64,000 bases of DNA from Stenotrophomonas sp. NA06056 (GTDB lineage: Bacteria; Pseudomonadota; Gammaproteobacteria; Xanthomonadales; Xanthomonadaceae), in the NCBI RefSeq assembly GCF_013364355.1, contig NZ_CP054931.1, positions 3,286,001 to 3,350,000 on the forward strand. Reading direction: 5' to 3'. This document shows positions 1 to 64,000 of the stretch, piece after piece. Position 1 is the stretch's first letter. Each line of letters opens with the position of its first letter. A program made the position numbers and the translations under genes. Below the pieces are notes generated by a model. It did not search any database. It worked only from the letters and a program-made list of their open reading frames with translations, and had not been told where the DNA came from.

Positions 1-298
1 CGCGCTGAACGCCACCAACAGCGAACACGAGCCGATCTCGCCGATCGCCGAGCTGATCGACCGCCACTTCGACTGGTCGTTGCCCGCCGAGCACCGCAGC
101 ACACCCTATCGCGCCACCGAAATCGCCCTGGCAGTGGGCATCGACAAACCCAACCGCCGCGACGTCAACGAGGCAGCGGCCTACGTGGTCAAGCGCCATG
201 ACGTACGCACCAAGCTGATCGGCAAGGAACGGGCGAAGGTGTGGCTGATGCCACCGCGCAAGCGCAGCGCTACCGATCACGCGGCCGGACCGTTCTGA
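1..298 (+). CDS. 3' end of a phage primase/helicase-like replication gene (partial)
   Basis: An open frame runs from the left edge of the window to a TGA at 296-298, giving the last 98 residues of a protein whose start lies outside. The visible part is basic and ends in a segment with a winged-helix look (residues around NRRDVNEAAAYVVKRHDVRT), such as closes many phage DUF5906/P4-type primases. That assignment is from general resemblance only. The TGA overlaps the ATG of the next gene (ATGA), so the two are translationally coupled. It shows that the tail cluster to the right is attached to phage replication-type genes. Confidence 0.5.
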   Translation, partial: ALNATNSEHEPISPIAELIDRHFDWSLPAEHRSTPYRATEIALAVGIDKPNRRDVNEAAAYVVKRHDVRTKLIGKERAKVWLMPPRKRSATDHAAGPF

Positions 299-582
299 TG
301 CCGCGAATCCACGACGGACGCGATGTCGAAAGCGGCAGCGCCGACTGGCGTCTGGACTGCGAGGCACGGCACCTGCTGGGACTGGACGGCTACACCTGCA
401 TCGACGCGCGCGGACACTGGATCAGGATTGGCCCCCGCCGGCATCGCCAGCAGTACCTCCAGCGCGTGCTTGCGGCACGTGGCCCGGCCGAACGCGATCG
501 ACTGGCAGCAGCTGCGCTGCGGATCTGGGAGGCAACAGCCCCTGCCCCCCAAAATGAGACGCAAGTAGATGAAAGGTGTTGA
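298..582 (+). CDS. Small phage protein of unknown function
   Basis: This encodes 94 residues. The ATG at 298 overlaps the stop of the upstream gene by one base, which decides the start over a GTG at 241. The protein is charged and rich in Arg and Ala, with a predicted helical C-terminal half (residues about 45-80, RQQYLQRVLAARGPAERDRL). It resembles small accessory proteins found in prophages of xanthomonads, but no function can be assigned. Its last codons overlap the first copy of a 23-bp repeat (563-585) that looks like a promoter for the next gene. Confidence 0.55.
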   Translation: MPRIHDGRDVESGSADWRLDCEARHLLGLDGYTCIDARGHWIRIGPRRHRQQYLQRVLAARGPAERDRLAAAALRIWEATAPAPQNETQVDERC

Positions 583-585
583 CTG
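563..585 (+). promoter_or_regulatory. 23-bp repeat, copy 1, with -35-like TTGACT
   Basis: An exact 23-bp direct repeat is shared with 2288-2310. It contains AAAGGTGTTGACTG. The TTGACT at 579-584 is a good sigma70 -35 element, and 17 bases downstream lies CAAGAT (602-607), an acceptable -10. The gene at 645 would be the first one transcribed. The bases just before TTGAC resemble those at the tRNA-Val promoter near 17690 (AAAAGGTGTTGACG), which supports a promoter role. Operator function is inference. Confidence 0.55.
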
Positions 586-644
586 GAGGCGTCTACAAAG
601 GCAAGATGCGGGTAACGGCCATGCCACCTTCCAGGAGCCCAGCC

Positions 645-872
645 ATGCCTCGCGCCCGCCTGCACGCCTTCGAGGGCGAACAGCTGACCGTGCAGCAGAT
701 ACATCAGCGCGTACCCGTTCTGTCCCAGCGGACCATCCGCGACCACCTCGCTGCGGGCCGCCGCACGTCCACGGCCATGCTGTGCTTCGACCCCATCGCC
801 GCCGCCGCACGCGGTGGCCGCATCACCCAGCGCATCCTGCGCACCCGCAGCAGCACGGGCAGCGATTGCTGA
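645..872 (+). CDS. Small helix-turn-helix-like phage protein
   Basis: This encodes 75 residues. The ATG at 645 was chosen because AGGAG (633-637) lies 7 bases upstream; in-frame ATGs at 606 and 621 lack this. Residues about 14-35 (LTVQQIHQRVPVLSQRTIRD) read like a helix-turn-helix, so it may bind DNA as a regulator within the element. It is the first gene after the 23-bp promoter-like repeat. No family can be named with confidence, and a role in repression or activation is only inferred from size and position. Confidence 0.5.
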   Translation: MPRARLHAFEGEQLTVQQIHQRVPVLSQRTIRDHLAAGRRTSTAMLCFDPIAAAARGGRITQRILRTRSSTGSDC

Positions 873-913
873 CTGCCGCCGCGCCTGCGCATTCCCCCAG
901 GAGTAGATACCGC

Positions 914-1450
914 ATGATCCCCGCCTCGCTCGACAGCAGCCAGCGCATGTTTGCCGACACACTGGCCGCGTTCCGCTACGGTTCCGCCTTTGGGAGCGCA
1001 CCGCTACGATCCCCGCCGTTGACGCGGCCACCGCTGTATATCGGCATCGCCGGTGGCAAGGGCGTGGGCAAGGACACCCTCGCCAATGGGTTGGCCTCTG
1101 CGCTTGCGCTGCCCTGCGACAGCTTCGCTGCCCGTCTGCGGCAAGGTGCCAGCACCGAAGGGACGCGCGAGCACGTCCATCCGGAGCTATGGATACGCTC
1201 GTTGTTCTCGCGCCTGCCCGACGGCGGCCTGGTTCCCGATGTCCATTCCACTGAAGAGGCCCGCGCCATCCGCCGCCAGGGTGGCGTTGTGATCCGCATC
1301 ACCCGTCCAGGCTGCGACGGCATCGACCTGCAGGCCGGTGGCCAGCCGCTGCCTGCCACGCTGGTCGATATCGAGCTGCACAACGACCGCAGCCCGGCTG
1401 ATCTGGTGCGCGTTGCACTGGACCAGTTGATGTGCCGTGGTGTGGTCTGA
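914..1450 (+). CDS. Phage deoxynucleoside monophosphate kinase-like P-loop protein
   Basis: This encodes 178 residues, with AGGAG (899-903) ahead of the ATG. Residues 43-58 carry a Walker A motif, GGKGVGKDT (47-55). The Lys-Asp-Thr ending is typical of phage dNMP kinases, which phosphorylate dNMPs to supply precursors for phage DNA synthesis. A first strand (LYIGIAG) leads into it. The N-terminal 40 residues are low-complexity and may be a tether. Such an enzyme fits a replicating phage rather than a particle that carries no DNA, so it may be a relic or may have another P-loop function. Fairly sure of the P-loop, less sure of the substrate. Confidence 0.6.
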   Translation: MIPASLDSSQRMFADTLAAFRYGSAFGSAPLRSPPLTRPPLYIGIAGGKGVGKDTLANGLASALALPCDSFAARLRQGASTEGTREHVHPELWIRSLFSRLPDGGLVPDVHSTEEARAIRRQGGVVIRITRPGCDGIDLQAGGQPLPATLVDIELHNDRSPADLVRVALDQLMCRGVV

Positions 1451-1617
1451 GCGCTCTGCAGCAACCGCGCCCGCGGCACGCCCAAGCCCTCCCCTTTTTC
1501 ATCCGCAACGCAGGTTCCGGCCCATCATCGGCGAAAATGATGTAAGGTCGTCCCCCATCAACGACGGCACCTGCCGTCACCCTGCATCCCCAACCGCTTT
1601 CGCAGAGAGGAAATGTC

Positions 1618-2001
1618 ATGGAGGTCGAACAGTTCACGTCGACACGCCAGAAGGCCATCGCGTTGTTCAAGTCGCAGCCCAAGGGTGGCAAGGACATCGT
1701 GAGTCTGGATGCGATCTTCATTTCACTGTGCTCGCTGGCCAACGCCCAGCCCGAAGCCGCTGCCGCCAAGCAGGCGCGTACCGCCGCCCGCCCAGGCAAC
1801 CAGCAGCCCCCTGCACCGTGGTTCATCGAAACGCTGGCTGCGCTCAAGGGCAAGGGCGAGTCGATCACCGTGGCACGCTTCCTGATGTTCGCCAACCGTT
1901 TCCCGGTCAAGCGCATGGACCAGGTCAATGCAGCCCGCTGGCTGCGTGATGCCGGCTACATCCCGCGCAAGACCGGCGGCAACCTGGTGTTCGACCTTTG
2001 A
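1618..2001 (+). CDS. Conserved hypothetical phage protein
   Basis: This encodes 127 residues with a purine-rich ribosome site (GAGAGGAA) before the ATG. The N-terminal part is helical. The C-terminal 45 residues (RFLMFANRFPVKRMDQVNAA, then WLRDAGY) look like a winged-helix segment of the kind found at the ends of phage primases and VapE-like proteins. No catalytic motif is seen. A strong terminator follows directly (2023-2055), so it closes the first operon of the element. The 167 bases before it hold a short inverted repeat (CATCAT 1523-1528 / ATGATG 1537-1542) that could be an operator. Function unknown. Confidence 0.55.
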   Translation: MEVEQFTSTRQKAIALFKSQPKGGKDIVSLDAIFISLCSLANAQPEAAAAKQARTAARPGNQQPPAPWFIETLAALKGKGESITVARFLMFANRFPVKRMDQVNAARWLRDAGYIPRKTGGNLVFDL

Positions 2002-2022
2002 TCCAGCACCACCAGCAGTCCT

Positions 2023-2055
2023 GAAGCCCCGGCATCGTCCGGGGCTTCTTCGTTT
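2023..2055 (+). terminator. Rho-independent terminator
   Basis: A 10-bp perfect stem GAAGCCCCGG (2023-2032) / CCGGGGCTTC (2039-2048) has a 6-base loop and is followed by TTCGTTT. It separates the early small genes from the activator-lysis-tail operon. Confidence 0.85.
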
Positions 2056-2339
2056 CAGGGCCCGGTGCACCCGGCACGAGGATCGCCCCCTTGGCCGTCC
2101 TCACCCTGTACCTGCCGTCTCCCCTTGTCCTGTCGTTGTTTCCAGCAGATGAGGACGAGGAGTACTGGAGAACCAGCAGAACCATAGGCAACACGGGGTA
2201 GCAAAGCATGCGCATCGCTAGCCGGCGCATGCACGTCCTCGGTGGTCCTCACGCAGGCATCTGAACGCCTTCAGTGGGCGACACTTGAAGTAGATGAAAG
2301 GTGTTGACTGATCTCGCGGGATGGCAACAGTGGATACCA
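2056..2339. promoter_or_regulatory. Control region upstream of the activator-lysis-tail operon
   Basis: These 284 bases carry no convincing gene. They contain an 8-bp perfect inverted repeat, GCATGCGC (2206-2213) / GCGCATGC (2225-2232), with an 11-base spacer centred on an NheI-type palindrome, which is the layout of a dimeric repressor or activator site. Copy 2 of the 23-bp repeat follows at 2288-2310 with its TTGACT core. No strong -10 lies at 17 bases from it, which would suit an activator-dependent promoter. Function is inferred from architecture alone. Confidence 0.5.
2288..2310 (+). promoter_or_regulatory. 23-bp repeat, copy 2, before the Mor-like activator gene
   Basis: This is identical over 23 bp to 563-585; the flanks differ at once on both sides. 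TTGACT is at 2304-2309. The nearest -10-like sequences (TGGATA at 2331-2336) are badly spaced. It ends 30 bases before the activator ATG at 2340. Confidence 0.55.
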
Positions 2340-2789
2340 ATGCCACTGCCCAACCTTGCCATGAACGCCCTGCCCGACAGCATCCAGACCCTTGCCGAGG
2401 TCATCGGCGAAACCGCAGCCCTCACGCTGGTGCGTGCATGGCCGCCAACAACCACCAGCAGCACGGGACGCCACCGCGTCATCGTCTACGTCCCCGCCAC
2501 CCTGCCCGATCAGCATCGGCTGATCGACATTCTCGGCCGGGACGTGGCGCAGCGCCTGGTCGCGCACTTCGGAGGCGAACTGCTGTTCCCGGCGTCCTGC
2601 TTCGCCGCCAGTGCACATGAGCGCCGCGAGCAGATCGCCCGGGCCGTGGCCAGCGGCATGCCCCGCGAGCACATCGCGCAGGAGTTCGGCGTATCGCAGA
2701 CCACCATCAAGCGCGCCGTCCGCGGTGCCCGCTCCACCCCGGTCCCGGCCGTCCATCCTGCCCTGCTGAAGGGATACGCGCGCGCATGA
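2340..2789 (+). CDS. Mor/C-family transcription activator
   Basis: This encodes 149 residues from the ATG at 2340; ATG 2361 is an alternative, and GTG 2301 lies inside the 23-bp repeat and is unlikely. The protein has the two-part layout of Mu Mor/C activators. An N-terminal dimerisation part (LPDSIQTLAEVIGETAALTL, then a beta strand and FGGELLF-like segment) is followed by a C-terminal helix-turn-helix at about residues 94-128 (IAQEFGVSQTTIKRAV). Mor and C activate middle and late Mu promoters. Here the gene directly precedes and overlaps (ATGA) the lysis genes, so it probably switches on the lysis and tail genes and possibly itself. The target site is unknown. Confidence 0.75.
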   Translation: MPLPNLAMNALPDSIQTLAEVIGETAALTLVRAWPPTTTSSTGRHRVIVYVPATLPDQHRLIDILGRDVAQRLVAHFGGELLFPASCFAASAHERREQIARAVASGMPREHIAQEFGVSQTTIKRAVRGARSTPVPAVHPALLKGYARA

Positions 2790-3136
2790 ACGAGACCGAC
2801 CTTCTGGCCGGCGTGCCGGACTGGGCGAAGTACCTCGGCGGCACCTCCGGGGTACTGATCGCCGTTTCATTGTGGCTGCGGCAATGGTTGTCGTCGGCCA
2901 AGGTCGACCGCACCGCCGATGAAGCCACCAGCAACACCCTGCGCACCCTGCAGGAACAGCTGGCTGCCGAGCGTACGCGTGCCGATGGACTGATGCACGA
3001 ACGCGAGGCCATGGCCCAGGAGATCGGCCAGCTGCGCGGTGAAGTCAGCGCCCTGCGCGCACAGATCGCGCAGCAGAGCGTGCAGATTGATGCGCTGCTG
3101 GACCTGGTGCGCAAACGGTCGGGAGCAGCCGCATGA
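2786..3136 (+). CDS. Putative holin: one membrane segment plus coiled coil
   Basis: This encodes 116 residues and overlaps the activator gene by 4 bases and the endolysin gene by 4 bases. One hydrophobic segment at about residues 17-36 (YLGGTSGVLIAVSLWLRQWL) is followed by a long charged heptad-like region (about 45-110) that should form a coiled coil. Position directly before an endolysin and spanins suggests a holin or a holin regulator that permits endolysin release and so particle escape. A single span plus long coiled coil is not the classical holin shape, so the call rests mainly on context. Confidence 0.55.
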   Translation: MNETDLLAGVPDWAKYLGGTSGVLIAVSLWLRQWLSSAKVDRTADEATSNTLRTLQEQLAAERTRADGLMHEREAMAQEIGQLRGEVSALRAQIAQQSVQIDALLDLVRKRSGAAA

Positions 3137-3618
3137 CCGCCGCCGCAGCCAGCGCCCTCGGTGGCGCCAACGTGGCCGCGTTCCTGGACATGCTGGCCGT
3201 ATCCGAAGGCACCGACATTCCCAGCCAGCGCTCCCGCAATCGCGGCTACGACGTGATCGTCGGTGGCCAGCTGTTCAATGACCAGCGCGACCACCCGCGC
3301 GTACTGGTGTCGCTGCCACGTTACGGAATCAAGTCCAGCGCCGCCGGCCGCTACCAGTTCCTGCGCAGCACCTGGGACGACCTGCGTGCACGCCTGGACC
3401 TGCCGGACTTCGGCCCGGTCTCGCAGGACCGCGCAGCGGTGGCACTGCTCAAGCAGTGCGGCGCCTACGATCTGATCCGTCTGGGCCGCTTCGATGCCGC
3501 TGTCGCCGCCGCGCGGCGCATCTGGGCCTCGCTGCCGGGCGCCGGTTACGGGCAGAAGGAGCATGCACTGGAAACGCTGCGCGCCGCCTATCGCGCCGCT
3601 GGCGGGCGCATGCAGTGA
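3133..3618 (+). CDS. Endolysin, lambda R-type GH104 muramidase/transglycosylase
   Basis: This encodes 161 residues. It closely follows the lambda R family: FLDMLAVSEGTD with the catalytic Glu at residue 25, then GYDVIVGGQLFND and an AAGRYQF block, and a C-terminal IWASLPGAGYGQ. These enzymes cleave the MurNAc-GlcNAc bond of peptidoglycan to lyse the producer. No signal peptide is present, so release needs a holin. It overlaps the holin candidate by ATGA and the i-spanin by one base, so the lysis genes form one translationally coupled block. Length is normal for the family. Confidence 0.9.
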   Translation: MTAAAASALGGANVAAFLDMLAVSEGTDIPSQRSRNRGYDVIVGGQLFNDQRDHPRVLVSLPRYGIKSSAAGRYQFLRSTWDDLRARLDLPDFGPVSQDRAAVALLKQCGAYDLIRLGRFDAAVAAARRIWASLPGAGYGQKEHALETLRAAYRAAGGRMQ

Positions 3619-3992
3619 TGCCGATGCCGCTGAGGCTGCGCATCGTGCTGCTGGGACTGCTTGCCAGCCACGCGAGCTGCGCCTGGCTGGGCTGGGCGTT
3701 CCGCGATCGCAGCGCGGATCTCGCCGCCGCCAGCGTGCAGGTCACGCAGCAGACGGCACGAGCGGACGCAGCGCATGCCGCACGCCAGCAGGCCCACACC
3801 AACACACAGGCCGGCGTACGCGCTGAATCACAGCGCCTGGTCACGCAGTCCGCGCGCACCCGGCAGTTCAACACGCTGCAACAGGACATCGACACCCATG
3901 CCAAGAATTCTGTCCGCGACCGTGGCGATGCTGATGCTGAGTTCGTGCGCATCTGGCGCGAAGCCAATGCCGGCCGCCCTCTTCCTCCCTGA
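3618..3992 (+). CDS. i-spanin (Rz-like)
   Basis: This encodes 124 residues. The ATG at 3618 overlaps the endolysin TGA. A single N-terminal membrane anchor (about residues 5-27, LRIVLLGLLASHASCAWLGW) is followed by a long alanine- and glutamine-rich helix, as in Rz proteins. It should sit in the inner membrane and join the o-spanin to fuse inner and outer membranes at the end of lysis. The o-spanin frame starts inside this gene, the classical nested arrangement. Sequence identity to Rz is not claimed; topology and context decide. Confidence 0.75.
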   Translation: MPMPLRLRIVLLGLLASHASCAWLGWAFRDRSADLAAASVQVTQQTARADAAHAARQQAHTNTQAGVRAESQRLVTQSARTRQFNTLQQDIDTHAKNSVRDRGDADAEFVRIWREANAGRPLPP

Positions 3993-4245
3993 TCTCAGCA
4001 TTGCACCGGCACAACTGCGTGCGCCGCAGGAACTGCCCGATCTACAGACCGCCGACGATGACGCGCTGCTGCGCAACCACGTTGCCGTCGCGCGCCAGTA
4101 TCACGAACTGGCCGATCAGATGCGCGCGCTGCTGTGCAGCCTCGGCAGCCAGCAAGGCTTCACCGTCAATGGTGCACCACCGCTGGCGCCTGCTGGCTGC
4201 ACGCCGGCAGGCAACACCCGCGATCACCCACCGCACCCGCGCTGA
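3898..4245 (+). CDS. o-spanin lipoprotein (Rz1-like), nested start in the i-spanin gene
   Basis: This encodes 115 residues from the ATG at 3898, in the +1 frame relative to the i-spanin and overlapping its last 95 bases. A short signal peptide ends in a lipobox (MLMLSSC, with the modified Cys at residue 17). The mature protein would be an outer-membrane lipoprotein that contacts the i-spanin. It is longer than minimal Rz1 proteins and has a Pro-rich C-terminus. The 119 bases after it carry no gene that can be supported. Confidence 0.7.
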   Translation: MPRILSATVAMLMLSSCASGAKPMPAALFLPDLSIAPAQLRAPQELPDLQTADDDALLRNHVAVARQYHELADQMRALLCSLGSQQGFTVNGAPPLAPAGCTPAGNTRDHPPHPR

Positions 4246-4364
4246 TCGCGCCAGTCGCGGCCACGCGTGCAATGCCCCGCGCCCTTGGCGATGGCAACAC
4301 TGCATGCAGAAAACGCGTGCCGCGGCCAGCCGCGTTCTTCCTTCCATTCATCGCATGAGCTGAC

Positions 4365-4919
4365 ATGGCAACCGACACTTCCTCCACCATCCTCGACGCG
4401 CTTCACGCCGCCATTGAAGCGGCGATCCGGACACAGTTCGCGGACTTCGCGACCGTAGAGTTCTATCGCGACGCCAACACCGGCGCCCTGCCCACGCCCG
4501 CCTGCCTGCTGGCCATGACCCGATGCGACCGTGGCAAGGACAGCGATGACGGCACCGGCCAACTGCAGGCCGTGCTGCGGTTCGAAGCTCGCATCTCCGT
4601 GCAGTCCGCCGCAGCCGGCTCTGCTCTGCAGCTGCGCAGGGCTGCTGTAGCCCTGACCACCTGGCTGCATCAGCTCGGCCGCTTTCCCGGAGTGCCAAGT
4701 GGCGCGATCGGGGTGATCGCGGCGCTGCCCGAGGATGCCGCAGCGGCACAGCCCGATCTGCGCACCTGGGTCGTTGAATGGTCACTGCCCGTCGCGCTCG
4801 GCGGCAACGCCTGGGAGGACACCGATGGCGTCGTTCCACAGGCCTCCTACAGCTTCTCACCGGAGATCGGCCAGGCACACGAGCCCCGCTACCAACCGCT
4901 TGCCGAGAACACGCCATGA
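4365..4919 (+). CDS. Phage tail protein upstream of gpV (function unassigned)
   Basis: This encodes 184 residues. It starts at ATG 4365 and overlaps gpV by ATGA. The sequence has the alternating strands and helices of small tail-completion or terminator proteins (middle part LQAVLRFEARISVQ...LRRAAVALTTWL, a helix-strand pattern), but no firm family can be named. In R-type pyocin clusters an uncharacterised gene sits in the same place directly before the gpV homologue, so this is probably its counterpart. A tail-tube terminator role would fit because no other candidate is present. Inference only. Confidence 0.55.
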   Translation: MATDTSSTILDALHAAIEAAIRTQFADFATVEFYRDANTGALPTPACLLAMTRCDRGKDSDDGTGQLQAVLRFEARISVQSAAAGSALQLRRAAVALTTWLHQLGRFPGVPSGAIGVIAALPEDAAAAQPDLRTWVVEWSLPVALGGNAWEDTDGVVPQASYSFSPEIGQAHEPRYQPLAENTP

Positions 4920-5506
4920 GCGCTGAACACGCTCGTTTGATCGGCAACCTGTTGATGATCGGCGTCGTGCGCGAACTCGATGAAGCCGAAAGCCGCGTGC
5001 GCGTCGACGCCGACGGGATGCTCACCGACTGGATTCCCTGGCTGGAACGCCGTGCCGGACCAGGCATGCGCAGCTGGTGCGCACCGGAGCCCGGTGAACA
5101 GGTGGTGCTGGCCTGCCCGTATGGCGACCCCGGCCAGGCCGTGGTGCTGGGCAGCCTGTACCAGGATCGTTTTCCCGCACCGGCCGATGCGCGCCTGCTG
5201 CAGCGCACGCAGTACGCCGACGGCAGCCTCGTCGAGTACGACCGCGAAACCACCACGCTGACCATCAGCGTCGGCACCGGCAAGGTCATCGTCAACTGCG
5301 CCAGCGCAGAAGTACATGCCAGCGAATCGGTGCTGCTCGACACACCGTCGATCAAGGCCACCGGCGACCTGGACGTCACCGGTGCAATCACAGCAGGCAA
5401 GGACATCAGTACCTCGGCAGACATCAAGGCCGGTGCCATCAGCCTGAAGGCACACAAACACACCGCCCAAGGCCCGACTGCCCCGACCACACCGGCACAG
5501 CCGTGA
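4916..5506 (+). CDS. V: Baseplate assembly protein V (tail spike tip)
   Basis: This encodes 196 residues. The N-terminal OB-fold-like part (residues about 8-85, IGVVRELDEAESRVRV ... PGEQVVLACPYGDPGQAVVLG) and a C-terminal repetitive strand region (LDVTGAITAGKDISTSADIK) match P2 gpV, the trimeric needle that pierces the outer membrane on contraction. The C-terminal HKH (in LKAHKHTAQG) is the His-x-His that binds iron at the tip in P2/phi92-type spikes. A polar Pro/Thr tail follows. It is translationally coupled to the gene before. Confidence 0.9.
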   Translation: MSAEHARLIGNLLMIGVVRELDEAESRVRVDADGMLTDWIPWLERRAGPGMRSWCAPEPGEQVVLACPYGDPGQAVVLGSLYQDRFPAPADARLLQRTQYADGSLVEYDRETTTLTISVGTGKVIVNCASAEVHASESVLLDTPSIKATGDLDVTGAITAGKDISTSADIKAGAISLKAHKHTAQGPTAPTTPAQP

Positions 5507-5558
5507 TGGGCCATCGCTGCAATGCCCTGAAAAACCGTACTCCACGACGATAGAGACC

Positions 5559-5897
5559 ATGCGAGGAATCGACGCCAACACCGGCAAATCACTGGATGGG
5601 CTGGCCCATCTGCACCAATCCGTGCGTGACGTTCTCACCACGCCCCTTGGCTCCCGGGTACTGCGCCGCGAGTACGGCTCGCGCATCTTCGAACTGATCG
5701 ATGCGCCCACCAACCGCTCGCTGCGCATGGACCTGATCGCGGCCACCGTCGACGCACTCGCGCGATGGGAACCGCGACTGCACGTCGAGAACGTCGACGT
5801 CTCCCTCCCCGCCCCCGGCGTGATGATCCTGGCAGTGACCGGGATCCACCTGCCGGACGGCGAGGCCATCACCATCGAAGGAATCGAGGTTCGCTAA
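5559..5897 (+). CDS. W: Baseplate assembly protein W (gp25-like)
   Basis: This encodes 112 residues, normal for the GPW/gp25 family. Landmarks are the early LHQSVRDVLTTPLGSRVLRR and the EYGSRIFELIDAP segment. The conserved EYGS-type motif belongs to gp25-like baseplate wedge proteins, whose fold starts sheath polymerisation on the baseplate. It lies between V and J, the order of P2 and R-pyocins. The start at ATG 5559 leaves a 52-base gap after V. The next gene begins two bases after its stop. Confidence 0.92.
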   Translation: MRGIDANTGKSLDGLAHLHQSVRDVLTTPLGSRVLRREYGSRIFELIDAPTNRSLRMDLIAATVDALARWEPRLHVENVDVSLPAPGVMILAVTGIHLPDGEAITIEGIEVR

Positions 5898-5899
5898 CC

Positions 5900-6796
5900 G
5901 TGGCATCCGGCTCGTTCACCAGTGTCAATCTCTCCCAGCTGCCGGCCCCGGCGGTCATCGAAGTGCTCGATTTCGAAGCCATGTTCGATGAATCACTGAC
6001 GGCATTGCAGGCGCTGGACCCCACGTTCGACGCGCTGCTGCCGTCGGATCCCGCCTTCAAGATCCTTGAAGTCTGCACCTACCTGCGCCTGCTCGACCGA
6101 CAGCGCGTCAACGATGCCGCGCGCGGCGTGATGCTGGCCTACGCCGTGGGCAGCGACCTCGATCAGCTCGCGGCGATCTTCGGCATTGCTCGCCTGGTAC
6201 TTGATCCGGGCAAGCCACAGGAGGGCATCCTTCCCCGCTACGAGAACGACGAGGACTTCCGTCGCCGCATCCAGCTTGGCCCGGAAGGCTTCAGCGTTGC
6301 GGGGCCGGAGGGCGCCTATGTATTCCATGCACTGAGCGCGGATCCGCGTGTGCTGGACGCCAGCGCCACCAGCAGCACGCCGGGTGAGGTGGTGGTGTCG
6401 GTGCTCTCGCGCGAAGCCGACGGCACTGCTACCCAGGGCCTGCTCGATGTGGTCGAGGCGAAGCTGAGCGCGGATGACGTGCGCCCGCTGACCGATCACG
6501 TGCTGGTGAAGCCGGCGAGCATCATCAACTACGCCGTCGCCGCCACGCTGTACACCTTCGCCGGCCCGGATTCGCAGGTCGTGTTGGCAGAAGCGCGCAC
6601 ACGCCTGGACCGCTACATCGTCGAATCGCATCGACTCGGCCGTGACGTGACCCGCTCCGGGTTGTTCGCCGCATTGCATGCCGAAGGCGTACAGCGCGTG
6701 GTGATCGACAGCCCCGCTGCGGACGTAGTGGTGGACCGCACCCAGGCCACGTACTGCACCGCGGTGACGCTGGCCCACGGTGGCAACGATGAGTGA
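5900..6796 (+). CDS. J: Baseplate protein J
   Basis: This encodes 298 residues from a GTG two bases after the W stop, with GAGG upstream; no ATG is suitably placed. It matches P2 gpJ. The N-terminal FEAMFDESLTAL...LLPSDPAFKILEVCTYLRLL block is followed by GSDLDQLAAIFG and a long central region, typical of baseplate_J wedge proteins that link the hub to the fibres. It overlaps the I gene by 8 bases. Length is normal. Confidence 0.92.
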   Translation: MASGSFTSVNLSQLPAPAVIEVLDFEAMFDESLTALQALDPTFDALLPSDPAFKILEVCTYLRLLDRQRVNDAARGVMLAYAVGSDLDQLAAIFGIARLVLDPGKPQEGILPRYENDEDFRRRIQLGPEGFSVAGPEGAYVFHALSADPRVLDASATSSTPGEVVVSVLSREADGTATQGLLDVVEAKLSADDVRPLTDHVLVKPASIINYAVAATLYTFAGPDSQVVLAEARTRLDRYIVESHRLGRDVTRSGLFAALHAEGVQRVVIDSPAADVVVDRTQATYCTAVTLAHGGNDE

Positions 6797-7568
6797 CCTC
6801 GCGACGCGGCTGGTCAATGCGCGTCTGCGTGGCGCGGTTGATGGGAAGAACCAGGTGTTCCGTCATCCCGGCGGCATGCTGGCAACGGTGCAGGCGGTGT
6901 ATCGCACCGATGGGCAGGGACGCCGACGCCTGGACGATGCTTCCATCAACGGCGGCGTGGTCACCCTCGCAGCCGCGCCTGCACCTGGCGTGATCATCGA
7001 CGGCGACGCACAGGTCCGGGTGCCCTCATCGGCCAACCTGCTGCCGCCCAATGCCACCCACGCCGAGCGCGCACTGTCGCGGGCGATTGTTGCCCGCCCG
7101 CTGCCGGTCGACATCACCGCCCTGTGGGATGCCGATCGCTGCCCGGCCGCGTTGCTGCCCTGGCTGGCCTGGGCGCTCTCGGTGGACGAATGGAAGGCGT
7201 ACTGGCCCGAACCGGTGAAACGCGCGCGGGTACGCGCGGCAATCGCCATCCAGCGCCGCAAGGGCACGGCCGGCAGCGTCCGCGACGTGGTGGCAGCGTT
7301 CGGCGGTTCGGTACTGATCCGCGAATGGTGGCAGCTGCAGCCGAAGGGGCCGCCGCACACCTTCGAAGCGGTGATGACCATCGCCAACCAGGGCGGCACC
7401 TCGGCCACCGCGATGTTCGTCGACGACGTCATCGGTGAGATCACCCGCACCAAGCCGGTGCGCTCGCATTTCACCTTCACCCAGGGCATGCAGGCCGACG
7501 CAGCAATCGGCGCGCTTGCAGCCGCACACGCCACGGCCTTCCGCCGCATCCAACTGATCGGAGAGTAA
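6789..7568 (+). CDS. I: Tail protein I with an extra N-terminal domain
   Basis: This encodes 259 residues from ATG 6789 (GTG 6780 is also possible). The part from about residue 82 on (SSANLLPPNATHAERALSRA, WDADRCPAALLPWLAWALSV) is P2 gpI, which joins the baseplate wedge to the tail fibre. The first 80 residues are not part of normal gpI. They read as a small beta domain (VDGKNQVFRHPG ... GGVVTLAAAP) like those at the bases of phage fibres. This may be a fusion that changes how the fibre or an accessory protein is docked. It overlaps J by 8 bases. Confidence 0.85.
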   Translation: MSDLATRLVNARLRGAVDGKNQVFRHPGGMLATVQAVYRTDGQGRRRLDDASINGGVVTLAAAPAPGVIIDGDAQVRVPSSANLLPPNATHAERALSRAIVARPLPVDITALWDADRCPAALLPWLAWALSVDEWKAYWPEPVKRARVRAAIAIQRRKGTAGSVRDVVAAFGGSVLIREWWQLQPKGPPHTFEAVMTIANQGGTSATAMFVDDVIGEITRTKPVRSHFTFTQGMQADAAIGALAAAHATAFRRIQLIGE

Positions 7569-7575
7569 ACCCCGC

Positions 7576-9681
7576 ATGCGCTTGAAAATCACCGACGCCG
7601 GCTTCGCAAAGCTGGTCAATCCGCCGAATACCGGCACCAATGCCATTCTGGTTACCCAGATCGGCCTGACGTCCACCGCGTTCACGCCTTCGGCCGGACT
7701 GACCGCGCTGCCAGGCGAGATCAAACGTGTCGCCACCTTCGGCGGCCAGGCCGTGGGCGATGACACGCTGCACGTGACCATCCGCGACGACAGCACGACG
7801 GCCTACTCGTTGCGCGGTTTCGGCCTGTACCTGGCCGATGGCACGCTGTTCGCCACTTATGGCCAGGCCGATCCGATCATGGAGAAGTCGGCGGCCTCGA
7901 TGCTGTTGCTGGCCACGGATGCACGCTTCACCGAAGTGGACATCACGCAGATCCAGTTCGGCAACGCTGAGTTCATCTACCCGCCGGCCACCACCGAGGT
8001 GCTGGGTGTGGTCGAGCTGGCCACCAGCACCGAGGCAGAAGACGCGGCCGACACCCAGCGCGCGGTGACCCCGCGTGGCCTGCGTGCATTCACCGACAAG
8101 CGCTTTGGCGCTGCTGCACCGACGGCGCTGGCCAGGACGCTGCTGTCTGCCGCAACCACGGCCGCCGCACGCACCGCGCTGGAGCTGAAGGGCGCTGCAT
8201 TGAAGGACGCCGGCCACGGCAACGGCCTGGACGCTGACACCCTGGACGGCAAGCACGCATCGGCATTCGCCCTGGCGGGTGACTTCGCCACGGTCGGGCA
8301 CAAGCATGTCATCGCCGATGTGACCGGTTTGCAGACTGCTTTGGACGGCAAGGCATCCAAGGGCACGAACAGCTTCACCGACCAGCAGTTTGTCGGCGGA
8401 ACGTATCCGCTGGTGGGCTTTGGCGCCCAGGGTGCAGAGCAATCGTTCATCGGCGGCTGGGCGAACGCGGGCCTGTGGCGGGTATGGAGCAATGATCGCG
8501 CGGCCAGCAGTGAGATCACCATCAAGCACGGCGATACCCCGCGTTGGAACGGCTCCGCGATGTGGCATGCCGGCAATTTCGCGCCGGAAGCCAAGATGGA
8601 CAAGTCCGGAGGAACGTTCACCGGCCATGTCGCGGTGAATGGAAATTCGCTGCGTTCGTATGGCTGGAACGGTGTCGCCAATGATGGCGTACTGGTCCTG
8701 GGCGACGCCAGTTCGTACCTTTTCAAGAACGGCCCGAATTTCACCTTCGCCAATTCGGCGGGTGGCTACACCGCCACGCTGAATGCTGGCGGCTCGATCT
8801 GGACGAGCGGCAACTTCGACCCGGCCACGAAGATCAACACCACCGGCGGCGACATGAGTGGTCCACTGAGAATGCGTGGAAATGCCGGCGGCCGCATTGC
8901 GTTGTATGACGACAATATGGATGTTGCGAACATCGAAATCGGTGCAGGCCTCAACACGGGAACCGATCGCAACGGGTTCCTGGTGAACCGGAACGCAAAT
9001 GGATCGATCTCGCTGTTGGCAGGAAACGGCAAGTCCAAGCTGACGATAGATGGTGCTGTCGGTTACACCACCATCGCTGCTCCCAGCTTGGGAACCGGTC
9101 TGTGGAACAGCCAGACAGCGCTCCATTGCGCCATTCCACATGGTGGAAACGTGGACGGCATGAAAGCTACGCTGTTGCGTACCGTCAATGGTGGAAATGG
9201 CTGGTCGTCCGCACGTTGGCGGCTGTTCCGTGAGGTCGACTCCACCACACAGGGCTATATCGATTTCCATGGTGATGCGTCCGATGGCGATCGTGTCTTC
9301 ACCTTCGCCGGCTACGGCCAGTCCTTCTGGCTCTCGAAGTCCGGCGTTGTCGAGGCACCTGCGGGCTTCAACAGGCCATCATCTCGCAAGCTGAAATCAG
9401 ACCGTCCGCTGGCTCCGCTTACCTATGGCCTGGCCGAAGTCGAAAAGATCCAGACGTTCTTCGGTCAATACAACAGCGACTTCGTGAAGGACGAAAGGCG
9501 TCGGCTCTTCATGATTGCCGAACAGCTCGCAGAAATCATTCCTGAGGCCGTGTACGAAAGTTCCATCGACTATCGCGGAGAGAAGGTTCCGTCAGTTCAG
9601 GATGCCCAGCTGATTCCGGTCCTGGTGCGTGCCATCCAGCAGCTTGCGGCCGAAGTCCGATCAATCAAGGCGGCCGTTTGA
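7576..9681 (+). CDS. Tail fibre protein with C-terminal S74-type intramolecular chaperone
   Basis: This encodes 701 residues. Residues 1 to about 150 match the tail-collar/fibre N-terminal domain of P2-like and pyocin fibres (LKITDAGFAKL ... YSLRGFGLYLADGTLF) and should dock to gpI. The middle is repetitive (TLDGKHASAF, then GTFTGHVAVNG, GDMSGPLRMRG repeats), typical of trimeric fibre shafts. The last 110 residues (from about SSRKLKSDRPL to the end) look like a Peptidase_S74 domain, a self-folding chaperone that is often cleaved off after trimer formation. This region sets which bacteria are killed. No classical fibre-assembly gene follows. Confidence 0.88.
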   Translation: MRLKITDAGFAKLVNPPNTGTNAILVTQIGLTSTAFTPSAGLTALPGEIKRVATFGGQAVGDDTLHVTIRDDSTTAYSLRGFGLYLADGTLFATYGQADPIMEKSAASMLLLATDARFTEVDITQIQFGNAEFIYPPATTEVLGVVELATSTEAEDAADTQRAVTPRGLRAFTDKRFGAAAPTALARTLLSAATTAAARTALELKGAALKDAGHGNGLDADTLDGKHASAFALAGDFATVGHKHVIADVTGLQTALDGKASKGTNSFTDQQFVGGTYPLVGFGAQGAEQSFIGGWANAGLWRVWSNDRAASSEITIKHGDTPRWNGSAMWHAGNFAPEAKMDKSGGTFTGHVAVNGNSLRSYGWNGVANDGVLVLGDASSYLFKNGPNFTFANSAGGYTATLNAGGSIWTSGNFDPATKINTTGGDMSGPLRMRGNAGGRIALYDDNMDVANIEIGAGLNTGTDRNGFLVNRNANGSISLLAGNGKSKLTIDGAVGYTTIAAPSLGTGLWNSQTALHCAIPHGGNVDGMKATLLRTVNGGNGWSSARWRLFREVDSTTQGYIDFHGDASDGDRVFTFAGYGQSFWLSKSGVVEAPAGFNRPSSRKLKSDRPLAPLTYGLAEVEKIQTFFGQYNSDFVKDERRRLFMIAEQLAEIIPEAVYESSIDYRGEKVPSVQDAQLIPVLVRAIQQLAAEVRSIKAAV

Positions 9682-9682
9682 T

Positions 9683-10342
9683 ATGGCCAGTGGATATTCA
9701 TCGGGCAATGTTGACCTGGACGACCTGTTTGACTCGTACGTGGAAGGTCCGTTCGCCACCGACTCCGGATTCATCCTTGGCGGCACCGACCTAAGCCGCC
9801 GTTACGCCCACATCCAGTACGGCAGCAAGCGTGCCGACGTCGGCTACCGCATCGGCGGCATGGACGTTTCGAACCTGTGGGCGGCACGCGGCAGCGCGAG
9901 CTATCGCCTGCCGTTCCATGGGCAGGGCTATTCATCAGGCAACGGTGCCAAGACCAACTCGACCGGCTCTGCATCGGCATCGGTCTCGATCGACATGCTG
10001 AACGACGGCAACTACAGCATTCGACGAAGTGCCACTGGTGGTGGCAACAACAGCAACACCGTCGTCGCCTCCGGTCGTTGGCTTCCGGCCGGTGCCAACG
10101 CTTCCGAGTACGACGTGCAGTTCAGCGTGAGCAACCAGGGAGCGGCGTACTTCAGCACCAGTGCGCCGACCTTCGCATCGCTGTCGACGTCGCGCTCGGC
10201 AGGCGTGTCCATCAGCGTACCCGCCAAGTCCACCAGCTTTGAAAGTGCTTCCACCAGCATCAGCGTCCACCTGCGCCGTGCCGGGGGCAACGCGCAGGTC
10301 TCCACCTTCAGCGCCAGCGTCAGCGCTTCCGGCTGGGTCTGA
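9683..10342 (+). CDS. Ser/Ala/Gly-rich protein after the fibre gene; putative accessory tail protein
   Basis: This encodes 219 residues, with ATG at 9683, one base after the fibre TGA. It takes the place where R-pyocins have the fibre-assembly chaperone but does not resemble one. The N-terminal part has two similar turns (GFILGGTDLSRRYA and GYRIGGMDVSNLWAARG), a motif seen in small phage structural proteins. The C-terminal two thirds are Ser/Thr/Ala-rich beta repeats. It could decorate the fibre or tail, or be a second receptor-contact protein. Lower codon constraint suggests a variable gene. Function unknown. Confidence 0.6.
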   Translation: MASGYSSGNVDLDDLFDSYVEGPFATDSGFILGGTDLSRRYAHIQYGSKRADVGYRIGGMDVSNLWAARGSASYRLPFHGQGYSSGNGAKTNSTGSASASVSIDMLNDGNYSIRRSATGGGNNSNTVVASGRWLPAGANASEYDVQFSVSNQGAAYFSTSAPTFASLSTSRSAGVSISVPAKSTSFESASTSISVHLRRAGGNAQVSTFSASVSASGWV

Positions 10343-10404
10343 TCGATTACCGGGCCACGGCTGCAATTATCGCCGCCGTCGCCTTTTCCGAAGATATACA
10401 CGTC

Positions 10405-10420
10405 GCCTGCATCTGCAGGC
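10405..10420 (+). promoter_or_regulatory. Hairpin in the leader of the sheath gene
   Basis: The inverted repeat GCCTGC (10405-10410) / GCAGGC (10415-10420) has an ATCT loop and lies 28 bases before the sheath ATG, inside a 106-base gap. It follows TATACA (10395-10400), a possible -10 with no good -35. It may stabilise a sheath-tube mRNA that must be made in excess. Confidence 0.35.
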
Positions 10421-10448
10421 ACACCACCACACCGAGGAACCTCTCCGA

Positions 10449-11651
10449 ATGACCGATTTTCTCCATGGCGTACAGGTCGTCAACATCGACACCGGTGCCC
10501 GCTCGATCGCCGTCGCATCCACCAGTGTGATCGGCATCGTCGGCACCGCACCGCTGGCTGACGCCGACGCATTCCCCATCAACACCCCCGTCCTGGTGAC
10601 CTCGCTGTCGCAGGCGGCCAAGCTGTCGGCCAAGCCCGGCACCGAAGCCGGCACCCTGCCGGGCGCACTGGATGCGATCTTCGACCAGTCGTCGGCGGTC
10701 GTGGTCGTGATCCGCGTCGAGAGCGGCGCCTCCGACAGTGCCACCCTGGCCAATGTCCTGGGCGGCGTGAACGCACAGACCGGCGCGTACTCCGGCGTGC
10801 ACGCACTGCTCGCGGCCAAGTCCATCGTCGGCGTGAAGCCGCGCATCCTGCTGGCACCGGGCTTCACCCACGTGCACCCGGCCGACCCGGCCAGCCCGGA
10901 CACCGTGCTGGCCAACCCGGTCGTCGCCGAGCTGCTCGGCATCGCTGACAAGCTGCGCGCGATCATCATCAAGGATGGCCCGAACAGCAACGATGATGCC
11001 GCCAAGACCAGCACCGCACTGACCGGCTCCAAGCGCGTTTACGTGGTCGACCCGGCCGTACTGGTGCAGCAGGGTGAAGCGATCATCAGCCGCTACGCCT
11101 CGGGTGCCGTGGCCGGCGCCATCGCACGCAGCGACAACGAACGCGGCTGGTGGGCGTCGCCGTCCAACCAGGAGCTGTACGGCATCGTCGGCACGGCACG
11201 TGCGATCGACTTCGGCCTGTCCGATGCGACCAGCCGCGCCAACCTGCTGAACCAGGCCAACGTGGCGACCATCATCCGCGAAGGTGGCTTCCGCCTGTGG
11301 GGCAACCGCACCGCCAGCATCGATCCGAAATGGCAGTTCCTGTGCGTGGTGCGCACCGCCGACATCATCGCTGACAGCCTGGAGGCTGCCCACCTGTGGG
11401 CCGTCGACCGCGGCATCAGCAAGACCTACGTCGATGACGTGCGTGAGGGCGTCAATGCCTTCCTGCGTGACCTGAAGACGCAGGGCGCGATCCTCGGTGG
11501 CAACTGCTGGATCGACCCCGAACTGAACGCAGCGGACAGCGTGGCCCAGGGCCGCTTCTACTGGGACTTCGACTTCACCCCGACCTATCCGGGTGAGCAG
11601 CTGACCTTCCGCATGCACATGAACAACAACTACGTCTCGGAGATCTTCTAA
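10449..11651 (+). CDS. FI: Contractile tail sheath protein (FI)
   Basis: This encodes 400 residues, normal for P2 FI-type sheaths. Landmarks are N-terminal FLHGVQVVNIDTGARSI, the VIGIVGTAP strand, central RYASGAVAGAIARSDNERGWWASPSN, and the C-terminal FYWDFDFTPTYPGEQLTFRM. Many copies wrap the inner tube and contract to drive it into the target cell. The tube gene follows after two bases. Strong codon bias and the leader hairpin fit high expression. Confidence 0.95.
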   Translation: MTDFLHGVQVVNIDTGARSIAVASTSVIGIVGTAPLADADAFPINTPVLVTSLSQAAKLSAKPGTEAGTLPGALDAIFDQSSAVVVVIRVESGASDSATLANVLGGVNAQTGAYSGVHALLAAKSIVGVKPRILLAPGFTHVHPADPASPDTVLANPVVAELLGIADKLRAIIIKDGPNSNDDAAKTSTALTGSKRVYVVDPAVLVQQGEAIISRYASGAVAGAIARSDNERGWWASPSNQELYGIVGTARAIDFGLSDATSRANLLNQANVATIIREGGFRLWGNRTASIDPKWQFLCVVRTADIIADSLEAAHLWAVDRGISKTYVDDVREGVNAFLRDLKTQGAILGGNCWIDPELNAADSVAQGRFYWDFDFTPTYPGEQLTFRMHMNNNYVSEIF

Positions 11652-11653
11652 GC

Positions 11654-12157
11654 ATGGCGCGCAAGATCCGCAAGAACTTCAACTTCTACGTCGACGGCAA
11701 GGGCTTTGCCGGCAGCGTGATGTCCTTCACCGCCCCGAAGCTGTCGCTGAAGACCGAGGACTTCCAGGCCGGCGGCATGCTCGCCCCGACCGAGATCGTA
11801 CTCGGCCACGACAAGCTGACCGCCGAGGTTACCTTCGCTTCCGATGACGCGGAGATCATGTCCAAGTTCCACGTCATCGAGAGCAAGGAGTACGGCTTCA
11901 CCGCCCGCGAGGCGCTGGAAGCCGACGATGGCTCGGTCACCTCGGTCGTGCACAACATGCGCGGCAAGGTGAAGACCCTCGACCGCGGCGAAACCAAGGT
12001 CGGCGAGAAGGGCACGGTCAAGGTCTCCCTGGCACTGAGCTACTACAAGCTGACCCATGGCGTGCAGGTCGTGCAGGAGATCGACGTGACCAACATGATC
12101 GCCCGCCAGGGCGGCGTGGACGCACTGGCCGGCATCCGCGGCGCCCTGGGCATCTGA
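11654..12157 (+). CDS. FII: Major tail tube protein (FII)
   Basis: This encodes 167 residues. MARKIRKNFNFYVDGKGFAG at the start and the segment LSLKTEDFQAGGMLAPTEI mark the P2 FII family. It polymerises into the inner tube that is pushed through the envelope of the target. It is paired with the sheath gene two bases upstream, as always in this family. A GC-rich hairpin (12183-12201) follows. Confidence 0.95.
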   Translation: MARKIRKNFNFYVDGKGFAGSVMSFTAPKLSLKTEDFQAGGMLAPTEIVLGHDKLTAEVTFASDDAEIMSKFHVIESKEYGFTAREALEADDGSVTSVVHNMRGKVKTLDRGETKVGEKGTVKVSLALSYYKLTHGVQVVQEIDVTNMIARQGGVDALAGIRGALGI

Positions 12158-12182
12158 TCCCCGGCACCGCTTCGACGTACAC

Positions 12183-12201
12183 GGGGGCGCACAGCGCCCC
12201 C
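12183..12201 (+). terminator. GC-rich hairpin after the tube gene (attenuator or mRNA stabiliser)
   Basis: A perfect 8-bp stem GGGGGCGC / GCGCCCCC has a 3-base ACA loop. There is no T-run, so full termination is unlikely. It probably lowers read-through into the low-copy E/T genes or protects the sheath-tube mRNA. Confidence 0.6.
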
Positions 12202-12240
12202 GGATCCACCGCATCTCCATCGACATCCGGGAACACATCC

Positions 12241-12531
12241 ATGTCCAGCAAGACCAAGACCAGCGCCGACACCGTCATCGAACGCGACGGCTATGCCGAA
12301 ATCACCCTTTCCCGCCCGCGCCAGGTCAATGGCGTGGACACCGCCGTGCTGCGCATGCGCGAACCGACCGTGGAAGACATGGAGCGCTACCAGGACGACA
12401 AAGGCACTGACGCCCAGCGCGAAGTACGCATGATCGCCAACCTGTGCGAGATCGCACCGGATGACGTGCGAAAGATGCCGCTGCGCGACTACGCCCGCCT
12501 GCAGGCCGGCGTCGCGCTTTTTACCACCTGA
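12241..12531 (+). CDS. E: Tail assembly chaperone gpE
   Basis: This encodes 96 residues of the P2 gpE/Mu gp41-like tail assembly family (VNGVDTAVLRMREPTVEDME ... EIAPDDVRKMPLRDYARLQ). It coats or guides the tape measure protein during tail assembly. Near its end the codons GCG CTT TTT ACC (12514-12525) form a T5 slip site, and a -1 shift there enters an open frame that gives the E' extension. Two products in a fixed ratio are the rule in this family. Confidence 0.88.
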   Translation: MSSKTKTSADTVIERDGYAEITLSRPRQVNGVDTAVLRMREPTVEDMERYQDDKGTDAQREVRMIANLCEIAPDDVRKMPLRDYARLQAGVALFTT

Positions 12532-12662
12532 CCCTGCCGCAGATCAGGCAGGGAGCGCTCGCCCTGGCCGGCCACACCGGCTGGAGCCTGCGCGAGATCA
12601 TGACGCTGCGGGTGTCGAAGTTCATCTGGTGGATACAGGGATTGCCGGTACATGGCGAGTAA
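12516..12662 (+). CDS. E': E' extension of gpE made by -1 frameshift
   Basis: After a -1 shift at the T-run 12518-12522 the frame continues as FYHLTLPQIRQGALALAGHT, then GWSLREIMTLRVSKFIWWIQ, to a TAA at 12660-12662. The WSLREI...L...ELxxW-like pattern is the hallmark of E' in P2-type phages. The fused product is about 140 residues. The frame lacks a good start of its own. It overlaps the start of the tape measure gene by 11 bases, as in P2. Seen directly in the sequence; the frameshift itself is established for this family. Confidence 0.85.
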   Translation, partial: AFYHLTLPQIRQGALALAGHTGWSLREIMTLRVSKFIWWIQGLPVHGE

Positions 12663-15093
12663 CGTTCAAACGACAACGATCACGATCGGCGGCTCGGTTT
12701 CCCGGTCGTTGCAGGACGCATTGGCCTTCAGCAACGATGGCCTGAAGCGCCTCGGCGATGAAGCCGACAAGCTCGAGCGCAAGCTGAGCGTGATGGGCAG
12801 GCAGAGCAACGCGTTCACCCGCATGCGCGCCGAGGCCGATGCGTTGCGCGCTTCCCAGGAGGCGCTGCAGCGGATCGAAGACAAGCGCACCGCGAATCTG
12901 GAGAAGCGCGAGAAGCTGGGTTCGGCCTTCGGCGATGCGCGCGGCATGCTCGGCAGCGCGATCAGCACGCTGGCCAAGCCGGTGGAAAATGCCGCTGAAT
13001 TCGCGAGCGGCAACCAGGCCATCGGCGCCGCCGCCAACCTGACCCGCGCGCAGGTCAAGGCGCTGGGCGAGACCATCCTGGCCGAGTCCAGCCGCACCTA
13101 CCAGGGCGCCGGCGAACTGCAGCGTGCCATCAGCCAGCTGGTCGGCGCCGGTCTCGATGCACAGACCGCACAGGCCAGCCTCGGGGCAATCGGACGCACC
13201 ACCACCGCCACCGGCGAGAGCATCGAAGATGTCAGCCTGGCCGCCTCCGGCCTGCAGCAGGCGCTGAAGATCGATGCCAGCGGCCTGCAGTCGGCGCTGG
13301 ATGTGCTGATTGTGGCCGGCAAGGATGGCGGCGTGGGCCTGAAGGACATGGCCGGCGCGTTGCCTGTGCTGGGCAGCGCCTTCCAATCGCTGCAGATGCA
13401 CGGCAACGCGGCCGCGGCCACCATGGGCGCTGCACTGGACGTCGCCCGGCAGGGAACCACCGGCGCCGACGAAGCCGCCGGCAACATGCAGCGCTTCATG
13501 GCCAGCATCCTCTCACCCGACCTGCAGGCCCGCGCCAAGAAGGGCTTCAAGCTGGACCTGCGCAGGATCATCAGCGAGGCGCAGAGCAGCGGCGGCAACC
13601 CGTTCGACGCAGCAATGCAGGGCATCATCCAGGCTACCGCGGGCGATCAGGCAAAGATCGGCAAGCTGTTCGGCGATGCGCAGGCGCAGAACTTCGTGCG
13701 CCCGATGATCCAGAACTGGGACGAGTACACCCGCGTCCGCGACAAGGCACTGTACGCATCGGCAGGTACCACCGATGCCGGCTTCGCAGCGAAGATCCAG
13801 ACCGATCCAGAGAAGATCGAAGGCGCGAAGATCGCCGTGGACAACCTGTCCAAGGCCTTCGGTGCCGCGCTGTTGCCAGCGGTGGGCGAAGCGGCCGTGA
13901 AGCTGACCGAACTGCTGAACGGCGTTGCGTCGTTCGTGCAGGAGAACCCGAAGCTGATCGCCAATACCACCCAGGTCGTGGTCGGCTTGATGGGCATGCG
14001 CACCGCTGTGCTCGGCGTGCGCTACGCCTGGACGTTCCTGCAGGGCCCGATCCTGGCGGTGCAGAAGGCCTTCGAGCTGGTCCGCGGCGGCAGCCTGCTG
14101 GCGCAGATGGGACAGTTCGGCCCCACTGCCATGCGCCTGGCGTCGGGCTTCCGCGTGGTCGCCACCGCCGTGGGCGCCATCGGAGGTGGTCCGATCACCG
14201 TGGCCATCGCCGCCATCACCGCCGGCGCACTGCTGGTGCGCAAGTACTGGGAGCCCATCAAGGCTTTCCTCGGTGGCGTCTGGGATGGCCTCAGCGGCGC
14301 AGGTTCCGCCGCCATGGATGAACTGATGCGTGCCGTGGAACCGTTGCGTCCGGCATGGGAAGCGGTCGGCGGGCTGTTGAGCCAGGCATGGGACTGGCTT
14401 TCCAGGATGCTGGCTCCTGCGCAGTACACCGGCAACGAACTTTCGCGCGTCGCGGAGATCGGCTCGCTGGTGGGCACGGCATTGCTGGCCAATTTCCGTC
14501 TGGTCATCCAGGTCGTCGGGGTTGTGGTTGAAGCCATCTCCCTCCTCGGTGATGCAATCGGTACGGTCGCTGGATTCATCTCCGTTACGTTGGGCGGCGT
14601 ATGGGACTGGATCTCCGAAAAGGCCACTGCAGCCATCGGCTACATCATGGCCGAGCTGGCACCGCTGATGACCTTCGTCGGCGGAGTGATGGACAAGGTC
14701 GGTGGCGTCCTTGGCATGGCCAAAGAGAAAGCCGTGGATGGTGCTCGCATGGCGGTGGGTGCGGCCAACGGCGCAGCCGCTGGCTACGCCGCCGTCAGGG
14801 ATGGCAAGGTCGCGATGCCACCCGTGCGCTTTGCCGTAGGTGGCTTGCACAGCGCCGTCGTGGAGCGCCGTGCACCTGGATTGCCCGCGCCGTCCCAGGG
14901 CCGCACCGCACCGCCGATGCCTGCCTCTTCCACCGCACGCGCGCCCGCCACTGTGCAGCAGCAACAGACCAACAACATCACCATCCACCAGCAACCGGGC
15001 GAATCCAGCGAGGCCTTGGCACGGCGGACCGCCAACGCCCTGCAGCACCAGCAGGCCGTGCAGGCCCGCGCCACTCTGGGAGACAGGAACTAA
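12652..15093 (+). CDS. T: Tail tape measure protein (T)
   Basis: This encodes 813 residues. A helical, Ala/Gln-rich N-terminal half (with LGDEADKLERKLSVMGRQSN) leads into the TP901-type core (EFASGNQAIGAAANLTRAQV) and hydrophobic segments around residues 490-530 and 600-660. The C-terminal tail is Pro/Ala-rich. Its length sets tail length, and it is packed inside the tube. It starts inside the E' frame, so translation is coupled. 813 residues suggests a tail in the range of P2 and R-pyocins. Confidence 0.93.
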   Translation: MASNVQTTTITIGGSVSRSLQDALAFSNDGLKRLGDEADKLERKLSVMGRQSNAFTRMRAEADALRASQEALQRIEDKRTANLEKREKLGSAFGDARGMLGSAISTLAKPVENAAEFASGNQAIGAAANLTRAQVKALGETILAESSRTYQGAGELQRAISQLVGAGLDAQTAQASLGAIGRTTTATGESIEDVSLAASGLQQALKIDASGLQSALDVLIVAGKDGGVGLKDMAGALPVLGSAFQSLQMHGNAAAATMGAALDVARQGTTGADEAAGNMQRFMASILSPDLQARAKKGFKLDLRRIISEAQSSGGNPFDAAMQGIIQATAGDQAKIGKLFGDAQAQNFVRPMIQNWDEYTRVRDKALYASAGTTDAGFAAKIQTDPEKIEGAKIAVDNLSKAFGAALLPAVGEAAVKLTELLNGVASFVQENPKLIANTTQVVVGLMGMRTAVLGVRYAWTFLQGPILAVQKAFELVRGGSLLAQMGQFGPTAMRLASGFRVVATAVGAIGGGPITVAIAAITAGALLVRKYWEPIKAFLGGVWDGLSGAGSAAMDELMRAVEPLRPAWEAVGGLLSQAWDWLSRMLAPAQYTGNELSRVAEIGSLVGTALLANFRLVIQVVGVVVEAISLLGDAIGTVAGFISVTLGGVWDWISEKATAAIGYIMAELAPLMTFVGGVMDKVGGVLGMAKEKAVDGARMAVGAANGAAAGYAAVRDGKVAMPPVRFAVGGLHSAVVERRAPGLPAPSQGRTAPPMPASSTARAPATVQQQQTNNITIHQQPGESSEALARRTANALQHQQAVQARATLGDRN

Positions 15094-15095
15094 GC

Positions 15096-15563
15096 ATGAA
15101 GCGCGAGTTTGTAACCGGCGCAGTAGACAAGCTGCTGTCGCAGTTCAAAAGCAATGACTCTGGCAACGCACCGGTACTGCTGATGCTGGGCGGCTTCAAG
15201 TTCAGCCTCAATACGGCTGTGTTCCAGCAGATCCAGCAGTCCAACGATTTCCGCTGGCAGGCCCAGGATCGCGTCGGGCAGATGGCTGCACTGCAGTACA
15301 CCGGCCCGGGCTCGGCCACCATGACACTGCCAGGCATTGTCTACCCGCTGTTCCGTGGCGCCGGCAACGAGATGTCGCAACTGCGCAAGCTGGCCAGCCA
15401 GGGAAAACCGCAGCGCCTGCTGACCGGCAAGGGTGGCAACCTGGGCCTGTGGGTCATCGAGAAAATCGATGTCACCTCCAGCGAGTTCACCGTCGACAGC
15501 CAGATCCAGAAGCAGGACTTCACACTCACTCTCCGGAAGCACAGCGATGGCACGAACGTATAA
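15096..15563 (+). CDS. U: Tail protein U
   Basis: This encodes 155 residues of the P2 gpU family. The N-terminal VLLMLGGFKFSLNTAVFQQI and the later FRWQAQDRVGQMAALQYTGP are typical. In P2 and pyocins gpU belongs to the late tail block and is needed for tail completion near the hub. The ATG lies three bases after the tape measure TAA, and the stop overlaps the X gene. Confidence 0.92.
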   Translation: MKREFVTGAVDKLLSQFKSNDSGNAPVLLMLGGFKFSLNTAVFQQIQQSNDFRWQAQDRVGQMAALQYTGPGSATMTLPGIVYPLFRGAGNEMSQLRKLASQGKPQRLLTGKGGNLGLWVIEKIDVTSSEFTVDSQIQKQDFTLTLRKHSDGTNV

Positions 15564-15762
15564 CACCCGCGACGGCGATGTCGTTGACCGCATTGCCTAC
15601 GCGCACTATGGCGAACAATCGCCGGCGATCCTGCGCGCGGTGTTCGATGCCAACCCGGGTCTGGCCGCGCGCGGCCCGGTGTTGTCAACCTCCATCGCCA
15701 TCACCCTGCCCGACGTACAGCGCCCGGCCGATGAACGAAAAGGAATCTCGCTGTGGAACTAG
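15547..15762 (+). CDS. X: Tail protein X (LysM-like)
   Basis: This encodes 71 residues. DGDVVDRIAYAHYG near the start and ANPGLAARGPVLSTSIAITLP later match gpX tail proteins, small LysM-like domains at the hub. It starts 17 bases inside U and ends 10 bases inside D. The order U-X-D is that of R-pyocins rather than P2 itself, where X lies elsewhere. Confidence 0.9.
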   Translation: MARTYNTRDGDVVDRIAYAHYGEQSPAILRAVFDANPGLAARGPVLSTSIAITLPDVQRPADERKGISLWN

Positions 15763-16826
15763 GAATCGAACCCGCATTCCGCGTGGTCGCCAACAGCCAG
15801 GACATCACCGACAAGGTGATGTCACGGTTCAAGTCGATGCGCATTACCGACGAAACCGGCAACAGCTCGGACACGCTGGAGCTGCAGTTGGCCGATCACG
15901 ATCCGGACGATCCGATCCAACTGCCGCCGGTGGGTGCAGAACTGGAAGCCTTCATCGGCTATGACGGCCAAGTGCGCCGCATGGGTCTGTACATCTGCAA
16001 TGAGCTGGAGATTTCAGGCTATCCCGGCAGCATGACCCTGCGAGCGCATGCGGCACCGTTCGAAGCCAGCAAGGGCGGCAAGAACGATCTGCAGACGCAG
16101 AAGACGCGCACGTGGAAAAAGGGTACCACGATCGGCGACATGGTCACGCGGATGGCAGCCGAACACGGTCTCATCGCGGCGGTGAGTCGTTCATTGGCAT
16201 CGGTGGTGCTGCCATTGACCGTACAGTCGCAGGAGTCGGACATGAACCTGCTGCTGCGCCTGTCCAAGCAGCACGACGCAATCGCCAAGCCAGGCGGCGG
16301 TCGACTGATGTTCGTCACGCGTGGCGACTCCACCAGCGCCAGCGGCGACGGCATCCCTCCTGTAACCCTCACACCGGCCGACGGCAGCAGCTACAAGGTA
16401 ACCATCACCACGCGCGACGATGCCGGCACCACCATCGCCTACTACCGCGACGTGCGTGGCGCGCAGCGCCAGGAAGTGAAGGTGGGCACCGGCGAGCCGA
16501 TCGTGCGCCTGCGCATGGCCTATGCCGACCGCGAAAGCGCCGAAGCCGCCGCCCGCGCCAAGCACCGCGAACAGGCGCGGCAGACGCGCAAACTGAGCTA
16601 CAGCCTTCCGGGGCGCGAGACATTGATGGCCGAGGCCACGGTGATCATGCAGGGCTTCCGCGATGGCGTGGATGGCGAGTGGCTGGTCAAGCGCGCCGAG
16701 CACAGCATCGGTAGTGATGGTTATCGCACCAGCATCGAGTGCGAACAACCCAACAGCGCCGAATCAGTGAAGGCCGCCAGCAACGCAGCGGTGAAGCAGA
16801 GCCCGCAGGTGGGCAGCGAAGTGTAG
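15753..16826 (+). CDS. D: Late control/hub protein D
   Basis: This encodes 357 residues from a GTG at 15753 that overlaps X. It matches the P2 gpD family (FRVVANSQDITDKVMSRFKS ... LELQLADHDPDDPIQLPPVG ... LSKQHDAIAKPGGGRLMFV), the baseplate hub on which the gpV spike sits. It is the last gene of the tail cluster; its TAG stop lies inside a SMAG palindrome. No lysozyme, integrase or capsid gene follows, so the element ends here or soon after. Confidence 0.93.
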   Translation: MELGIEPAFRVVANSQDITDKVMSRFKSMRITDETGNSSDTLELQLADHDPDDPIQLPPVGAELEAFIGYDGQVRRMGLYICNELEISGYPGSMTLRAHAAPFEASKGGKNDLQTQKTRTWKKGTTIGDMVTRMAAEHGLIAAVSRSLASVVLPLTVQSQESDMNLLLRLSKQHDAIAKPGGGRLMFVTRGDSTSASGDGIPPVTLTPADGSSYKVTITTRDDAGTTIAYYRDVRGAQRQEVKVGTGEPIVRLRMAYADRESAEAAARAKHREQARQTRKLSYSLPGRETLMAEATVIMQGFRDGVDGEWLVKRAEHSIGSDGYRTSIECEQPNSAESVKAASNAAVKQSPQVGSEV

Positions 16827-16896
16827 ATCCACGCCATGCGTGGATTGGCTTCACATCCCCTGCCCGATTCGCAGTAGATCCACGCCATGCGTGGAT
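16823..16896. repeat. Two SMAG palindromes at the right end of the tail cluster
   Basis: GTAGATCCACGCCATGCGTGG occurs at 16823 and again at 16874, each 23 bp with ATCCACGC / GCGTGGAT arms. The GTAG head is the signature of Stenotrophomonas SMAG (REP-like) elements. The first overlaps the gpD stop codon, and the pair lies between convergent genes. Confidence 0.85.
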
Positions 16897-16908
16897 GCTC
16901 CTCGCACT

Positions 16909-17289
16909 TCAACTCACGTACTGCGCCACCCCATTACCGAACGACCAGTTCTCCCGCTTCACTTCCACAAGGTTGATGAACACATCCTCGCGGCGGATAC
17001 CCACCGCCGCGTGCAGGCCATCGGCAATACCGAGATACAGCGCCTTCTTCTGCTCCAGTGTGCGCCTTTCATTCCAGGTGATCTGGATGCAGATGAAGTC
17101 ATCGCTGCGGGCGATCCCCAGGTATCCCGGATCGAACACAAGCGTGCCGGCGTCATGCTCCTGGAAAATCTGGAAGCGATCGTTTTCCGGCACGCCTACT
17201 GCGCGCATGGCCTGGTAGATCGCTTCGCCGACACGCTGGCGGTACTCGACGGATTTACCTTTGCGAAGATCGATGCGGGCGAGCGGCAT
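16909..17289 (-). CDS. Tautomerase family protein
   Basis: This encodes 126 residues. It starts MPLARIDLRKGKSVEYRQRV; after Met removal, Pro1 would be the catalytic base of the 4-oxalocrotonate tautomerase superfamily, and Arg and acidic residues follow (FDPGYLGIARSDDF, WNERRTLEQKKALYLGI). It belongs to the longer Tautomerase_2-like group, whose substrates are mostly unknown. It converges on the tailocin and is a chromosomal neighbour rather than part of it. The start at 17289 is fixed by the need for Pro2. Confidence 0.8.
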   Translation of the reverse strand: MPLARIDLRKGKSVEYRQRVGEAIYQAMRAVGVPENDRFQIFQEHDAGTLVFDPGYLGIARSDDFICIQITWNERRTLEQKKALYLGIADGLHAAVGIRREDVFINLVEVKRENWSFGNGVAQYVS

Positions 17290-17525
17290 GGCGGTACTCC
17301 AAGGATGGGAGGTGCACAGCAATGGCCTGAGACTACGCCCGCCAAGGGCGCCGGAACAGCGCAGGCAGAGCATGCACCTGTGTACGGGTCTACCGTCCAG
17401 CAGATCGGTAGCTTCCCTCGAAACGATCTGCTCCTGGCCGCACGCCCGATCGTACGTGTCGTGCAGACAAGCCTCGGCGATGCGAAGGCACTCGGGGATG
17501 GAGACCCGGATGAAGCACGGGCAAC

Positions 17526-17555
17526 AAAAAAGCCCCCATCGCTGGAGGCTTTTTT
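17526..17555 (-). terminator. Terminator after tRNA-Val
   Basis: AAAAAAGCC (17526-17534) pairs with GGCTTTTTT (17547-17555), giving U-runs on both strands. On the minus strand it lies 13 bases past the tRNA 3' end. Confidence 0.75.
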
Positions 17556-17567
17556 CGTTCTGCAACA

Positions 17568-17642
17568 TGGTGGGCGGTACAGGGATCGAACCTGTGACCC
17601 TTGCCGTGTGAAGGCAATGCTCTACCGCTGAGCTAACCGCCC
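17568..17642 (-). tRNA. tRNA-Val (anticodon CAC)
   Basis: The minus strand reads GGGCGGTTAGCTCAGCGGTA at the 5' end, an anticodon loop TTCACAC (anticodon CAC), a T-loop GTTCGATCC and an encoded CCA. The gene is 75 nt and all four arms close. Its promoter lies upstream with TTGACG (17685-17690) and TATAAT (17663-17668), spaced 16. Confidence 0.95.
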
Positions 17643-17662
17643 GGTGTGTTGCTGAGCCGCTC

Positions 17663-17690
17663 ATTATAGGGCGGTTTTTCAGGGCGTCAA
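17663..17690 (-). promoter_or_regulatory. Sigma70 promoter of tRNA-Val
   Basis: On the minus strand TTGACG and TATAAT are separated by 16 bases, and TATAAT ends 21 bases before the tRNA. The bases before -35 (AAAAGGTG) match those in the tail-cluster 23-bp repeats. The 85 bases from here to pilZ also carry a degenerate SMAG palindrome (17735-17758). Confidence 0.8.
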
Positions 17691-17775
17691 CACCTTTTCA
17701 CATCGTGTTTCCCGGCCCATTTGCCCAACCAGCCAGGCATGGCCCGGCTCTACCGGGAAGCGCGATCCGCACCCA

Positions 17776-18129
17776 TCACATCGTATGGGTCGGCTTGTCC
17801 GAACCGGTCAGGCCGGCCAGGATCGTCTCGATCTTGTGCCGCACGGTCTCGCCTTCCTGCCCGTCGGCCAGCTGCACGCCGATGCCGGCCACGCGATTGC
17901 CCTGCGCGCCGGCCGGGGTCACCCAGATCACCTTGCCGGCCACCGGCAGGCGCTCGCTGGAATCGGGCAGGGTCAGCAGCAGGAACACCTCATCGCCCAG
18001 GAAGTAGCGCTTGGGCGTGGGCACGAAGATGCCGCCATTCTTCACGAACGGCATGTAGGCGCTGTACAGCGCGGCTTTGTCCTTCACGGCCAGGGACAGG
18101 ATGCCCTGGCGGGCGTTGCTGGCACTCAT
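17776..18129 (-). CDS. pilZ: Type IV pilus assembly protein PilZ
   Basis: This encodes 117 residues of the PilZ-domain family. It has the shape of the pilus-specific type, with the segment FVKNGGIFVPTPKRYFLGDE and VTPAGAQGNRVAGIGVQL. The canonical c-di-GMP motif RxxxR...DxSxxG is not present, as in P. aeruginosa PilZ and its Xanthomonas counterpart, which act by contacting PilB/FimX rather than binding the nucleotide. It overlaps holB by 4 bases at its start; this holB-pilZ pairing is conserved in pseudomonads and xanthomonads. Confidence 0.92.
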   Translation of the reverse strand: MSASNARQGILSLAVKDKAALYSAYMPFVKNGGIFVPTPKRYFLGDEVFLLLTLPDSSERLPVAGKVIWVTPAGAQGNRVAGIGVQLADGQEGETVRHKIETILAGLTGSDKPTHTM

Positions 18130-19082
18130 CGATTTCCCCTTGCGGCAGGCCGCTCGTTCACCTTGTTCCAGGCCAGCAGCAACTCGACAACCGCAAGGTC
18201 TGCACGCACGGTGGTGCGCAGCAGGTCGCGGGTACGGTTGGCCGCATCGAACCAGGCTGCAAGCTTGTGCAATCGCTCCGGCGTGGTCAAGGCATCGGTG
18301 CTGGCCTGCGCCAGCGCCAGGTCAGCGGCGAAGCGCAAGCGCAGCGCCGCGTTGTCATCGGCGCACCACTTCTGCGCCAGCTCCACTGCACCGGTCTTGC
18401 CGGCGGCCAGCTGTTCCAGCTCGCGGCCGACGTCGCGGCGCAGGCTCAGGCCATCTTCGCGCAGCCAGTTGTCGGCCTGCCCGGGATGGCCGCGCGCTGC
18501 ATCCAGCGCCTCGCGCGCGGCCGACTCGCTATGGCCTTGCTGCTGCAGCCAGGCCAGCGCTTCCTCGCGCGGTGGCAACTTGAATTCCAGGCGCTGGCAG
18601 CGGCTGCGCACGGTCTGCGGCAGGCGCGCCGGGTCACTGCTTATCAACCACAGGTAACGGCCCGGCTGCGGCTCTTCCAGGGTCTTCAGCAGCGCGTTGG
18701 CGGCCGAACGGTTGATGGCATCGGCCGGGTCGACGATCACCACCTGCGCCACGCCGTACTGCGGGGTCAGCGCCAGCTTGTTGGTGATCTCGCGCACCTG
18801 CTCGATGACGATCTCGGTGCGCAGCTTGTCGCCGCTCTTGTTCGGAATGAAGCTGATCAGCTGCAGGTCGGGGTGCGTGCCGGCCGCAATCAGCTGACGG
18901 GTGCGGGTGGCGTGCGTGGCATCGCCGCGTGCCAGCACGTGGTCGGCCAGCGCAAGGGCCACCTCACGCTTGCCCAAACCGGCCGGGCCACAGATCAGCA
19001 GGCCATGGCCCAACCGATCCGCATCCAACGCGGCCACGGTCTGGTCAAACGCGCGCTGCTGCCAGGGCGAAAACGTACTCAT
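18126..19082 (-). CDS. holB: DNA polymerase III delta' subunit
   Basis: This encodes 318 residues. The AAA+ clamp-loader fold carries the P-loop GPAGLGKRE at residues 32-40, VVIVDPADAINRSAANALLK (Walker B/sensor region) and LEEPQPGRYLWLISSDP. It is part of the clamp loader that places the beta sliding clamp on DNA. It overlaps tmk and pilZ by 4 bases each, so the genes are coupled. Confidence 0.95.
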   Translation of the reverse strand: MSTFSPWQQRAFDQTVAALDADRLGHGLLICGPAGLGKREVALALADHVLARGDATHATRTRQLIAAGTHPDLQLISFIPNKSGDKLRTEIVIEQVREITNKLALTPQYGVAQVVIVDPADAINRSAANALLKTLEEPQPGRYLWLISSDPARLPQTVRSRCQRLEFKLPPREEALAWLQQQGHSESAAREALDAARGHPGQADNWLREDGLSLRRDVGRELEQLAAGKTGAVELAQKWCADDNAALRLRFAADLALAQASTDALTTPERLHKLAAWFDAANRTRDLLRTTVRADLAVVELLLAWNKVNERPAARGNR

Positions 19083-19744
19083 GCGCCATGCCCCTCCTGC
19101 AACCAGCGCTCGACATGCGCAACCACATCGGCGGCCACGCGCTCCTGCACCTGCCCGGCATCGACCAGCGCAAAGCGCTGCGGGTCCTGCTGTGCGCGGC
19201 TGCGGAACACTTCGCGCACGCGCTGGAAGAAATCGTCCTGCTCGCTTTCAATACGGTCTGGCCACAGATCGCGGCCGTTGGCGCGCGCGCGACCGACGGC
19301 CACATCCACATCCAGCAGCAGGGTCAGACCGGGCAGCAGGCCGACGGCGCGGCGCTCCAGGTCGGCAATCCACTGCGGGTCCAGGCCGCGGCCCCCGCCC
19401 TGGTAGGCGTAGCTGGAATCGGTGAAGCGATCGCTGAGCACGTAGGCGCCGCGCTGCAGCGCCGGCCGGATCACCTGGCGCACATGCTGCGCGCGTGCGG
19501 CGAACACCAGCAGCAGCTCTGCCTCGGCGCTGAGCGGTTCGGCAGCGATCTCGGCATCGGGCTTCAGCACCAGCCCGCGGATGCGCTCGGCCAGCGGCGT
19601 GCCACCGGGTTCGCGGGTCAGTACGACTTCATGGCCGTGGCGGCGCAGGCACTCGCGGATGGCATTGATGGCCGTGGTCTTGCCCGCGCCCTCGCCGCCT
19701 TCCAGGCTGACGAAACGGGGATGGCGAAGCAGCGCGGAACTCAT
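19079..19744 (-). CDS. tmk: Thymidylate kinase
   Basis: This encodes 221 residues. The P-loop SLEGGEGAGKTT is at residues 13-24, the substrate motif TREPGGTPLAERIR follows, and DRFTDSSYAYQGGGRGL is the conserved DR block. It phosphorylates dTMP to dTDP for DNA synthesis. It overlaps mltG by 4 bases upstream and holB by 4 bases downstream, in the mltG-tmk-holB order also known from E. coli. Confidence 0.96.
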   Translation of the reverse strand: MSSALLRHPRFVSLEGGEGAGKTTAINAIRECLRRHGHEVVLTREPGGTPLAERIRGLVLKPDAEIAAEPLSAEAELLLVFAARAQHVRQVIRPALQRGAYVLSDRFTDSSYAYQGGGRGLDPQWIADLERRAVGLLPGLTLLLDVDVAVGRARANGRDLWPDRIESEQDDFFQRVREVFRSRAQQDPQRFALVDAGQVQERVAADVVAHVERWLQEGHGA

Positions 19745-20802
19745 TGCGCCGGGGTCTCCTGGGTGCGTTGCTGGCGCAGCTGCTGCAGGTAGCGGGCTAC
19801 GGCGGCGTTGTGTTTGTCCAGGCTGGGCGAGAACACATGTGCGCCACTGCCATCGCCCACGGCGACGAAGTACAGCGCATCGCCCGGCGCCGGTTGCGCA
19901 GCGGCCATCAGCGCGTCGCGGCTGGGCATGGCGATCGGGGTCGGGGTCAGGCCAGACCGGGTGTAGGTGTTGTAGGGCGTATCGGTGGTCAGGTCACGGC
20001 GGCGGATGTTGCCGTCGTACGCCGCGCCGATGCCGTAGATCACGGTCGGGTCGGTCTGCAGGCGCATGCCGATCTTCAGGCGGCGCATGAACACGCCGGC
20101 AATCTGAGGCCGCTCGCTGGCCAGCGCGGTTTCCTTTTCGATGATCGAGGCCATCGTCAGCAGCTCGTACGGCGTGTTGATCGGCAGATCCGGCGCACGG
20201 CTTTCCCAGGCTTCGTCCAACGCCTTCTCCATCGCGCCGTGGGCGCGCTTGAGCACGTCCAGGTCGCTGTCGCCGCGCTGGTAGACGTAGGTTTCCGGCA
20301 GGAAGCGGCCTTCCGGATGCTGGCCGGCGAACCCGAGGCGATCCATCAGCGCTGCGTCATCGAGGGTATCGGTGGTGTGCAGCAGCGGATCGGCGCGCTT
20401 CAGCGCAGCGCGCAGCTGGCGGATGTTCCAGCCTTCGATGATGGTGACGCGGTGCTGCAGCACCTTGCCTGCGCGCATGCGCAGCAGCAGTTCGCGCGGG
20501 GTCAGGTCCTTGCTCAGTGCGTACTCACCCACCTTCAGCTTGCCGGCCGCATCGAGCTGGCGTGCCAGCAGCTGCCACTGGGTGTCCTGGCCCTCGTCCA
20601 CGCCGGCCTCGCGCAGCTTGCGCAGCACGCTGTTCATGCCATCGCCACTGGCGATGACCACGCTGTCCGCACTGGGGGTCAACGGCACGTCGGCAAACTG
20701 GTTCTGCTTGTAGAAGAACCACGCGCCCGCGCCGGCCACGATGGCCGCCAGCACCACCAGCAGCGTTACCACGAACAGACACCCGCGCTTGGCTCCCGCC
20801 AT
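19741..20802 (-). CDS. mltG: Endolytic murein transglycosylase MltG (YceG family)
   Basis: This encodes 353 residues. An N-terminal membrane segment (about residues 8-31) is followed by a LysM-like part and the YceG catalytic part with YELLTMASIIEKETAL; the Glu in EKE is the catalytic acid. The conserved TPYNTYTRSGLTPTPIAMPS block comes near the end. It cuts nascent glycan strands and limits peptidoglycan chain length. It is the first gene of the tightly overlapping mltG-tmk-holB-pilZ run. Confidence 0.95.
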   Translation of the reverse strand: MAGAKRGCLFVVTLLVVLAAIVAGAGAWFFYKQNQFADVPLTPSADSVVIASGDGMNSVLRKLREAGVDEGQDTQWQLLARQLDAAGKLKVGEYALSKDLTPRELLLRMRAGKVLQHRVTIIEGWNIRQLRAALKRADPLLHTTDTLDDAALMDRLGFAGQHPEGRFLPETYVYQRGDSDLDVLKRAHGAMEKALDEAWESRAPDLPINTPYELLTMASIIEKETALASERPQIAGVFMRRLKIGMRLQTDPTVIYGIGAAYDGNIRRRDLTTDTPYNTYTRSGLTPTPIAMPSRDALMAAAQPAPGDALYFVAVGDGSGAHVFSPSLDKHNAAVARYLQQLRQQRTQETPAQ

Positions 20803-20880
20803 GGACTACCTCTGAACTCGATTCCGTCGTGCAGGATACCGTGCCGGGTGGCGCGGGGTCATGACCGGAGCCACGCGTCC

Positions 20881-20937
20881 GTGCCGACCAACGGTCGGCA
20901 CCCACCGGGCCCGGTAGCGCCGGGCCATGCCCGGCGG
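20881..20937. repeat. SMAG-like palindromes between pabB and mltG
   Basis: GTGCCGACC / GGTCGGCAC arms lie at 20881-20901, and GGTAGCGCCGGGCCATGCCC begins at 20913. Both are GTAG-type palindromes. They may process or end the mRNA between pabB and mltG. Confidence 0.65.
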
Positions 20938-20947
20938 CGGCACTCGA

Positions 20948-22312
20948 TCAGCCCTGCTGGCCCAGCGCCCGCAGCAGGCCGCGGGCCTTGGCGCGGGTTT
21001 CGTCCAGCTCCTTGTCCGGATCCGAGTCGACCACGATGCCGGCACCGGTGCGGAAGCTGACCACGTTGCCATCCACTTCAGCGGTGCGGATCAGAATGTT
21101 CAGGTCCAGGTCGCCATCGCGGTTCAGCCAGCCGAACGCACCGGTGTACGCACCGCGCGGCACCTGCTCCAGCTCGCTGATGATCTGCATGCAGCGTACC
21201 TTCGGGCAGCCGGTGATGGTGCCGCCTGGGAAGGTGGCGGCGATCACGTCGCCCGGGGTGACTTCCGTGCGCAGGTGGCCGCTGACGTTGCTGACGATGT
21301 GGTGCACGTGAGCGTAGCTTTCCACGGTCATCAACTCGTCCACGACAACCGTGCCGGGCAGGCAGATACGACCCAGGTCGTTGCGCTCCAGGTCGATCAG
21401 CATCACGTGCTCGGCGCGCTCCTTGGGGTGGCCGACCAGCTCCTGGATACGCGCGGCATCGTCGTCGCCCTCGAAGCGCGGGCGGGTACCGGCGATCGGG
21501 CGGGTCTGCGCGTGGCCGCCATGCACCGATACCAGCCGTTCCGGCGACGAGCTGACCACATGCCGGCCGTGAGCGCTGAACAGGCCGGCGAACGGCGCCG
21601 GATTGGCGCGCCGCAGCTGCGCATACAGCGCCTGCGGACTGACCGGCGCTGCGAAGCGCGCGCTCCAGCGCCGCGACAGGTTCACCTGGAACACGTCGCC
21701 GGCGCGCAGGTACTCGATCACCCGGCGCACGCCATCGGTGAAGCGCTGCGGTTCGTCTTCGCTGACCGACTGCGGCGGCTGCCAGCCCTGCCCGGCCTGC
21801 GGTAGTTCGCCCGCAACCAACGCGACCAGCGTGTCCAGCAGCGCCTGCTCACCCGCCTCGGCCACCAGGAAGCTGCTCTCGGTATCGTGGTCGTGCAGTA
21901 CAGCGGCCGGGCAACGCAGGGCGAGCGCCGTCGGCCGGCCATCATCGCGCGCACGTGCCGGCAGCACCGGCTCGACCTGGCTGGCCACTTCGTAGTCAAG
22001 CATCAGCGCCCAGCCACCGCGGAACGGCAGCGCGTGGCCGCCGTCATGCGGTAGGCGCGCTGCCTGCCATGCACGGTCCAGCGCCTGCAGGAAACTGCCG
22101 GGCTGCAGCGCACCGTGCTGGTCGCGCACCTGGCCATCGGCATCCAGCTGCAGGGTATCGCCCTGCGCGGCCAGCAGCAGGCTCCAGCGGCCCTGGGCGG
22201 TACCCGAGGCGGTGGACTCCATCAGCAGCGGGAAACGCGCTGCGTCGCGCTCCTGCAGCGCCAGCAGGTCGATCGGGTGCGGCAGCGGGTGGATCAGAGG
22301 GGCGTGAGTCAT
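20948..22312 (-). CDS. pabB: Aminodeoxychorismate synthase component I (PabB-like), Ala at position 274
   Basis: This encodes 454 residues from ATG 22312 (ATG 22339 is also possible). It has the chorismate-binding fold with SSSPERLVSVHGG, the LIDLERNDLGRI block and the FPGGTITGCPK signature. It makes 4-amino-4-deoxychorismate for folate, using ammonia from a PabA/TrpG partner not seen here. The key PIKGT lysine (K274 in E. coli PabB) is alanine: the sequence reads RPIAGTRPR with GCC at 21491-21493, also residue 274, which is the TrpE-like state. Length and place next to fabF/mltG (the site of pabC in E. coli) favour PabB, but the activity is open. Confidence 0.8.
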   Translation of the reverse strand: MTHAPLIHPLPHPIDLLALQERDAARFPLLMESTASGTAQGRWSLLLAAQGDTLQLDADGQVRDQHGALQPGSFLQALDRAWQAARLPHDGGHALPFRGGWALMLDYEVASQVEPVLPARARDDGRPTALALRCPAAVLHDHDTESSFLVAEAGEQALLDTLVALVAGELPQAGQGWQPPQSVSEDEPQRFTDGVRRVIEYLRAGDVFQVNLSRRWSARFAAPVSPQALYAQLRRANPAPFAGLFSAHGRHVVSSSPERLVSVHGGHAQTRPIAGTRPRFEGDDDAARIQELVGHPKERAEHVMLIDLERNDLGRICLPGTVVVDELMTVESYAHVHHIVSNVSGHLRTEVTPGDVIAATFPGGTITGCPKVRCMQIISELEQVPRGAYTGAFGWLNRDGDLDLNILIRTAEVDGNVVSFRTGAGIVVDSDPDKELDETRAKARGLLRALGQQG

Positions 22313-22404
22313 GGCGGCCAGTTCGGGAGACGGATACACGGAAGCCGCCTTGCGGCGGCCTCGTGGTTGGCGGAGTCAAGCCTGGCTCGACGCTACCGGT
22401 GCGA

Positions 22405-23667
<1,263 letters not shown>

Positions 23668-23737
23668 TGCTGATTCTCCTGACCCGAACGTTCTTTGCGG
23701 GTAACGCGGTTTACTTCGGTGTGGTGCGCAAACACAC

Positions 23738-23758
23738 GGGGCCGCAAACAGCGGCCCC
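23738..23758 (-). terminator. Hairpin between acpP and fabF
   Basis: GGGGCCGC (23738-23745) pairs with GCGGCCCC (23751-23758) around a 5-base loop. No U-run follows on the minus strand, so it is best read as a partial terminator or processing site that keeps acpP mRNA more abundant than fabF. Confidence 0.6.
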
Positions 23759-23812
23759 ATGGGGTGTCGTGCGCGGCGAGCTCAACGCCGGCGCGCGCAC
23801 TGACGTCCTGCA

Positions 23813-24052
23813 TCAGGCCTTGACGTGGGCCGTGATGTAGGTGATCGCAGCCTGCACGGTGCTGATCTTCTCGGCTTCTTCGTCCGGGATCTCGCACTCG
23901 AACTCTTCTTCCAGCGCCATCACCAGCTCGACGGTGTCCAGCGAGTCAGCGCCCAGGTCATCGACGAACGATGCGCTGTTGGTGACTTCTTCTTCCTTGA
24001 CGCCAAGCTGTTCGATGACGATTTTCTTGACGCGTTCTTCGATGGTGCTCAT
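23813..24052 (-). CDS. acpP: Acyl carrier protein
   Basis: This encodes 79 residues, very acidic, with the 4'-phosphopantetheine site DSL in [13 protein letters not shown]. The start at [10 protein letters not shown] is the standard one. It carries growing acyl chains for the Fab enzymes encoded around it. The 152-base gap to fabG is the longest in the cluster and probably holds its own promoter. The leader contains a small hairpin GCCATC / GATGGC (around 24101-24118). Confidence 0.97.
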
Positions 24053-24204
24053 GGGATATCGCTCCAGATGGAGTAGTGGTTCAAAAGTGGTCGCCATCAA
24101 AGGCGATGGCCGTGGGATAGTGTAGTGGAAACCGACGCGACCTTGCATTGCAGCAAAAATCCTCGCAGATCAACCACTTGCGGCGCAATCCCTGCGCCCC
24201 TTGC

Positions 24205-24948
24205 TTACGGCATGTACATGCCGCCGTTCACATGGAGAGTTTCGCCGGTGATGTAGCCGGCAGCCGGGCTGGCCAGGAAGGCCACCGCGTGGGCGATGTC
24301 CTCCGGCGAACCCAGGCGTTCGAGGGCGATGTCGCCGATCAGCGCGGTACGCGCCTCTTCCGGCAGCGCCTTGGTCATGTCGGTGTCGATGAAGCCCGGC
24401 GCGACCACGTTGACGGTGACGCCACGCGAGCCAATTTCCTTGGCCAGCGACTTGGAGAAACCGATGATGCCGGCCTTGGCAGCGGCATAGTTGGCCTGGC
24501 CGGCGTTGCCGGTCACGCCCACCACCGAGGCGATGTTGATGATGCGGCCCTTGCGCGCCTTCATCATGCCGCGCATGACCGCCTTGCTGGTGCGGAACAC
24601 GCTGGTCAGGTTGGTGTCGATGATCGACGCCCAATCCTCTTCCTTCATGCGCATCAGCAGGTTGTCGCGGGTGATGCCGGCGTTGTTGACCAGAATCGAG
24701 ATCGGGCCGAATTCCTTGGCGATACCGTCAAGCACGGCGTCGAGAGCGGCGGCGTCGGTGACGTTCAGCGCGCGGCCGTGGCCGCCGTGGGCTGCCAGAC
24801 GCTCGCCGATCGCGGCAGCGCCGGAATCGGTGGTGGCGGTGCCGATGACGGTGGCGCCCTGGGCGGCCAGCAGATCGGCGATGGCGGCGCCAATGCCACG
24901 GCTGGCACCGGTGACCAGTGCGATTTCACCCTGCAGGGGCTTGCTCAT
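24205..24948 (-). CDS. fabG: 3-oxoacyl-ACP reductase
   Basis: This encodes 247 residues of the SDR fold: the NADPH site TGASRGIGAA near the N-terminus, NNAGITRDNLL, the catalytic Ser in INIASVVG, and Tyr-x-x-x-Lys in NYAAAKAGI. It reduces 3-oxoacyl-ACP in fatty acid elongation. It starts at MSKPLQGE with a purine-rich site upstream; an earlier in-frame Met is less likely. It lies between fabD and acpP. Confidence 0.97.
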   Translation of the reverse strand: MSKPLQGEIALVTGASRGIGAAIADLLAAQGATVIGTATTDSGAAAIGERLAAHGGHGRALNVTDAAALDAVLDGIAKEFGPISILVNNAGITRDNLLMRMKEEDWASIIDTNLTSVFRTSKAVMRGMMKARKGRIINIASVVGVTGNAGQANYAAAKAGIIGFSKSLAKEIGSRGVTVNVVAPGFIDTDMTKALPEEARTALIGDIALERLGSPEDIAHAVAFLASPAAGYITGETLHVNGGMYMP

Positions 24949-25030
24949 GATGTTTTCCTCAGACTGGGGCGGCCGCCGCACCCGTGCCGCTTGCAGCGGC
25001 CACCGGCACGGTCGGCAGGAACAGGGGCAA

Positions 25031-25975
25031 TCAGGCCGACCACGTCTCGCGGGCGGTTTCGAAGTCGCCCGGGGTGGCCAGGGAGCGGCCGTCGATGGCC
25101 TTGTCGATGCGCTTGACCAGGCCGGTCAGCACCTTGCCCGGGCCGCACTCGGCGACCTGGGTGACGCCACGGGCGGCCAACGCCTGCACGCAGCCGGTCC
25201 ACTGCACGGGCTGGTACAGCTGCTGCACCAGCGCGGCGCGGATCGCGTCCACGCCGTTGTGCACCTTGGCGTCGACGTTCTGCACCACCGGCAGCTGCGG
25301 CAGCTGCCAGGACAGGCCGGCCATCACTTCGGCCAGGCGGTTGGCGGCTTCGCGCATCAGCGGGGTATGCGAGGGCACGCTGACGGCCAGCTTGACCGCC
25401 TTGCGCACGCCCTTCTCGGCCAGCAGCGCCAGCGCGCGATCGACCGCGGCAGCGTCGCCACCGATCACGATCTGGCCCGGCGAGTTGAAGTTGGCCGGAA
25501 CGACCACCTGGCTGCCGGCCGCTTCGGCGCAGACGTCCAGTACCAGCTGGTCTTCAGCGCCGAGCACGGCGGCCATGGCGCCGACACCGGCCGGAGCAGC
25601 CTCCTGCATCAGCTGGCCGCGCAGGCGCACCAGGTGCGCACCGTCGTGCAGGCTGAGGGCGCCAGCGGCGACCAGGGCGGTGTACTCGCCCAGGCTGTGA
25701 CCGGCCAGAACCGACGGGCGCGGCCCCCCCACGGCATTCCAGGCGCGCCACGCGCCGATGCTGGCGGCCAGCAGGGCCGGCTGGGTGTATTCGGTACGGT
25801 TGAGCATTTCCTCCGGGCCGCCCTGGGACAATGCCCACAGGTCGACGCCGGCACCATCGGATGCCTCGGTGAAGGCCTCACGCACCTGCGGGTGCAGTTC
25901 GGCCAGCTCGGCCAGCATGCCCACAGACTGCGAGCCCTGACCGGGGAAGACAAAAGCGAGGGTGGATAGGGTCAC
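25031..25975 (-). CDS. fabD: Malonyl-CoA:ACP transacylase
   Basis: This encodes 314 residues from a GTG at 25975, just before LSTLAFVFPGQGSQSVGML, the family N-terminus; no ATG fits. The nucleophile Ser is in GHSLGEYTALVAAGA, with Arg and His further on (SVPSHTPLM). It loads malonate on ACP for FabH and FabF. The gap of 166 bases upstream contains an inverted SMAG pair. Confidence 0.96.
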   Translation of the reverse strand: MTLSTLAFVFPGQGSQSVGMLAELAELHPQVREAFTEASDGAGVDLWALSQGGPEEMLNRTEYTQPALLAASIGAWRAWNAVGGPRPSVLAGHSLGEYTALVAAGALSLHDGAHLVRLRGQLMQEAAPAGVGAMAAVLGAEDQLVLDVCAEAAGSQVVVPANFNSPGQIVIGGDAAAVDRALALLAEKGVRKAVKLAVSVPSHTPLMREAANRLAEVMAGLSWQLPQLPVVQNVDAKVHNGVDAIRAALVQQLYQPVQWTGCVQALAARGVTQVAECGPGKVLTGLVKRIDKAIDGRSLATPGDFETARETWSA

Positions 25976-26085
25976 GCGGTCATCCGCTTGTTGCAATCGA
26001 AGCGGGCCATGATAAGGGGGAACATGCCGTGTCGTCTGTACGTGCGCGTATGCACGGCGTATGGACGATGCCGCGATACGGGGGC

Positions 26086-26133
26086 CGCCGGGCATGGCCC
26101 GGCGCTACCGTTAGCGCCGGGCCATGCCCGGCG
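26086..26133. repeat. Inverted SMAG pair between the kinase-like gene and fabD
   Basis: CCGCCGGGCATGGCCCGGCG at 26086 faces a second copy ending in CCGGGCCATGCCCGGCGG at 26133. The two GTAG ends meet in the middle (CTAC...GTTAGC). Such a dimer could fold into a long hairpin in the fab transcript. Confidence 0.75.
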
Positions 26134-26140
26134 GATGCAA

Positions 26141-26923
26141 TCAGCAGAGCAGCTGCAGGATGTCCAGTTCGCCGTCGGCAAACCAGTCCATGCACAGGCC
26201 AACCACCATCAGCAGGCCCAGCGTGGTGGCGCCATGGGTGATGAAAATGGAGTGGGCCAGCGCACGCGCCGAGCGCCCCAGCCTCATGCACACCCGCGCC
26301 AGGCGCTGCAGGCGGCCACTGACGGCGTGCACGTGCGCGCGCACCGGTGCCTGCACGCCGTTCATCGCCTCGGCCATCATCGCCTGCAGGCATTCGGGGC
26401 GATCGGCGTAGTACTTGGCCACGCCGTAGCCGAACATCAGCCAGTCACGCGCCTGCGCCTCGGCCAGATCCATCACTTCCAACGGATCTTCTTCGAAATC
26501 GATGAAACCGACGTTCTGGCCATCCCAGGTGAGGTTGCGTGGCAGGGGTTGGCCGAAATAGGCGCCACGCGCGTGCGCTTCGGCAATGGCCTGCATCGCC
26601 GCAGCCACAAGATGATCGCGGCCGGCATCGTCGGCCTCGCGCAGGCAGGTGTTGAACGAGCTGCCGTTGTCGCCGATCACCAGCGCGGCATGGCCGCTGC
26701 CGATCACTGTGGGTACGTTCACTCCCTGCGCCTGCAGTTCCGCCAGCCGGCGGGCCTCGGTTTCGCGCGCAGCGTCGCCACCACGGTGCGGTGGCGGGCG
26801 TAGGGCATCGAGATGGAACCGGCGGGCTACAAAATTGAGCAGGCCCAGGGCCACTGCTCGGCTTCCTTCGCCGTACTGCTTCAGCCAGGCGCGCTGCCCT
26901 TCGATGACGATGGGCTCAACCAT
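26141..26923 (-). CDS. Kinase-like (RIO/APH-fold) protein with C-terminal membrane segment
   Basis: This encodes 260 residues from ATG 26923, with AAGGAG upstream. The middle has the late motifs of small-molecule or protein kinases: AEAHARGAYFGQPLPRNLTW in place of HxDxxxxN, then GFIDFEEDP, equivalent to the metal-binding DFG/DxD. The expected catalytic Asp of HGD is not seen. The end has a hydrophobic stretch (FITHGATTLGLLMVVGLCM), so it is probably membrane-bound. It is inserted between fabH and fabD. The substrate is unknown; LPS-core kinases have a similar shape. Confidence 0.6.
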   Translation of the reverse strand: MVEPIVIEGQRAWLKQYGEGSRAVALGLLNFVARRFHLDALRPPPHRGGDAARETEARRLAELQAQGVNVPTVIGSGHAALVIGDNGSSFNTCLREADDAGRDHLVAAAMQAIAEAHARGAYFGQPLPRNLTWDGQNVGFIDFEEDPLEVMDLAEAQARDWLMFGYGVAKYYADRPECLQAMMAEAMNGVQAPVRAHVHAVSGRLQRLARVCMRLGRSARALAHSIFITHGATTLGLLMVVGLCMDWFADGELDILQLLC

Positions 26924-26942
26924 GACAGTCTCCTTTAACGCA

Positions 26943-26965
26943 TTACGGCCCCAGAGGGGCCGTAA
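26943..26965 (-). terminator. Hairpin between fabH and the kinase-like gene
   Basis: TTACGGCCCC (26943-26952) pairs with GGGGCCGTAA (26956-26965) around an AGA loop, a perfect 10-bp stem. A short run (TGCGTTAAAGG) follows on the minus strand, leading into the next ribosome site, so it is likely a partial attenuator. Confidence 0.6.
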
Positions 26966-26996
26966 CGACGGTTTCACGTTGTCGTAACTCGCACTA

Positions 26997-27974
26997 TCAA
27001 TAGCGCAGCAGTGCCGAACCCCACGTGAAGCCACCACCGAACGCTTCCAGCAGCAGCAGCTGGCCGCGCTCGACCCTGCCGGAACGGACAGCCGCATCCA
27101 GCGCCAGCGGCACCGAGGCGGACGAGGTATTGCCATGCTTGTCGACGGTGACCACGACCTGGTCCATCGACATCTCCAGCCGCTTGGCGGTGGCTTCGAT
27201 GATGCGCAGATTGGCCTGGTGCGGGATCAGCCAGTCCAGGTCGGACTTGGTCAAGCCGTTGGCATCCAGGGTTTCGTCCACGACCGAGTCCAGCGCCTTG
27301 ACGGCGTACTTGAACACGTCGTTGCCCTTCATGTTGATGGTGCCGCCACCATTGTTGCCTTCACCGAAGCCGACCGAGACGCCGACCGGATTCCACAGCA
27401 GCTCTTTCTTGCTGCCATCCGAATGCAGGTGCGTGCTGAGGATGCCGGTTTCTTCGTCGGCCTTGAGCACGACGGCGCCGGCGCCATCACCGAACAGCAC
27501 GCAGGTGGTGCGGTCTTCCCAGTCGACGATGCGGGTCAGGGTTTCCGCGCCAATCACCAGCACATGGCGGGCGTCACCGGAACGGATGAATTTGTCAGCC
27601 ACGCTGAGCGCGAACACGAAGCCCGAACAGGCCGCGTTGACGTCAAAAGCGGGACAGCCGCTCACACCGAGCTTGGCCTGGATCAGGCACGCGGTGGAGG
27701 GAAAGATCAGATCAGGAGTGGTCGTGCCGACCACGATCATGTCGAGCTGCGACGCATCGATGCCAGCCGCTTCGATCGCACGCAGCGCGGCCTGGTAGCC
27801 GAGATCGCTGGTGGTTTCGCCTTCGGCAGCGATGTGCCGTTCACGGATACCGGTGCGCGTCTGGATCCACTCGTCCGAGGTCTCGACCATTTTTTCCAGG
27901 TCGGCGTTGGTCAGGACTTTTTCCGGCAAATAGCTACCGGTGCCCGCGATCCTCGAGTAGATCCGCTTGCTCAT
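26997..27974 (-). CDS. fabH: 3-oxoacyl-ACP synthase III
   Basis: This encodes 325 residues from ATG 27974; ATG 27977 sits too close to AGGAA. The active-site Cys is in [12 protein letters not shown], His in [12 protein letters not shown] and Asn in [11 protein letters not shown], the Cys-His-Asn triad. It starts each fatty acid by condensing an acyl-CoA with malonyl-ACP. It follows rpmF directly; the usual plsX gene is missing between them. Confidence 0.97.
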
Positions 27975-28065
27975 CATGTTTCCTGTTGCACGAGCCGCCG
28001 TTCACCGGCGTGCCCGGGAAAGAAGGCGAAGGCCGCTGCCCAGCGGGCAGCGACCTTCCGGCACA

Positions 28066-28260
28066 TCAGTCTTCCTGGACAGCCGAAGACTTGGTCTGGA
28101 TGACCTTCTTGCCGCGGTAGAAACCGTCAGCAGTGATGTGGTGACGCAGATGCACTTCGCCGGTGGTCGGGTCGGTCGACAGCTGCTTGGCGCTCAGGGC
28201 GTCATGCGAACGACGCTGGCCACGACGGGACGGGGTAACACGGGATTTCTGGACAGCCAT
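28066..28260 (-). CDS. rpmF: 50S ribosomal protein L32
   Basis: This encodes 64 residues. It has [20 protein letters not shown] at the start and the conserved [14 protein letters not shown] near the end. It is a small basic protein of the large subunit. It is transcribed with yceD upstream and fabH downstream, linking ribosome and lipid synthesis as in many proteobacteria. Confidence 0.97.
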
Positions 28261-28367
28261 GGGATTGCTCCAAACTCGGTTCGTTTTGCTTCGTCGTTTC
28301 GTCGCACAGGACGCCAGCGTCCAGCACACTTTTCGCTTTCGCCGCAGCCGCCGACGACAACCGGCTG

Positions 28368-28877
28368 CTATTGTTTCTTCAATGCCGCCAACGCCGCGAA
28401 CGGATTGGCCTTTTCAATTTCTTCTTCGGTCGGCGCCCAGTCCTTGTCGACTGCCTCACCGTACGGCGACAGGGGTACCACCGGCACCGCCAGCACCAGC
28501 TCGTCCTCGACCAGGTCCAACGGACGCAGCTGGCCATCTTCCGGCACCAGCAGCGCCTCGTATTCCTCCGGCAGGGACGATTCCTCGTCTTCGTCGCGGA
28601 TCAGGCCAAGCCTCTGGGTCATCTTCACCGGCAACAGGAAACGCTGCATGCTGCGCTGACAGGTCAGCGGCAACGCGGTATCGATGCTGAGTTCCACATA
28701 GGATACCCGCAAGATCTCGTCGCGACCGAATTCCAGCGAGTAATTACACTCACCTTCGGTATCTGCGACAAGCCCCTGCAGGCGAGTCAATTCAGCCAGG
28801 GAGACCTGACCGTCGAAGCGCCTTCGCGCTACGACCATCCGCCAGGCATCCAGCGTTTCGGGTACGTTCGCGGACAT
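28368..28877 (-). CDS. yceD: YceD family protein (DUF177)
   Basis: This encodes 169 residues, acidic toward the C-terminus ([20 protein letters not shown]) with the family core [17 protein letters not shown]. YceD always precedes rpmF; in plants and some bacteria it is linked to 23S rRNA maturation. Its start at 28877 is divergent from maf, with 115 bases between them for two promoters. Confidence 0.92.
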
Positions 28878-28992
28878 AAGCCGCCGAATATTAGGGATTG
28901 GCAGGTCGCGTGTCAAATGACTGCCATGAAAGGCTTGCTGTGGCTGGCTTCGCCGGGCCAGACTGCCGCGCCCCGCTCCCGGAGATTTCCGC

Positions 28993-29565
28993 ATGCCTGC
29001 CCTGGTTCTGGCCTCCACCTCCCGCTACCGCCGCGACCTGCTGGAACGGCTGGGCCTGCCCTTCGACTGCGCACGCCCGGAGGTGGATGAGACCCCGGCA
29101 GCCAACGAAGCTCCGCAGGCGCTGGCGGCACGCCTGGCCAGCGCCAAGGCGGTTGCAGTGGCCGCTCGCCATCCCGGCAGCTGGGTGATCGGCTCGGATC
29201 AGGTGGCGGACCTGAACGGTCAGCCGCTCGGCAAACCGGGCACCGCCGAAGCGGCCTGCGCCCAGCTGACGGCGATGTCCGGGCAGACGGTACGCTTCCA
29301 CACCGCCCTCAGTCTCACCCGTGACCGAGAATCCTTCACGGCAATGGATTTGACCGAGGTGCGCTTCCGCACGCTGCAGGCACCGGAAATCGCCCGCTAC
29401 GTGGCCATCGAACAACCGCTGGACTGCGCCGGCAGCTTCAAGTGCGAAGGCCTGGGCATCAGCCTGTTCGAGGCCATCGACAATCGCGACCCCACGGCCC
29501 TGATCGGGCTGCCGCTGATCGCGCTGTGCGGATTGCTGCGCAGGGCTGGATTCGCGGTGCCATAA
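28993..29565 (+). CDS. maf: Maf-family nucleotide pyrophosphatase (YceF type)
   Basis: This encodes 190 residues. LVLASTSRYRRDLLERLGLP at the N-terminus and GSDQVADLNGQPLGKPG are the Maf signatures. The YceF subtype hydrolyses modified nucleotides such as m7GTP. It is read opposite to yceD, the same neighbour as in E. coli (yceF-yceD). GGAG precedes the ATG. Confidence 0.93.
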   Translation: MPALVLASTSRYRRDLLERLGLPFDCARPEVDETPAANEAPQALAARLASAKAVAVAARHPGSWVIGSDQVADLNGQPLGKPGTAEAACAQLTAMSGQTVRFHTALSLTRDRESFTAMDLTEVRFRTLQAPEIARYVAIEQPLDCAGSFKCEGLGISLFEAIDNRDPTALIGLPLIALCGLLRRAGFAVP

Positions 29566-29594
29566 CCCCGGCCCGTGACACGTAGCCCAATGCG

Positions 29595-31436
29595 TCAGCG
29601 CTGTTCCACCACGAACGGCTGCTCCTGCCACTGCTCCACGCTGCCATCGCGACCATGCAGGCGCAGGCCCAGCCAGTGTTTGCCCGGTGACAAGGTCGCC
29701 GTATCGAGCGTTGCATCGAAGCCGACAGCCGGATGTTGCGGGTCAGTGCTGTCCGGCCAGGCATGGCGGACATCGAACACCCGCCCGTAGCTGGCATCGC
29801 CGATCGAACGGCCATCCACCAGCACCTCCACCCGCGACAGGCCGACGCCTTCCTTGAACGCCCAGCCCTTGATTGCCAGCGTGCCGCTCACCACGTCGCC
29901 ATTGGAGGGGGCATCAAACCAGGCCAGTGCCGGTGCTACGCATGGCCCCTGCGCGCGCTGCACCGGCAGGCGGAACAGCAGGAAGCGCTGGAATCCGTGA
30001 TCGTTGCTGACCACACGCGGTGGCGGCAGCGGCCCGACCTGTTCGCAGATGGCGTGATAGCGGGTGAGCAGATCGCGGAAACGCTGATCGCTGGGCGACA
30101 GCACCAGCAGCATCGGCACATCACGCTCGCCCTCATGCACCAGGTTCCACTGCGCCAGCTGCGCGGTACGGCCGTGCTTGTCGTTGAGCGGATGCGGTAG
30201 TACTTCGATGTCACCGCGGCCCAGCTGGAAACCCAGTTCGGCCCCCACCTTGAAGTTGCCGGCCAGCACCCGGCTGCCTTCAGGCATCTGCTGCAATTCC
30301 TCGCGGACCGCAGCGGCCAGTGGCTGCCAGCCGGCGAAGTTGCGCGGGTAGTACTTGTCACCGGCCAACTGCTCGCGCAGCGATGACGAAGACGCCATCA
30401 GGTAATAGCCGAAGGCCAGCCCCATGCCCAGCCCGGCCAGCCACCAGCCGGTGCGCCGCAACCAGCGCGGCCAACCGTTGAGTATCACCGGCACCGCCAC
30501 CAGCAAGGCCAGATAGCCCGGCAGCGGCCAATGGAAGCTGATGCGTTCGACGTCGGTGAAGAAGCCCAGTGCGAAGATGCCCAGCGTCGATACGCCGCCG
30601 ACCAGGCCGAAATAACGCCACTGTACGCGGGCACCGCCGCCACTGCGGGTGCCCGCCAGCGCCACTTTCCACATCGCGATGCACAGGATGGGCGTCACCA
30701 GCATCGGCTGGATCACCAGGAACCACAGGCCGCGCCACTCGAACGCCCACGGATGGCGCTCGACCACCTGGAACTTCAGACCGGCATCATGATTGTCGGC
30801 ATTCCAGGCCAGCAGCGGCAGCCATGCCAGTACGCCAACGGCCAGGGCCACCCACACGCGCGGATCTGTCAGCATGCGCCGGCCCTGCGGCAGCACCAGC
30901 AGGGCAAGGAAGCCGACGCCGATGACGCCGATGAAACGGTAGTGGCTGAGCGCGCCGATCAGCAGGCCCAGCGCCAGCTTCACCGCTGAGGAGGCGTCGA
31001 CGTTGCGCAGCAGGCGTGCGCCAGCGTCCAGGCACAACACGGCCGCCAGTGCCATCGGCACATCGGGTACGGCAAGCAGGCCCAGCGTGGCCGACAACGG
31101 CATCAGCAGCGTCAAGCTGCCTGCCTGCCAACCGGCAACGTTGCCGAACCACCGCGCCGCAATGCGCGATACCAGCAGCGGCAGCAGTGCACCGATGGCC
31201 AGGAACGGCAGGCGCAGCGCAAGCACATGTTGGCCGCCAAGCTCCACACCGAGCCGGGCCAACCAGGCCGTCAGCCCCGGCAGATCCGAATAGGCTGCAG
31301 CCAGATGCTGGCCTTCCTGCCAGTAGAACGCCTCATCGACGAACAATGGCAGACGTGCGGCCACGACCAGCTTGGCCGCTGTGACGAGCGTCCATAACCA
31401 GAGAAAAATCGTACGTGCGCGCTGTTCGCCCTGCAT
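29595..31436 (-). CDS. GT39/ArnT-like membrane glycosyltransferase
   Basis: This encodes 613 residues. About ten membrane segments fill residues 10 to 370. An early Asp-Glu pair in LPLFVDEAFYWQEGQHLA lies in the first periplasmic loop, the catalytic motif of GT39/GT83 enzymes that use polyprenyl-phosphate sugars. A periplasmic part follows, then a C-terminal beta domain (about 520-613, VVSGTLAIKGWAFKEGVG) of carbohydrate-binding look. It probably decorates lipid A, LPS or proteins with a sugar. The substrate cannot be read from sequence. It is a single gene that converges on maf. Confidence 0.8.
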   Translation of the reverse strand: MQGEQRARTIFLWLWTLVTAAKLVVAARLPLFVDEAFYWQEGQHLAAAYSDLPGLTAWLARLGVELGGQHVLALRLPFLAIGALLPLLVSRIAARWFGNVAGWQAGSLTLLMPLSATLGLLAVPDVPMALAAVLCLDAGARLLRNVDASSAVKLALGLLIGALSHYRFIGVIGVGFLALLVLPQGRRMLTDPRVWVALAVGVLAWLPLLAWNADNHDAGLKFQVVERHPWAFEWRGLWFLVIQPMLVTPILCIAMWKVALAGTRSGGGARVQWRYFGLVGGVSTLGIFALGFFTDVERISFHWPLPGYLALLVAVPVILNGWPRWLRRTGWWLAGLGMGLAFGYYLMASSSSLREQLAGDKYYPRNFAGWQPLAAAVREELQQMPEGSRVLAGNFKVGAELGFQLGRGDIEVLPHPLNDKHGRTAQLAQWNLVHEGERDVPMLLVLSPSDQRFRDLLTRYHAICEQVGPLPPPRVVSNDHGFQRFLLFRLPVQRAQGPCVAPALAWFDAPSNGDVVSGTLAIKGWAFKEGVGLSRVEVLVDGRSIGDASYGRVFDVRHAWPDSTDPQHPAVGFDATLDTATLSPGKHWLGLRLHGRDGSVEQWQEQPFVVEQR

Positions 31437-31480
31437 TGCTCTATGGATAGAATCGACCGGTTACCGAACTTGAGACGACC

Positions 31481-32434
31481 ATGACAGCTTCGTCCCCCAT
31501 GCCCAGCATGCTAACCGATCAACTGCGCCAGTCCCTGCGCAATGCGCAGGACCAGGTCAATGCGCTGGTGCTGGGCAAGGCGCATGAGGTGCGGCTGGCC
31601 TTCGTGGCCCTGCTCTCTGGCGGTCATCTGCTGATCGAGGACCTGCCCGGCCTCGGCAAGACCACCTTGGCCCATGCGTTGGCCAGCAGCCTGGGGCTGA
31701 GCTTCCAACGCGTGCAGTTCACCTCCGACCTGCTGCCAGCCGATGTACTCGGTGTATCGGTGTACGACGCCGGCAGCCGCCAGTTCCAGTTCCATCCCGG
31801 GCCGGTCTTCACCCACGTGCTGCTGGCCGACGAGATCAACCGGGCGCCGCCGCGCACGCAGAGCGCCCTGCTGGAAGCAATGGCCGAGCAGCAGGTCACC
31901 CTCGACGGTCAAACGCATGCCCTGCCCGATCCGTTCTTCGTGATCGCCACACAGAACCCGGTGGATCTGTCGGGTACCTTCCCGCTGCCCGATTCGCAGC
32001 TCGATCGTTTCCTGCTGCGCCTGGCGATGGGCTACCCCAGCGCGCAGGCGGAACGTGAGCTGCTGCGCGGCAGTGATCGTCGCGACCTGATCGCCCGCGC
32101 GCTGCCGCAGCTGGACGACAACCAGGTGCGTGCACTGCGCGAGGCCGTCGGTCAGGTGCATGTCAGCGACGCGCTGGTGGACTACGTGCAGGCATTGCTG
32201 ACCCGCAGCCGCCAGCACGCCGGCGTGCGCGTGGGACTGTCGCCGCGCGCCGGCCTGGCCCTGCTGCGCGCCGCCAAGGCACATGCACTGCTGCTCGGCC
32301 GTGGCCATGTCGTGCCCGAAGATGTGCAGACTCTGTTCGTAGCGGTGGCTGGCCATCGCCTGGTGGGTGAAGCCGAGTCGAGCTCGGGCCCGGCGCTGGC
32401 ACGCGCGATCCTGCAGACTGTCGCGGTCGATTGA
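31481..32434 (+). CDS. MoxR-type AAA+ ATPase
   Basis: This encodes 317 residues. Walker A is in EDLPGLGKTTLAHAL, Walker B in VLLADEINRAPPRTQSALLE, and a sensor follows in FFVIATQNPVDLSGTFPLP, the MoxR signature. Such ATPases act as chaperones for partners with VWA or DUF58 domains. It is first in an operon with a DUF58 protein (gap 2 bases) and a TgpA-like transglutaminase (overlap 8), a widespread trio of unknown exact role in the envelope. Confidence 0.93.
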   Translation: MTASSPMPSMLTDQLRQSLRNAQDQVNALVLGKAHEVRLAFVALLSGGHLLIEDLPGLGKTTLAHALASSLGLSFQRVQFTSDLLPADVLGVSVYDAGSRQFQFHPGPVFTHVLLADEINRAPPRTQSALLEAMAEQQVTLDGQTHALPDPFFVIATQNPVDLSGTFPLPDSQLDRFLLRLAMGYPSAQAERELLRGSDRRDLIARALPQLDDNQVRALREAVGQVHVSDALVDYVQALLTRSRQHAGVRVGLSPRAGLALLRAAKAHALLLGRGHVVPEDVQTLFVAVAGHRLVGEAESSSGPALARAILQTVAVD

Positions 32435-32436
32435 CG

Positions 32437-33381
32437 ATGGCATTGCATGCCTGGCGACTGTTGCAGCTGGCACGACCACGCACGCCGGAACCGTTGCCGC
32501 AACGGCTCGACCGCCGCCGCATCTACGTGCTGCCCACCCGCTTCGGCCTCTTCGTGGCCTGCCTGCTGGTCGCAATGTTGCTGGGCGCGCTGAACTACAA
32601 CAACAACCCTGCGCTGCTGCTGGCGCTGCTGCTGGCCGCGGCGGCAATCGCCAGCACCATCGCCGCGCACCTGCAGCTGTCGGGTGTGCAGATCGACGCG
32701 ATCTCCGCCGAACCGGTGCCTGCCGGGCAACCGCTGCGCCTGCGCGTGGACCTGTCGCTGCGCGACCCGCGAGCGCGCCATGGCCTGCACCTGCAACTGG
32801 GCGACAGCCAAGCGTGGCTCGACCTGCCCGCGCACGGCCGTGGTGAAGCCGAGCTGGAAGTGCCCAGCGAACGCCGTGGCTGGCTGGATCTGCCGCGCAT
32901 CCGCCTGTCCACGACACAACCGCTTGGCTTGGTCAGGGCATGGTCCTGGGTGTGGCCGGAAGAACCCCTGTTGGTCTACCCGCTGGCCGAAGCGAAGGCG
33001 CCACCGTTGCCACAGCAGGGCAGCGATCCCCTGCACACCCGCGCCCATGCCAATGGCGAGGAACTGCACCAGTTGCGCCCGTATCGCGCCGGAGATGCGC
33101 CCCGCAGCATTGCCTGGAAACACTCCGCGCGCCGCGACACGCTGCTGGTACGCGAATACGAGAAGCCAATCGGCATCGAAGTGGTGCTGGACTGGCGCGC
33201 GCTGGCACCTCTGGGCCGGGAGGCCCGCATCTCGCGGCTGGCACGCTGGGTGGACAGCGCCGAGCGCGAAGGCCGTCGCTACACACTGCTGCTGCCGATG
33301 CACCCACCCATCGGCCCCGGCCAAGGCGCCAGCCACCACCATCTGTGCCTGCGCGCGCTGGCGTTGCTTCCTCATGACTGA
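32437..33381 (+). CDS. DUF58 domain protein
   Basis: This encodes 314 residues. Two membrane segments lie at about residues 28-70 (FGLFVACLLVAMLLG, LLLALLLAAAAIAS). The DUF58 core is LRPYRAGDAPRSIAWKHSARR, with LVREYEKPIGIEVVLDW behind it, a VWA-like fold. It is the likely client of the MoxR ATPase encoded just before. ATG 32437 is preferred to TTG 32431 because it leaves a normal gap after the moxR stop. Confidence 0.92.
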   Translation: MALHAWRLLQLARPRTPEPLPQRLDRRRIYVLPTRFGLFVACLLVAMLLGALNYNNNPALLLALLLAAAAIASTIAAHLQLSGVQIDAISAEPVPAGQPLRLRVDLSLRDPRARHGLHLQLGDSQAWLDLPAHGRGEAELEVPSERRGWLDLPRIRLSTTQPLGLVRAWSWVWPEEPLLVYPLAEAKAPPLPQQGSDPLHTRAHANGEELHQLRPYRAGDAPRSIAWKHSARRDTLLVREYEKPIGIEVVLDWRALAPLGREARISRLARWVDSAEREGRRYTLLLPMHPPIGPGQGASHHHLCLRALALLPHD

Positions 33382-35323
33382 GCCTGCCCTGCTGCTGGAC
33401 CGCAACACCCGCACGTGGACGCTGGCCAGCGCTGCACTGGCCCTGTTGCCGCTGCTGTTGCAGCTGCCCACTGCGCTGGCGGCCCTGATCGCCGCGGCAG
33501 CGGTCGTCACCGCCGCACTGTCGCAGCGCGGCATGCTGCCGATGCCGGTGCGTGTACTGCTGGTGGTGGGCATGCTGGCTGCCATCGCCTGGCAGATGGG
33601 GGCGGTGCGCCCGGGCCGGGATACCGGTTGTGCACTGCTGGCGGCGATGCTGGCGATCAAGTCCAGCGAGCTGCGCACCCTGCGCGATGCGCGCAGCCTG
33701 CTCGGCTTTGCCCTGTTCTCACCGTTCGCGGCCTTCCTGCTCGACCAGGGACCGCTGACCACCATGCTGGCGGTACTGGCCGGTACCAGCTCGCTGATTG
33801 CTCTGCAGCGGTTGGCGCAGGGTGAAGGCCGCAGTGCGCCGCCGCCGCTGACCGCGCAACTTCGTGGCGTCGGTCGCCTGCTGCTGATCGGCCTGCCGCT
33901 GGCGCTGGCCTGCTTCTGGTTGTTCCCACGATTGGACACGCCGCTGTGGGGCATTCCCGATCGTGCGGTCGGCACGCCCGGGTTGTCCGACACGATGGAG
34001 CCGGACAAGTGGCTGGATCTGATGGCCGACGACACCCCGGCCCTGCGTGCGCAGTTCTTCGGTGCGATTCCAGAGCCGGCACAGCGCTACTGGCGCGGGC
34101 CGGTACTGACCCAGTTCGACGGGCATGTCTGGCGACGCGACCGCCGTACCGAACGTTTGCCTCCCGCGGTCGTCGAACATGGCACGGAGGGCTGGGACTA
34201 CCAGATCGATTACGAACCCACCGACCGTCGCCAGCTGGTCGCGCTGGATCTGCCCACCGCCGCACCGGACGGCAGCCGGCTTGATGCAGCCCAGAGCCTG
34301 AGCAGCGACCTCCCGTTGTCCGCGTTGAGCCGGTGGCGCTTGCATTCGGCCCCACCGCAGCGCTTTGACGCCACGCTGTCGCCCTATCAGCGCAGCGCAG
34401 CGCTGCAGCTGCCGGAAAACTTCAACCCCCGCACGGCAACCCTCGCCCGGCAGTGGCGGCAGGATGCGGGAAGCGATGACGCTGCCGTGGTCCGTCGCGC
34501 CCTGGCGTGGATCACCGCCGATTTTTCGTACACGCTGGAAACACCAGCCGCCGGGCGCGATCCGGTGGATGATTTCCTGTTCGACTACAAGGCCGGCTAC
34601 TGCCAGCATTTCAGCTCTGCCTTCGTGGTGCTGATGCGCAATGCAGGCATTCCGGCGCGAGTGGTCACCGGGTTTGCCGGCGGCACGCGCAACCGGATCG
34701 GCGACTACTGGGTACTGCGACGGATGGACGCCCACGCCTGGGCCGAAGTGTGGCTGCCGCAACGCGGCTGGGTGCGCGTCGACCCGACAGCGGCAGTAGC
34801 ACCCGAACGCATCCTGGACACGCTCGACGACCGTCTGCTGGCCGATGCCGACACCGGCTTACAGCAGCGCTGGCAGCAGCTGGGCCAGATCGGCGACTGG
34901 ATGCGCAGGGGCTGGAACGAACTGGTGCTGTCATTCGACGCGCGCCGCCAGCAGCAGCTGCTGCAACCGTTCGGGCTGGATGACCTGCGCCCCGCACAGC
35001 TGCTGGCCGGCTTCGTGACGGCGGCGTTGCTGGCGCTGGCGTGGATGGCCTGGCTGCTGGCCCGGGGCGAACGCGAACGCGACCCGCTGCTGCGCGCCTG
35101 GCACCGGCTGGGACAGCGCTATGCCCGGCTGGGGCTGGGCCGCGAGCCGCATGAGACCGCCCTGCACTGGGCGCGCCGGGTTCACGGGCAACGCCCCGAC
35201 CCGGCCCTCATCGCACTCAGCCAGCGTTTCGCTGACGCACGCTACGCTGGCACTTGTACCGAGCTCGCCCCATTATTGCGGGACCTGCGCAGGCATCGCC
35301 CGACTTCCGGAGCCTCCCCATGA
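33374..35323 (+). CDS. TgpA-like transglutaminase-fold membrane protein
   Basis: This encodes 649 residues. Five or more N-terminal membrane segments (about residues 12-180) are followed by a periplasmic domain with a transglutaminase/protease triad: Cys in YKAGYCQHFSSAF, His in RMDAHAWAEVWLP and Asp in WVRVDPTAAV. One further span comes near residue 560, and a cytoplasmic DUF4129-like tail follows. The P. aeruginosa homologue TgpA is essential and periplasmic, but its substrate is not settled. It overlaps DUF58 by 8 bases and the lipoprotein gene by 4. Confidence 0.92.
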   Translation: MTEPALLLDRNTRTWTLASAALALLPLLLQLPTALAALIAAAAVVTAALSQRGMLPMPVRVLLVVGMLAAIAWQMGAVRPGRDTGCALLAAMLAIKSSELRTLRDARSLLGFALFSPFAAFLLDQGPLTTMLAVLAGTSSLIALQRLAQGEGRSAPPPLTAQLRGVGRLLLIGLPLALACFWLFPRLDTPLWGIPDRAVGTPGLSDTMEPDKWLDLMADDTPALRAQFFGAIPEPAQRYWRGPVLTQFDGHVWRRDRRTERLPPAVVEHGTEGWDYQIDYEPTDRRQLVALDLPTAAPDGSRLDAAQSLSSDLPLSALSRWRLHSAPPQRFDATLSPYQRSAALQLPENFNPRTATLARQWRQDAGSDDAAVVRRALAWITADFSYTLETPAAGRDPVDDFLFDYKAGYCQHFSSAFVVLMRNAGIPARVVTGFAGGTRNRIGDYWVLRRMDAHAWAEVWLPQRGWVRVDPTAAVAPERILDTLDDRLLADADTGLQQRWQQLGQIGDWMRRGWNELVLSFDARRQQQLLQPFGLDDLRPAQLLAGFVTAALLALAWMAWLLARGERERDPLLRAWHRLGQRYARLGLGREPHETALHWARRVHGQRPDPALIALSQRFADARYAGTCTELAPLLRDLRRHRPTSGASP

Positions 35324-35847
35324 ATACCAAGTTCCTCCTCACCGCCGTGGCCGCCCTGGCCCTGTCGGCCTGCGCCACGGCCCCCAAGCCGCTGCAGGGA
35401 CAGTTCAGCCTGGTTTCCCCGCGCGACTCGGTTGCCACCCAGCAGGTCGGCACGCCGGTTCGCTGGGGTGGCCGGATCATCGAAACCAAGCCCGGCCAGG
35501 GCGAGACCTGTTTCCAGATCATCTCGCGCCCGCTCAACGGCAGCGGCCGTCCGAACACGACCTCCTCCGATGCCAGTGACGGCCGCTTCATTGCCTGCCG
35601 TGCCGGCTTCTACGATCCGGCGGTGTTCGAAGCCGGCCGCGACGTGACCTTCATCGGCAAGATCGACGGCTACGCCAACACCCGCATCGGTGATTACGAC
35701 TACCGCCTTCCGAAGCTGGCGGCCGACGTGATCTACCTGTGGCCGGAACAGCGCCAGGTCGATGTGGTGCCCTACCCCTATGGGCCGTGGGGCCCGGGCC
35801 CCTATGGTCCGTACTGGGGCGGCTATCGCGGTTGGGGCTGGTGGTAG
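35320..35847 (+). CDS. Slp-family outer-membrane lipoprotein
   Basis: This encodes 175 residues. A signal peptide ends in the lipobox LALSAC (Cys at residue 18). The Slp core has LVSPRDSVATQQVGTPVRWG, FIACRAGFYDPAVFEAGRDV and FIGKIDGYANTRIGDYDYRL. A Gly/Tyr/Trp-rich tail (GPWGPGPYGPYWGGY) closes it. E. coli Slp is induced by starvation and stationary phase. It overlaps the transglutaminase stop (ATGA) and is followed by a strong terminator, so it is the last gene of this operon. Confidence 0.88.
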   Translation: MNTKFLLTAVAALALSACATAPKPLQGQFSLVSPRDSVATQQVGTPVRWGGRIIETKPGQGETCFQIISRPLNGSGRPNTTSSDASDGRFIACRAGFYDPAVFEAGRDVTFIGKIDGYANTRIGDYDYRLPKLAADVIYLWPEQRQVDVVPYPYGPWGPGPYGPYWGGYRGWGWW

Positions 35848-35872
35848 TCCAGGTCCGGTATGCATGATGCAG

Positions 35873-35899
35873 AAGGCCGCCCATGGGGCGGCCTTTTTT
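35873..35899 (+). terminator. Rho-independent terminator after the Slp gene
   Basis: AAGGCCGCCC (35873-35882) pairs with GGGCGGCCTT (35886-35895) around ATG, followed by six T. It is a textbook terminator and ends the moxR-to-slp operon. Confidence 0.92.
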
Positions 35900-35955
35900 C
35901 ATCCACGCAGGGGGCGGGCCTACTCGGGGCGATGCTGCACTGTGCTGCTTTTTTC

Positions 35956-36016
35956 ATCCACGCATGGCGTGGATCTACTGCTGTTGGCGCACTGTAGATC
36001 CACGCCATGCGTGGAT
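35956..36016. repeat. Inverted SMAG pair between slp and the HIT gene
   Basis: ATCCACGCATGGCGTGGATC at 35956 and its reverse form beginning GTAGATCCACGC at 35994 face each other, 15 bases apart. A degenerate third copy (ATCCACGCAGGGGGCGG) begins near 35901. Confidence 0.85.
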
Positions 36017-36023
36017 GGCTCCA

Positions 36024-36383
36024 TCAACGCCCCGGCGTACCGAAGTGGCCCAGCGGCGCGCCCGCCAGCAGGTGCATGTGGATATGGAACACGGTCTGCC
36101 CGGCGTCTTCGCGGCAGTTCATCACGATGCGGTAGCCGTCCTGTGCGAAGCCTTCCCGACGCGCGTACTCGGCGGCGGCCAGGGCCAGCTTGCCGATCAG
36201 ATGCGCCTGCGAGGGCTGCAGGTCGTCCAGGGTCGGGATGATCTCGTTCTTGGGAATGAACAGCACGTGCACCGGTGCCTGCGGCGCGATGTCCTTGAAG
36301 GCCAGGACGTCTTCGTCTTCATAGACGATGGTGGCCGGGATCTCGCGACGGATGATCTTGCTGAAGAGGGTTTCGCTGCTCAT
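36024..36383 (-). CDS. HIT-family nucleotide hydrolase (HinT-like)
   Basis: This encodes 119 residues. The histidine triad is FHIHMHLLAG near the C-terminus, preceded by NCREDAGQTV. N-terminal LFSKIIRREIPATIVYEDED is typical of HinT proteins, which split AMP-lysine and other nucleoside phosphoramidates. It stands alone on the minus strand between repeats, downstream of recR. Confidence 0.93.
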   Translation of the reverse strand: MSSETLFSKIIRREIPATIVYEDEDVLAFKDIAPQAPVHVLFIPKNEIIPTLDDLQPSQAHLIGKLALAAAEYARREGFAQDGYRIVMNCREDAGQTVFHIHMHLLAGAPLGHFGTPGR

Positions 36384-36447
36384 GATCGGCCTCGGCGGGT
36401 GTTTTCCGCATTGTAGGCCGGTAACGCCGGAACATGCCCGGCTCGGC

Positions 36448-37047
36448 TCAATCGCGCACTTCGCTGCGGGAACCGAACGCGTGCGACAGCGTCCCGCGAT
36501 CGACGTACTCCAGCTCACCACCGAGGGGCAGCCCTTGGGCCAGTCGACTCGGCCGCACCTGGCGGGCACGGGCCAGCTGCGCGAGGTAGTGCGCGGTGGC
36601 TTCGCCTTCGACGGTGGCGCTGGTTGCAATGATCAGCTCCTGCACTTCCGCTTCCGCCAAGCGCTGTTCCAACTGCTCCAGACCCAGCTCGCGGGGGCCG
36701 ATGCCATCCAGCGGCGACAGGCGCCCCTGCAGCACGAAGTAGACGCCGCGATAGCCGGTGGCGTTCTCGATCGCCAGGCGATCAGCCGGCGACTCCACCA
36801 CGCACAGCTGGCTGCGCTCGCGGCTGCCATTGGCGCAGGTCGGGCACAGCTCGGTTTCGCTGAAGTCGCGGCATTGCGCACAGTGACCGATGCGTTCGAC
36901 CGCCTGCGCCAGCGTCTCGGAAAGACGTTTGCCACCTTCGCGCTCACGTTCGAGCAGGTGGTAAGCCATGCGTTGCGCGGTCTTCTGGCCGACGCCAGGC
37001 AACACCCGCAGTGCATCGATCAGTTGTTCAAGCAGGGGTGCGGACAC
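36448..37047 (-). CDS. recR: Recombination mediator RecR
   Basis: This encodes 199 residues: a helix-hairpin-helix ([20 protein letters not shown]), a zinc finger ([16 protein letters not shown], at about residues 57-72) and a Toprim domain ([19 protein letters not shown]). With RecF/RecO it loads RecA on gapped DNA. It is read with ybaB and dnaX upstream, the conserved dnaX-ybaB-recR order. Confidence 0.97.
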
Positions 37048-37129
37048 GGCGGCGTGCTTTCATGGCGTCGAGCAAGCTCGACGGCTACAGGTTCTGTGGC
37101 ACCGGCTTGCGCAGGTGCCACTCTGAAAA

Positions 37130-37450
37130 TCAGAACGGCATCTTCATGCCCGGCGGCAGCTGCATGCCGGCGGTGGCCGAACCCATCTTCGACTTCGACT
37201 CGGCGTCGATCTTGTTGGACGCATCGTTGAAGGCGGCGGCGATCAGGTCTTCCAGCATTTCCGGATCGCTGGTCAGCGACGGATCGATACGTACCTTGCG
37301 GCACTCCTTGGCACCGGTCAGGGTAACGCTGACCATGCCGCCACCGGCGCTGCCGGTCACTTCGATCTTGGCGATTTCTTCCTGGGCCTTCTGCAGGTTT
37401 TCCTGCATCTTCTGGGCCTGCTGCATCAGTTGGGCGATATTGCCGCGCAT
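37130..37450 (-). CDS. ybaB: YbaB/EbfC nucleoid-associated protein
   Basis: This encodes 106 residues. A helical start ([20 protein letters not shown]), strands in the middle ([17 protein letters not shown]) and a Met/Pro tail are typical. It binds DNA as a dimer. It lies between dnaX (6 bases upstream) and recR (82 bases downstream), as in most proteobacteria. Confidence 0.95.
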
Positions 37451-37456
37451 GTCGTC

Positions 37457-39493
37457 TTACTCGTCAAAAGAACGGATGGAATCGGAAACAACCCGGGCGC
37501 CGTGCTGCTGGATCAGCAGCTGGACTTCCGGATCGTCCATGAAAATGGCCTCGGCAGCCTGCTGCCGCTCGCCACGCTGGCGGTCGGCACGCTGGTGCAG
37601 GGTCTCGGCCGGAGCCTGCTCGGCCTCTGCGGTCTCGACCACGATCTTCAGCGCCTGGCCGAGGGACTTTTCCAGCACCTCGCCCAGCGCTGCCAGCGCG
37701 CGTTCGGAGCGCAGGTACTCAAATCCGGGCGAAAGGCCCAGTTTCAAGACCCCATGCTGGCAACTGATGAACGCGGCATTGGCCGCAAGCTGACGCGATG
37801 GGCCGCTCAGGCCACTGTTGGCGACCAGGTCAAGCCAGTCTTCGGCGCAGGCCAGGTCACTGACGTTTTCCGCCGGTGAGGCCTTCCCCGATTCTGATCC
37901 CGAAACCGGCGCCGGGGCGATGTCGATGCCCTCGGCACGGAACGGGCGCTCCGGCACGGCAGGCGCGGCTTCAACAGGTGTTGCCACCGGGGCCGGCGGC
38001 TCGTGCCAAGGCGCGACCATGGCGGCGTCGGGGCCGGCCATCCCGGCCGCCAGTCCCGCGTCACGGGCCTCGGCTTCGTCTGTGGCCCACGGCGGCAGAT
38101 CGTCGCTTGCCACGACCTCAGCGACCGGCGCCTCCGCCTCGGCCTTTACCGGCGGTGGCGATACGGGTTCTTCAACTGGCACCGGCTCGGGCTCCGGTGT
38201 CGGGTCCGATTCGGGCTGCGGCGCCGGCTCGGGCTCGGGTTCGCGCGGCGCGGCCTGCACCGGCGCTGCCACCTGAGCCACGGCCGGGCTCGCTGACGCA
38301 GCCGCCGCCGGAGTCGCTTCGTGGGGATCTGTGCCGGCACCGCCGCCGGCAGCGTTGCCGCCCGTCGCTCCCCCCACCGCACCGTCGACCGACTTCGGTA
38401 CCGGCGGTACCGCCGCTGCCGGACGGAACGCCAGCATGCGCAGCACGGCCATTTCAAAGCCGGCGCGCGGGCTGGGCGCCAACGGCAGATCACGCCGACC
38501 GTTCAGGGCCATCTGATACCAGAGCTGGACCACTTCCGGGCGCAGGCGCTCGGCGAATACGCTGGCATCCAGTCCTTCGGCGGCGGCGGACGCGCCCGGC
38601 ACCAGCTGCTGCACCTGGATCCGGTGCAGGCCTTCGGCCAGCGCCTCGAGCACGCCGCTCCAGTCCGGCGAGAACTCGGCCAGTGCGGCAACGACCTGCA
38701 GCAGGCGCGGGCCATCGCCCTCGGCCAGGGCATCGAGCATGGCCGCCACCTGGGTACGGTCGACCGTGCCCAGCATGGTGCGCACCACGTCCTCGCGCAG
38801 CGCACCGCCGGCATAGGCGATGGCCTGGTCGAGCAGCGACAGGCCGTCACGCAGGCTGCCGTCAGCGGCCTTGGCCAGCTGCACGATGGCAGTCGGGTCC
38901 GACTCGATCTGCTCGGCAGCGAGGATGCGGGTCATCTGCCCCTGGATCTGATCTTCGTCCAGGCGCTTGAGATTGAACTGCAGGCAGCGGCTGAGCACGG
39001 TGACCGGCAGCTTCTGCGGGTCGGTGGTGGCCAGCAGGAACTTCACATGTTCCGGCGGCTCTTCCAGCGTCTTCAGCAGCGCATTGAACGCAGCCTTGGA
39101 CAGCATGTGCACTTCGTCGATCAGGTACACCTTGTACTTGCCGCGCGAGGGCATGTACTGCGCGTTCTCGATCACCTCGCGTACATCGTCCACGCCGGTA
39201 TTGGACGCGGCATCGATTTCCAGCAGGTCGATGTAGCGACCGGCGTCGATGTCCAGGCAGGCCGCACACTGGCCGCAGGGATCGGCACTGGTGCCCTGCT
39301 CGCAGTTCAGCGACTTGGCGAAGATGCGCGCGATCGTGGTCTTGCCCACGCCGCGGGTGCCGGTAAACAGGAACGCATGGTGGACCCGGCCACTGTCCAG
39401 CGCATTGCTGAGCGCACGGACCACGTGTTCCTGGCCCACCAGCTCGGCAAAACGCTTCGGACGCCACTTGCGGGCAAGGACGAGATAGGACAT
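37457..39493 (-). CDS. dnaX: DNA polymerase III tau subunit
   Basis: This encodes 678 residues from MSYLVLARKWRPKRF. The P-loop GTRGVGKTT is at residues 45-53, a zinc site lies in CEQGTSADPCGQCAAC, and EEPPEHVKFLLATTDPQKLP is the sensor region. The long linker at about residues 370-520 is Pro/Glu/Ala-rich, and a C-terminal polymerase-binding part follows. E. coli makes a shorter gamma form by frameshift at A AAA AAG; no such slip site is visible here, so only tau is predicted. Confidence 0.96.
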   Translation of the reverse strand: MSYLVLARKWRPKRFAELVGQEHVVRALSNALDSGRVHHAFLFTGTRGVGKTTIARIFAKSLNCEQGTSADPCGQCAACLDIDAGRYIDLLEIDAASNTGVDDVREVIENAQYMPSRGKYKVYLIDEVHMLSKAAFNALLKTLEEPPEHVKFLLATTDPQKLPVTVLSRCLQFNLKRLDEDQIQGQMTRILAAEQIESDPTAIVQLAKAADGSLRDGLSLLDQAIAYAGGALREDVVRTMLGTVDRTQVAAMLDALAEGDGPRLLQVVAALAEFSPDWSGVLEALAEGLHRIQVQQLVPGASAAAEGLDASVFAERLRPEVVQLWYQMALNGRRDLPLAPSPRAGFEMAVLRMLAFRPAAAVPPVPKSVDGAVGGATGGNAAGGGAGTDPHEATPAAAASASPAVAQVAAPVQAAPREPEPEPAPQPESDPTPEPEPVPVEEPVSPPPVKAEAEAPVAEVVASDDLPPWATDEAEARDAGLAAGMAGPDAAMVAPWHEPPAPVATPVEAAPAVPERPFRAEGIDIAPAPVSGSESGKASPAENVSDLACAEDWLDLVANSGLSGPSRQLAANAAFISCQHGVLKLGLSPGFEYLRSERALAALGEVLEKSLGQALKIVVETAEAEQAPAETLHQRADRQRGERQQAAEAIFMDDPEVQLLIQQHGARVVSDSIRSFDE

Positions 39494-39565
39494 CAGGCCA
39501 CCGTCTTCCATCGGATGTTCCATTGTGCCACGCCTGTCCAGCCCTCTCGCCCTGCAAACCAGTGC

Positions 39566-39594
39566 TTGTGTCCTGTCGCGGCGCCCGCTAGAAT
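39566..39594 (+). promoter_or_regulatory. Promoter of tRNA-Ser(GGA)
   Basis: TTGTGT (39566-39571) and TAGAAT (39589-39594) are spaced 17, ending 39 bases before the tRNA. The two elements are reasonable sigma70 matches, and it is divergent from dnaX. Confidence 0.65.
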
Positions 39595-39633
39595 TTGCGC
39601 CCCTGCTGAGGCGTTTGCCGATGGCAGGGATCC

Positions 39634-39726
39634 GGAGAGGTGTCCGAGTGGTTGAAGGAGCACGCCTGGAAAGTGTGTAAGCGTCTAAACCGCGCTTCGG
39701 GGGTTCGAATCCCCCTCTCTCCGCCA
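39634..39726 (+). tRNA. tRNA-Ser (anticodon GGA)
   Basis: It starts GGAGAGGTGTCCGAGTGG, has an anticodon loop CTGGAAA (anticodon GGA), a long variable arm (GTGTAAGCGTCTAAACCGCGC region), a T-arm GGGGGTTCGAATCCCCC and ends CTCTCCGCCA. It is a class II tRNA of 93 nt. The last 19 bases are repeated 190 bases downstream. Confidence 0.96.
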
Positions 39727-39737
39727 GATAAATGAAG

Positions 39738-39762
39738 AAGCCGCCCAGTGGGCGGCTTTTTT
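39738..39762 (+). terminator. Terminator after tRNA-Ser(GGA)
   Basis: AAGCCGCCC (39738-39746) pairs with GGGCGGCTT (39750-39758), followed by a T-run. Outside this stem, CTCTCCGCCAG (39717-39727, tRNA end) is mirrored by CTGGCGGAGAG (39769-39779), so the palindrome extends into the tRNA gene. Confidence 0.85.
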
Positions 39763-39811
39763 ATTTGGCTGGCGGAGAGCATCGGGCGAGAGAAGCCCCG
39801 CCGGGGTTCGA

Positions 39812-39895
39812 CGGTTCTGCAGGAGCAGAACCGGACCGCCGCAGGCGGGTCCCGGTGCGCAGCGCGCATCGGGATCGGGTGCAGGGATGCACCCG
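39812..39895 (+). other. Cluster of hairpins, two with GGA tetraloops (possible small RNA or repeat)
   Basis: Consecutive stems are CGGTTCTGC / GCAGAACCG with loop AGGA (39812-39833), GACCGCC / GGCGGGTC (39834-39851), CCCGGTGCGC / GCGCATCGGG (about 39851-39873) and CGGGTGCA / TGCACCCG with loop GGGA (39876-39895). GGA in a hairpin loop is the binding motif of CsrA/RsmA. No promoter is clear, and a terminator lies just upstream, so expression is uncertain; it may only be an intergenic repeat. Confidence 0.4.
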
Positions 39896-39911
39896 ACAAT
39901 CCCCCTCTCTC

Positions 39912-39967
39912 CGCCAGATAACTGAAAAAGGCTGCCCGAAAGGGCGGCCTTTTTCAGTTATCTGGCG
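39912..39967 (+). terminator. Long palindrome/terminator with 26-base arms
   Basis: The left arm 39912-39937 and right arm 39942-39967 pair over 26 bases with one G-T pair around a GAAA tetraloop, with a T5 run inside the right arm (CCTTTTTCAG). The left arm begins in the duplicated tRNA end (CGCCAGATAACTG). Confidence 0.8.
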
Positions 39968-40037
39968 CGGGACGCGACGCGCGTTCCGCACGTCGCCCCA
40001 AACGTTGCTGCGCAACCTTTGGGCCCCTCCCTTTGCC
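39961..40037 (+). repeat. Module shared with the other tRNA-Ser locus (copy A)
   Basis: CGTCGCCCCAAACGTTGC (39991-40008), a hairpin partner and GGGCCCCTCCCTTTGCC (40021-40037) recur in the same order and spacing downstream of tRNA-Ser(CGA) at 55614-55690 on the minus strand. It sits between the tRNA-associated palindrome and a SMAG repeat at both loci. Confidence 0.7.
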
Positions 40038-40101
40038 TGCCTCTCCCCGCCCCTGTCGGGGCAGCCCCTCAACAGAGGGGCTTGTTCCTCCAGTTGCATC
40101 A

Positions 40102-40124
40102 GTAGATCCACGCCATGCGTGGAT
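40102..40124. repeat. SMAG palindrome
   Basis: A 23-bp GTAG element, GTAGATCCACGCCATGCGTG then GAT. The rest of the 460 bases from the tRNA to the next gene holds only repeats and hairpins and no supportable gene. Confidence 0.85.
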
Positions 40125-40189
40125 GCCTCGGCCCGGTGAGTCGTCTACCCACCCATGCGCCGCCACCCGCTGCCCCGTCCCCAGCGCCC

Positions 40190-40984
40190 TCACCTTTCGC
40201 TGAACAGCTGATTCAGGGCCGCATGGCCCGGCGCGCCCTCCGGCATCGCCATCGCGCCACCCAGAAAATCCGTGGTCGCCGCAGCCATCGCCGTCCACGC
40301 GTGCATGAACAACGCGGGCCCTGCGCTCAACCGCCTCACGCCGGCCTGCGACAGCGCAGCAAACGACGCCATCCCCGGCAGCCACATCAGATTGAGAGGC
40401 AGCGATACGGCACTGGCAACGGCCGCAACCTCGTCCAGCGCGCGCAGCCCCGGCACGAAGCCGCCGTCGGCACCGGCACGCGCGTAGGCCTGCAGGCGAT
40501 CGATGCTCATCCTGACCGCCTCATCCCCTTCGACCAGGCTGCGCAGATACACATCGGTGCGCGCATTGATGAACAGCGATCGTCCACCCAGCGCCGAGCG
40601 GATGGCGGTGATCTTGTCCACCAGGGCCGCAGGACTGCCAGCGCCGTCCTCGATGTTGATCCCGACCACACCGGCCTCCACCAGGCGCTGCACCCGCGCC
40701 GCGACCTCATCCGGGGCATCGCTGTAGCCATCCTCGATATCGACCGTGACCGGCAGCGAGGTCACACCAACAATTTCGGAAACCCGCTGCAGCAACGCGA
40801 TATCGGGCAGCGCACCGCCATCGGCATGACCGCAGGACCACGCCATGGCAGCACTGGATGTTCCCACCGCGAGAGCCCCCTGCTGCTGGACCAGCCGGGC
40901 GCCACCGGCATCCCATACGTTGGGCAGCACGTAAAGATCGGCACCTTGGTGGAGTTGTACAAAACGGGCATGAGCGTTTGACAT
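40190..40984 (-). CDS. Isocitrate lyase/PEP mutase family protein
   Basis: This encodes 264 residues from ATG 40984, with AGGAGG upstream. The TIM-barrel family signs are LYVLPNVWDAGGARLVQQQG, LPVTVDIEDGYSD (metal-binding Asp/Glu), GVVGINIEDGAG and LFINARTDVYLR. The catalytic KKCGH loop of isocitrate lyase is not present (WSCGHADGG stands near that place), so it is more likely a C-C or P-C bond enzyme of the broad family with unknown substrate. It is monocistronic and divergent from the GNAT gene. Confidence 0.82.
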   Translation of the reverse strand: MSNAHARFVQLHQGADLYVLPNVWDAGGARLVQQQGALAVGTSSAAMAWSCGHADGGALPDIALLQRVSEIVGVTSLPVTVDIEDGYSDAPDEVAARVQRLVEAGVVGINIEDGAGSPAALVDKITAIRSALGGRSLFINARTDVYLRSLVEGDEAVRMSIDRLQAYARAGADGGFVPGLRALDEVAAVASAVSLPLNLMWLPGMASFAALSQAGVRRLSAGPALFMHAWTAMAAATTDFLGGAMAMPEGAPGHAALNQLFSER

Positions 40985-41107
40985 GGAACCTCCTGATGAC
41001 CGGAACCGGCAGTCTGCGCCCGAACCGGATTCCGGGCTCGCCATGTTCGGACATCAATGGTGCGGACCATGCGCACAATGTGCCCGCCACCACCATGACG
41101 TGCATGC

Positions 41108-41551
41108 ATGACACCCCGCCCCTACCGCTGCACCGACATCGCCGCTTGCCTGTCGATCTTTGACAGCAACGTGCCCACCTACTTCGCCCCCGAAGAGCGC
41201 GGCGATTTCGAGCGTTTCCTGCGCGAGCAGGCCAAGGAGTGCGCCTTCCAGGTAATCGAGCACGAAGGCAGTGTTGTAGCGTGCGGCGGCCTATCGCGCC
41301 GTGACGACGGATGTGCCGGTTTCTGCTGGGGGATGGTCGAGCGCGCGCTGCACCAGCACGGCATCGGCCGCGAACTGGCGCTGGCACGCCTGCACCAGGC
41401 TGCCGCTGATCCATCGATAGAACGCATCACGCTCAGCACCAGCCAACACACCCAAGGGTTCTACGCCCGCCTGGGTTTCCAGGTGACACGGGTGATAGCC
41501 GATGGCCACGGCGCGGGGATCGACGCCGTGGAGATGGAGCGGAGGGTGTAA
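41108..41551 (+). CDS. GNAT-family N-acetyltransferase
   Basis: This encodes 147 residues. The acetyl-CoA loop region is ERALHQHGIGRELALARLHQ (Q/R-x-x-G-x-G/A pattern), with LSTSQHTQGFYARLGFQVTR near the end, typical of GNAT enzymes. The acceptor is unknown. The stop codon is inside a hairpin GCGGAGGGT / ACCCTCCGC (41539-41559) shared with the convergent autotransporter gene. Confidence 0.88.
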   Translation: MTPRPYRCTDIAACLSIFDSNVPTYFAPEERGDFERFLREQAKECAFQVIEHEGSVVACGGLSRRDDGCAGFCWGMVERALHQHGIGRELALARLHQAAADPSIERITLSTSQHTQGFYARLGFQVTRVIADGHGAGIDAVEMERRV

Positions 41552-41589
41552 CCCTCCGCCCTGCCCCGGATCCACGCGAGGCGTGGATT
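41539..41589. terminator. Hairpin and degenerate SMAG between convergent genes
   Basis: GCGGAGGGT (41539-41547) / ACCCTCCGC (41551-41559) form a 9-bp stem with loop GTA. A degenerate palindrome GATCCACGC / GCGTGGATT (41569-41589) follows. There is no long T-run; together they could end transcription from both sides. Confidence 0.5.
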
Positions 41590-41608
41590 CATTGCGGCCC
41601 TACTCCCC

Positions 41609-44600
41609 TCAGAAACCCACGCGCAGGTTCAACTGGCCACCGATATCGTTGCGGCCATCACCATGCTGGCCCTGCACGAACAGCGACAACTGGCTGCTGC
41701 GTCCCAGGCCGACCGCTACGCCGACCTGGCTGACCAGCGCATTGCGCGCCATCACGGCACTGTAGGCATCGAACGCATTGCCACCGACGGCGAAACGCTG
41801 CCGGCTGGCGACGTCGGTGTCACCGGACGCATGCTGCCAGCCCAGGCCGACCGTCAGCTGTGCGGGATAGCGCTCGCCGCTGCCCACATCCCAGCGGCCG
41901 CGAACGCCGACGGTGCTGACATTGAGCGTGTCCTTGCCGCCCTCCAGTACCAGCGCCGCACTGCCGCCCTGCTCCACCGCGCTATCGCTGTCCACCCAGT
42001 GCTTGGTGAACTGTACGTACGGTTGCAGTTGGGTCCTGCCATGGGTCCAGGTCCAGCTGCCTTCGATCTGGGCGATGGTGACATCCGCATCCTGGCGGCT
42101 GTGCAGGGTCTGGGCCAGCAGCGGCACCTCACGCGTGGTGCGCGTGCGGTAATCGCCGCGCGACACGCTGCCGCCGACCGCGAACCCGTTGTTCCACTCG
42201 CCCTGCGCATACAGTCCATAGGTGTTGCCACGCAGGCGTGCACGCGAATGGCGATCGTACAGCCGCGTGTCCAGGCGCTCGCTGCCCGCAGCCGCACCCA
42301 GTACCACGTGCTCGCCGAGCTTCCAATCCACGCCGGCCATCAGCGCATTGCGGTTGGCACGGATCTCATCGCCATTGCCATCACCGTCCTGCTTGAACAC
42401 CTTGCCGCTACCTGCCAGCCACGCCGAAGCGCGTTCGCCACGCACGGTTGGCAGCTCGCTGCCCAGGCGCTGGCGGATGCCCTCTTCAAGGTAGTTGTCG
42501 TACAGCAGCACCGCACGGCTGGCCGCATGCACTTCACCGGAGAGCTGGTTGAACGCATTGCGCGCGGTGGCGGCATCGTAGGCCAACAGCGTGTTGTACA
42601 GCCCCAGCGCCGCGCCTGTCTGCGGCAGGCTGTCGAGCGCCGATGCCAGGCCCAGCTGGTTGCGGGTCTGTGCTGCCGTAACGAAGGCCGCTGTCTGCTT
42701 CACATCGATCTTCAGTTGCGCGGCATTCGGCGTGTAGATCGGGGTCAGTGACAGGAAGGCCGAGGTGGTGGTGGGCGGAACGAACTGCCCGCTGACGCCA
42801 CCGCCTGCGTTGATGATCGTGTACTGCTGGCCCTGCTGGTAGCTGGTATTCGGGTCGATGGCATTGACCACCACCGATGCACCACCGATGCTCGCGCTGC
42901 CGCCCACCTGCACCACGTCACTGCCGGTAGCACCCAGGTCGACCGACAGCGTGCTGCCCGGCGCCAGGGTGAGATTGCCCCCCACGGTGATCGTGCCCGT
43001 ACCGTTGCCGCCACTGCTGCCATTGCCTTGGCCGTTGCCCGGCGACAGCACGCCGCCACTGCCCACGGTGACGCCGCCAGCGCCGCTGCCGATGGTGCCG
43101 GTACCCGACAACGTGGTGCCGCTGCCGATGTTCCATTGGCCACCGATGGTGCCGGTGACATTCAGGCCACCACCGGTGACCTGACCGGTACCGGTGAACC
43201 CGCCACTACTGCCCCCCAGGTTGAGTGGACCCGGGCCGGCCTGCACGATGCTGCCTGTGCCACTGATGCTGCCACCCAGTGTCGTGGTGCCGCCGGTGTT
43301 GACCACCAGGCCACCATTGTTGGTGATGTTGCCGGCGATCGCGCCGCCGGCGCCGCCGTTGCCAATCTGCACGGTGCCGCCAGCGTTGATCGTGGTGCCG
43401 CCGGTATAGGTGTTGTTGCCGGTCAGGGTCAGCGTGCCGCTGCCCGCCTGGGTCAACCCGCCGCTGCCACTGATCACGCCGCCAAGCGCGGTGTTGCCGC
43501 CCACGTTGAACACCAGGCTGCCGTTGTTGCTGACGTTGCCGGCGATCGCACCGCTGGCCCCGCCATTACCGACCTGCAGCGTGCCGCCCGTGTTGATGGT
43601 GGTACCGCCGGTATAGGTGTTGTTGCCGGTCAAGGTCAGCGTGCCGGTGCCGGCCTGGGTCAGTCCGCCGCTGCCACTGACCACGCCACCGAGCGTGCTG
43701 TTGCCACCCACGTTGAACACCAGGTTGCCGTTGTTGCTGACGTTGCCGGCGATCGCACCGCTGGCCCCGCCATTGCCGACCTGCAGCGTGCCGCCGGTGT
43801 TGATGGTGGTACCGCCGGTATAGGTATTGTTGCCGGTCAGGGTCAGCGTGCCGCTGCCCGCCTGGGTCAGTCCGCCGCTGCCGCTGACGGTGCCACCGAG
43901 CGTCGCGTTGCCCGACAGGTTGACCACCAGGGCGCCGTTGTTGGTCACGTCGCCAACGATCGCCCCGGTCGCGCCGCCATTGCCGATCTGCAACGTGCTG
44001 CCGCCGTTGATGGTGGTGCCACCGGTGTAGGTATTGTTGCCGGTCAGGGTCAACGTGCCGGTACCGGTCTGCACCAGTCCACCACTTCCACCGATGGTGC
44101 CGCCGAAGGTGGTGCTGGCATTGCCGCCGCCGGTGGTCAGGGTGGAGCCGCCCAGCACCACGTTGCCGCTTGCAACACCGGCCAGGCCACCAATGCTCTG
44201 GTTGCCGGCTGCACTGATGTCCAGCGTTCCGGCGCCAGCCAGATTCACCGTGCTGGCCGAGGACAGGCTGCCGCCGGCAGCGACCGCCAGGGTGCCGCTG
44301 TTGATCGTCGTGGTACCGGTGTAGCTGCTGGCACCGCCCAGGGTCACCGTCGCTGCGCCATCCTTGAGCAGGCTGCCATTGCCAGCGATATCGCCATCCA
44401 GCGTCAGTGGCGTGCCACCGAGCAGGGTCAAGGTGCCGCTTGCCAGTTGCACGTTGTTGCCAAGGGTCAACGGCACACTGCCGTCCAGCGTGGCATCGCC
44501 ACCCACGGTCAATGCGCCGGTACCCAAAGCACCGCTGCTGCCCAGCGACAGACCACCGGCATTGAGGGCGACTCCGCCACCGAAGGTGTTGTTGCCGGTC

Positions 44601-47600
44601 AGGCCGAGTACGCCCGCACCGTTCTTGACCAGGCCACCGGTGCCGCCGATGTCGCCGGCAAACGTGCTGTTGCCCGCCGCGTTGGTGGTCAACGTATTGC
44701 CACCAAGGCTGATCGTACTGCCGGCAACGCCGGACAATGTACCGATGGCCTGATTGCCACCGCTGGAGATATCAAACGCGGTACCGGCATTGGCCAGGTT
44801 CACCGCCCCGGTCGCGGACAGGCTGCCACCGGCACCGATCGCCAGCGTTCCGGCGTTGATGGTGGTGCCACCAGTGAACGTGTTGACGCCGGTCAGTGTC
44901 TCGGTGCCCGTGCCGGCCTTGATCAGGCCACCGGTGCCGCCGATCGAGCCACTGAACACACCGTTGCTGGCATCGCCGATGGTCAGCGTGTTCGCGCCGA
45001 GGTTGACCGTACCGTTGCCGATCAGCGTACCGAATACCTGCGTACCACTGCCCGCCGAAAGATCGAAGGTGGCACCCGTGGCCAGATTGACGATGCCGCC
45101 TGCGTTGAGGCTGGCGCCGGCACCGAGGGCGAGCGTGCCCGCGTTGATGTTGGTCCCGCCGGTATAGGTGTTGGTGCCGTTCAAAGTGAGGGTGGCCGCG
45201 CCGTCCTTGGTCAGGCTGCCAGTCCCTGACAGGTTGCCATTGAGCGTGAGATCGTTGCTCCCCAGTACGGTCAAGCCAGCGTTGAGCACCATGTTGTTGG
45301 CCAAGGTCACCGCACTGCTGGAATCGAGCGTGGAAGTGCCACCCACCGTCAGCACGCCCGTGCCCAGCGCAGTGTTGTTGCCCACCACCAGGCCACCGGC
45401 ATTGAGGGTGACGCCGCCACCGAACGTGCTGGCACCGTTGAGGGTCTGTACGCCGCTGCCATTCTTGACCAGTCCACCACTGCCGGTCAGCGCGCCGTTG
45501 AAGGTCGTATCAGTGGTGCCTCCCAGGGTCAGGCTGTTGCCGCCCAGCGATACCGTGCTGCCAGCCACGCCCGCCAGCGAACCGATGCTCTGGTTGCCAC
45601 CGGCAGAAATATCGAACGTGCCGGCACCTGCCAGGTTCACCGCACCGCTCGGTGACAGGCTTCCGCCTGCGCCGATCTCCAGCGTTCCGCTGTTGATGAC
45701 GGTGCCGCCGGTGAAGGAGTTGCTGCCGGTCAGCGTGACCGTTGCCGCACCATTCTTGATCAGGCCGCCGTCGCCGGAGATCGCCCCGCCGAGGGTCAGC
45801 GCATTGCTGCCGAGCAGGTTGAGCGTAGCGCCCGCCAGCAGGCCGATGTCGTTGCCAAGGTTCGCAGCGATGCTGCTGTCCAGCGACGCATTGGCGCCCA
45901 CGGTCAGTGCGCCGGTACCCAGCGCGGCATTGTTGCCGACCACCAGGCCGCCACCGTTGAGTGCAACCCCGCCACTGAAGAGGTTGGCACCGCCCAGCGC
46001 CTGGATGCCCGTGCCGTTCTTGATCAGCCCACCGGCACCACCGATCACGCCATCGAAGGTACCGTTGTCAGTGCCACCGAAGGTCAGCGTGTTGCCACCC
46101 AGCGCCACGGTGCTGCCGGCGACGCCGTTGAGCGCGCCGATCGCCTGGTTGCCCGCGGCCGAGATGTCGAAGCCGGTGCCCGGCGCGGAGAGCGTAACCG
46201 CGCCTGTTGCCGCCAGGCTGCCACCGGCACCGATCGCCAGCGTGCCCGCATTGATCAGCGTGCCACCGGTGTAGGTATTGATGCCGGTCAGTGTTTCAGT
46301 GCCGGTGCCCTCCTTGATCAGGCCACCGGTTCCGGCGATGGAACCGCTGAAGACGCCGTTGGTCGGTCCGCCGACGGTGATCGAGTTCGCGCCCAGGTTG
46401 ACCGTGCCATTGCCGGTCAGGGTACCGAACGTCTGGGTGCCACTGCCCGCAGAGAGATCCAGGGTAGCGCCGGAGGCCAGATTGACCACGCCGCTGGCAG
46501 CCAGGCTGGCACCTGCGCCCAGTGCCAGCGTGCCGGCATTGACGTTGGTGCCACCGATATAGGTGTTCACGCCGTTCAAGGTGAGCGTGGCAGCGCCGTT
46601 CTTGGTCAGGCCGCCGGTGCCGGAGATCACCCCGTTGAGCGTCAGCGCATTGCTGCCCAGCACGGTCAGGCCGGCGTTGAGCGCGATGTTGTTGACCAGC
46701 GTCGCTGCCAGGCTGGTGTCGAGGGTGGCCGCGCCGCCCACGGTCAGCGCACCACTGCCCAGCGCCGCGTCATTGCCGAGCACCAGGCCACCGGCGTTGA
46801 GACTGACGCCGCCGCCGAAGGTGTTGGCGCCGGACAAGGTCTGCACACCTGCGCCCACCTTGACCAGACCACCTCCTCCGCTGATCACGCCGTCGAATGC
46901 CGCATTGGTGGCGTTGCCGAAGGTCAATGAATTTCCGCCCAGGGAAAGGCTGCTGCCGGTCACGCCCGCGAGCGCGCCGATGGTCTGGTTGCCACCAGCA
47001 CCGGAGATATCCAGGCCTGCGCCAAGGCCGCCGAGTGTCACGCTGCCGCCCGCGGCAAGACTGCCGCCTGCCCCCAGCGCCAGCGTGCCCGCGTTCACCA
47101 GGGTGCCGCCGGTATAGGTATTGGCACCACTCAGAGTAAGCGTGGCGGTTCCGTTCTTGGTCAGAGCACCCGCGCCGGACAGCGCCCCGCCCAGCGTCAG
47201 TGCGTTGCTGCCCTGTATCGCCAGCGTTGCGCCCGATGCCAACGCGATGTTGTTGCCGAGTGCAAGCGCGATACCGGCGTCCAGCGATGCGTTGCCGCCC
47301 ACGCTCAGCGCACCGGTGCCCAGCGCACCTGCATTGCCCAGCGTCAGGCTGCCGGCATTGAGCGCCAGGCCGCCGCTGAAGGTGTTGGCGCCGTTGAGCG
47401 TCAGTGCGCCGGCACCGTTCTTGATCAGGCTGCCGGTCCCGCCCACGGTGCCACCCAGCGTCAACGCGTTGCTGCCACCCAGATTCAACACACCGCCTGC
47501 GCCAAGGTTGACCGCATTGCCCAGCGCAAGCGGCACGCTGCCGTCCAGGGTTACGTTGCCACCGACGTTGAGCGCGCCGCTGCCCAGCGCGCCGGCATTG

Positions 47601-50600
47601 CCGAGCATCAGCCCACCGGCATTGAGGTTCAGGCCGCCGCTGAACGTGTTGGCGCCATTGAGGGTCAACAGGGCCGCGCCGTTCTTGACCAGGCTGCCGT
47701 TGCCGGACACCACACCTCCCAGGGTGATGGCCTGGCTGCCCGGCAATGTCAGCACCGCGCCCGCACCCAGCCCGACGTTGTTGGCAAGATTCAGCGCGCT
47801 CGATCCGTCCAGCGACACGTTGCCACCGATGCTCAACGCGCCGGTCCCGGCCGCTGCACTGCTGCCCAGCAGCACGCTGCCGGCATTGAGGTTCAGACCG
47901 CCGCTGAAGCCATTGGTGCCATTCAAGGTCAGCTGCGAAGCACCATTCTTGGTCAGGCTGCCGACACCGGAGATGTCGCCGGTCAGCGTGATGTTGTTGC
48001 TGCCGCCCAGGGTCAGTGCAGCACCAAGATTGACGGCGTTGCCCAGGTTGAGCGCGGTGGTTCCATCCAGCGTCGCGGCACCGTTGATGCTCAGCGCACC
48101 GGTTCCCAGCGCACCGCTGTTGCCCAGCAGCAGCCCGCCGGCATTGAGCGCAACGCCGCCGGTAAAGGTATTTGCGCCCGTCAATGTCTGTACGCCAGCC
48201 CCGTTCTTTACCAGGCCTCCGCCGACGCCACTGATCACACCCGCGAAGGTCTGGCTGGTCGCATCACCAAAGGTGAGGGTGTTGCTGCCCAGGGCCACGC
48301 TGCTACCTGCCACGCCGGAGAGTGCACCGATGGTCTGGTTGCCGCCAAGGGAGAGATCCAGCGCCGCGCCAACCCCCGACAGGCTGACGGCGCCGGTTGC
48401 GGCCAGGCTGCCGCCACTGCCCAGCGCTACGGTACCGGCTGCAACGTTCAAGCCGCCGGTGAAGGTATTGGCGCCGGTCAGCGTCAGCGTCGAAGCGCCA
48501 CTTTTTATCAGGCTGCCGTTGCCACCCAGCACGCCACCCAGCGTCAGCGGCTGGCCGCCCAGCACGTTCAGCGAGCCACCGGCGGCAAGGTTGATGTTGT
48601 TGCCCACGTTCAACGCCGCACTTGCGTCCAGCGTGGCCGCACTGTTGATGTCCAGAAGACCGGTGCCCAGCGCTGTGCTGTTGCCCAGCAACAGGCTGCC
48701 GCCATTGACGACGACACCGCCGCCGAATGTGTTTGCGCCATTCAACGTCAACAGTGCGGCGCCGTTCTTGACCAGGCTGCCGTTGCCGGAAATCACACCA
48801 TTGAATACCAACGGCTGCCCGCCCTGCAGCGCCAGCGAACCTCCGGTGCCAAGTGAAACGTTGTTACCCAACGCAAGCGCCGTGGTGCCGTCCAGGGTAA
48901 CTGCAGCGCCAACGCTCAACGTACCTGTGCCCAGCGCGTTGCTGTTGCCCAGCAGCAGGCCGCCGCCGTTGAGGGCCACGCCGCCGGTAAGCACGTTGCC
49001 GCCCGCCAGGGTCTGTATGCCGGTACCCACCTTGATCAAGCCGCCCGTGGTACCGATGAAGTTGCCGGCGAAGCTGGTATTGCCCAGTCCTCCCAGCGTC
49101 AACGTGCGCGTACCAAGGTTGACCGTACCGCCAAGCCCGGCCAGCGACCCAACGGTCTGGCTGGCTGCCGCGGTGAGGTCCAGCGTGGTACCGGTGGCCA
49201 GCGTCAACGCACCGGTCGGCGACAGCGTGCCACCCGCACCGAGCGCCAGCGCACCACCGATGATCGAGAAGCCACCGGTCAGCGAATTGGCGCCGCCCAG
49301 GGTGAGCGTGCCCCCACCGCTCTTGATGAAGTTGCCCGCACCGGACAGCGATCCATTGAGGGTGAGCGCATTGCTCCCCAGCAGATTCAGGCTGCCTCCG
49401 CCATTGACGACAATGTTGTTGGCGAGATTGAAGGCACTGCTGGTATCCAGCGATGCGGCACCGCCTACCGTCAGGTTGCCACTGCCCAGTGCGCCCGCGT
49501 TGCCGAGCAGCAGGCCACCGGCATTGAGGTTTACGCCGCCGGAGAACAGATTCGCGCCGCCCAGGCTGACCACACCGGCATTGGTCACGGTCAGCCCGCC
49601 CGCCCCCGAAAGCACGCCACTCAAACCAAAGGCGTTGGTGCCGCCCAGCGTCAGCCTGCCCGTATTGAGCGCGAAGGGATTTGCAAGCGTGAGCCCGGCT
49701 GTCGATGCCGCGATGGCGCCGCCATTGACGTTGAAGGTGCCGGTACCGAACGAAGCTGCATTGTTGAAATTGACCAGACCATCGTTGATCGTGGCGCCGG
49801 TTCCGCCCCATCCGCCCAGCAGATTCCAGGTGCCGCTGTTGACGGTCAGGTTCTGGAAGTTGACGTGTCGGTTCCAGTCCAACGAGGTCACCGCGCCGCC
49901 GGTACCCGCCCCCGGGCCACTCGCACTGTTCTGCAGGACGAGACGGTTGTTGCTGGCCGAGCCACCGTCGACCACACCGGCCGCCGCCAGATTGACGTTG
50001 ACGCTGCCGAGAACACCTGCAATCGCAATGCCGGCGTTGTTTACGCTGGAGCCGGACACCGCGGTGAAGGTATTTCCAGCCGTTGAATTGCCCAGGTTCA
50101 CGCTGCCGTTGAGCGTGCCCGCGTTGAGGAAGGTATTGCCATTGGTTGCCGACGCAGAACCGCCAAAACCAACGCGACCGGTGATCGTTCCGGTATTGGT
50201 GAAGTGCGTCTGAGCGCCGCCGTAGCTGACGATGGCCGGAGCATCGGCGGTCGTGAACGCGCCGGCGCCGAAGATCGACATGCCCACGGTGCCGTTGTTG
50301 ACGACGGTGTTGGTACCTCCGGACGCATTCTGCAGCACCAGCGCCTGCCCACCGAAACCCAGCAGGGAAAGGACATTGACCACGCCGTTGATCGAGCCAC
50401 CGGCCTGGTTGTTGACGTTGATGGCGTTGCCACCGACCGTGGCGTTGCCCAGCACCATGCCCGATGCCGCCAGGCTCAGGCCACCGCTGATGGCGGGATC
50501 GACCGTGCCCTGGTTGTTCACGGTGATGCCGTTGCCATTCAAGGTAACCGCACTGCCGCCGACGATCGGCGGCACGCTGAGCTGAGCGCCCGTCTGGATA

Positions 50601-50866
50601 TCGAGCGTCACGCCATTGATGCTGCTGGCCAGCGAATTGGTATTGGAGCCGGTCGCGCAGGTGACCGTGGTACCAACGGTATTGCATGCCGCAAATGCCG
50701 AGCCACTGGCCAGCGTGGCAGCCAATGCGACGGCCAGCTGTTGCTTTCTCAATCGCGGCAACCGCTGCGCGGCGACCGCACTTCCGCCGGGATTCTGGGC
50801 GACCTCCGAAGCAACCTGCATTACCCCGAGGGCGCGATTGAAAACCAGACGGTAAATGCGGTTCAT
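41609..50866 (-). CDS. Giant type Va autotransporter adhesin (about 3085 residues)
   Basis: From ATG 50866 with GGAG upstream. Residues 1-59 are an extended signal peptide (MNRIYRLVFNRALGVMQVAS, then a hydrophobic run ending ASGSAFA). The passenger is Gly/Asn/Thr/Leu-rich, with more than twenty autotransporter-associated beta-strand repeats of the type LTKNGAATLTLNGTNTYTGG and NAGGLLLGNSGALGTGAL, predicting a very long beta helix. Four 69-residue repeats lie near its C-terminal end. The last 280 residues (from RGERASAWLAGSGKVF) form the beta barrel, ending in NLRVGF with the C-terminal Phe needed for BAM. A surface adhesin or biofilm role is inferred. No protease motif is evident. Confidence 0.95.
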   Translation of the reverse strand: MNRIYRLVFNRALGVMQVASEVAQNPGGSAVAAQRLPRLRKQQLAVALAATLASGSAFAACNTVGTTVTCATGSNTNSLASSINGVTLDIQTGAQLSVPPIVGGSAVTLNGNGITVNNQGTVDPAISGGLSLAASGMVLGNATVGGNAINVNNQAGGSINGVVNVLSLLGFGGQALVLQNASGGTNTVVNNGTVGMSIFGAGAFTTADAPAIVSYGGAQTHFTNTGTITGRVGFGGSASATNGNTFLNAGTLNGSVNLGNSTAGNTFTAVSGSSVNNAGIAIAGVLGSVNVNLAAAGVVDGGSASNNRLVLQNSASGPGAGTGGAVTSLDWNRHVNFQNLTVNSGTWNLLGGWGGTGATINDGLVNFNNAASFGTGTFNVNGGAIAASTAGLTLANPFALNTGRLTLGGTNAFGLSGVLSGAGGLTVTNAGVVSLGGANLFSGGVNLNAGGLLLGNAGALGSGNLTVGGAASLDTSSAFNLANNIVVNGGGSLNLLGSNALTLNGSLSGAGNFIKSGGGTLTLGGANSLTGGFSIIGGALALGAGGTLSPTGALTLATGTTLDLTAAASQTVGSLAGLGGTVNLGTRTLTLGGLGNTSFAGNFIGTTGGLIKVGTGIQTLAGGNVLTGGVALNGGGLLLGNSNALGTGTLSVGAAVTLDGTTALALGNNVSLGTGGSLALQGGQPLVFNGVISGNGSLVKNGAALLTLNGANTFGGGVVVNGGSLLLGNSTALGTGLLDINSAATLDASAALNVGNNINLAAGGSLNVLGGQPLTLGGVLGGNGSLIKSGASTLTLTGANTFTGGLNVAAGTVALGSGGSLAATGAVSLSGVGAALDLSLGGNQTIGALSGVAGSSVALGSNTLTFGDATSQTFAGVISGVGGGLVKNGAGVQTLTGANTFTGGVALNAGGLLLGNSGALGTGALSINGAATLDGTTALNLGNAVNLGAALTLGGSNNITLTGDISGVGSLTKNGASQLTLNGTNGFSGGLNLNAGSVLLGSSAAAGTGALSIGGNVSLDGSSALNLANNVGLGAGAVLTLPGSQAITLGGVVSGNGSLVKNGAALLTLNGANTFSGGLNLNAGGLMLGNAGALGSGALNVGGNVTLDGSVPLALGNAVNLGAGGVLNLGGSNALTLGGTVGGTGSLIKNGAGALTLNGANTFSGGLALNAGSLTLGNAGALGTGALSVGGNASLDAGIALALGNNIALASGATLAIQGSNALTLGGALSGAGALTKNGTATLTLSGANTYTGGTLVNAGTLALGAGGSLAAGGSVTLGGLGAGLDISGAGGNQTIGALAGVTGSSLSLGGNSLTFGNATNAAFDGVISGGGGLVKVGAGVQTLSGANTFGGGVSLNAGGLVLGNDAALGSGALTVGGAATLDTSLAATLVNNIALNAGLTVLGSNALTLNGVISGTGGLTKNGAATLTLNGVNTYIGGTNVNAGTLALGAGASLAASGVVNLASGATLDLSAGSGTQTFGTLTGNGTVNLGANSITVGGPTNGVFSGSIAGTGGLIKEGTGTETLTGINTYTGGTLINAGTLAIGAGGSLAATGAVTLSAPGTGFDISAAGNQAIGALNGVAGSTVALGGNTLTFGGTDNGTFDGVIGGAGGLIKNGTGIQALGGANLFSGGVALNGGGLVVGNNAALGTGALTVGANASLDSSIAANLGNDIGLLAGATLNLLGSNALTLGGAISGDGGLIKNGAATVTLTGSNSFTGGTVINSGTLEIGAGGSLSPSGAVNLAGAGTFDISAGGNQSIGSLAGVAGSTVSLGGNSLTLGGTTDTTFNGALTGSGGLVKNGSGVQTLNGASTFGGGVTLNAGGLVVGNNTALGTGVLTVGGTSTLDSSSAVTLANNMVLNAGLTVLGSNDLTLNGNLSGTGSLTKDGAATLTLNGTNTYTGGTNINAGTLALGAGASLNAGGIVNLATGATFDLSAGSGTQVFGTLIGNGTVNLGANTLTIGDASNGVFSGSIGGTGGLIKAGTGTETLTGVNTFTGGTTINAGTLAIGAGGSLSATGAVNLANAGTAFDISSGGNQAIGTLSGVAGSTISLGGNTLTTNAAGNSTFAGDIGGTGGLVKNGAGVLGLTGNNTFGGGVALNAGGLSLGSSGALGTGALTVGGDATLDGSVPLTLGNNVQLASGTLTLLGGTPLTLDGDIAGNGSLLKDGAATVTLGGASSYTGTTTINSGTLAVAAGGSLSSASTVNLAGAGTLDISAAGNQSIGGLAGVASGNVVLGGSTLTTGGGNASTTFGGTIGGSGGLVQTGTGTLTLTGNNTYTGGTTINGGSTLQIGNGGATGAIVGDVTNNGALVVNLSGNATLGGTVSGSGGLTQAGSGTLTLTGNNTYTGGTTINTGGTLQVGNGGASGAIAGNVSNNGNLVFNVGGNSTLGGVVSGSGGLTQAGTGTLTLTGNNTYTGGTTINTGGTLQVGNGGASGAIAGNVSNNGSLVFNVGGNTALGGVISGSGGLTQAGSGTLTLTGNNTYTGGTTINAGGTVQIGNGGAGGAIAGNITNNGGLVVNTGGTTTLGGSISGTGSIVQAGPGPLNLGGSSGGFTGTGQVTGGGLNVTGTIGGQWNIGSGTTLSGTGTIGSGAGGVTVGSGGVLSPGNGQGNGSSGGNGTGTITVGGNLTLAPGSTLSVDLGATGSDVVQVGGSASIGGASVVVNAIDPNTSYQQGQQYTIINAGGGVSGQFVPPTTTSAFLSLTPIYTPNAAQLKIDVKQTAAFVTAAQTRNQLGLASALDSLPQTGAALGLYNTLLAYDAATARNAFNQLSGEVHAASRAVLLYDNYLEEGIRQRLGSELPTVRGERASAWLAGSGKVFKQDGDGNGDEIRANRNALMAGVDWKLGEHVVLGAAAGSERLDTRLYDRHSRARLRGNTYGLYAQGEWNNGFAVGGSVSRGDYRTRTTREVPLLAQTLHSRQDADVTIAQIEGSWTWTHGRTQLQPYVQFTKHWVDSDSAVEQGGSAALVLEGGKDTLNVSTVGVRGRWDVGSGERYPAQLTVGLGWQHASGDTDVASRQRFAVGGNAFDAYSAVMARNALVSQVGVAVGLGRSSQLSLFVQGQHGDGRNDIGGQLNLRVGF
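43212..44039 (-). repeat. Four tandem 207-bp repeats in the autotransporter gene
   Basis: The motif encoding NNTYTGGTTI recurs at about 43405, 43612, 43819 and 44026, spaced exactly 207 bp. The middle two units are nearly identical in protein (VQ/LQVGNGGASGAIAGNVSN). This spacing keeps the frame (69 codons), so unit number can change by slippage or recombination without breaking the gene. Confidence 0.85.
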
Positions 50867-51196
50867 CGGTAAATCTCCATGAAATGACCGGTGGCACAGC
50901 TGGCAGGTTTTTTCGAGGTGATGACGTCCCGCCCTGCTCCACCCGGGGAGCAAGACCTGCGGTATCAACCTTGGAAAACATTCACACTTTCACATCCAAG
51001 CGCTGCAGGAGCTGCGTGCTCCTGCGTGTCCGTCAGAGCGAAAACTCCCCGGTTCCGCTTGACGAATGGCCGCACTGTGCGGTCGTCGCCGCCAGCACCA
51101 TGTGAATCCGGCACGTTATTTTCATGATGGCCGTCAAATAATCCGGGCAGTCGTCACGACTTTGCCGAAAATGCATATTCTCTTATTCCAGAAGAA
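50867..51196. promoter_or_regulatory. Leader/promoter region of the autotransporter gene
   Basis: No gene is supported here. On the minus strand a direct repeat TGTGAAAGTGTGAA (50981-50994) lies about 115 bases before the ATG; TGTGA is half of a CRP/Clp site but the usual facing TCACA is absent. The region from 51110 to 51200 is AT-rich compared with its surroundings and may hold the promoter. No clear -35/-10 pair can be named. Confidence 0.3.
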
Positions 51197-51216
51197 CGGG
51201 AATATCCTTATTCCCG
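51197..51216 (-). terminator. Weak terminator after the SMR exporter gene
   Basis: CGGGAAT (51197-51203) and ATTCCCG (51210-51216) form a 7-bp stem with a 6-base loop 18 bases past the stop, with TTCTTCT following on the minus strand. Confidence 0.5.
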
Positions 51217-51234
51217 TCGCCCCCATTTCCGGCC

Positions 51235-51552
51235 TTAGCTGCTGGAGAGTTTCATCAACACCAGCCCGGCGACGATCAATACCGCCGCGCCAATCCGCAT
51301 CGGGCTGACCTGCTCGCCCAGGAACACGATGCCGACCACGAAGGCACCGACCGCACCGATGCCGGTCCAGATCGTATAGGCGGTGCCCAGCGGCAGGCTG
51401 CGCATGGCGACGGCCAGCAGCCAGAAGCTGGCGATCATGCCAACAATCGTGACCACCGTAGGGGTGAGCTTGGTGAAGCCTTCGGACTGCTTCATCGACA
51501 CGGCCCAGACGATTTCCAGCAGACCGGCAAACAACAGATAGATCCAGGCCAT
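51235..51552 (-). CDS. gdx: SMR-family guanidinium exporter (Gdx/SugE type)
   Basis: This encodes 105 residues with four membrane helices. Glu13 in LLEIVWAV is the conserved proton/substrate carboxylate. WAVSMKQSEGFTKLTP and SFWLLAVAMRSLPLGTAYTI match the SugE/Gdx group rather than EmrE multidrug pumps. Gdx exports guanidinium against protons. AAAGGAGG lies before the ATG, and a mini-ykkC (guanidine-II) riboswitch fills the leader, which strongly supports the substrate call. Confidence 0.92.
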   Translation of the reverse strand: MAWIYLLFAGLLEIVWAVSMKQSEGFTKLTPTVVTIVGMIASFWLLAVAMRSLPLGTAYTIWTGIGAVGAFVVGIVFLGEQVSPMRIGAAVLIVAGLVLMKLSSS

Positions 51553-51573
51553 GACAGCCCTCCTTTGGTAGGG

Positions 51574-51622
51574 CCAGGCCGTCCTGGTCATTGAATCCCG
51601 ATGTGGGGGAGGTCGTTCCTCC
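51574..51622 (-). promoter_or_regulatory. Guanidine-II (mini-ykkC) riboswitch before gdx
   Basis: On the minus strand two hairpins follow each other: GGAGG-AACGA-CCTCC (51622-51608) and CCAGG-ACGG-CCTGG (51587-51574). Both loops contain ACGR, the guanidine-binding signature of mini-ykkC. The ribosome site of gdx (51558-51568) lies just downstream, so ligand binding would free or expose translation. A -10 TAGAAT (51632-51637) places the RNA start at about 51625, directly before the first hairpin. Confidence 0.88.
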
Positions 51623-51631
51623 TGCGGCCGG

Positions 51632-51637
51632 ATTCTA
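51632..51637 (-). promoter_or_regulatory. -10 box of the gdx promoter
   Basis: TAGAAT on the minus strand, about 7 bases before the expected start of the riboswitch RNA. No good -35 is seen in the GC-rich bases upstream. Confidence 0.5.
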
Positions 51638-51702
51638 GCAACGGCGGCAGTCACGGGCCGATACCGCGGCCAACGGGTTACATCGGATTCAGCGCGTGAA
51701 GC

Positions 51703-51732
51703 TGGCGTCAGCGCCCCTGCCTGCGCTAGAAT
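51703..51732 (+). promoter_or_regulatory. Possible promoter upstream of the SRP RNA gene
   Basis: TAGAAT at 51727-51732 with a weak TGGCGT (51703-51708, spacing 18). It lies about 110 bases before the mature SRP RNA; between them is a GGCCGCC / GGCGGCC hairpin (51816-51833), so the primary transcript may have a processed leader. Confidence 0.4.
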
Positions 51733-51844
51733 GCGCGTCTGCCATCGGTCAATTGATGCGCAGTCCGGCTGTGGTCTCCGGCGCTCAACGCGCTGCTTCC
51801 CCTGATCCGTGAATCGGCCGCCTCCGGGCGGCCAACGTCTCTAT

Positions 51845-51952
51845 GGTGGCCCCGTCGGCCCCTCGCGACGCTAGGTCGAAAACTCCGCCAGGGCCGGAAG
51901 GCAGCAACGGTATCGATCGACGCGGGCGCCGAGGTCAGCCGGCGGGGCCACC
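51845..51952 (+). ncRNA. ffs: 4.5S signal recognition particle RNA
   Basis: The ends pair as GGTGGCCCCGTCGG with CCGGCGGGGCCACC. The apical domain carries the SRP signature CCAGGGCCGGAAGGCAGCAA, with the GGAA tetraloop and the AGCA asymmetric bulge to which Ffh binds. It is about 108 nt, normal for gammaproteobacteria. A T-run follows at 51956. Confidence 0.93.
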
Positions 51953-51955
51953 GCC

Positions 51956-52028
51956 TTTTTGGGGCGAGCCCGCCCTGGTAGATGCCAACCCTGGTTGGCG
52001 CCCTTCGCCGGGCATGGTCCGGCGCTAC
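51956..52028. repeat. T-run end of ffs and two SMAG-like palindromes
   Basis: TTTTTT follows the SRP RNA closing stem. Then come GGTAGATGCCAACC / GGTTGGCGCC (51977-52003) and GCCGGGCATGGTCCGGCGCTAC (from 52007), both GTAG-type elements, before the convergent gene end at 52025. Confidence 0.65.
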
Positions 52029-52414
52029 CGCGCCTCCGGCGTGCCCTGATGGAACACCAGACGCCACCCGTGCGCATGCCGGCGCCACAGCGAACTGCGC
52101 AGCACCCAGCGTTGCGGTTGGCCATCGATGTGATAGCGGCTGCGGTAGCGCACCTGGGCCAGGCCCTCCGCCAGCATCCACACCGCGTACTGGTCCGACT
52201 CGATCACCCCCTGCGCACGCTCCAGCGGGATCTCTTCCAGCGCAGCCTCACGACCGTAGCACTGGCCGAAGCTGCCGATCTCACTGAAGTCCTCATCCAG
52301 CAGTTCCGCCAGCCACGCGCGGTCACCGCGCACCTGCGGGGTGTGCAGTGCGCGTTCAAGGCGCTCCAGTTCTGCGGCCAACGCTGCATCGGCAGGCTGG
52401 CCAACGGCCGTCAC
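52025..52414 (-). CDS. DUF4440/NTF2-like protein
   Basis: This encodes 129 residues from a GTG at 52414 that overlaps the upstream stop by 4 bases (GTGA); this coupling decides the start. The cone-like NTF2 fold is suggested by LERALHTPQVRGDRAWLAEL, DEDFSEIGSFGQCYGREAAL and WVLRSSLWRRHAHGWRLVFH. The family has enzymes and binding proteins; here no catalytic residues can be named. It is the last gene of a three-gene run with the MBL-fold and kdkA genes. Confidence 0.75.
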   Translation of the reverse strand: MTAVGQPADAALAAELERLERALHTPQVRGDRAWLAELLDEDFSEIGSFGQCYGREAALEEIPLERAQGVIESDQYAVWMLAEGLAQVRYRSRYHIDGQPQRWVLRSSLWRRHAHGWRLVFHQGTPEAR

Positions 52415-53178
52415 GGCGGATCCTGCGCCAGTACGTGCGGTGCGGTTGGGCTGGCCAGCGGCACGCACTGCCCCGGCTGTGCGACCCGATGGCCACGCGC
52501 CGCCAAGGCCTGGCCATCGGCCACGCTGGCGTAGTGGTACAGCATCATCCGTGCCTGCAGCTCAGCGCTGTACTCGCGCTCCAGGTCATCCACCCCGGTG
52601 TGCGACGGATTGCCATGCAACCCGCAGTCGTGGGCGATCAGTTCATTGTCGTTGGCAAAGCGCGCCAGCATTTCCGGAATCGGCCGCGTATCGCCGCTCC
52701 AGGTCAGCGCGCCCTGCAGGCGCAGGCCATAGGCCGTCTCCGGCCAATGGTGGCGCACCGGGAACACCTCCAGGCGTACGCCCTCGTGCCAGAACGCATC
52801 GCCCACCACGATCAGCTGGAAGGCATCCCAGAAGTTGGCACCGCCTTCGGCGAGCACATTCGGGTAGTCGCCGATCCGCTTGTGCAGCAACGGCACCACG
52901 GTGGCCGGCACGTACAGGCGCACCTTGCCGCGTCGCTGCGCGCTGAAGAAGGTATCCACGAACAGCCGCTCGAAACCCGCCACATGATCCAGGTGCACAT
53001 GGGTGACGAACAGCGCCTGCGGCATATGTCCGTAGTGCGCCTTGAAGGCGGTCAGGCCTTCACCGCCGCAGTCGATGGTCAGCCAGGGCCGGCCGTCGCG
53101 CTCGATCACCGACATCGGAGAACCCAGCTCGACCGCCGACGCATTGCCGACGCCGAGGAAACGCAACGACCAGTCCAT
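52411..53178 (-). CDS. Metallo-beta-lactamase-fold hydrolase
   Basis: This encodes 255 residues. The metal motif is THVHLDHVAGFERLF, with a further His/Asp set in VRHHWPETAYG, SGDTRPIPEM and AHDCGLHGNPSHTG. The layout resembles the RNase Z/phosphodiesterase-like branch, but no exosite is seen. The substrate is unknown. It overlaps kdkA by one base and the DUF4440 gene by four. Confidence 0.83.
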   Translation of the reverse strand: MDWSLRFLGVGNASAVELGSPMSVIERDGRPWLTIDCGGEGLTAFKAHYGHMPQALFVTHVHLDHVAGFERLFVDTFFSAQRRGKVRLYVPATVVPLLHKRIGDYPNVLAEGGANFWDAFQLIVVGDAFWHEGVRLEVFPVRHHWPETAYGLRLQGALTWSGDTRPIPEMLARFANDNELIAHDCGLHGNPSHTGVDDLEREYSAELQARMMLYHYASVADGQALAARGHRVAQPGQCVPLASPTAPHVLAQDPP

Positions 53179-53927
53179 CAGGTGCCCCGGTTCCAGGCCA
53201 TGTCATAGGCGCGACGCAGGCGCGCATAGTCTTTTTCCACGTCTTCCACGCTGCGCTCGCCGCGCAGCTTGATCAACGAGCGCAGCAGGCGCTTGAGATT
53301 ACGCTCGCGCCAGGCGGTGGCGGGGATGCGGATCACGCCCCGGTCGAAGTCGATCAGCCAGCCGTGGCCATTGCCATCGAACAGGATGTTGTGAGCGTTG
53401 AGGTCGGCGTGGTCCAGGCCGGCGCGATGGAAGCGCGCGATCATCCGCCCGGTTTCCTCCCATGGCGCACCGCGCCCGGCCACCAGCGCACGGTCGGCCA
53501 GCGAGCGCACCCCTTCGATCCGTTCCATCAGGATCGCGGCGCGGTAGCGCAGGCCCTCACGCATGTAGAAGGCGGCAATCGGCCTGGGCACCGGCAGTTT
53601 CTTCTCGCGCAGTGCGCGCATCAGCCGGAATTCGGCAAAGCTGCGGGTCCGGTCCGCCCCCCGCCAGATGTACTGGTCGTGGCTGATCCGGGCCGCCAGC
53701 CCCCCGCGCAGGTAGTGCCGCAGCACGCTGGGACCGAACGGTGCATCCACGAACCAGGCGCTGCCGCGGCCGCCCTCGCCCACCGGCCGGGCCTTGCCGG
53801 CCCAGTGCTGTGGCGAGAACAGACCGATCTCGGCTTGCCGCAGCCGCTCGCGGTCGAACAGAATGGCCCCGATGCCGCGACCCTCGCGGCATGGCGTCAG
53901 CGCTTCATTGGCGTCGAATGCGACCAT
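53178..53927 (-). CDS. kdkA: 3-deoxy-D-manno-octulosonic acid kinase
   Basis: This encodes 249 residues. The kinase-fold motifs are [12 protein letters not shown] (catalytic Asp, metal Asn) and [14 protein letters not shown], with the N-terminal [20 protein letters not shown] typical of KdkA/WaaP-like enzymes. It phosphorylates the KDO of the lipopolysaccharide inner core, which in some bacteria replaces a second KDO. It starts 20 bases from a divergent heptosyltransferase, so both probably share a control region. Confidence 0.9.
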
Positions 53928-53947
53928 TCCTTTGAGTCTAACAACAC

Positions 53948-54994
53948 ATGGCATCAGCGTCCTCCTCCTTGTGTCTTCTGCGCCTGTCCGCTCTTGGCGA
54001 TGTGACCCACGTAGTGCCGCTGGTGCGCACCCTGCAGGCCGCGCGCCCGGACACACCGATCCACTGGATCATCGACAAGGTCGGGCAGAAGCTGCTTGAT
54101 GGCCTGCCGGGCGTGACCTTCCATGCCTACGACAAGAAAACCGGCATGGCCGGGGTAAAGGAACTGCGCAAGCAGCTGCCGCCCGGTCGTTTCGAGGCGC
54201 TGCTGCAGATGCAGGTGGCGTTCCGCGCGAACGTGCTGTCCGCCTTCATCCCCGCCGAGCGCCGCATCGGTTACGACCGCAGCCGCTCCAAGGATCTGCA
54301 CGGTCTCTTCATCAACGAACGCATTGCTGATCGCCCTGGCATCCATGTGCTCGATGCCATCGGCAGCTTCTGCGAGCCGCTTGGCCTGCGCCAGACCGAG
54401 GTCAGCTGGGACCTGGCCGTACCGCAGGCAGCCTATGACTGGGCCGCTGCGCAGTGGCAGGACGATGGCCGGCCAGTGCTGATGATCTCGCCCTGCTCCA
54501 GCCACGTGCGCCGCAACTGGTACGCCGACCGTTATGCCGAGGTCGCCAACCATGCCGTCACGCGTGGCTGGCGGATCGTGCTGTGTGGCGGCCGCAGCGA
54601 ACTGGAGCGCAGCATGGCCGACGCCATCCAGGCCCAGCTGGATGTTCCGGCGCTGGACCTGGTCGGCAAGGACACGCTCAAGCAGTTGCCGGCGTTGCTG
54701 GCCCGCGCCAACCTGGTGATGACCCCGGACTCTGGCCCGATGCACATCGCCAATGCGATGGGCACCAAGGTGCTGGGCCTGCATGCGGCCAGCAACCCGA
54801 ACCGCAGCGGCCCGTATTCGGACCGCCGCTACTGCGCGGACCGCTACGACGACGCAGCGCGCAAGTACCTGAGCAAGCAGGCGGCCGACCTCAAGTGGGG
54901 CACCAAGATCGAGTTCGACGATGTGATGGAACTGATCACCGTCGAGGACGGCATTGCCGCGTTCGAGCGTTACGTGGCCGACCATCTGGGCTGA
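53948..54994 (+). CDS. Glycosyltransferase family 9 (heptosyltransferase)
   Basis: This encodes 348 residues. It has the GT9 frame with [20 protein letters not shown] at the N-terminus, [20 protein letters not shown] for the nucleotide part, and [20 protein letters not shown] near the end. It adds heptose to LPS core; which heptose (WaaC, WaaF or WaaQ-like) cannot be decided. It is divergent from kdkA, fitting a joint LPS-core task. Confidence 0.88.
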
Positions 54995-55071
54995 GTGGCA
55001 GACCGGGCAGCTGAGCGGTGTCTGATGGGTGCGGCCCCCTGGTCCGCACCTTCCCGCAGCCCGGTTGCTTC

Positions 55072-55094
55072 ATCCACGCGTGGCGTGGATCTGC
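55072..55094. repeat. SMAG palindrome between the heptosyltransferase and DUF6165 genes
   Basis: ATCCACGCGTGGCGTGGATC then TGC; the GTAG end is degenerate (GCAG). It lies between convergent genes. Confidence 0.75.
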
Positions 55095-55113
55095 TGCATC
55101 GGGCTGCGCGGGA

Positions 55114-55518
55114 TTACGCGCGCTGCGTGTAGTCCTGATAGGACTTCTCTTCCACGTAGGCCGAGCCCAGCGCCAGGTTGATCGCCTTCTTGATCCGCGC
55201 GCGTTCGTCGTTGCGCAGGTACACGCTGCGCGCCAGGTCGATGAACCCCTGATCGAAGGCCTGCGCCTTGTCCTTCAGGCGGATGTCGTCCTCGATTTCC
55301 CACAACTGCTCGTTGACCGCTTTCAACTCAGCGCGCAGCTTGGCGATGTCCTTCACTGCCGCCGGGTGCGCCATCCAGGTGGTCTCCAGTGCGGACAGCT
55401 CCTTGCGCACATTGACCAGCTTGCCTTCGTCACTGATCCGCTCGGATTTGATCTGCAGGATCGAGATCTTGTCCAGCAGTTCGCCGAATGAAACGGGGAC
55501 GAGGATTTCAGCGGTCAT
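55114..55518 (-). CDS. DUF6165 family protein
   Basis: This encodes 134 residues. It starts MTAEILVPVSFGELLDKISI and continues as a charged, mostly helical protein (LSALETTWMAHPAAVKDIAK, LRNDERARIKKAINLALGSA). Proteins of this type lie near LPS or capsule sugar genes in several proteobacteria; the molecular function is not known. It stands alone, downstream of a SMAG repeat. Confidence 0.8.
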   Translation of the reverse strand: MTAEILVPVSFGELLDKISILQIKSERISDEGKLVNVRKELSALETTWMAHPAAVKDIAKLRAELKAVNEQLWEIEDDIRLKDKAQAFDQGFIDLARSVYLRNDERARIKKAINLALGSAYVEEKSYQDYTQRA

Positions 55519-55570
55519 GGGGGCGCTCCAGCAAGTAATGGCACATGGTAACCCGCAGCGTGCGAACGGC

Positions 55571-55593
55571 ATCCACGCATGGCGTGGATCTAC
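55571..55593. repeat. SMAG palindrome near tRNA-Ser(CGA)
   Basis: ATCCACGCATGGCGTGGATC then TAC, the minus-strand form of the 23-bp element. It follows the module shared by both tRNA-Ser loci, in the same order as at 40102. Confidence 0.85.
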
Positions 55594-55613
55594 CCAAGCA
55601 TCCGGAGAAGACC

Positions 55614-55690
55614 GGCAAAGGGAGGGGCCCCAACGTTGCACCGCAACGTTTGGGGCGACGCGCGCAGCGCAGTCGCATCCCCACGCCAGA
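55614..55690 (-). repeat. Module shared with the other tRNA-Ser locus (copy B)
   Basis: On the minus strand: ATCTGGCG, about 25 variable bases, CGTCGCCCCAAACGTTGC, a loop, GCAACGTTGGGG and CCCCTCCCTTTGCC. Copy A at 39961-40037 has the same blocks in the same order and spacing. The central part folds as CCCCAACGTTGC / GCAACGTTTGGGG. Confidence 0.7.
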
Positions 55691-55738
55691 TTAAAAAAGA
55701 AGGGCTGCCTTTCGGCAGCCCTTCTTTTTTAATCTGGC
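55685..55738 (-). terminator. Terminator palindrome at tRNA-Ser(CGA)
   Basis: The arms GCCAGATTAAAAAAGAAGGG CTGCC and their exact complement (55714-55738) enclose TTTC. The stem includes the tRNA CCA end on one side and A/T runs that give U-runs in both directions. Confidence 0.85.
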
Positions 55739-55825
55739 GGAGAGGGGGGGATTCGAACCCCCGAGGCGCTATAAACGCCTGCCTGATTTCGAGTCAGGTA
55801 CATTCAACCGCTCTGCCACCTCTCC
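55735..55825 (-). tRNA. tRNA-Ser (anticodon CGA)
   Basis: The minus strand starts GGAGAGGTGGCAGAGCGG, with anticodon loop CTCGAAA (anticodon CGA), a long variable arm, a T-arm GGGGGTTCGAATCCCCC and encoded CCA. It is a class II tRNA of 91 nt. Confidence 0.96.
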
Positions 55826-55993
55826 AGATGTTCCCCGGCGAACCGGGGACGCGCATCATACGAGGAAGCGCGGCTGACGACAAGTCATTGCGCCCAATGA
55901 AGTGAAATTTTCCTGACTGCATGGCTTGCCGGATGTCCGCTTGGCCGTGATGATGCCGTTCTCCCCGGCATTACCCCGTCCCCAGCAGCCACC

Positions 55994-56698
55994 ATGATCG
56001 AATTCGGACATCTCACCCACCCCGGCCTGCGCCGCGAGCTCAACGAGGACACCTATTACGGTGACGGCGAGCTGGCCCTGTGGCTGGTGGCCGACGGCAT
56101 GGGCGGGCACGCCTGCGGCGAGGTGGCCAGCGCGCTGGCGCGCGAGACCATCGTCCGCGAGATCCGCCGGGGCGCACCGTTGGCGCAGGCGATCCGCACG
56201 GCCGACGAAGAAATCATCCGCGCCTCGCGCCGGCGCAACGACAGCCTGCCGATGGGCACCACCGTGGTCGCTGCCCGGGTGCAGGGCAATCGCTACGAAG
56301 TCGCCTGGGTTGGCGACAGCCGCGCCTATCTGTGGCGTGATGGCCAGCTTGCCCAGCTCAGCCAGGACCACAGCGTGGTGCAGGAACTGGTCGCGCAGGG
56401 CAACCTGACCGCCGAGCAGGCGCGTGCCCATCCCCACCGCAACGTCGTCACCCAGGCACTGGGCGTGACCGACCCGGCACACCTGAACGTGGCAACCACC
56501 AGCGGCGAACTGCGGCCGGGCATGCAGTTGCTGCTGTGCAGCGACGGCCTGACCGAGGAGGTGGATGATCGCGGCATCGCCCGCACCCTCGCCTTCGACG
56601 ATGCCAGCGCCCAGGAATGCGTGGACAGCCTGGTCGCCACCGCCCTCGACGGTGGCGGTTCGGACAACATCACCGTGATCCTGGTGCGCTGCCACTGA
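55994..56698 (+). CDS. PP2C-family serine/threonine phosphatase
   Basis: This encodes 234 residues. The metal-binding motifs are in order: RRELNEDTYY, LVADGMGGHACGEVAS, VAWVGDSRAYLWRDG, LLLCSDGLTEEVDD and GGGSDNITVILVRC. It removes phosphate from Ser/Thr residues. No cognate kinase is adjacent in this window; PP2C genes of this type often pair with kinases of type VI secretion or stress systems. It is monocistronic between tRNA-Ser and dnaQ. Confidence 0.92.
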   Translation: MIEFGHLTHPGLRRELNEDTYYGDGELALWLVADGMGGHACGEVASALARETIVREIRRGAPLAQAIRTADEEIIRASRRRNDSLPMGTTVVAARVQGNRYEVAWVGDSRAYLWRDGQLAQLSQDHSVVQELVAQGNLTAEQARAHPHRNVVTQALGVTDPAHLNVATTSGELRPGMQLLLCSDGLTEEVDDRGIARTLAFDDASAQECVDSLVATALDGGGSDNITVILVRCH

Positions 56699-56706
56699 CC
56701 AGCGCC

Positions 56707-56785
56707 ATCCACGCATGGCGTGGATCTACAGTAGAGCCACGCCATGCGTGGCTGCATTTCGAACGAATCACCACGCCATGCGTGG
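56707..56785. repeat. Cluster of three SMAG-type palindromes
   Basis: ATCCACGCATGGCGTGGATC (56707), then GTAGAGCCACGCCATGCGTG (56731) in the opposite sense, then CCACGCCATGCGTGG (56771). The first two form an inverted pair with one base between. It lies between convergent PP2C and dnaQ genes. Confidence 0.8.
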
Positions 56786-56798
56786 CTGCCGCGGCCGC

Positions 56799-57527
56799 TT
56801 ACGCGCTCGCGGCTTCTTCCACCTTCGGGCCATCCCACAATGCGTGGCCGGCCTTCTTGCGCAGCCGCTCCAGGCGCGCCGCATGCGCCTCCTGTTCCGA
56901 TGGCGTAGCCACCACGCGCGGGCGCGGCAGCAGCTTGGATGCATCGAACGCCTGCAACGCCGCAGCGCCACCGGTATCGTCATCGCCCAGTCCGAAACCG
57001 ATCTCCTCCTGGCCCGAGGTCAGCGCGATGTAGACATCGCCCAGAATCTGCGCATCCAGCAGACCGCCGTGCAGTGCGCGGTGCGAGTTGTCCACGCCCA
57101 GCCGCTTGCACAGCGCGTCCAGTGAGTTGCGCTGGCCCGGGAAGCGCTCGCGTGCCATCGCCAGGGTATCGATCACCGTGCAGCGGTCGGTGATCTTCCC
57201 GTACTGCGGCCCCAGCAGGGACAGCTCGTTGTCGAGGAAGCCCAGGTCGAACGCCGCGTTGTGGATGATCAGCTCGGCGCCATCGATGAAGGCGAGGAAT
57301 TCCTCGGCGATCTGCGCGAAGTCCGGCTTGTCGTCCAGGAACTCCAGGGTCAGGCCGGTGACTTCCTGCGCGCCCTGTTCGAATTCGCAGTCCGGCTTGA
57401 TGTACTGATGGTAGTTGTTGCCGGTCGGGCGGCGCTTGAAGAGCTCAACGCAGCCGATTTCGACGATGCGATTGCCCTTTCTCCACTCCAGGCCGGTGGT
57501 TTCGGTATCGAGGATGATCTGACGCAT
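56799..57527 (-). CDS. dnaQ: DNA polymerase III epsilon subunit (proofreading exonuclease)
   Basis: This encodes 242 residues. Exo I motif LDTETTGLEWRKGNRIVEIG, Exo II in IIHNAAFDLGFLDNEL and Exo III in HRALHGGLLDAQIL (the DEDDh type). The C-terminal helical region would bind the alpha subunit. It is followed upstream by rnhA (4-base gap), the dnaQ-rnhA pairing known from E. coli, though here the genes are in tandem. Confidence 0.96.
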   Translation of the reverse strand: MRQIILDTETTGLEWRKGNRIVEIGCVELFKRRPTGNNYHQYIKPDCEFEQGAQEVTGLTLEFLDDKPDFAQIAEEFLAFIDGAELIIHNAAFDLGFLDNELSLLGPQYGKITDRCTVIDTLAMARERFPGQRNSLDALCKRLGVDNSHRALHGGLLDAQILGDVYIALTSGQEEIGFGLGDDDTGGAAALQAFDASKLLPRPRVVATPSEQEAHAARLERLRKKAGHALWDGPKVEEAASA

Positions 57528-57531
57528 GGGC

Positions 57532-57984
57532 TCAGTTTACCGGGCTGGAGTCGCGGATCTGGATCGCGGCGTTGCGGGCCAGCGTATCCACGCGTTCATT
57601 GTCCGGGTCACCGGAGTGGCCTTTCACCCAGCGCCAGTCGATCTGGTGCCGCAGCGTGGCTGCCTGCAGGCGTTCCCACAATTCACGGTTCTTCACCGGG
57701 TCACCGCCGGCGGTCTTCCAGTTCTTGCGGATCCAGCCCGGCAACCACTGGGTCAGGCCTTGCCGTACGTACTGCGAATCGGTGTAGAGGACGATCTCGC
57801 AGGGTTCGGTCAGCGACTCCAGGCCGGAAATGGCCGCCATCAGCTCCATCCGATTGTTGGTGGTATGTGCTTCACCACCGCTCAGTTCGCGCTCATGCCC
57901 CTTGTAGCGCAGCAGCGCCGCCCAGCCACCGGGGCCGGGATTGCCGAGGCAGGAACCGTCGGTGTGGATTTCGATGGTTTTCAA
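57532..57984 (-). CDS. rnhA: Ribonuclease HI
   Basis: This encodes 150 residues. Catalytic residues sit in [17 protein letters not shown] (Asp), [13 protein letters not shown] (Glu), [12 protein letters not shown] (Asp) and a late Asp in [14 protein letters not shown]. The basic protrusion ([20 protein letters not shown]) is present as in E. coli. It removes RNA from RNA-DNA hybrids. It lies between the methyltransferase and dnaQ genes. Confidence 0.97.
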
Positions 57985-57996
57985 TACAACTCCAGA

Positions 57997-58641
57997 TCAG
58001 GTAGCAACGGTGCCGTGCCAGCGCACGGGCAACGGGGTCGGCCCAGGTAGGGCCAGCGTGCGTTTTTCGGCGTGGAACAGACAGGCCGCTCGCAAGGGCG
58101 CCCAGCCGCCGCGACGGCGGCTGCCGGCCCCCTGCCACATCGGCCCGAGGTAACGCATGTCCTCGCATTCCAGCCCATGACGCCCAAGCAGCTGGCGGAT
58201 GCGCTGCGGCGTGCGCACCACCAGCCCATGCTGGCGCCAGCGCGTGCGGAACGGGCTGAACGGATTGAGGCTGGTCAGCCACAGATGGCCGCCGGGCATC
58301 AACACGCGCTCGCATTCGTCCAGCAGATGGTCAGCATCACCGACGGTCACGTGCTGCAGCACGATGGCGTTGACGCTCTCGTTGGGCAGCGGCAACGGCA
58401 GTGCGCAGCGGGTATCACCGGCGTATCCAGTACCCTGGCGATGCAGGCGCAGCCCTCGCCCGCCCAGCTGCGCATCGGCCAGCCACGCAGCACTCGGCGC
58501 GATCCACAACCAGGGCCGCGTCGGCAGCAGCGACAGCTGCGGCAGCAGCAGTTGCCGTTCAAGCACGCGCAAGGACTCCGCCGGTTCGCTGTCGAACCAC
58601 GGGGCCTGGCTCGCTTGACGGGTGCTCTGCAGCGCGGGCAT
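57997..58641 (-). CDS. SAM-dependent methyltransferase-like protein
   Basis: This encodes 214 residues. The C-terminal two thirds match class I methyltransferases of the Methyltransf_11 group ([40 protein letters not shown]), but the first glycine-rich SAM loop (usually VLDxGCGxG) is eroded, so its activity is uncertain. Similar genes sit between gloB and rnhA in many gammaproteobacteria. It is divergent from gloB with 11 bases between the starts. Confidence 0.8.
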
Positions 58642-58652
58642 GGTCCAATTCT

Positions 58653-59417
58653 ATGCGACTGACTGCCCTGCCCGCATTTGCGGACAATTACATCTGGATG
58701 CTGATCGCCGACGACGGTGCTGCCGTGGTCGTCGATCCCGGCGACGCTGCGCCGGTACTGGCGCTGGCCGCGCAAGGCGTGCGTGTGGACACCATCCTGC
58801 TCACCCATCACCACGACGATCACATCGGCGGGGTACCAGCGCTGCAGGCGCGTTTCCCCGGCGTGCGCGTGGTTGCACCGGTCGAAGAGCGCATCCCGAT
58901 GGCCACCGAACGAGTCGGTGAAGGTGAACGTGTTCAGGCACTGGGCCGGATGTTCCACGTACTATCCGTCCCCGGGCACACCCGCAGCCACATCGCGTTT
59001 CACACCGCTGAACAGCTTTTCAGCGGAGATTCGTTGTTCAGCCTGGGCTGTGGACGCCTGTTCGAAGGTACGCCGTCCCAGCTGCTGGCATCGATGCGCA
59101 AGCTGGGTGCCCTGCCCGCGCAACTGCTGCTGTGTTGCGCTCACGAGTACACCGTGTCAAATGCCGTCTTCGCGCGGCATGTCGACCCCGCCAACGCTGC
59201 CTTGTTGCAGCGCCAAGAGGAGGCTTTGGCCATGCGCCGCGATGACCGTTCCACCCTGCCAGTATCCCTGGCCGATGAAATTGCCTGTAATCCGTTCCTG
59301 CGTACCCACACTGCGCCCATCCGCGCGGCCGTGTCGGCGCACCTGGGGCGCGAGGTCGTGGACGACGTCGACGTCATGGCCGGTCTCCGGCACTGGAAAG
59401 ACGGCTTCCGCGCATGA
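58653..59417 (+). CDS. gloB: Hydroxyacylglutathione hydrolase (glyoxalase II)
   Basis: This encodes 254 residues from ATG 58653. The binuclear metal motif is [11 protein letters not shown], with further ligands in [29 protein letters not shown] and CCAHEYT. It splits S-lactoylglutathione into lactate and glutathione in methylglyoxal removal. It overlaps the MltD-like gene by 4 bases. Confidence 0.96.
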
Positions 59418-60616
59418 GTCGCCGAAGTCTGCCGCTGGCCCTGGGTCTTGTCCTGGGGTTGGCCGGAACTGCCGGCGCACAATCGCTGGGCGCCGGCATC
59501 AGCCAGAACCTGACCGCCGCCTCGGCCCTGCCGCTGGATCCGTCGACACTGCCGGCCGCATCGGTACGCAACGGCCAGGAGATCTTCTCCAGCTTCCGCG
59601 ACGGTCTGGCCGAACCGAGCTGCGACGCCGAGGCGACCAGCCCGCGCTGGCAGAAGCAGTTCGCCCACGCCCCTTCGCGGCTGGCCAACCAGGATGACGA
59701 CGCGCTGGTGCTGTTCGGTTACGTGGTCGAAGAACTGCGCAAAGCCAACCTGCCGACCGAATTCGCCCTGATTCCCTTCGTCGAAAGCGGCTACCGGCCC
59801 AATGCCCGCAACGGCAGCGGCCCGACCGGCCTGTGGCAGTTCATCGCCACCACTGCACGCAACCATCGCGTGCCGATGAGCAACAACTACGACGGCCGGC
59901 TGTCGGCAGTGGAGTCCACCCAGGCCGCCGTGCGCTACCTGAAGACCCTGCATGGCATGTTCGGTGGTGACTGGCGCCTGGCTACCATGGCCTACAACGC
60001 CGGCGAGTACCGCGTGCTGCAGTCCATGCGCAAGGCTGGCATGAATGCGCAGAACGCCAAGCCGGCCGGCCTGCCCGGGCTGTCGCCGGTCACCCATGCC
60101 TACGTCGAGAAGCTGCATGCCCTGGCCTGCGTGCTGGAAGACGTGGAAGACCAGCCGGGCGTGATGGCCTCGCTGGACCGCACCGTACCGGTGCTGAAGG
60201 ACCACACCCTGCCGGCGGGCACCAGCGTCCAGCAGTGGGCCGCACAGCGCGCCCTGGACCCGGCGAAGATCGCCCGCTTGAACCCGGCGCTGGCCGCCGG
60301 CAACCGCCCGTCGGGCACGGCGCGCGTCCTGGCGCCGGTCTCAGCGTCCAACGCGAACGTTGCCGACATCGCCAGCACGGCCGTCGCCACCGCCCTGGCC
60401 AGCACCGCCAGCACTGCGCCGGCCCCGCAGGTGGCAAAGGTGGTCGCGTCGGCTGCTGATCGTCCGCGCAACCGTCGCCACACCGTGCGCAACGGCGAAT
60501 CTGCCTGGACCATCGCCCGTCGCTACGGCATGCCGGTCAAGGCACTGTTGTCGCTGAACGGCTTGAGCGGCAGCGCCGTGTTGAAGCCAGGCGCGGTACT
60601 GCGCGTCGAAGACTGA
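59414..60616 (+). CDS. MltD-like lytic murein transglycosylase with LysM
   Basis: This encodes 400 residues. A signal peptide covers about residues 1-22 ([15 protein letters not shown]); no lipobox is seen, unlike E. coli MltD. The SLT domain has [20 protein letters not shown] (catalytic Glu), [15 protein letters not shown] and [13 protein letters not shown] single C-terminal LysM ([20 protein letters not shown]) binds peptidoglycan. It follows gloB with overlap, the gloB-mltD order of E. coli relatives. Confidence 0.93.
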
Positions 60617-60932
60617 GGTCTTCGCGGCGCTGTCGCGCGGTTTACGGCCAACGGCGGAGCCCCTCGCGGGTGGCCGCAGCAGCAATCATGAGTTGGGACG
60701 AGCGAGGTGGGCCCACGGGGGACGCCGTGAACCCATCCTTGGGGGCTTGGCCGCGGCATCCATGCCGCGGACACCCCCGCGCGCCCACCCCGCCCGTCCC
60801 CTGATAGTTTCTGGTGGCACCCACGGATCAGAAGATGAAGAGCAGGGGCAGACGCGTGTCGCTTCTGGTAGCGGCCGACCTTGGTCGGCACTCATTGCTC
60901 GGGTCACGGTTTGATCGAGGTTGCGACAACAA
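60617..60932. other. Intergenic region without a supportable gene
   Basis: About 315 bases between mltD and the ppiD terminator hold a GCCGCGGCATCC / ATGCCGCGG palindrome (about 60749-60770) and a SMAG-like GGTAGCGGCCGACCTTGGTC element (60867-60891). Short open frames lack ribosome sites or codon bias. Confidence 0.5.
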
Positions 60933-60959
60933 AAAAGGCCCGGCTGTGCCGGGCCTTTT
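60933..60959 (-). terminator. Bidirectional terminator after ppiD
   Basis: AAAAGGCCCGGC pairs with GCCGGGCCTTTT around TGT, with T-runs on either side. On the minus strand it lies 21 bases past the ppiD stop. Confidence 0.9.
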
Positions 60960-60980
60960 CGTTCCTGCTCGCCAGCGGGC

Positions 60981-62936
60981 TTACAGGTTCGCTTCGGTGG
61001 TCTGCACCAGGAAGCGCTTGCGCATCGCGTCGATGTAGGCCTTGGCCGCAGCCATGCCGTCGATCTGGCTCAGCTGGTCCTTCAACTGCTTCTGCTGCTC
61101 GGCGGTCACTTCCTTGATGTCGCCCGGGTTGACCTTGTTCACCGCGAAGACCAGCGCATGGCCGTTGACATCGACCTTGCCGTAGCTCGGCTTGCCTTCG
61201 GCCGGCATCGGCGCGCTGAAGATTGCGCGGTTGATTTCCGGGGTCGGCACCGGCTGGCTGCGCGGCAGGCCCGGCATCGGGCTCAGCTGCAGCTTCTCGC
61301 TGGCGGCCAGCGACTGCAGGGTCGCGCCCGCCTTCAGCTTGGCCAGCAGGGCATCAGCGGCCTTGTCACCGGCCTGGCGCTGACGATCGGCACGGATCGC
61401 GGCGATCACCTGCTCGCGGGCCTTGTCCAACGGCATCGCCTGCTCCGGGGTATGCGCGGCTACGCGGATCACCACGCTGTGGTTGCTGCTGCCACCCAGG
61501 GCGATCGGATCGCTGGCGGTACCGTCCTGCACCAGGACGTCGGAGAAGGCAGCACGCAGTACGGCCGGATCAGCGGCAATGCCGGTGGCGGACGTACGGG
61601 TGATCGGGCCCAGCGTCTGCATCGACAGACCGACGTCCTTGGCCGCTGCGGCCAGATCGCTCGGGCTCTTGTTGATGGCATCGACCAGGCGGCCTGCCAG
61701 ATCGTTGAAGCCGCGCTCGCCGTCGGCCTTCAGCTGCTCGGCAGCCAAGGTGTCACGCACTTCTTCGAACGACTTGCCCTGGCCACCACGAACCGCCGCG
61801 ACCTTGATGATGTGATAGCCGAAGTCGGTCTTGACCGGGCCGATCACTTCACCCGCCTTGGCACCAAACAACGCGTCTTCAAACGGCTTGACCATCGCGC
61901 CGCGTTCCACCCAACCCAGGTCACCGCCCTGCGCCTTGGAACCGGGATCTTCCGAGTTCGCCTTGGCCAGCGCGGCAAAGTCGGCACCTGCCGCCTTTGC
62001 TTCCACAGCCAGCTTGGCAGCCTTGGCTTCCGCACCGTCGCCAGTGATCAGGATGTGCGCCGCCTGGCGCTGTTCCGGCGTGGTGAACTTGGCCTTCTCG
62101 TCGTCGTAGCGCTTGCGCAGGGTCGCTTCGTCGGCCGCGGTCGGCGCCGGCAGATTCGCACCATTGAGCTCGACATATTCCAGCGACACCGATTCGGCCT
62201 GGCGGAAATCCTTGCCATGGCTGTCGTACCACTGCTTGATCTGCGCATCGGTCACCGGCGCGGTATCGGCCGGGACTTCCGGCAGCGCGGCCAGTTCCAC
62301 GTCACGGGTCTCGCCCAGCAGCTTCAACAGGCGCTCGGTCTCGGCCTGGGTGACAAAGCCGGAATTCTGCAGGCCCGACGGGATCACCGACTGCTGCAGG
62401 CTCTCACGCACCAGCTCCTGGAACTGGGTCGGCGTGCGCGGCGGATTGCCACCGGCCAGGGCCAGGCGGTAGTTGCTCTCGCTGAACTTGCCATCGGCAC
62501 CCAGGAAGCCCGGAATGGTGGTGATGTATTCGCGGACAGCACCGTCGCCAATCACGACACCGGCCTGCTCACCAACCAGGCGCACGACCTGCTCGTCGAT
62601 CAACTGGTCGAGCACGGCCAGCTTGTTCTCGGTGCTTTCGAACGCGCGCGGGTCGAAGTTCTCGCCCTGCTGCTGGCGTTCGCGCATGCGCTCCTGCTCG
62701 AAACGGGTGCGGAAGTCCTGTGCACTGATCTCATGGTGCTGCCACATCATGCGCACCGGCCACCAGGACGGTGCCGAGCGCCACCAGGTCGGCGGCGCCG
62801 AAACCTTGGCTACGTTCTGTGCGCCGACGCCACCGAGGTAGCTGTTGTCGATCACGAACAGGAACGGAATCATCAGCAGCCCCAGGATCACAGTGACGAT
62901 CCAGCCTGAGGTCTTGTCGCGGAGTTTCTGCAGCAT
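60981..62936 (-). CDS. ppiD: Periplasmic folding chaperone PpiD/SurA-like
   Basis: This encodes 651 residues. One N-terminal membrane anchor (about residues 12-32, [17 protein letters not shown]), a SurA-N-like helical part ([20 protein letters not shown]) and a parvulin domain (about 285-385, [13 protein letters not shown] ... [20 protein letters not shown] ... DFGYHIIKV). It is held in the inner membrane and helps newly exported proteins fold, which matters for the autotransporter and outer membrane proteins encoded nearby. The tRNA and hupB genes upstream match the usual lon-hupB-tRNA-ppiD layout. Confidence 0.95.
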
Positions 62937-63088
62937 GGTGAGGAATCACAAGGCTTGATAGGCGAGCCCGGCAGTGTAACCCGCTTCGCGGCGTGGACCA
63001 AAAGCAGTGCCGGTGGGGCCTGGCGCCTCCCGACCCCGGCGGTCGACACGATCGCGTGCATCAAATGATGAAAACGGCACAAAGAAAA

Positions 63089-63112
63089 AGCCCCCGACTT
63101 GCGTCGAGGGCT
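63089..63112 (-). terminator. Terminator after the tRNA-Asp genes
   Basis: AGCCC / GGGCT close a stem with an inner GAC / GTC pair. On the minus strand TTTTTCTTT follows. Confidence 0.75.
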
Positions 63113-63120
63113 CTTAGAGT

Positions 63121-63197
63121 TGGCGGAGCGGACGGGACTCGAACCCGCGACCTCCGGCGTGACAGGCCAGCATTCTAACCAGCTGAACTACCGCTCC
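63121..63197 (-). tRNA. tRNA-Asp (anticodon GTC), copy 1
   Basis: The minus strand starts GGAGCGGTAGTTCAGCTGG, anticodon loop CTGTCAC (anticodon GTC), CCA encoded, 77 nt. A -10 TATACT lies 25 bases upstream (63222-63227), so this copy may have its own promoter. Confidence 0.96.
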
Positions 63198-63304
63198 GCG
63201 CTTGAAACTTTGCAGGCGCTCAGTATATCCGAAGACTTCCTGAAAACCTACCCCGCTGAACACTTTTTTCAAAGTTTTTTCACGAGGATTTAAGAGTTTT
63301 GCAA

Positions 63305-63381
63305 TGGCGGAGCGGACGGGACTCGAACCCGCGACCTCCGGCGTGACAGGCCAGCATTCTAACCAGCTGAACTACCGCTCC
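63305..63381 (-). tRNA. tRNA-Asp (anticodon GTC), copy 2
   Basis: Identical over 77 nt to the copies at 63121 and 63471. The spacer downstream (63198-63304) is AT-rich. Confidence 0.96.
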
Positions 63382-63433
63382 GTATTGCAGACCTCTTTGT
63401 TTTCTCTGCAACCGGATGGTTGGAGAGAAAACA

Positions 63434-63461
63434 AGGCCCCCAGCTTTTCGGCCGGGGGCCT
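63434..63461 (-). terminator. Hairpin between tRNA-Asp copies 3 and 2
   Basis: AGGCCCCC (63434-63441) pairs with GGGGGCCT (63454-63461) around a 12-base loop, followed on the minus strand by TTGTTTTC. It could cut transcription after the Val and first Asp genes. Confidence 0.7.
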
Positions 63462-63470
63462 CGTTGAAAT

Positions 63471-63547
63471 TGGCGGAGCGGACGGGACTCGAACCCGCGA
63501 CCTCCGGCGTGACAGGCCAGCATTCTAACCAGCTGAACTACCGCTCC
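63471..63547 (-). tRNA. tRNA-Asp (anticodon GTC), copy 3
   Basis: 77 nt, identical to the other two. First Asp copy in the order of transcription, 25 bases after tRNA-Val. Confidence 0.96.
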
Positions 63548-63572
63548 ACATTTCAAACTTACCGCGGTGCTG

Positions 63573-63647
63573 TGGTGGGTGCTGAGGGTTTCGAACCCCC
63601 GACCCTCTCCGTGTAAAGGAGACGCTCTACCGCTGAGCTAAGCACCC
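63573..63647 (-). tRNA. tRNA-Val (anticodon TAC)
   Basis: The minus strand starts GGGTGCTTAGCTCAGCGGTA, anticodon loop TTTACAC (anticodon TAC), T-loop GTTCGAAAC, CCA encoded, 75 nt. It starts 11 bases after the hupB stop and is probably read with it. Confidence 0.95.
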
Positions 63648-63658
63648 CAGCGAGCCGC

Positions 63659-63931
63659 TTAGTTTACAGCATCCTTCAGGGCCTTACCAGCCTTGAACGA
63701 CGGATTCTTCGAAGCAGCGATCTTGATGGTGTCGCCGGTCTTCGGGTTGCGGCCGGTGCGGGCGGCACGGTCGCGGACCTGGAAGGTACCGAAGCCAACC
63801 AGGGTGACCGCATCGCCGTCCTTCAGCGCCTTGGTGACGGCAGCAACGACGGCATCGACAGCGCGGCTGGACTCGGCCTTGGTCAGGTCGGCGGCTTCAG
63901 CAACGGCATCGATCAATTCGGTCTTGTTCAT
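63659..63931 (-). CDS. hupB: DNA-binding protein HU
   Basis: This encodes 90 residues. The HU/IHF fold has a helical N-terminus ([20 protein letters not shown]), [20 protein letters not shown] with the DNA-arm Arg/Pro region, and a Lys-rich end. AAAGGAG precedes the ATG. It bends and packs DNA. It lies directly before tRNA-Val and the tRNA-Asp genes. The last 69 bases of the window upstream of it would hold its promoter or the end of the next gene. Confidence 0.97.
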
Positions 63932-64000
63932 TCTGTACAACTCCTTTGGCGGTGGGTTCCGCGTATTCGACAGGGAAGCAACCGCACGACGTCTGCATGC

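Follow-up and report, generated by a model that had tools for sequence, protein, structure and literature searches.

A very likely domesticated headless phage of the maltocin type in Stenotrophomonas sp. NA06056 retains an intact primase-helicase gene and an Acb2-like gene

The window analysed here is a stretch of 64,000 nucleotides from Stenotrophomonas sp. NA06056, and its positions 1-16826 form the right five-sixths of an element of about 20.0 kb (Table 1). The left border of the element lies near window position -3113, approximately 3.1 kb to the left of base 1, and the right border near 16868, which by these estimates of our own gives a length of 19,982 bp. The borders were set from 17 empty sites in Stenotrophomonas genomes, and features left of the window are given in coordinates of L003, where L003:15962 corresponds to window -2038. 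Among 91 Stenotrophomonas genomes, 15 (NA06056 included) carry the element, all at one site and with identical gene order. An earlier note on this DNA had assigned the span 1-16826 to a maltocin-type tailocin; the tail and lysis genes do lie within that span, but the element begins further left. Its proposed order of lysis genes followed by V-W-J-I-fibre-FI-FII-E/E'-T-U-X-D, including the placement of X between U and D, was recovered in full, each tail gene with a Pfam or PHROG match.

Table 1. Features of the element and its flanks, in window positions unless prefixed by L003
Feature	Position	Strand	Match or remark
Acb2-like protein, 84 aa	L003:14984-15238	-	left of window, in element; 15/15 elements
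DksA-like Zn finger	L003:15250-15474	-	left of window, in element
Primase/VapE-type helicase, 778 aa	L003:15962 (window -2038) to 298	+	phrog_2249 DNA primase 4e-191
DUF7696 protein, 94 aa	298-582	+	PF24751 7.5e-12; 11/15 elements
Small protein, up to 98 aa	576-872	+	phrog_27354 8e-47; matches in 15/15
Deoxynucleoside monophosphate kinase-like	914-1450	+	phrog_139 2e-20; Pfam DNMK 0.012, below cut-off
127-aa protein, common to FoX5	1618-2001	+	phrog_23491 3e-78
Late transcriptional activator, Mor-like	2301-2789	+	phrog_836 8e-29; PF08765 Mor above cut-off
Holin candidate	2786-3136	+	phrog_2658 'hol-like' 3e-29
Endolysin, P28 type	3133-3618	+	phrog_90 1e-49
Rz inner spanin	3618-3992	+	phrog_1403 Rz-like 2.7e-5; FoX5 matches in same place
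Rz1-like lipoprotein	overlapping frame within ORF 3661-4245	+	LPAM_1 weak, 0.014; FoX5 match in same place
Head-block junction	4246-4364	+	related phages place terminase, portal, capsid, neck here; order in FoX5, ep3
Tail terminator	4365-4919	+	46% to FoX5 9485-10015; Murka gene there annotated tail terminator
V, baseplate spike	4916-5506	+	PF04717, PF18715
W, gp25-like wedge	5559-5897	+	PF04965
J, baseplate wedge	5888-6796	+	PF04865
I	6780-7568	+	PF09684 7.6e-45
Tail fibre, 701 aa	7576-9681	+	phrog_8443 4e-206; no Pfam match
Fibre-associated protein, 219 aa	9683-10342	+	phrog_11610 5e-89; 9/15 elements
FI, sheath	10434-11651	+	PF04984, PF17482; PA0622 pyocin sheath 1e-96
FII, tube	11654-12157	+	PF04985 4.5e-44; PA0623 1e-28
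E, chaperone	12241-12531	+	PF10109
T, tape measure	12652-15093	+	phrog_28 2e-79; PF10145
U	15090-15563	+	PF06995 1.8e-32
X	15553-15762	+	PF05489 6.8e-15
D, baseplate hub	15753-16826	+	PF05954 1.9e-11
23-bp palindrome repeats, two exact	16823-16845, 16874-16896		right border
Tautomerase	16909-17286	-	flanking gene, right of element
tRNA-Val	17568-17642	-	right of tautomerase

By sequence, the locus holds the complete genes for tail and baseplate, tail terminator included, as well as a lysis cassette and a late activator. The genes that mark an R-type tailocin (those for sheath, tube, baseplate, fibre, tape measure and lysis) are all present, and FoX5/Mano queries found no capsid, portal or terminase gene in the element or its flanks. 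The reading frames place E' in the -1 frame, continuing from CTTTTTA near 12518. The N-terminal part of the fibre is conserved among relatives and the remainder is hypervariable, as shown by identities by bin, and the 219-aa fibre-associated protein occurs only alongside the long fibre type. In the lysis cassette, the holin candidate occupies the same place as genes annotated as holin in phages ep3 and Mano; it had no tblastn match in either, and matches of 49-62% were found in phage contigs L208, L209 and L211. For the endolysin, neither Pfam nor tblastn against FoX5, ep3 and Mano gave a match, and its relatives, at 65-66%, lie in L208 and L209. The published forward primer for the endolysin of maltocin P28 fits its start with one mismatch. 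For the lysis pathway of maltocins, a subject of vesicle research, the cassette also supplies a better candidate for the holin.

The comparison with P28 that the earlier note had proposed also holds for length. Maltocins P28 and S16 of Stenotrophomonas maltophilia are reported with 19,919 and 19,658 bp, respectively, and 23 ORFs (PMC8228603), placing them in the same size class as our element; its likeness to P28 rests on the shared endolysin start seen with the primer and on length. The same cluster in strains K279a and 44/98 is described as ciprofloxacin-induced and without capsid genes, and ciprofloxacin raises maltocin proteins in S. maltophilia 44/98 (PMC13393414). P28, S16 and 44/98 are further reported to release, upon DNA damage, DNA-free particles that kill related strains (PMC13393414, PMC8228603). 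Given gene content, leftward extension, and the match to P28 in primer and size, the locus is very likely a domesticated headless phage, namely a contractile (R-type) tailocin of the maltocin type, as the earlier note had held. By analogy with published maltocins and R-type tailocins, DNA damage would switch the element on, the late activator would turn on the lysis and tail operons, and tails would be assembled to a length set by T before the cell lyses; the freed tails would then bind a target through the variable fibre and contract, leaving it depolarised. Neither a repressor nor an SOS box was identified within the element. As a tailocin the element is ordinary, and its apparent parentage and retained genes are what make it of interest. 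Beyond the content of the earlier note, we find an intact primase-helicase gene, an Acb2-like gene, a chromosomal site shared with a T4SS effector, and nearest phages that are of the Foxunavirus type rather than P2.

The primase-helicase gene lies mostly left of the window, with only its 3' end (1-298) inside, and its product matches the Pfam VapE-like_dom (2e-48) as well as Toprim_3. It is intact in all 15 elements, its ATG being found at the same place by script in 14 and by alignment in the fifteenth (G080), and its omega of 0.10 indicates purifying selection. Tailocins are commonly described as lacking capsid and replication genes (PMC13195805, introduction); the capsid part of this description fits our element, whereas the replication part does not. 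Likewise, "primase" occurs nowhere in the main text of the maltocin paper from 2026, which calls typical phage enzyme genes absent (PMC13393414), whereas the NA06056 element includes both the primase-helicase and the Acb2-like gene. Tail particles need no primase, so that the tailocin reading does not account for its conservation, and why a headless weapon should preserve a primase-helicase of phage type together with an anti-CBASS-like gene becomes a testable question. A somewhat plausible answer, although we lean against it, is that both genes are mere passengers, retained because they lie among the regulatory genes of the operon; both do have counterparts at matching places in phage contig L211. 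However, omega is low for both (0.067 for the Acb2-like gene), and the Toprim and GKT positions of the primase are kept as in 37 phage-type primases, which argues for selection on the proteins themselves. We hypothesize instead that the retained primase-helicase may amplify the locus during induction. A structured RNA near the primase was rejected, as no Rfam family matched L003:14800-16100 even with the cut-off relaxed to E 1, and at the gathering threshold window 1-20000 yielded the tRNA alone. Among the smaller early genes, the protein encoded at 576-872 looked HTH-like by eye; its true start is probably further in, as two relatives carry a stop before it. The 127-aa protein is 42% identical to its FoX5 counterpart over residues 68-127, and the activator probably starts downstream of 2301, by a check of its start.

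The Acb2-like protein matched the profile of the Acb2 anti-CBASS sponge (E 1.1e-7) over nearly its whole length, and Acb2 structures (PDB 8h2j, 8h2x) were its top four Foldseek hits, with TM scores of 0.79-0.82. Sequence homology along the chain places it in the Acb2 family, and its fold may be that of Acb2, but its identity to Acb2 is only about 28%, and the Pfam hairpin domain falls below cut-off for the NA06056 protein. At the position of a lysine that we take to be an Acb2 ligand residue, no lysine is aligned. We hypothesize that the protein may soak up cyclic-nucleotide alarm signals during phage-like gene expression, in which case tailocin production may face the cell's own antiviral defences. 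A link to CBASS was not supported by co-occurrence: a SMODS gene was found in 3 of the 15 carriers and 7 of the 76 other genomes, and no SMODS-type CBASS gene in the NA06056 genome, so that these counts lend a self-defence role no support. PADLOC returned no family for five proteins.

The earlier note had seen no terminase, portal, capsid, head-tail connector or integrase gene, and the leftward extension, set beforehand as the refuting test, bore this out. Across the 118-kb stretch made up of the window and 54 kb to its left, FoX5 and Mano queries for terminase, head-tail joining, portal, capsid, head closure and neck gave no match at E 1e-3, nor did those for integrase, SSB, exonuclease, helicase and ParB. 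The 27 genes of the element and its flanks, by contrast, were all recovered in the same search. The same queries found nothing in the 14 further elements and their immediate flanks, and a nearby head module was therefore rejected. The head queries also remained without match in 53 viral loci (39 contigs) where the primase or D has a close relative. Lacking head and packaging genes, the element does not classify as a complete Foxunavirus-type phage. Could it instead be a phage satellite with a tail and primase of its own that relies on a helper phage for the head, the reverse of satellites that form capsids? The intact primase-helicase, the activator and lysis genes, and the missing head genes would suit such a satellite, but the FoX5/Mano queries found neither an integrase (Mano query) as mobility function nor a terminase, and all 15 carriers hold it at a single site; moreover, the terminase, portal and capsid of FoX5 were without a match at E 0.001 throughout the NA06056 genome. 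We regard this reading as hardly credible.

The loss of head, packaging and early replication genes would also suit a prophage remnant in decay, without any product, as would the absence of the DUF7696 gene from 4 of the 15 elements. Yet omega is 0.04-0.32 (sheath 0.18, D 0.14; tautomerase in the flank 0.12) except in the fibre (0.42) and the Rz1 frame, whose 0.67 is not meaningful in an overlapping frame. Six elements have a fibre shorter than 90% of the reference, which reflects the shorter fibre type; the activator and the 98-aa gene fall under this length in two elements each, where the extended start alone differs. The published maltocins are, in addition, described as being produced (PMC13393414, PMC8228603). 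Decay is therefore very unlikely, and was rejected on the omega values and the length and start checks.

The element has its closest phage counterparts in Foxunavirus (FoX5, Murka), Jilinvirus (ep3) and Manovirus (Mano). FoX5 and Murka each match 21 of the 26 element genes, FoX5 in the same order once its map is taken as circular, and ep3 and Mano match 16. Searched against FoX5 with tblastn, five genes remained without a match; four of them are the endolysin, the holin candidate, the Acb2-like gene and the kinase, and relatives of these four were found in phage contigs L208, L209 and L211. Megablast of window 1-17700 against phages gave no match. The element differs from these phages in lacking the terminase-to-neck block, exonuclease, helicase, ParB, SSB and integrase, and the sheath of FoX5 has 479 aa with an insertion of about 70 residues, compared with 405 aa here. 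The junction at 4246-4364 can be bracketed from both sides: in L208 and L209, which match its terminase side, the small terminase directly follows Rz1 on the 3' side, and in the G078 prophage (L148), which matches its neck side, neck1 lies immediately 5' of the tail terminator. The best-supported origin is therefore a Foxunavirus/Jilinvirus-type phage that would have lost its head block, with the gap precisely between the spanin and tail-terminator genes, and also the exonuclease-helicase-ParB block. Maltocins would thereby gain a likely parent, and a tailocin may be what remains after loss of a head block and some early genes.

Pyocins show the gene order V-W-J-I-fibre-FI-FII-E-T-U-X-D, and the P2-style order of our element, together with the match of its sheath to that of the R2 pyocin of Pseudomonas aeruginosa (1e-96), might hint at an R-pyocin lineage. 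The pyocin cluster was compared through sheath and tube, both homologous to those of the element; as a likely difference, the element retains a phage primase, an activator and spanins ahead of its tail genes. A pyocin lineage is quite improbable, however, as the sheath is 63-64% identical to FoX5/ep3 and 37% to P2, and FoX5 outscored P2 in all nine tail genes for which the P2 stretch 8000-24000 gave a match too; P2 parentage was rejected on the latter ground. Tail terminator and E match FoX5 and nothing in this stretch, which does contain P2 R and E. As it does not include the P2 replication genes, it provides no test for the primase, the DksA-like gene and the activator.

The element's site was surveyed by requiring a close tautomerase (at least 83%) adjoining a close TonB gene, an arrangement present in 39 of the 91 genomes; genomes without a close TonB gene, as well as G109 and G078 (TonB gene at 79%, different arrangement), fall outside this census. 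Besides the 15 occupied sites, 17 were empty (8-96 bp between flank anchors) and seven held about 1.87 kb, with a T4SS effector and a lipoprotein gene. The core tautomerase and tRNA that the earlier note saw next to the element are both present, but the tautomerase is not strictly core, with a match at E 0.001 in 50 of the 91 genomes. One conceivable reading of the site and the retained genes is a streamlined phage programme at a weapon hotspot shared with a T4SS effector, in which DNA amplification by the primase-helicase would boost yield and an Acb2-type sponge would disarm defences, sparing the producer cell from shutdown until the tails are finished. The element would then be a tailocin equipped with its own module for replication and counter-defence, which we consider rather unlikely.

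The genomes with a primase match at E 1e-100 were the same 15 as those with a sheath at 85% or above. Partial, weaker primase matches occurred in seven genomes, carriers and non-carriers, among the 61 relatives first searched, and a more distant sheath in eight further genomes of the 91 (37-39%; 65% in G078). The border palindrome, presumably of the SMAG/REP type, has nine copies with at most three mismatches in the window and none in shuffles, and 13 of the 17 empty sites retain a copy; an att site was therefore rejected, and no attachment core is claimed. Across the 15 genomes, pairwise distances of element genes and flanks were only moderately correlated (r 0.20-0.85), which indicates that strains have exchanged parts.

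The locus is a maltocin-type tailocin, as an earlier note had proposed; every tail gene named there was found, in the order given and with Pfam or PHROG support, and E can plausibly be extended into a -1 E' frame at CTTTTTA near 12518. The same note had seen no terminase, portal or capsid gene, and our leftward extension by 54 kb, which together with the window forms a 118-kb stretch, bore this out for the region left of base 1. Queries from FoX5, a Foxunavirus phage of Xanthomonas, and from the Manovirus Mano (terminase, head-tail joining, portal, capsid, head closure, neck, integrase, SSB, exonuclease, helicase and ParB) had no match in this stretch or in 14 further elements; in the controls, 27/27 locus genes were recovered and every query matched at least its own phage. 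The own genome is a single contig of 4.52 Mb (the window being G000:C1:3286001-3350000), and the FoX5 terminase, portal and capsid matched nowhere in it. Among the 15 carriers, defined as those of 91 Stenotrophomonas genomes with a primase at E 1e-100 or better, these three queries gave weak matches (24-36%) in 4, 4 and 2 genomes, respectively, at other loci; the weak capsid match in carrier G085 lies ~10 kb from its tautomerase gene, outside the element. Many such tailocins are catalogued in IMG/VR as viral contigs of ~19-22 kb, and one IMG/VR contig encodes a primase and a D protein 100% identical to our own. The head queries had no match in the 53 IMG/VR loci read (L154-L206).

Features of the tailocin and its left flank (window positions, or positions in L003, a stretch covering the left end)
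Feature	Position	Strand	Remark
TonB receptor gene			beyond the 144-aa ORF, leftward
144-aa ORF			beyond the 84-aa gene, leftward; no PHROG match
84-aa (Acb2-like) gene		opposite to primase-helicase	left of primase-helicase
DksA-like Zn-finger gene		opposite to primase-helicase	left of primase-helicase
33-codon leader ORF	L003:15487-15588 (window -2513 to -2412)	minus	strong ribosome-binding site; directly before DksA-like gene
Palindrome	L003:15710-15739		12-bp arms; noncoding, upstream of primase
Paired AAGGTG repeats	L003:15773-15789		own element; noncoding, before primase
Primase-helicase	start L003:15962		last 98 codons inside the window
Holin-like protein (116 aa)	2786-3136		lysis cassette
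Endolysin	3133-3618		lysis cassette
Rz/Rz1-like pair			lysis cassette
Fibre	7576-9681
Tape measure	12652-15093

Comparison with complete phages pointed to a Foxunavirus-type relative. FoX5 matched 21/26 element genes by tblastn and the E. coli Jilinvirus ep3 matched 16/26, with the sheath at 63-64% to both and the primase at 53% and 43%, respectively. The P2 stretch 8000-24000, which includes the tail genes and leaves the P2 replication genes outside, matched nine element genes, all nine of which scored higher against FoX5 (sheath versus P2, 37%). The element follows the FoX5 gene order when the FoX5 map is read as a circle; in FoX5 a terminase-to-neck block separates the spanins from the tail terminator, and the element has nothing at that place. 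Judged by gene order, three further stretches show both sides of this joint. The IMG/VR contigs L208 and L209, with primases at 60-62% to our own, read primase, kinase, activator, holin, endolysin, Rz, Rz1 and small terminase, and in prophage L148 the portal, capsid, head closure, neck1 and tail terminator genes are followed by V and the genes beyond it as far as D. L148 (G078:C1:972001-992000), a prophage of Foxunavirus type in a Stenotrophomonas genome, has both head and tail genes; its portal and capsid are at 66% and 58% to FoX5, and the stretch read stops short of its terminase side. A further stretch, L211, has the order SSB, Acb2-like, DksA-like, exonuclease, helicase, ParB and primase, so that the left end of the element reads as the same map minus the exonuclease-to-ParB block. 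Five genes (Acb2-like, 98-aa, kinase, holin candidate and endolysin) had no tblastn match in FoX5, and each was matched in L208, L209 or L211.

A specialist would be surprised by this parentage, by the conservation of the primase-helicase and by the presence of an Acb2-like gene. In the introduction of one paper, tailocins are described as lacking capsid and replication genes (PMC13195805), and the 2026 maltocin paper states that phage enzyme genes are absent, with no occurrence of primase in its main text (PMC13393414). Literature searches on tailocins with primase, anti-CBASS or Foxunavirus, and on tail-like bacteriocins of Stenotrophomonas with primase, revealed none of these three findings among the papers listed, though the original description of maltocin P28 may mention them.

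Gene order is identical in 15/15 elements, apart from the absence of DUF7696 from 4 and of the 219-aa fibre partner from 6. Simple Nei-Gojobori estimates of omega were low: 0.04 for the holin candidate, 0.067 for the Acb2-like gene, 0.08 for the endolysin, 0.10 for the primase, 0.12 for the flanking tautomerase, 0.14 for D, 0.18 for the sheath and 0.31 for the tape measure; the fibre was at 0.42. Across 37 primases, the Toprim E and DxD residues and the helicase GKT motif are invariant or nearly so. The first ~200 fibre residues are kept in all carriers and the remainder diverges, in two length classes of 655-733 aa with the 219-aa partner (n = 9) and 489-505 aa without it (n = 6). The tape measure is also more divergent than most element genes (62-93% in the 14 other elements).

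Published maltocin clusters are induced by fluoroquinolone or mitomycin damage; the cell then produces tails, and lysis depends in part on the endolysin (PMC13393414, PMC8228603); by extension, DNA damage would induce the present cluster, with tail production and endolysin-assisted lysis following. By analogy with related phages, late expression would most obviously be switched on by the Mor-like activator; no repressor was found in the element. The DksA-like and primase start codons are ~490 bp apart, and the conserved blocks between them, namely the palindrome, the paired AAGGTG repeats of the own element and the leader ORF, are candidates for a control region (operator) or an origin. The right arm of the palindrome is exact in 9/15 elements, and the leader ORF is found in 15/15, with a conserved, FSIGATTPR-like C-terminus.

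For the Acb2-like gene, a profile built from seven relatives matched the PDB chains 8ixz and 8h2j, both named p26 and the latter titled Acb2, over nearly the full length of the profile (E 1.1e-7; next-best PDB match, E 0.007). The Pfam Acb2/Tad1 hairpin model matched 6/7 members, with a best E of 6e-5; for the own protein the score was 20.4, below the cut-off of 27. When L047, a close relative, was modelled with AlphaFold2 (mean pLDDT 89), the top four Foldseek matches were Acb2 (E 0.013-0.023) and the fifth was T4 Vs.4, described in complex with cGAMP; with a second structure aligner, unrelated helical bundles scored close. Homology to Acb2 therefore has good support, and an Acb2-like function is putative. 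Acb2 is described in a review as active in induction and not in maintenance of lysogeny (PMC12043709). SMODS (CBASS cyclase) genes occurred in 3/15 carriers versus 7/76 non-carriers and were not found in the own genome, which gives no support for a link between the Acb2-like gene and resident CBASS.

A published P28 primer matched the endolysin start with one mismatch (shuffles averaged 0.01 matches). In the 2026 paper, a possible holin is given as ORF 01031 (PMC13393414); counting genes from its endolysin, ORF 01022, this may be the Acb2-like gene, and the 116-aa gene adjoining the endolysin is a better holin candidate.

All 15 elements, which are in exactly the genomes with a sheath at at least 85% among the 91, lie between the tautomerase and TonB receptor genes, 20.3-21.1 kb apart. 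These genes are adjacent without the element in 24 other genomes, with a spacing between the flank anchors of 8-96 bp in 17 and ~1.87 kb in 7. Judged from the empty sites, the element runs from near window -3113 to near 16868 (19,982 bases), and palindromic GTAG repeats are found at these borders. Distance patterns across the 15 genomes differ between element genes and flanks, which is a sign of exchange between strains. The ~1.87-kb insert, present in 7/39 genomes (G010, G077, G017, G036, G097, G008 and G086; loci L141-L147), encodes in G010 a protein with the T4SS effector domain PF20410, above the cut-off, with counterparts in the other six inserts (88-96% identical to the G010 protein; 88-100% across all seven). 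Beside it lies a lipoprotein-like gene (69-100% across the seven, split in two pieces in G008). In known X-T4SS pairs the lipoprotein is the immunity protein, and by analogy the insert lipoprotein may serve this role; if so, the same chromosomal spot carries one antibacterial weapon or another, and the tautomerase-TonB site looks like a hotspot for such weapons.
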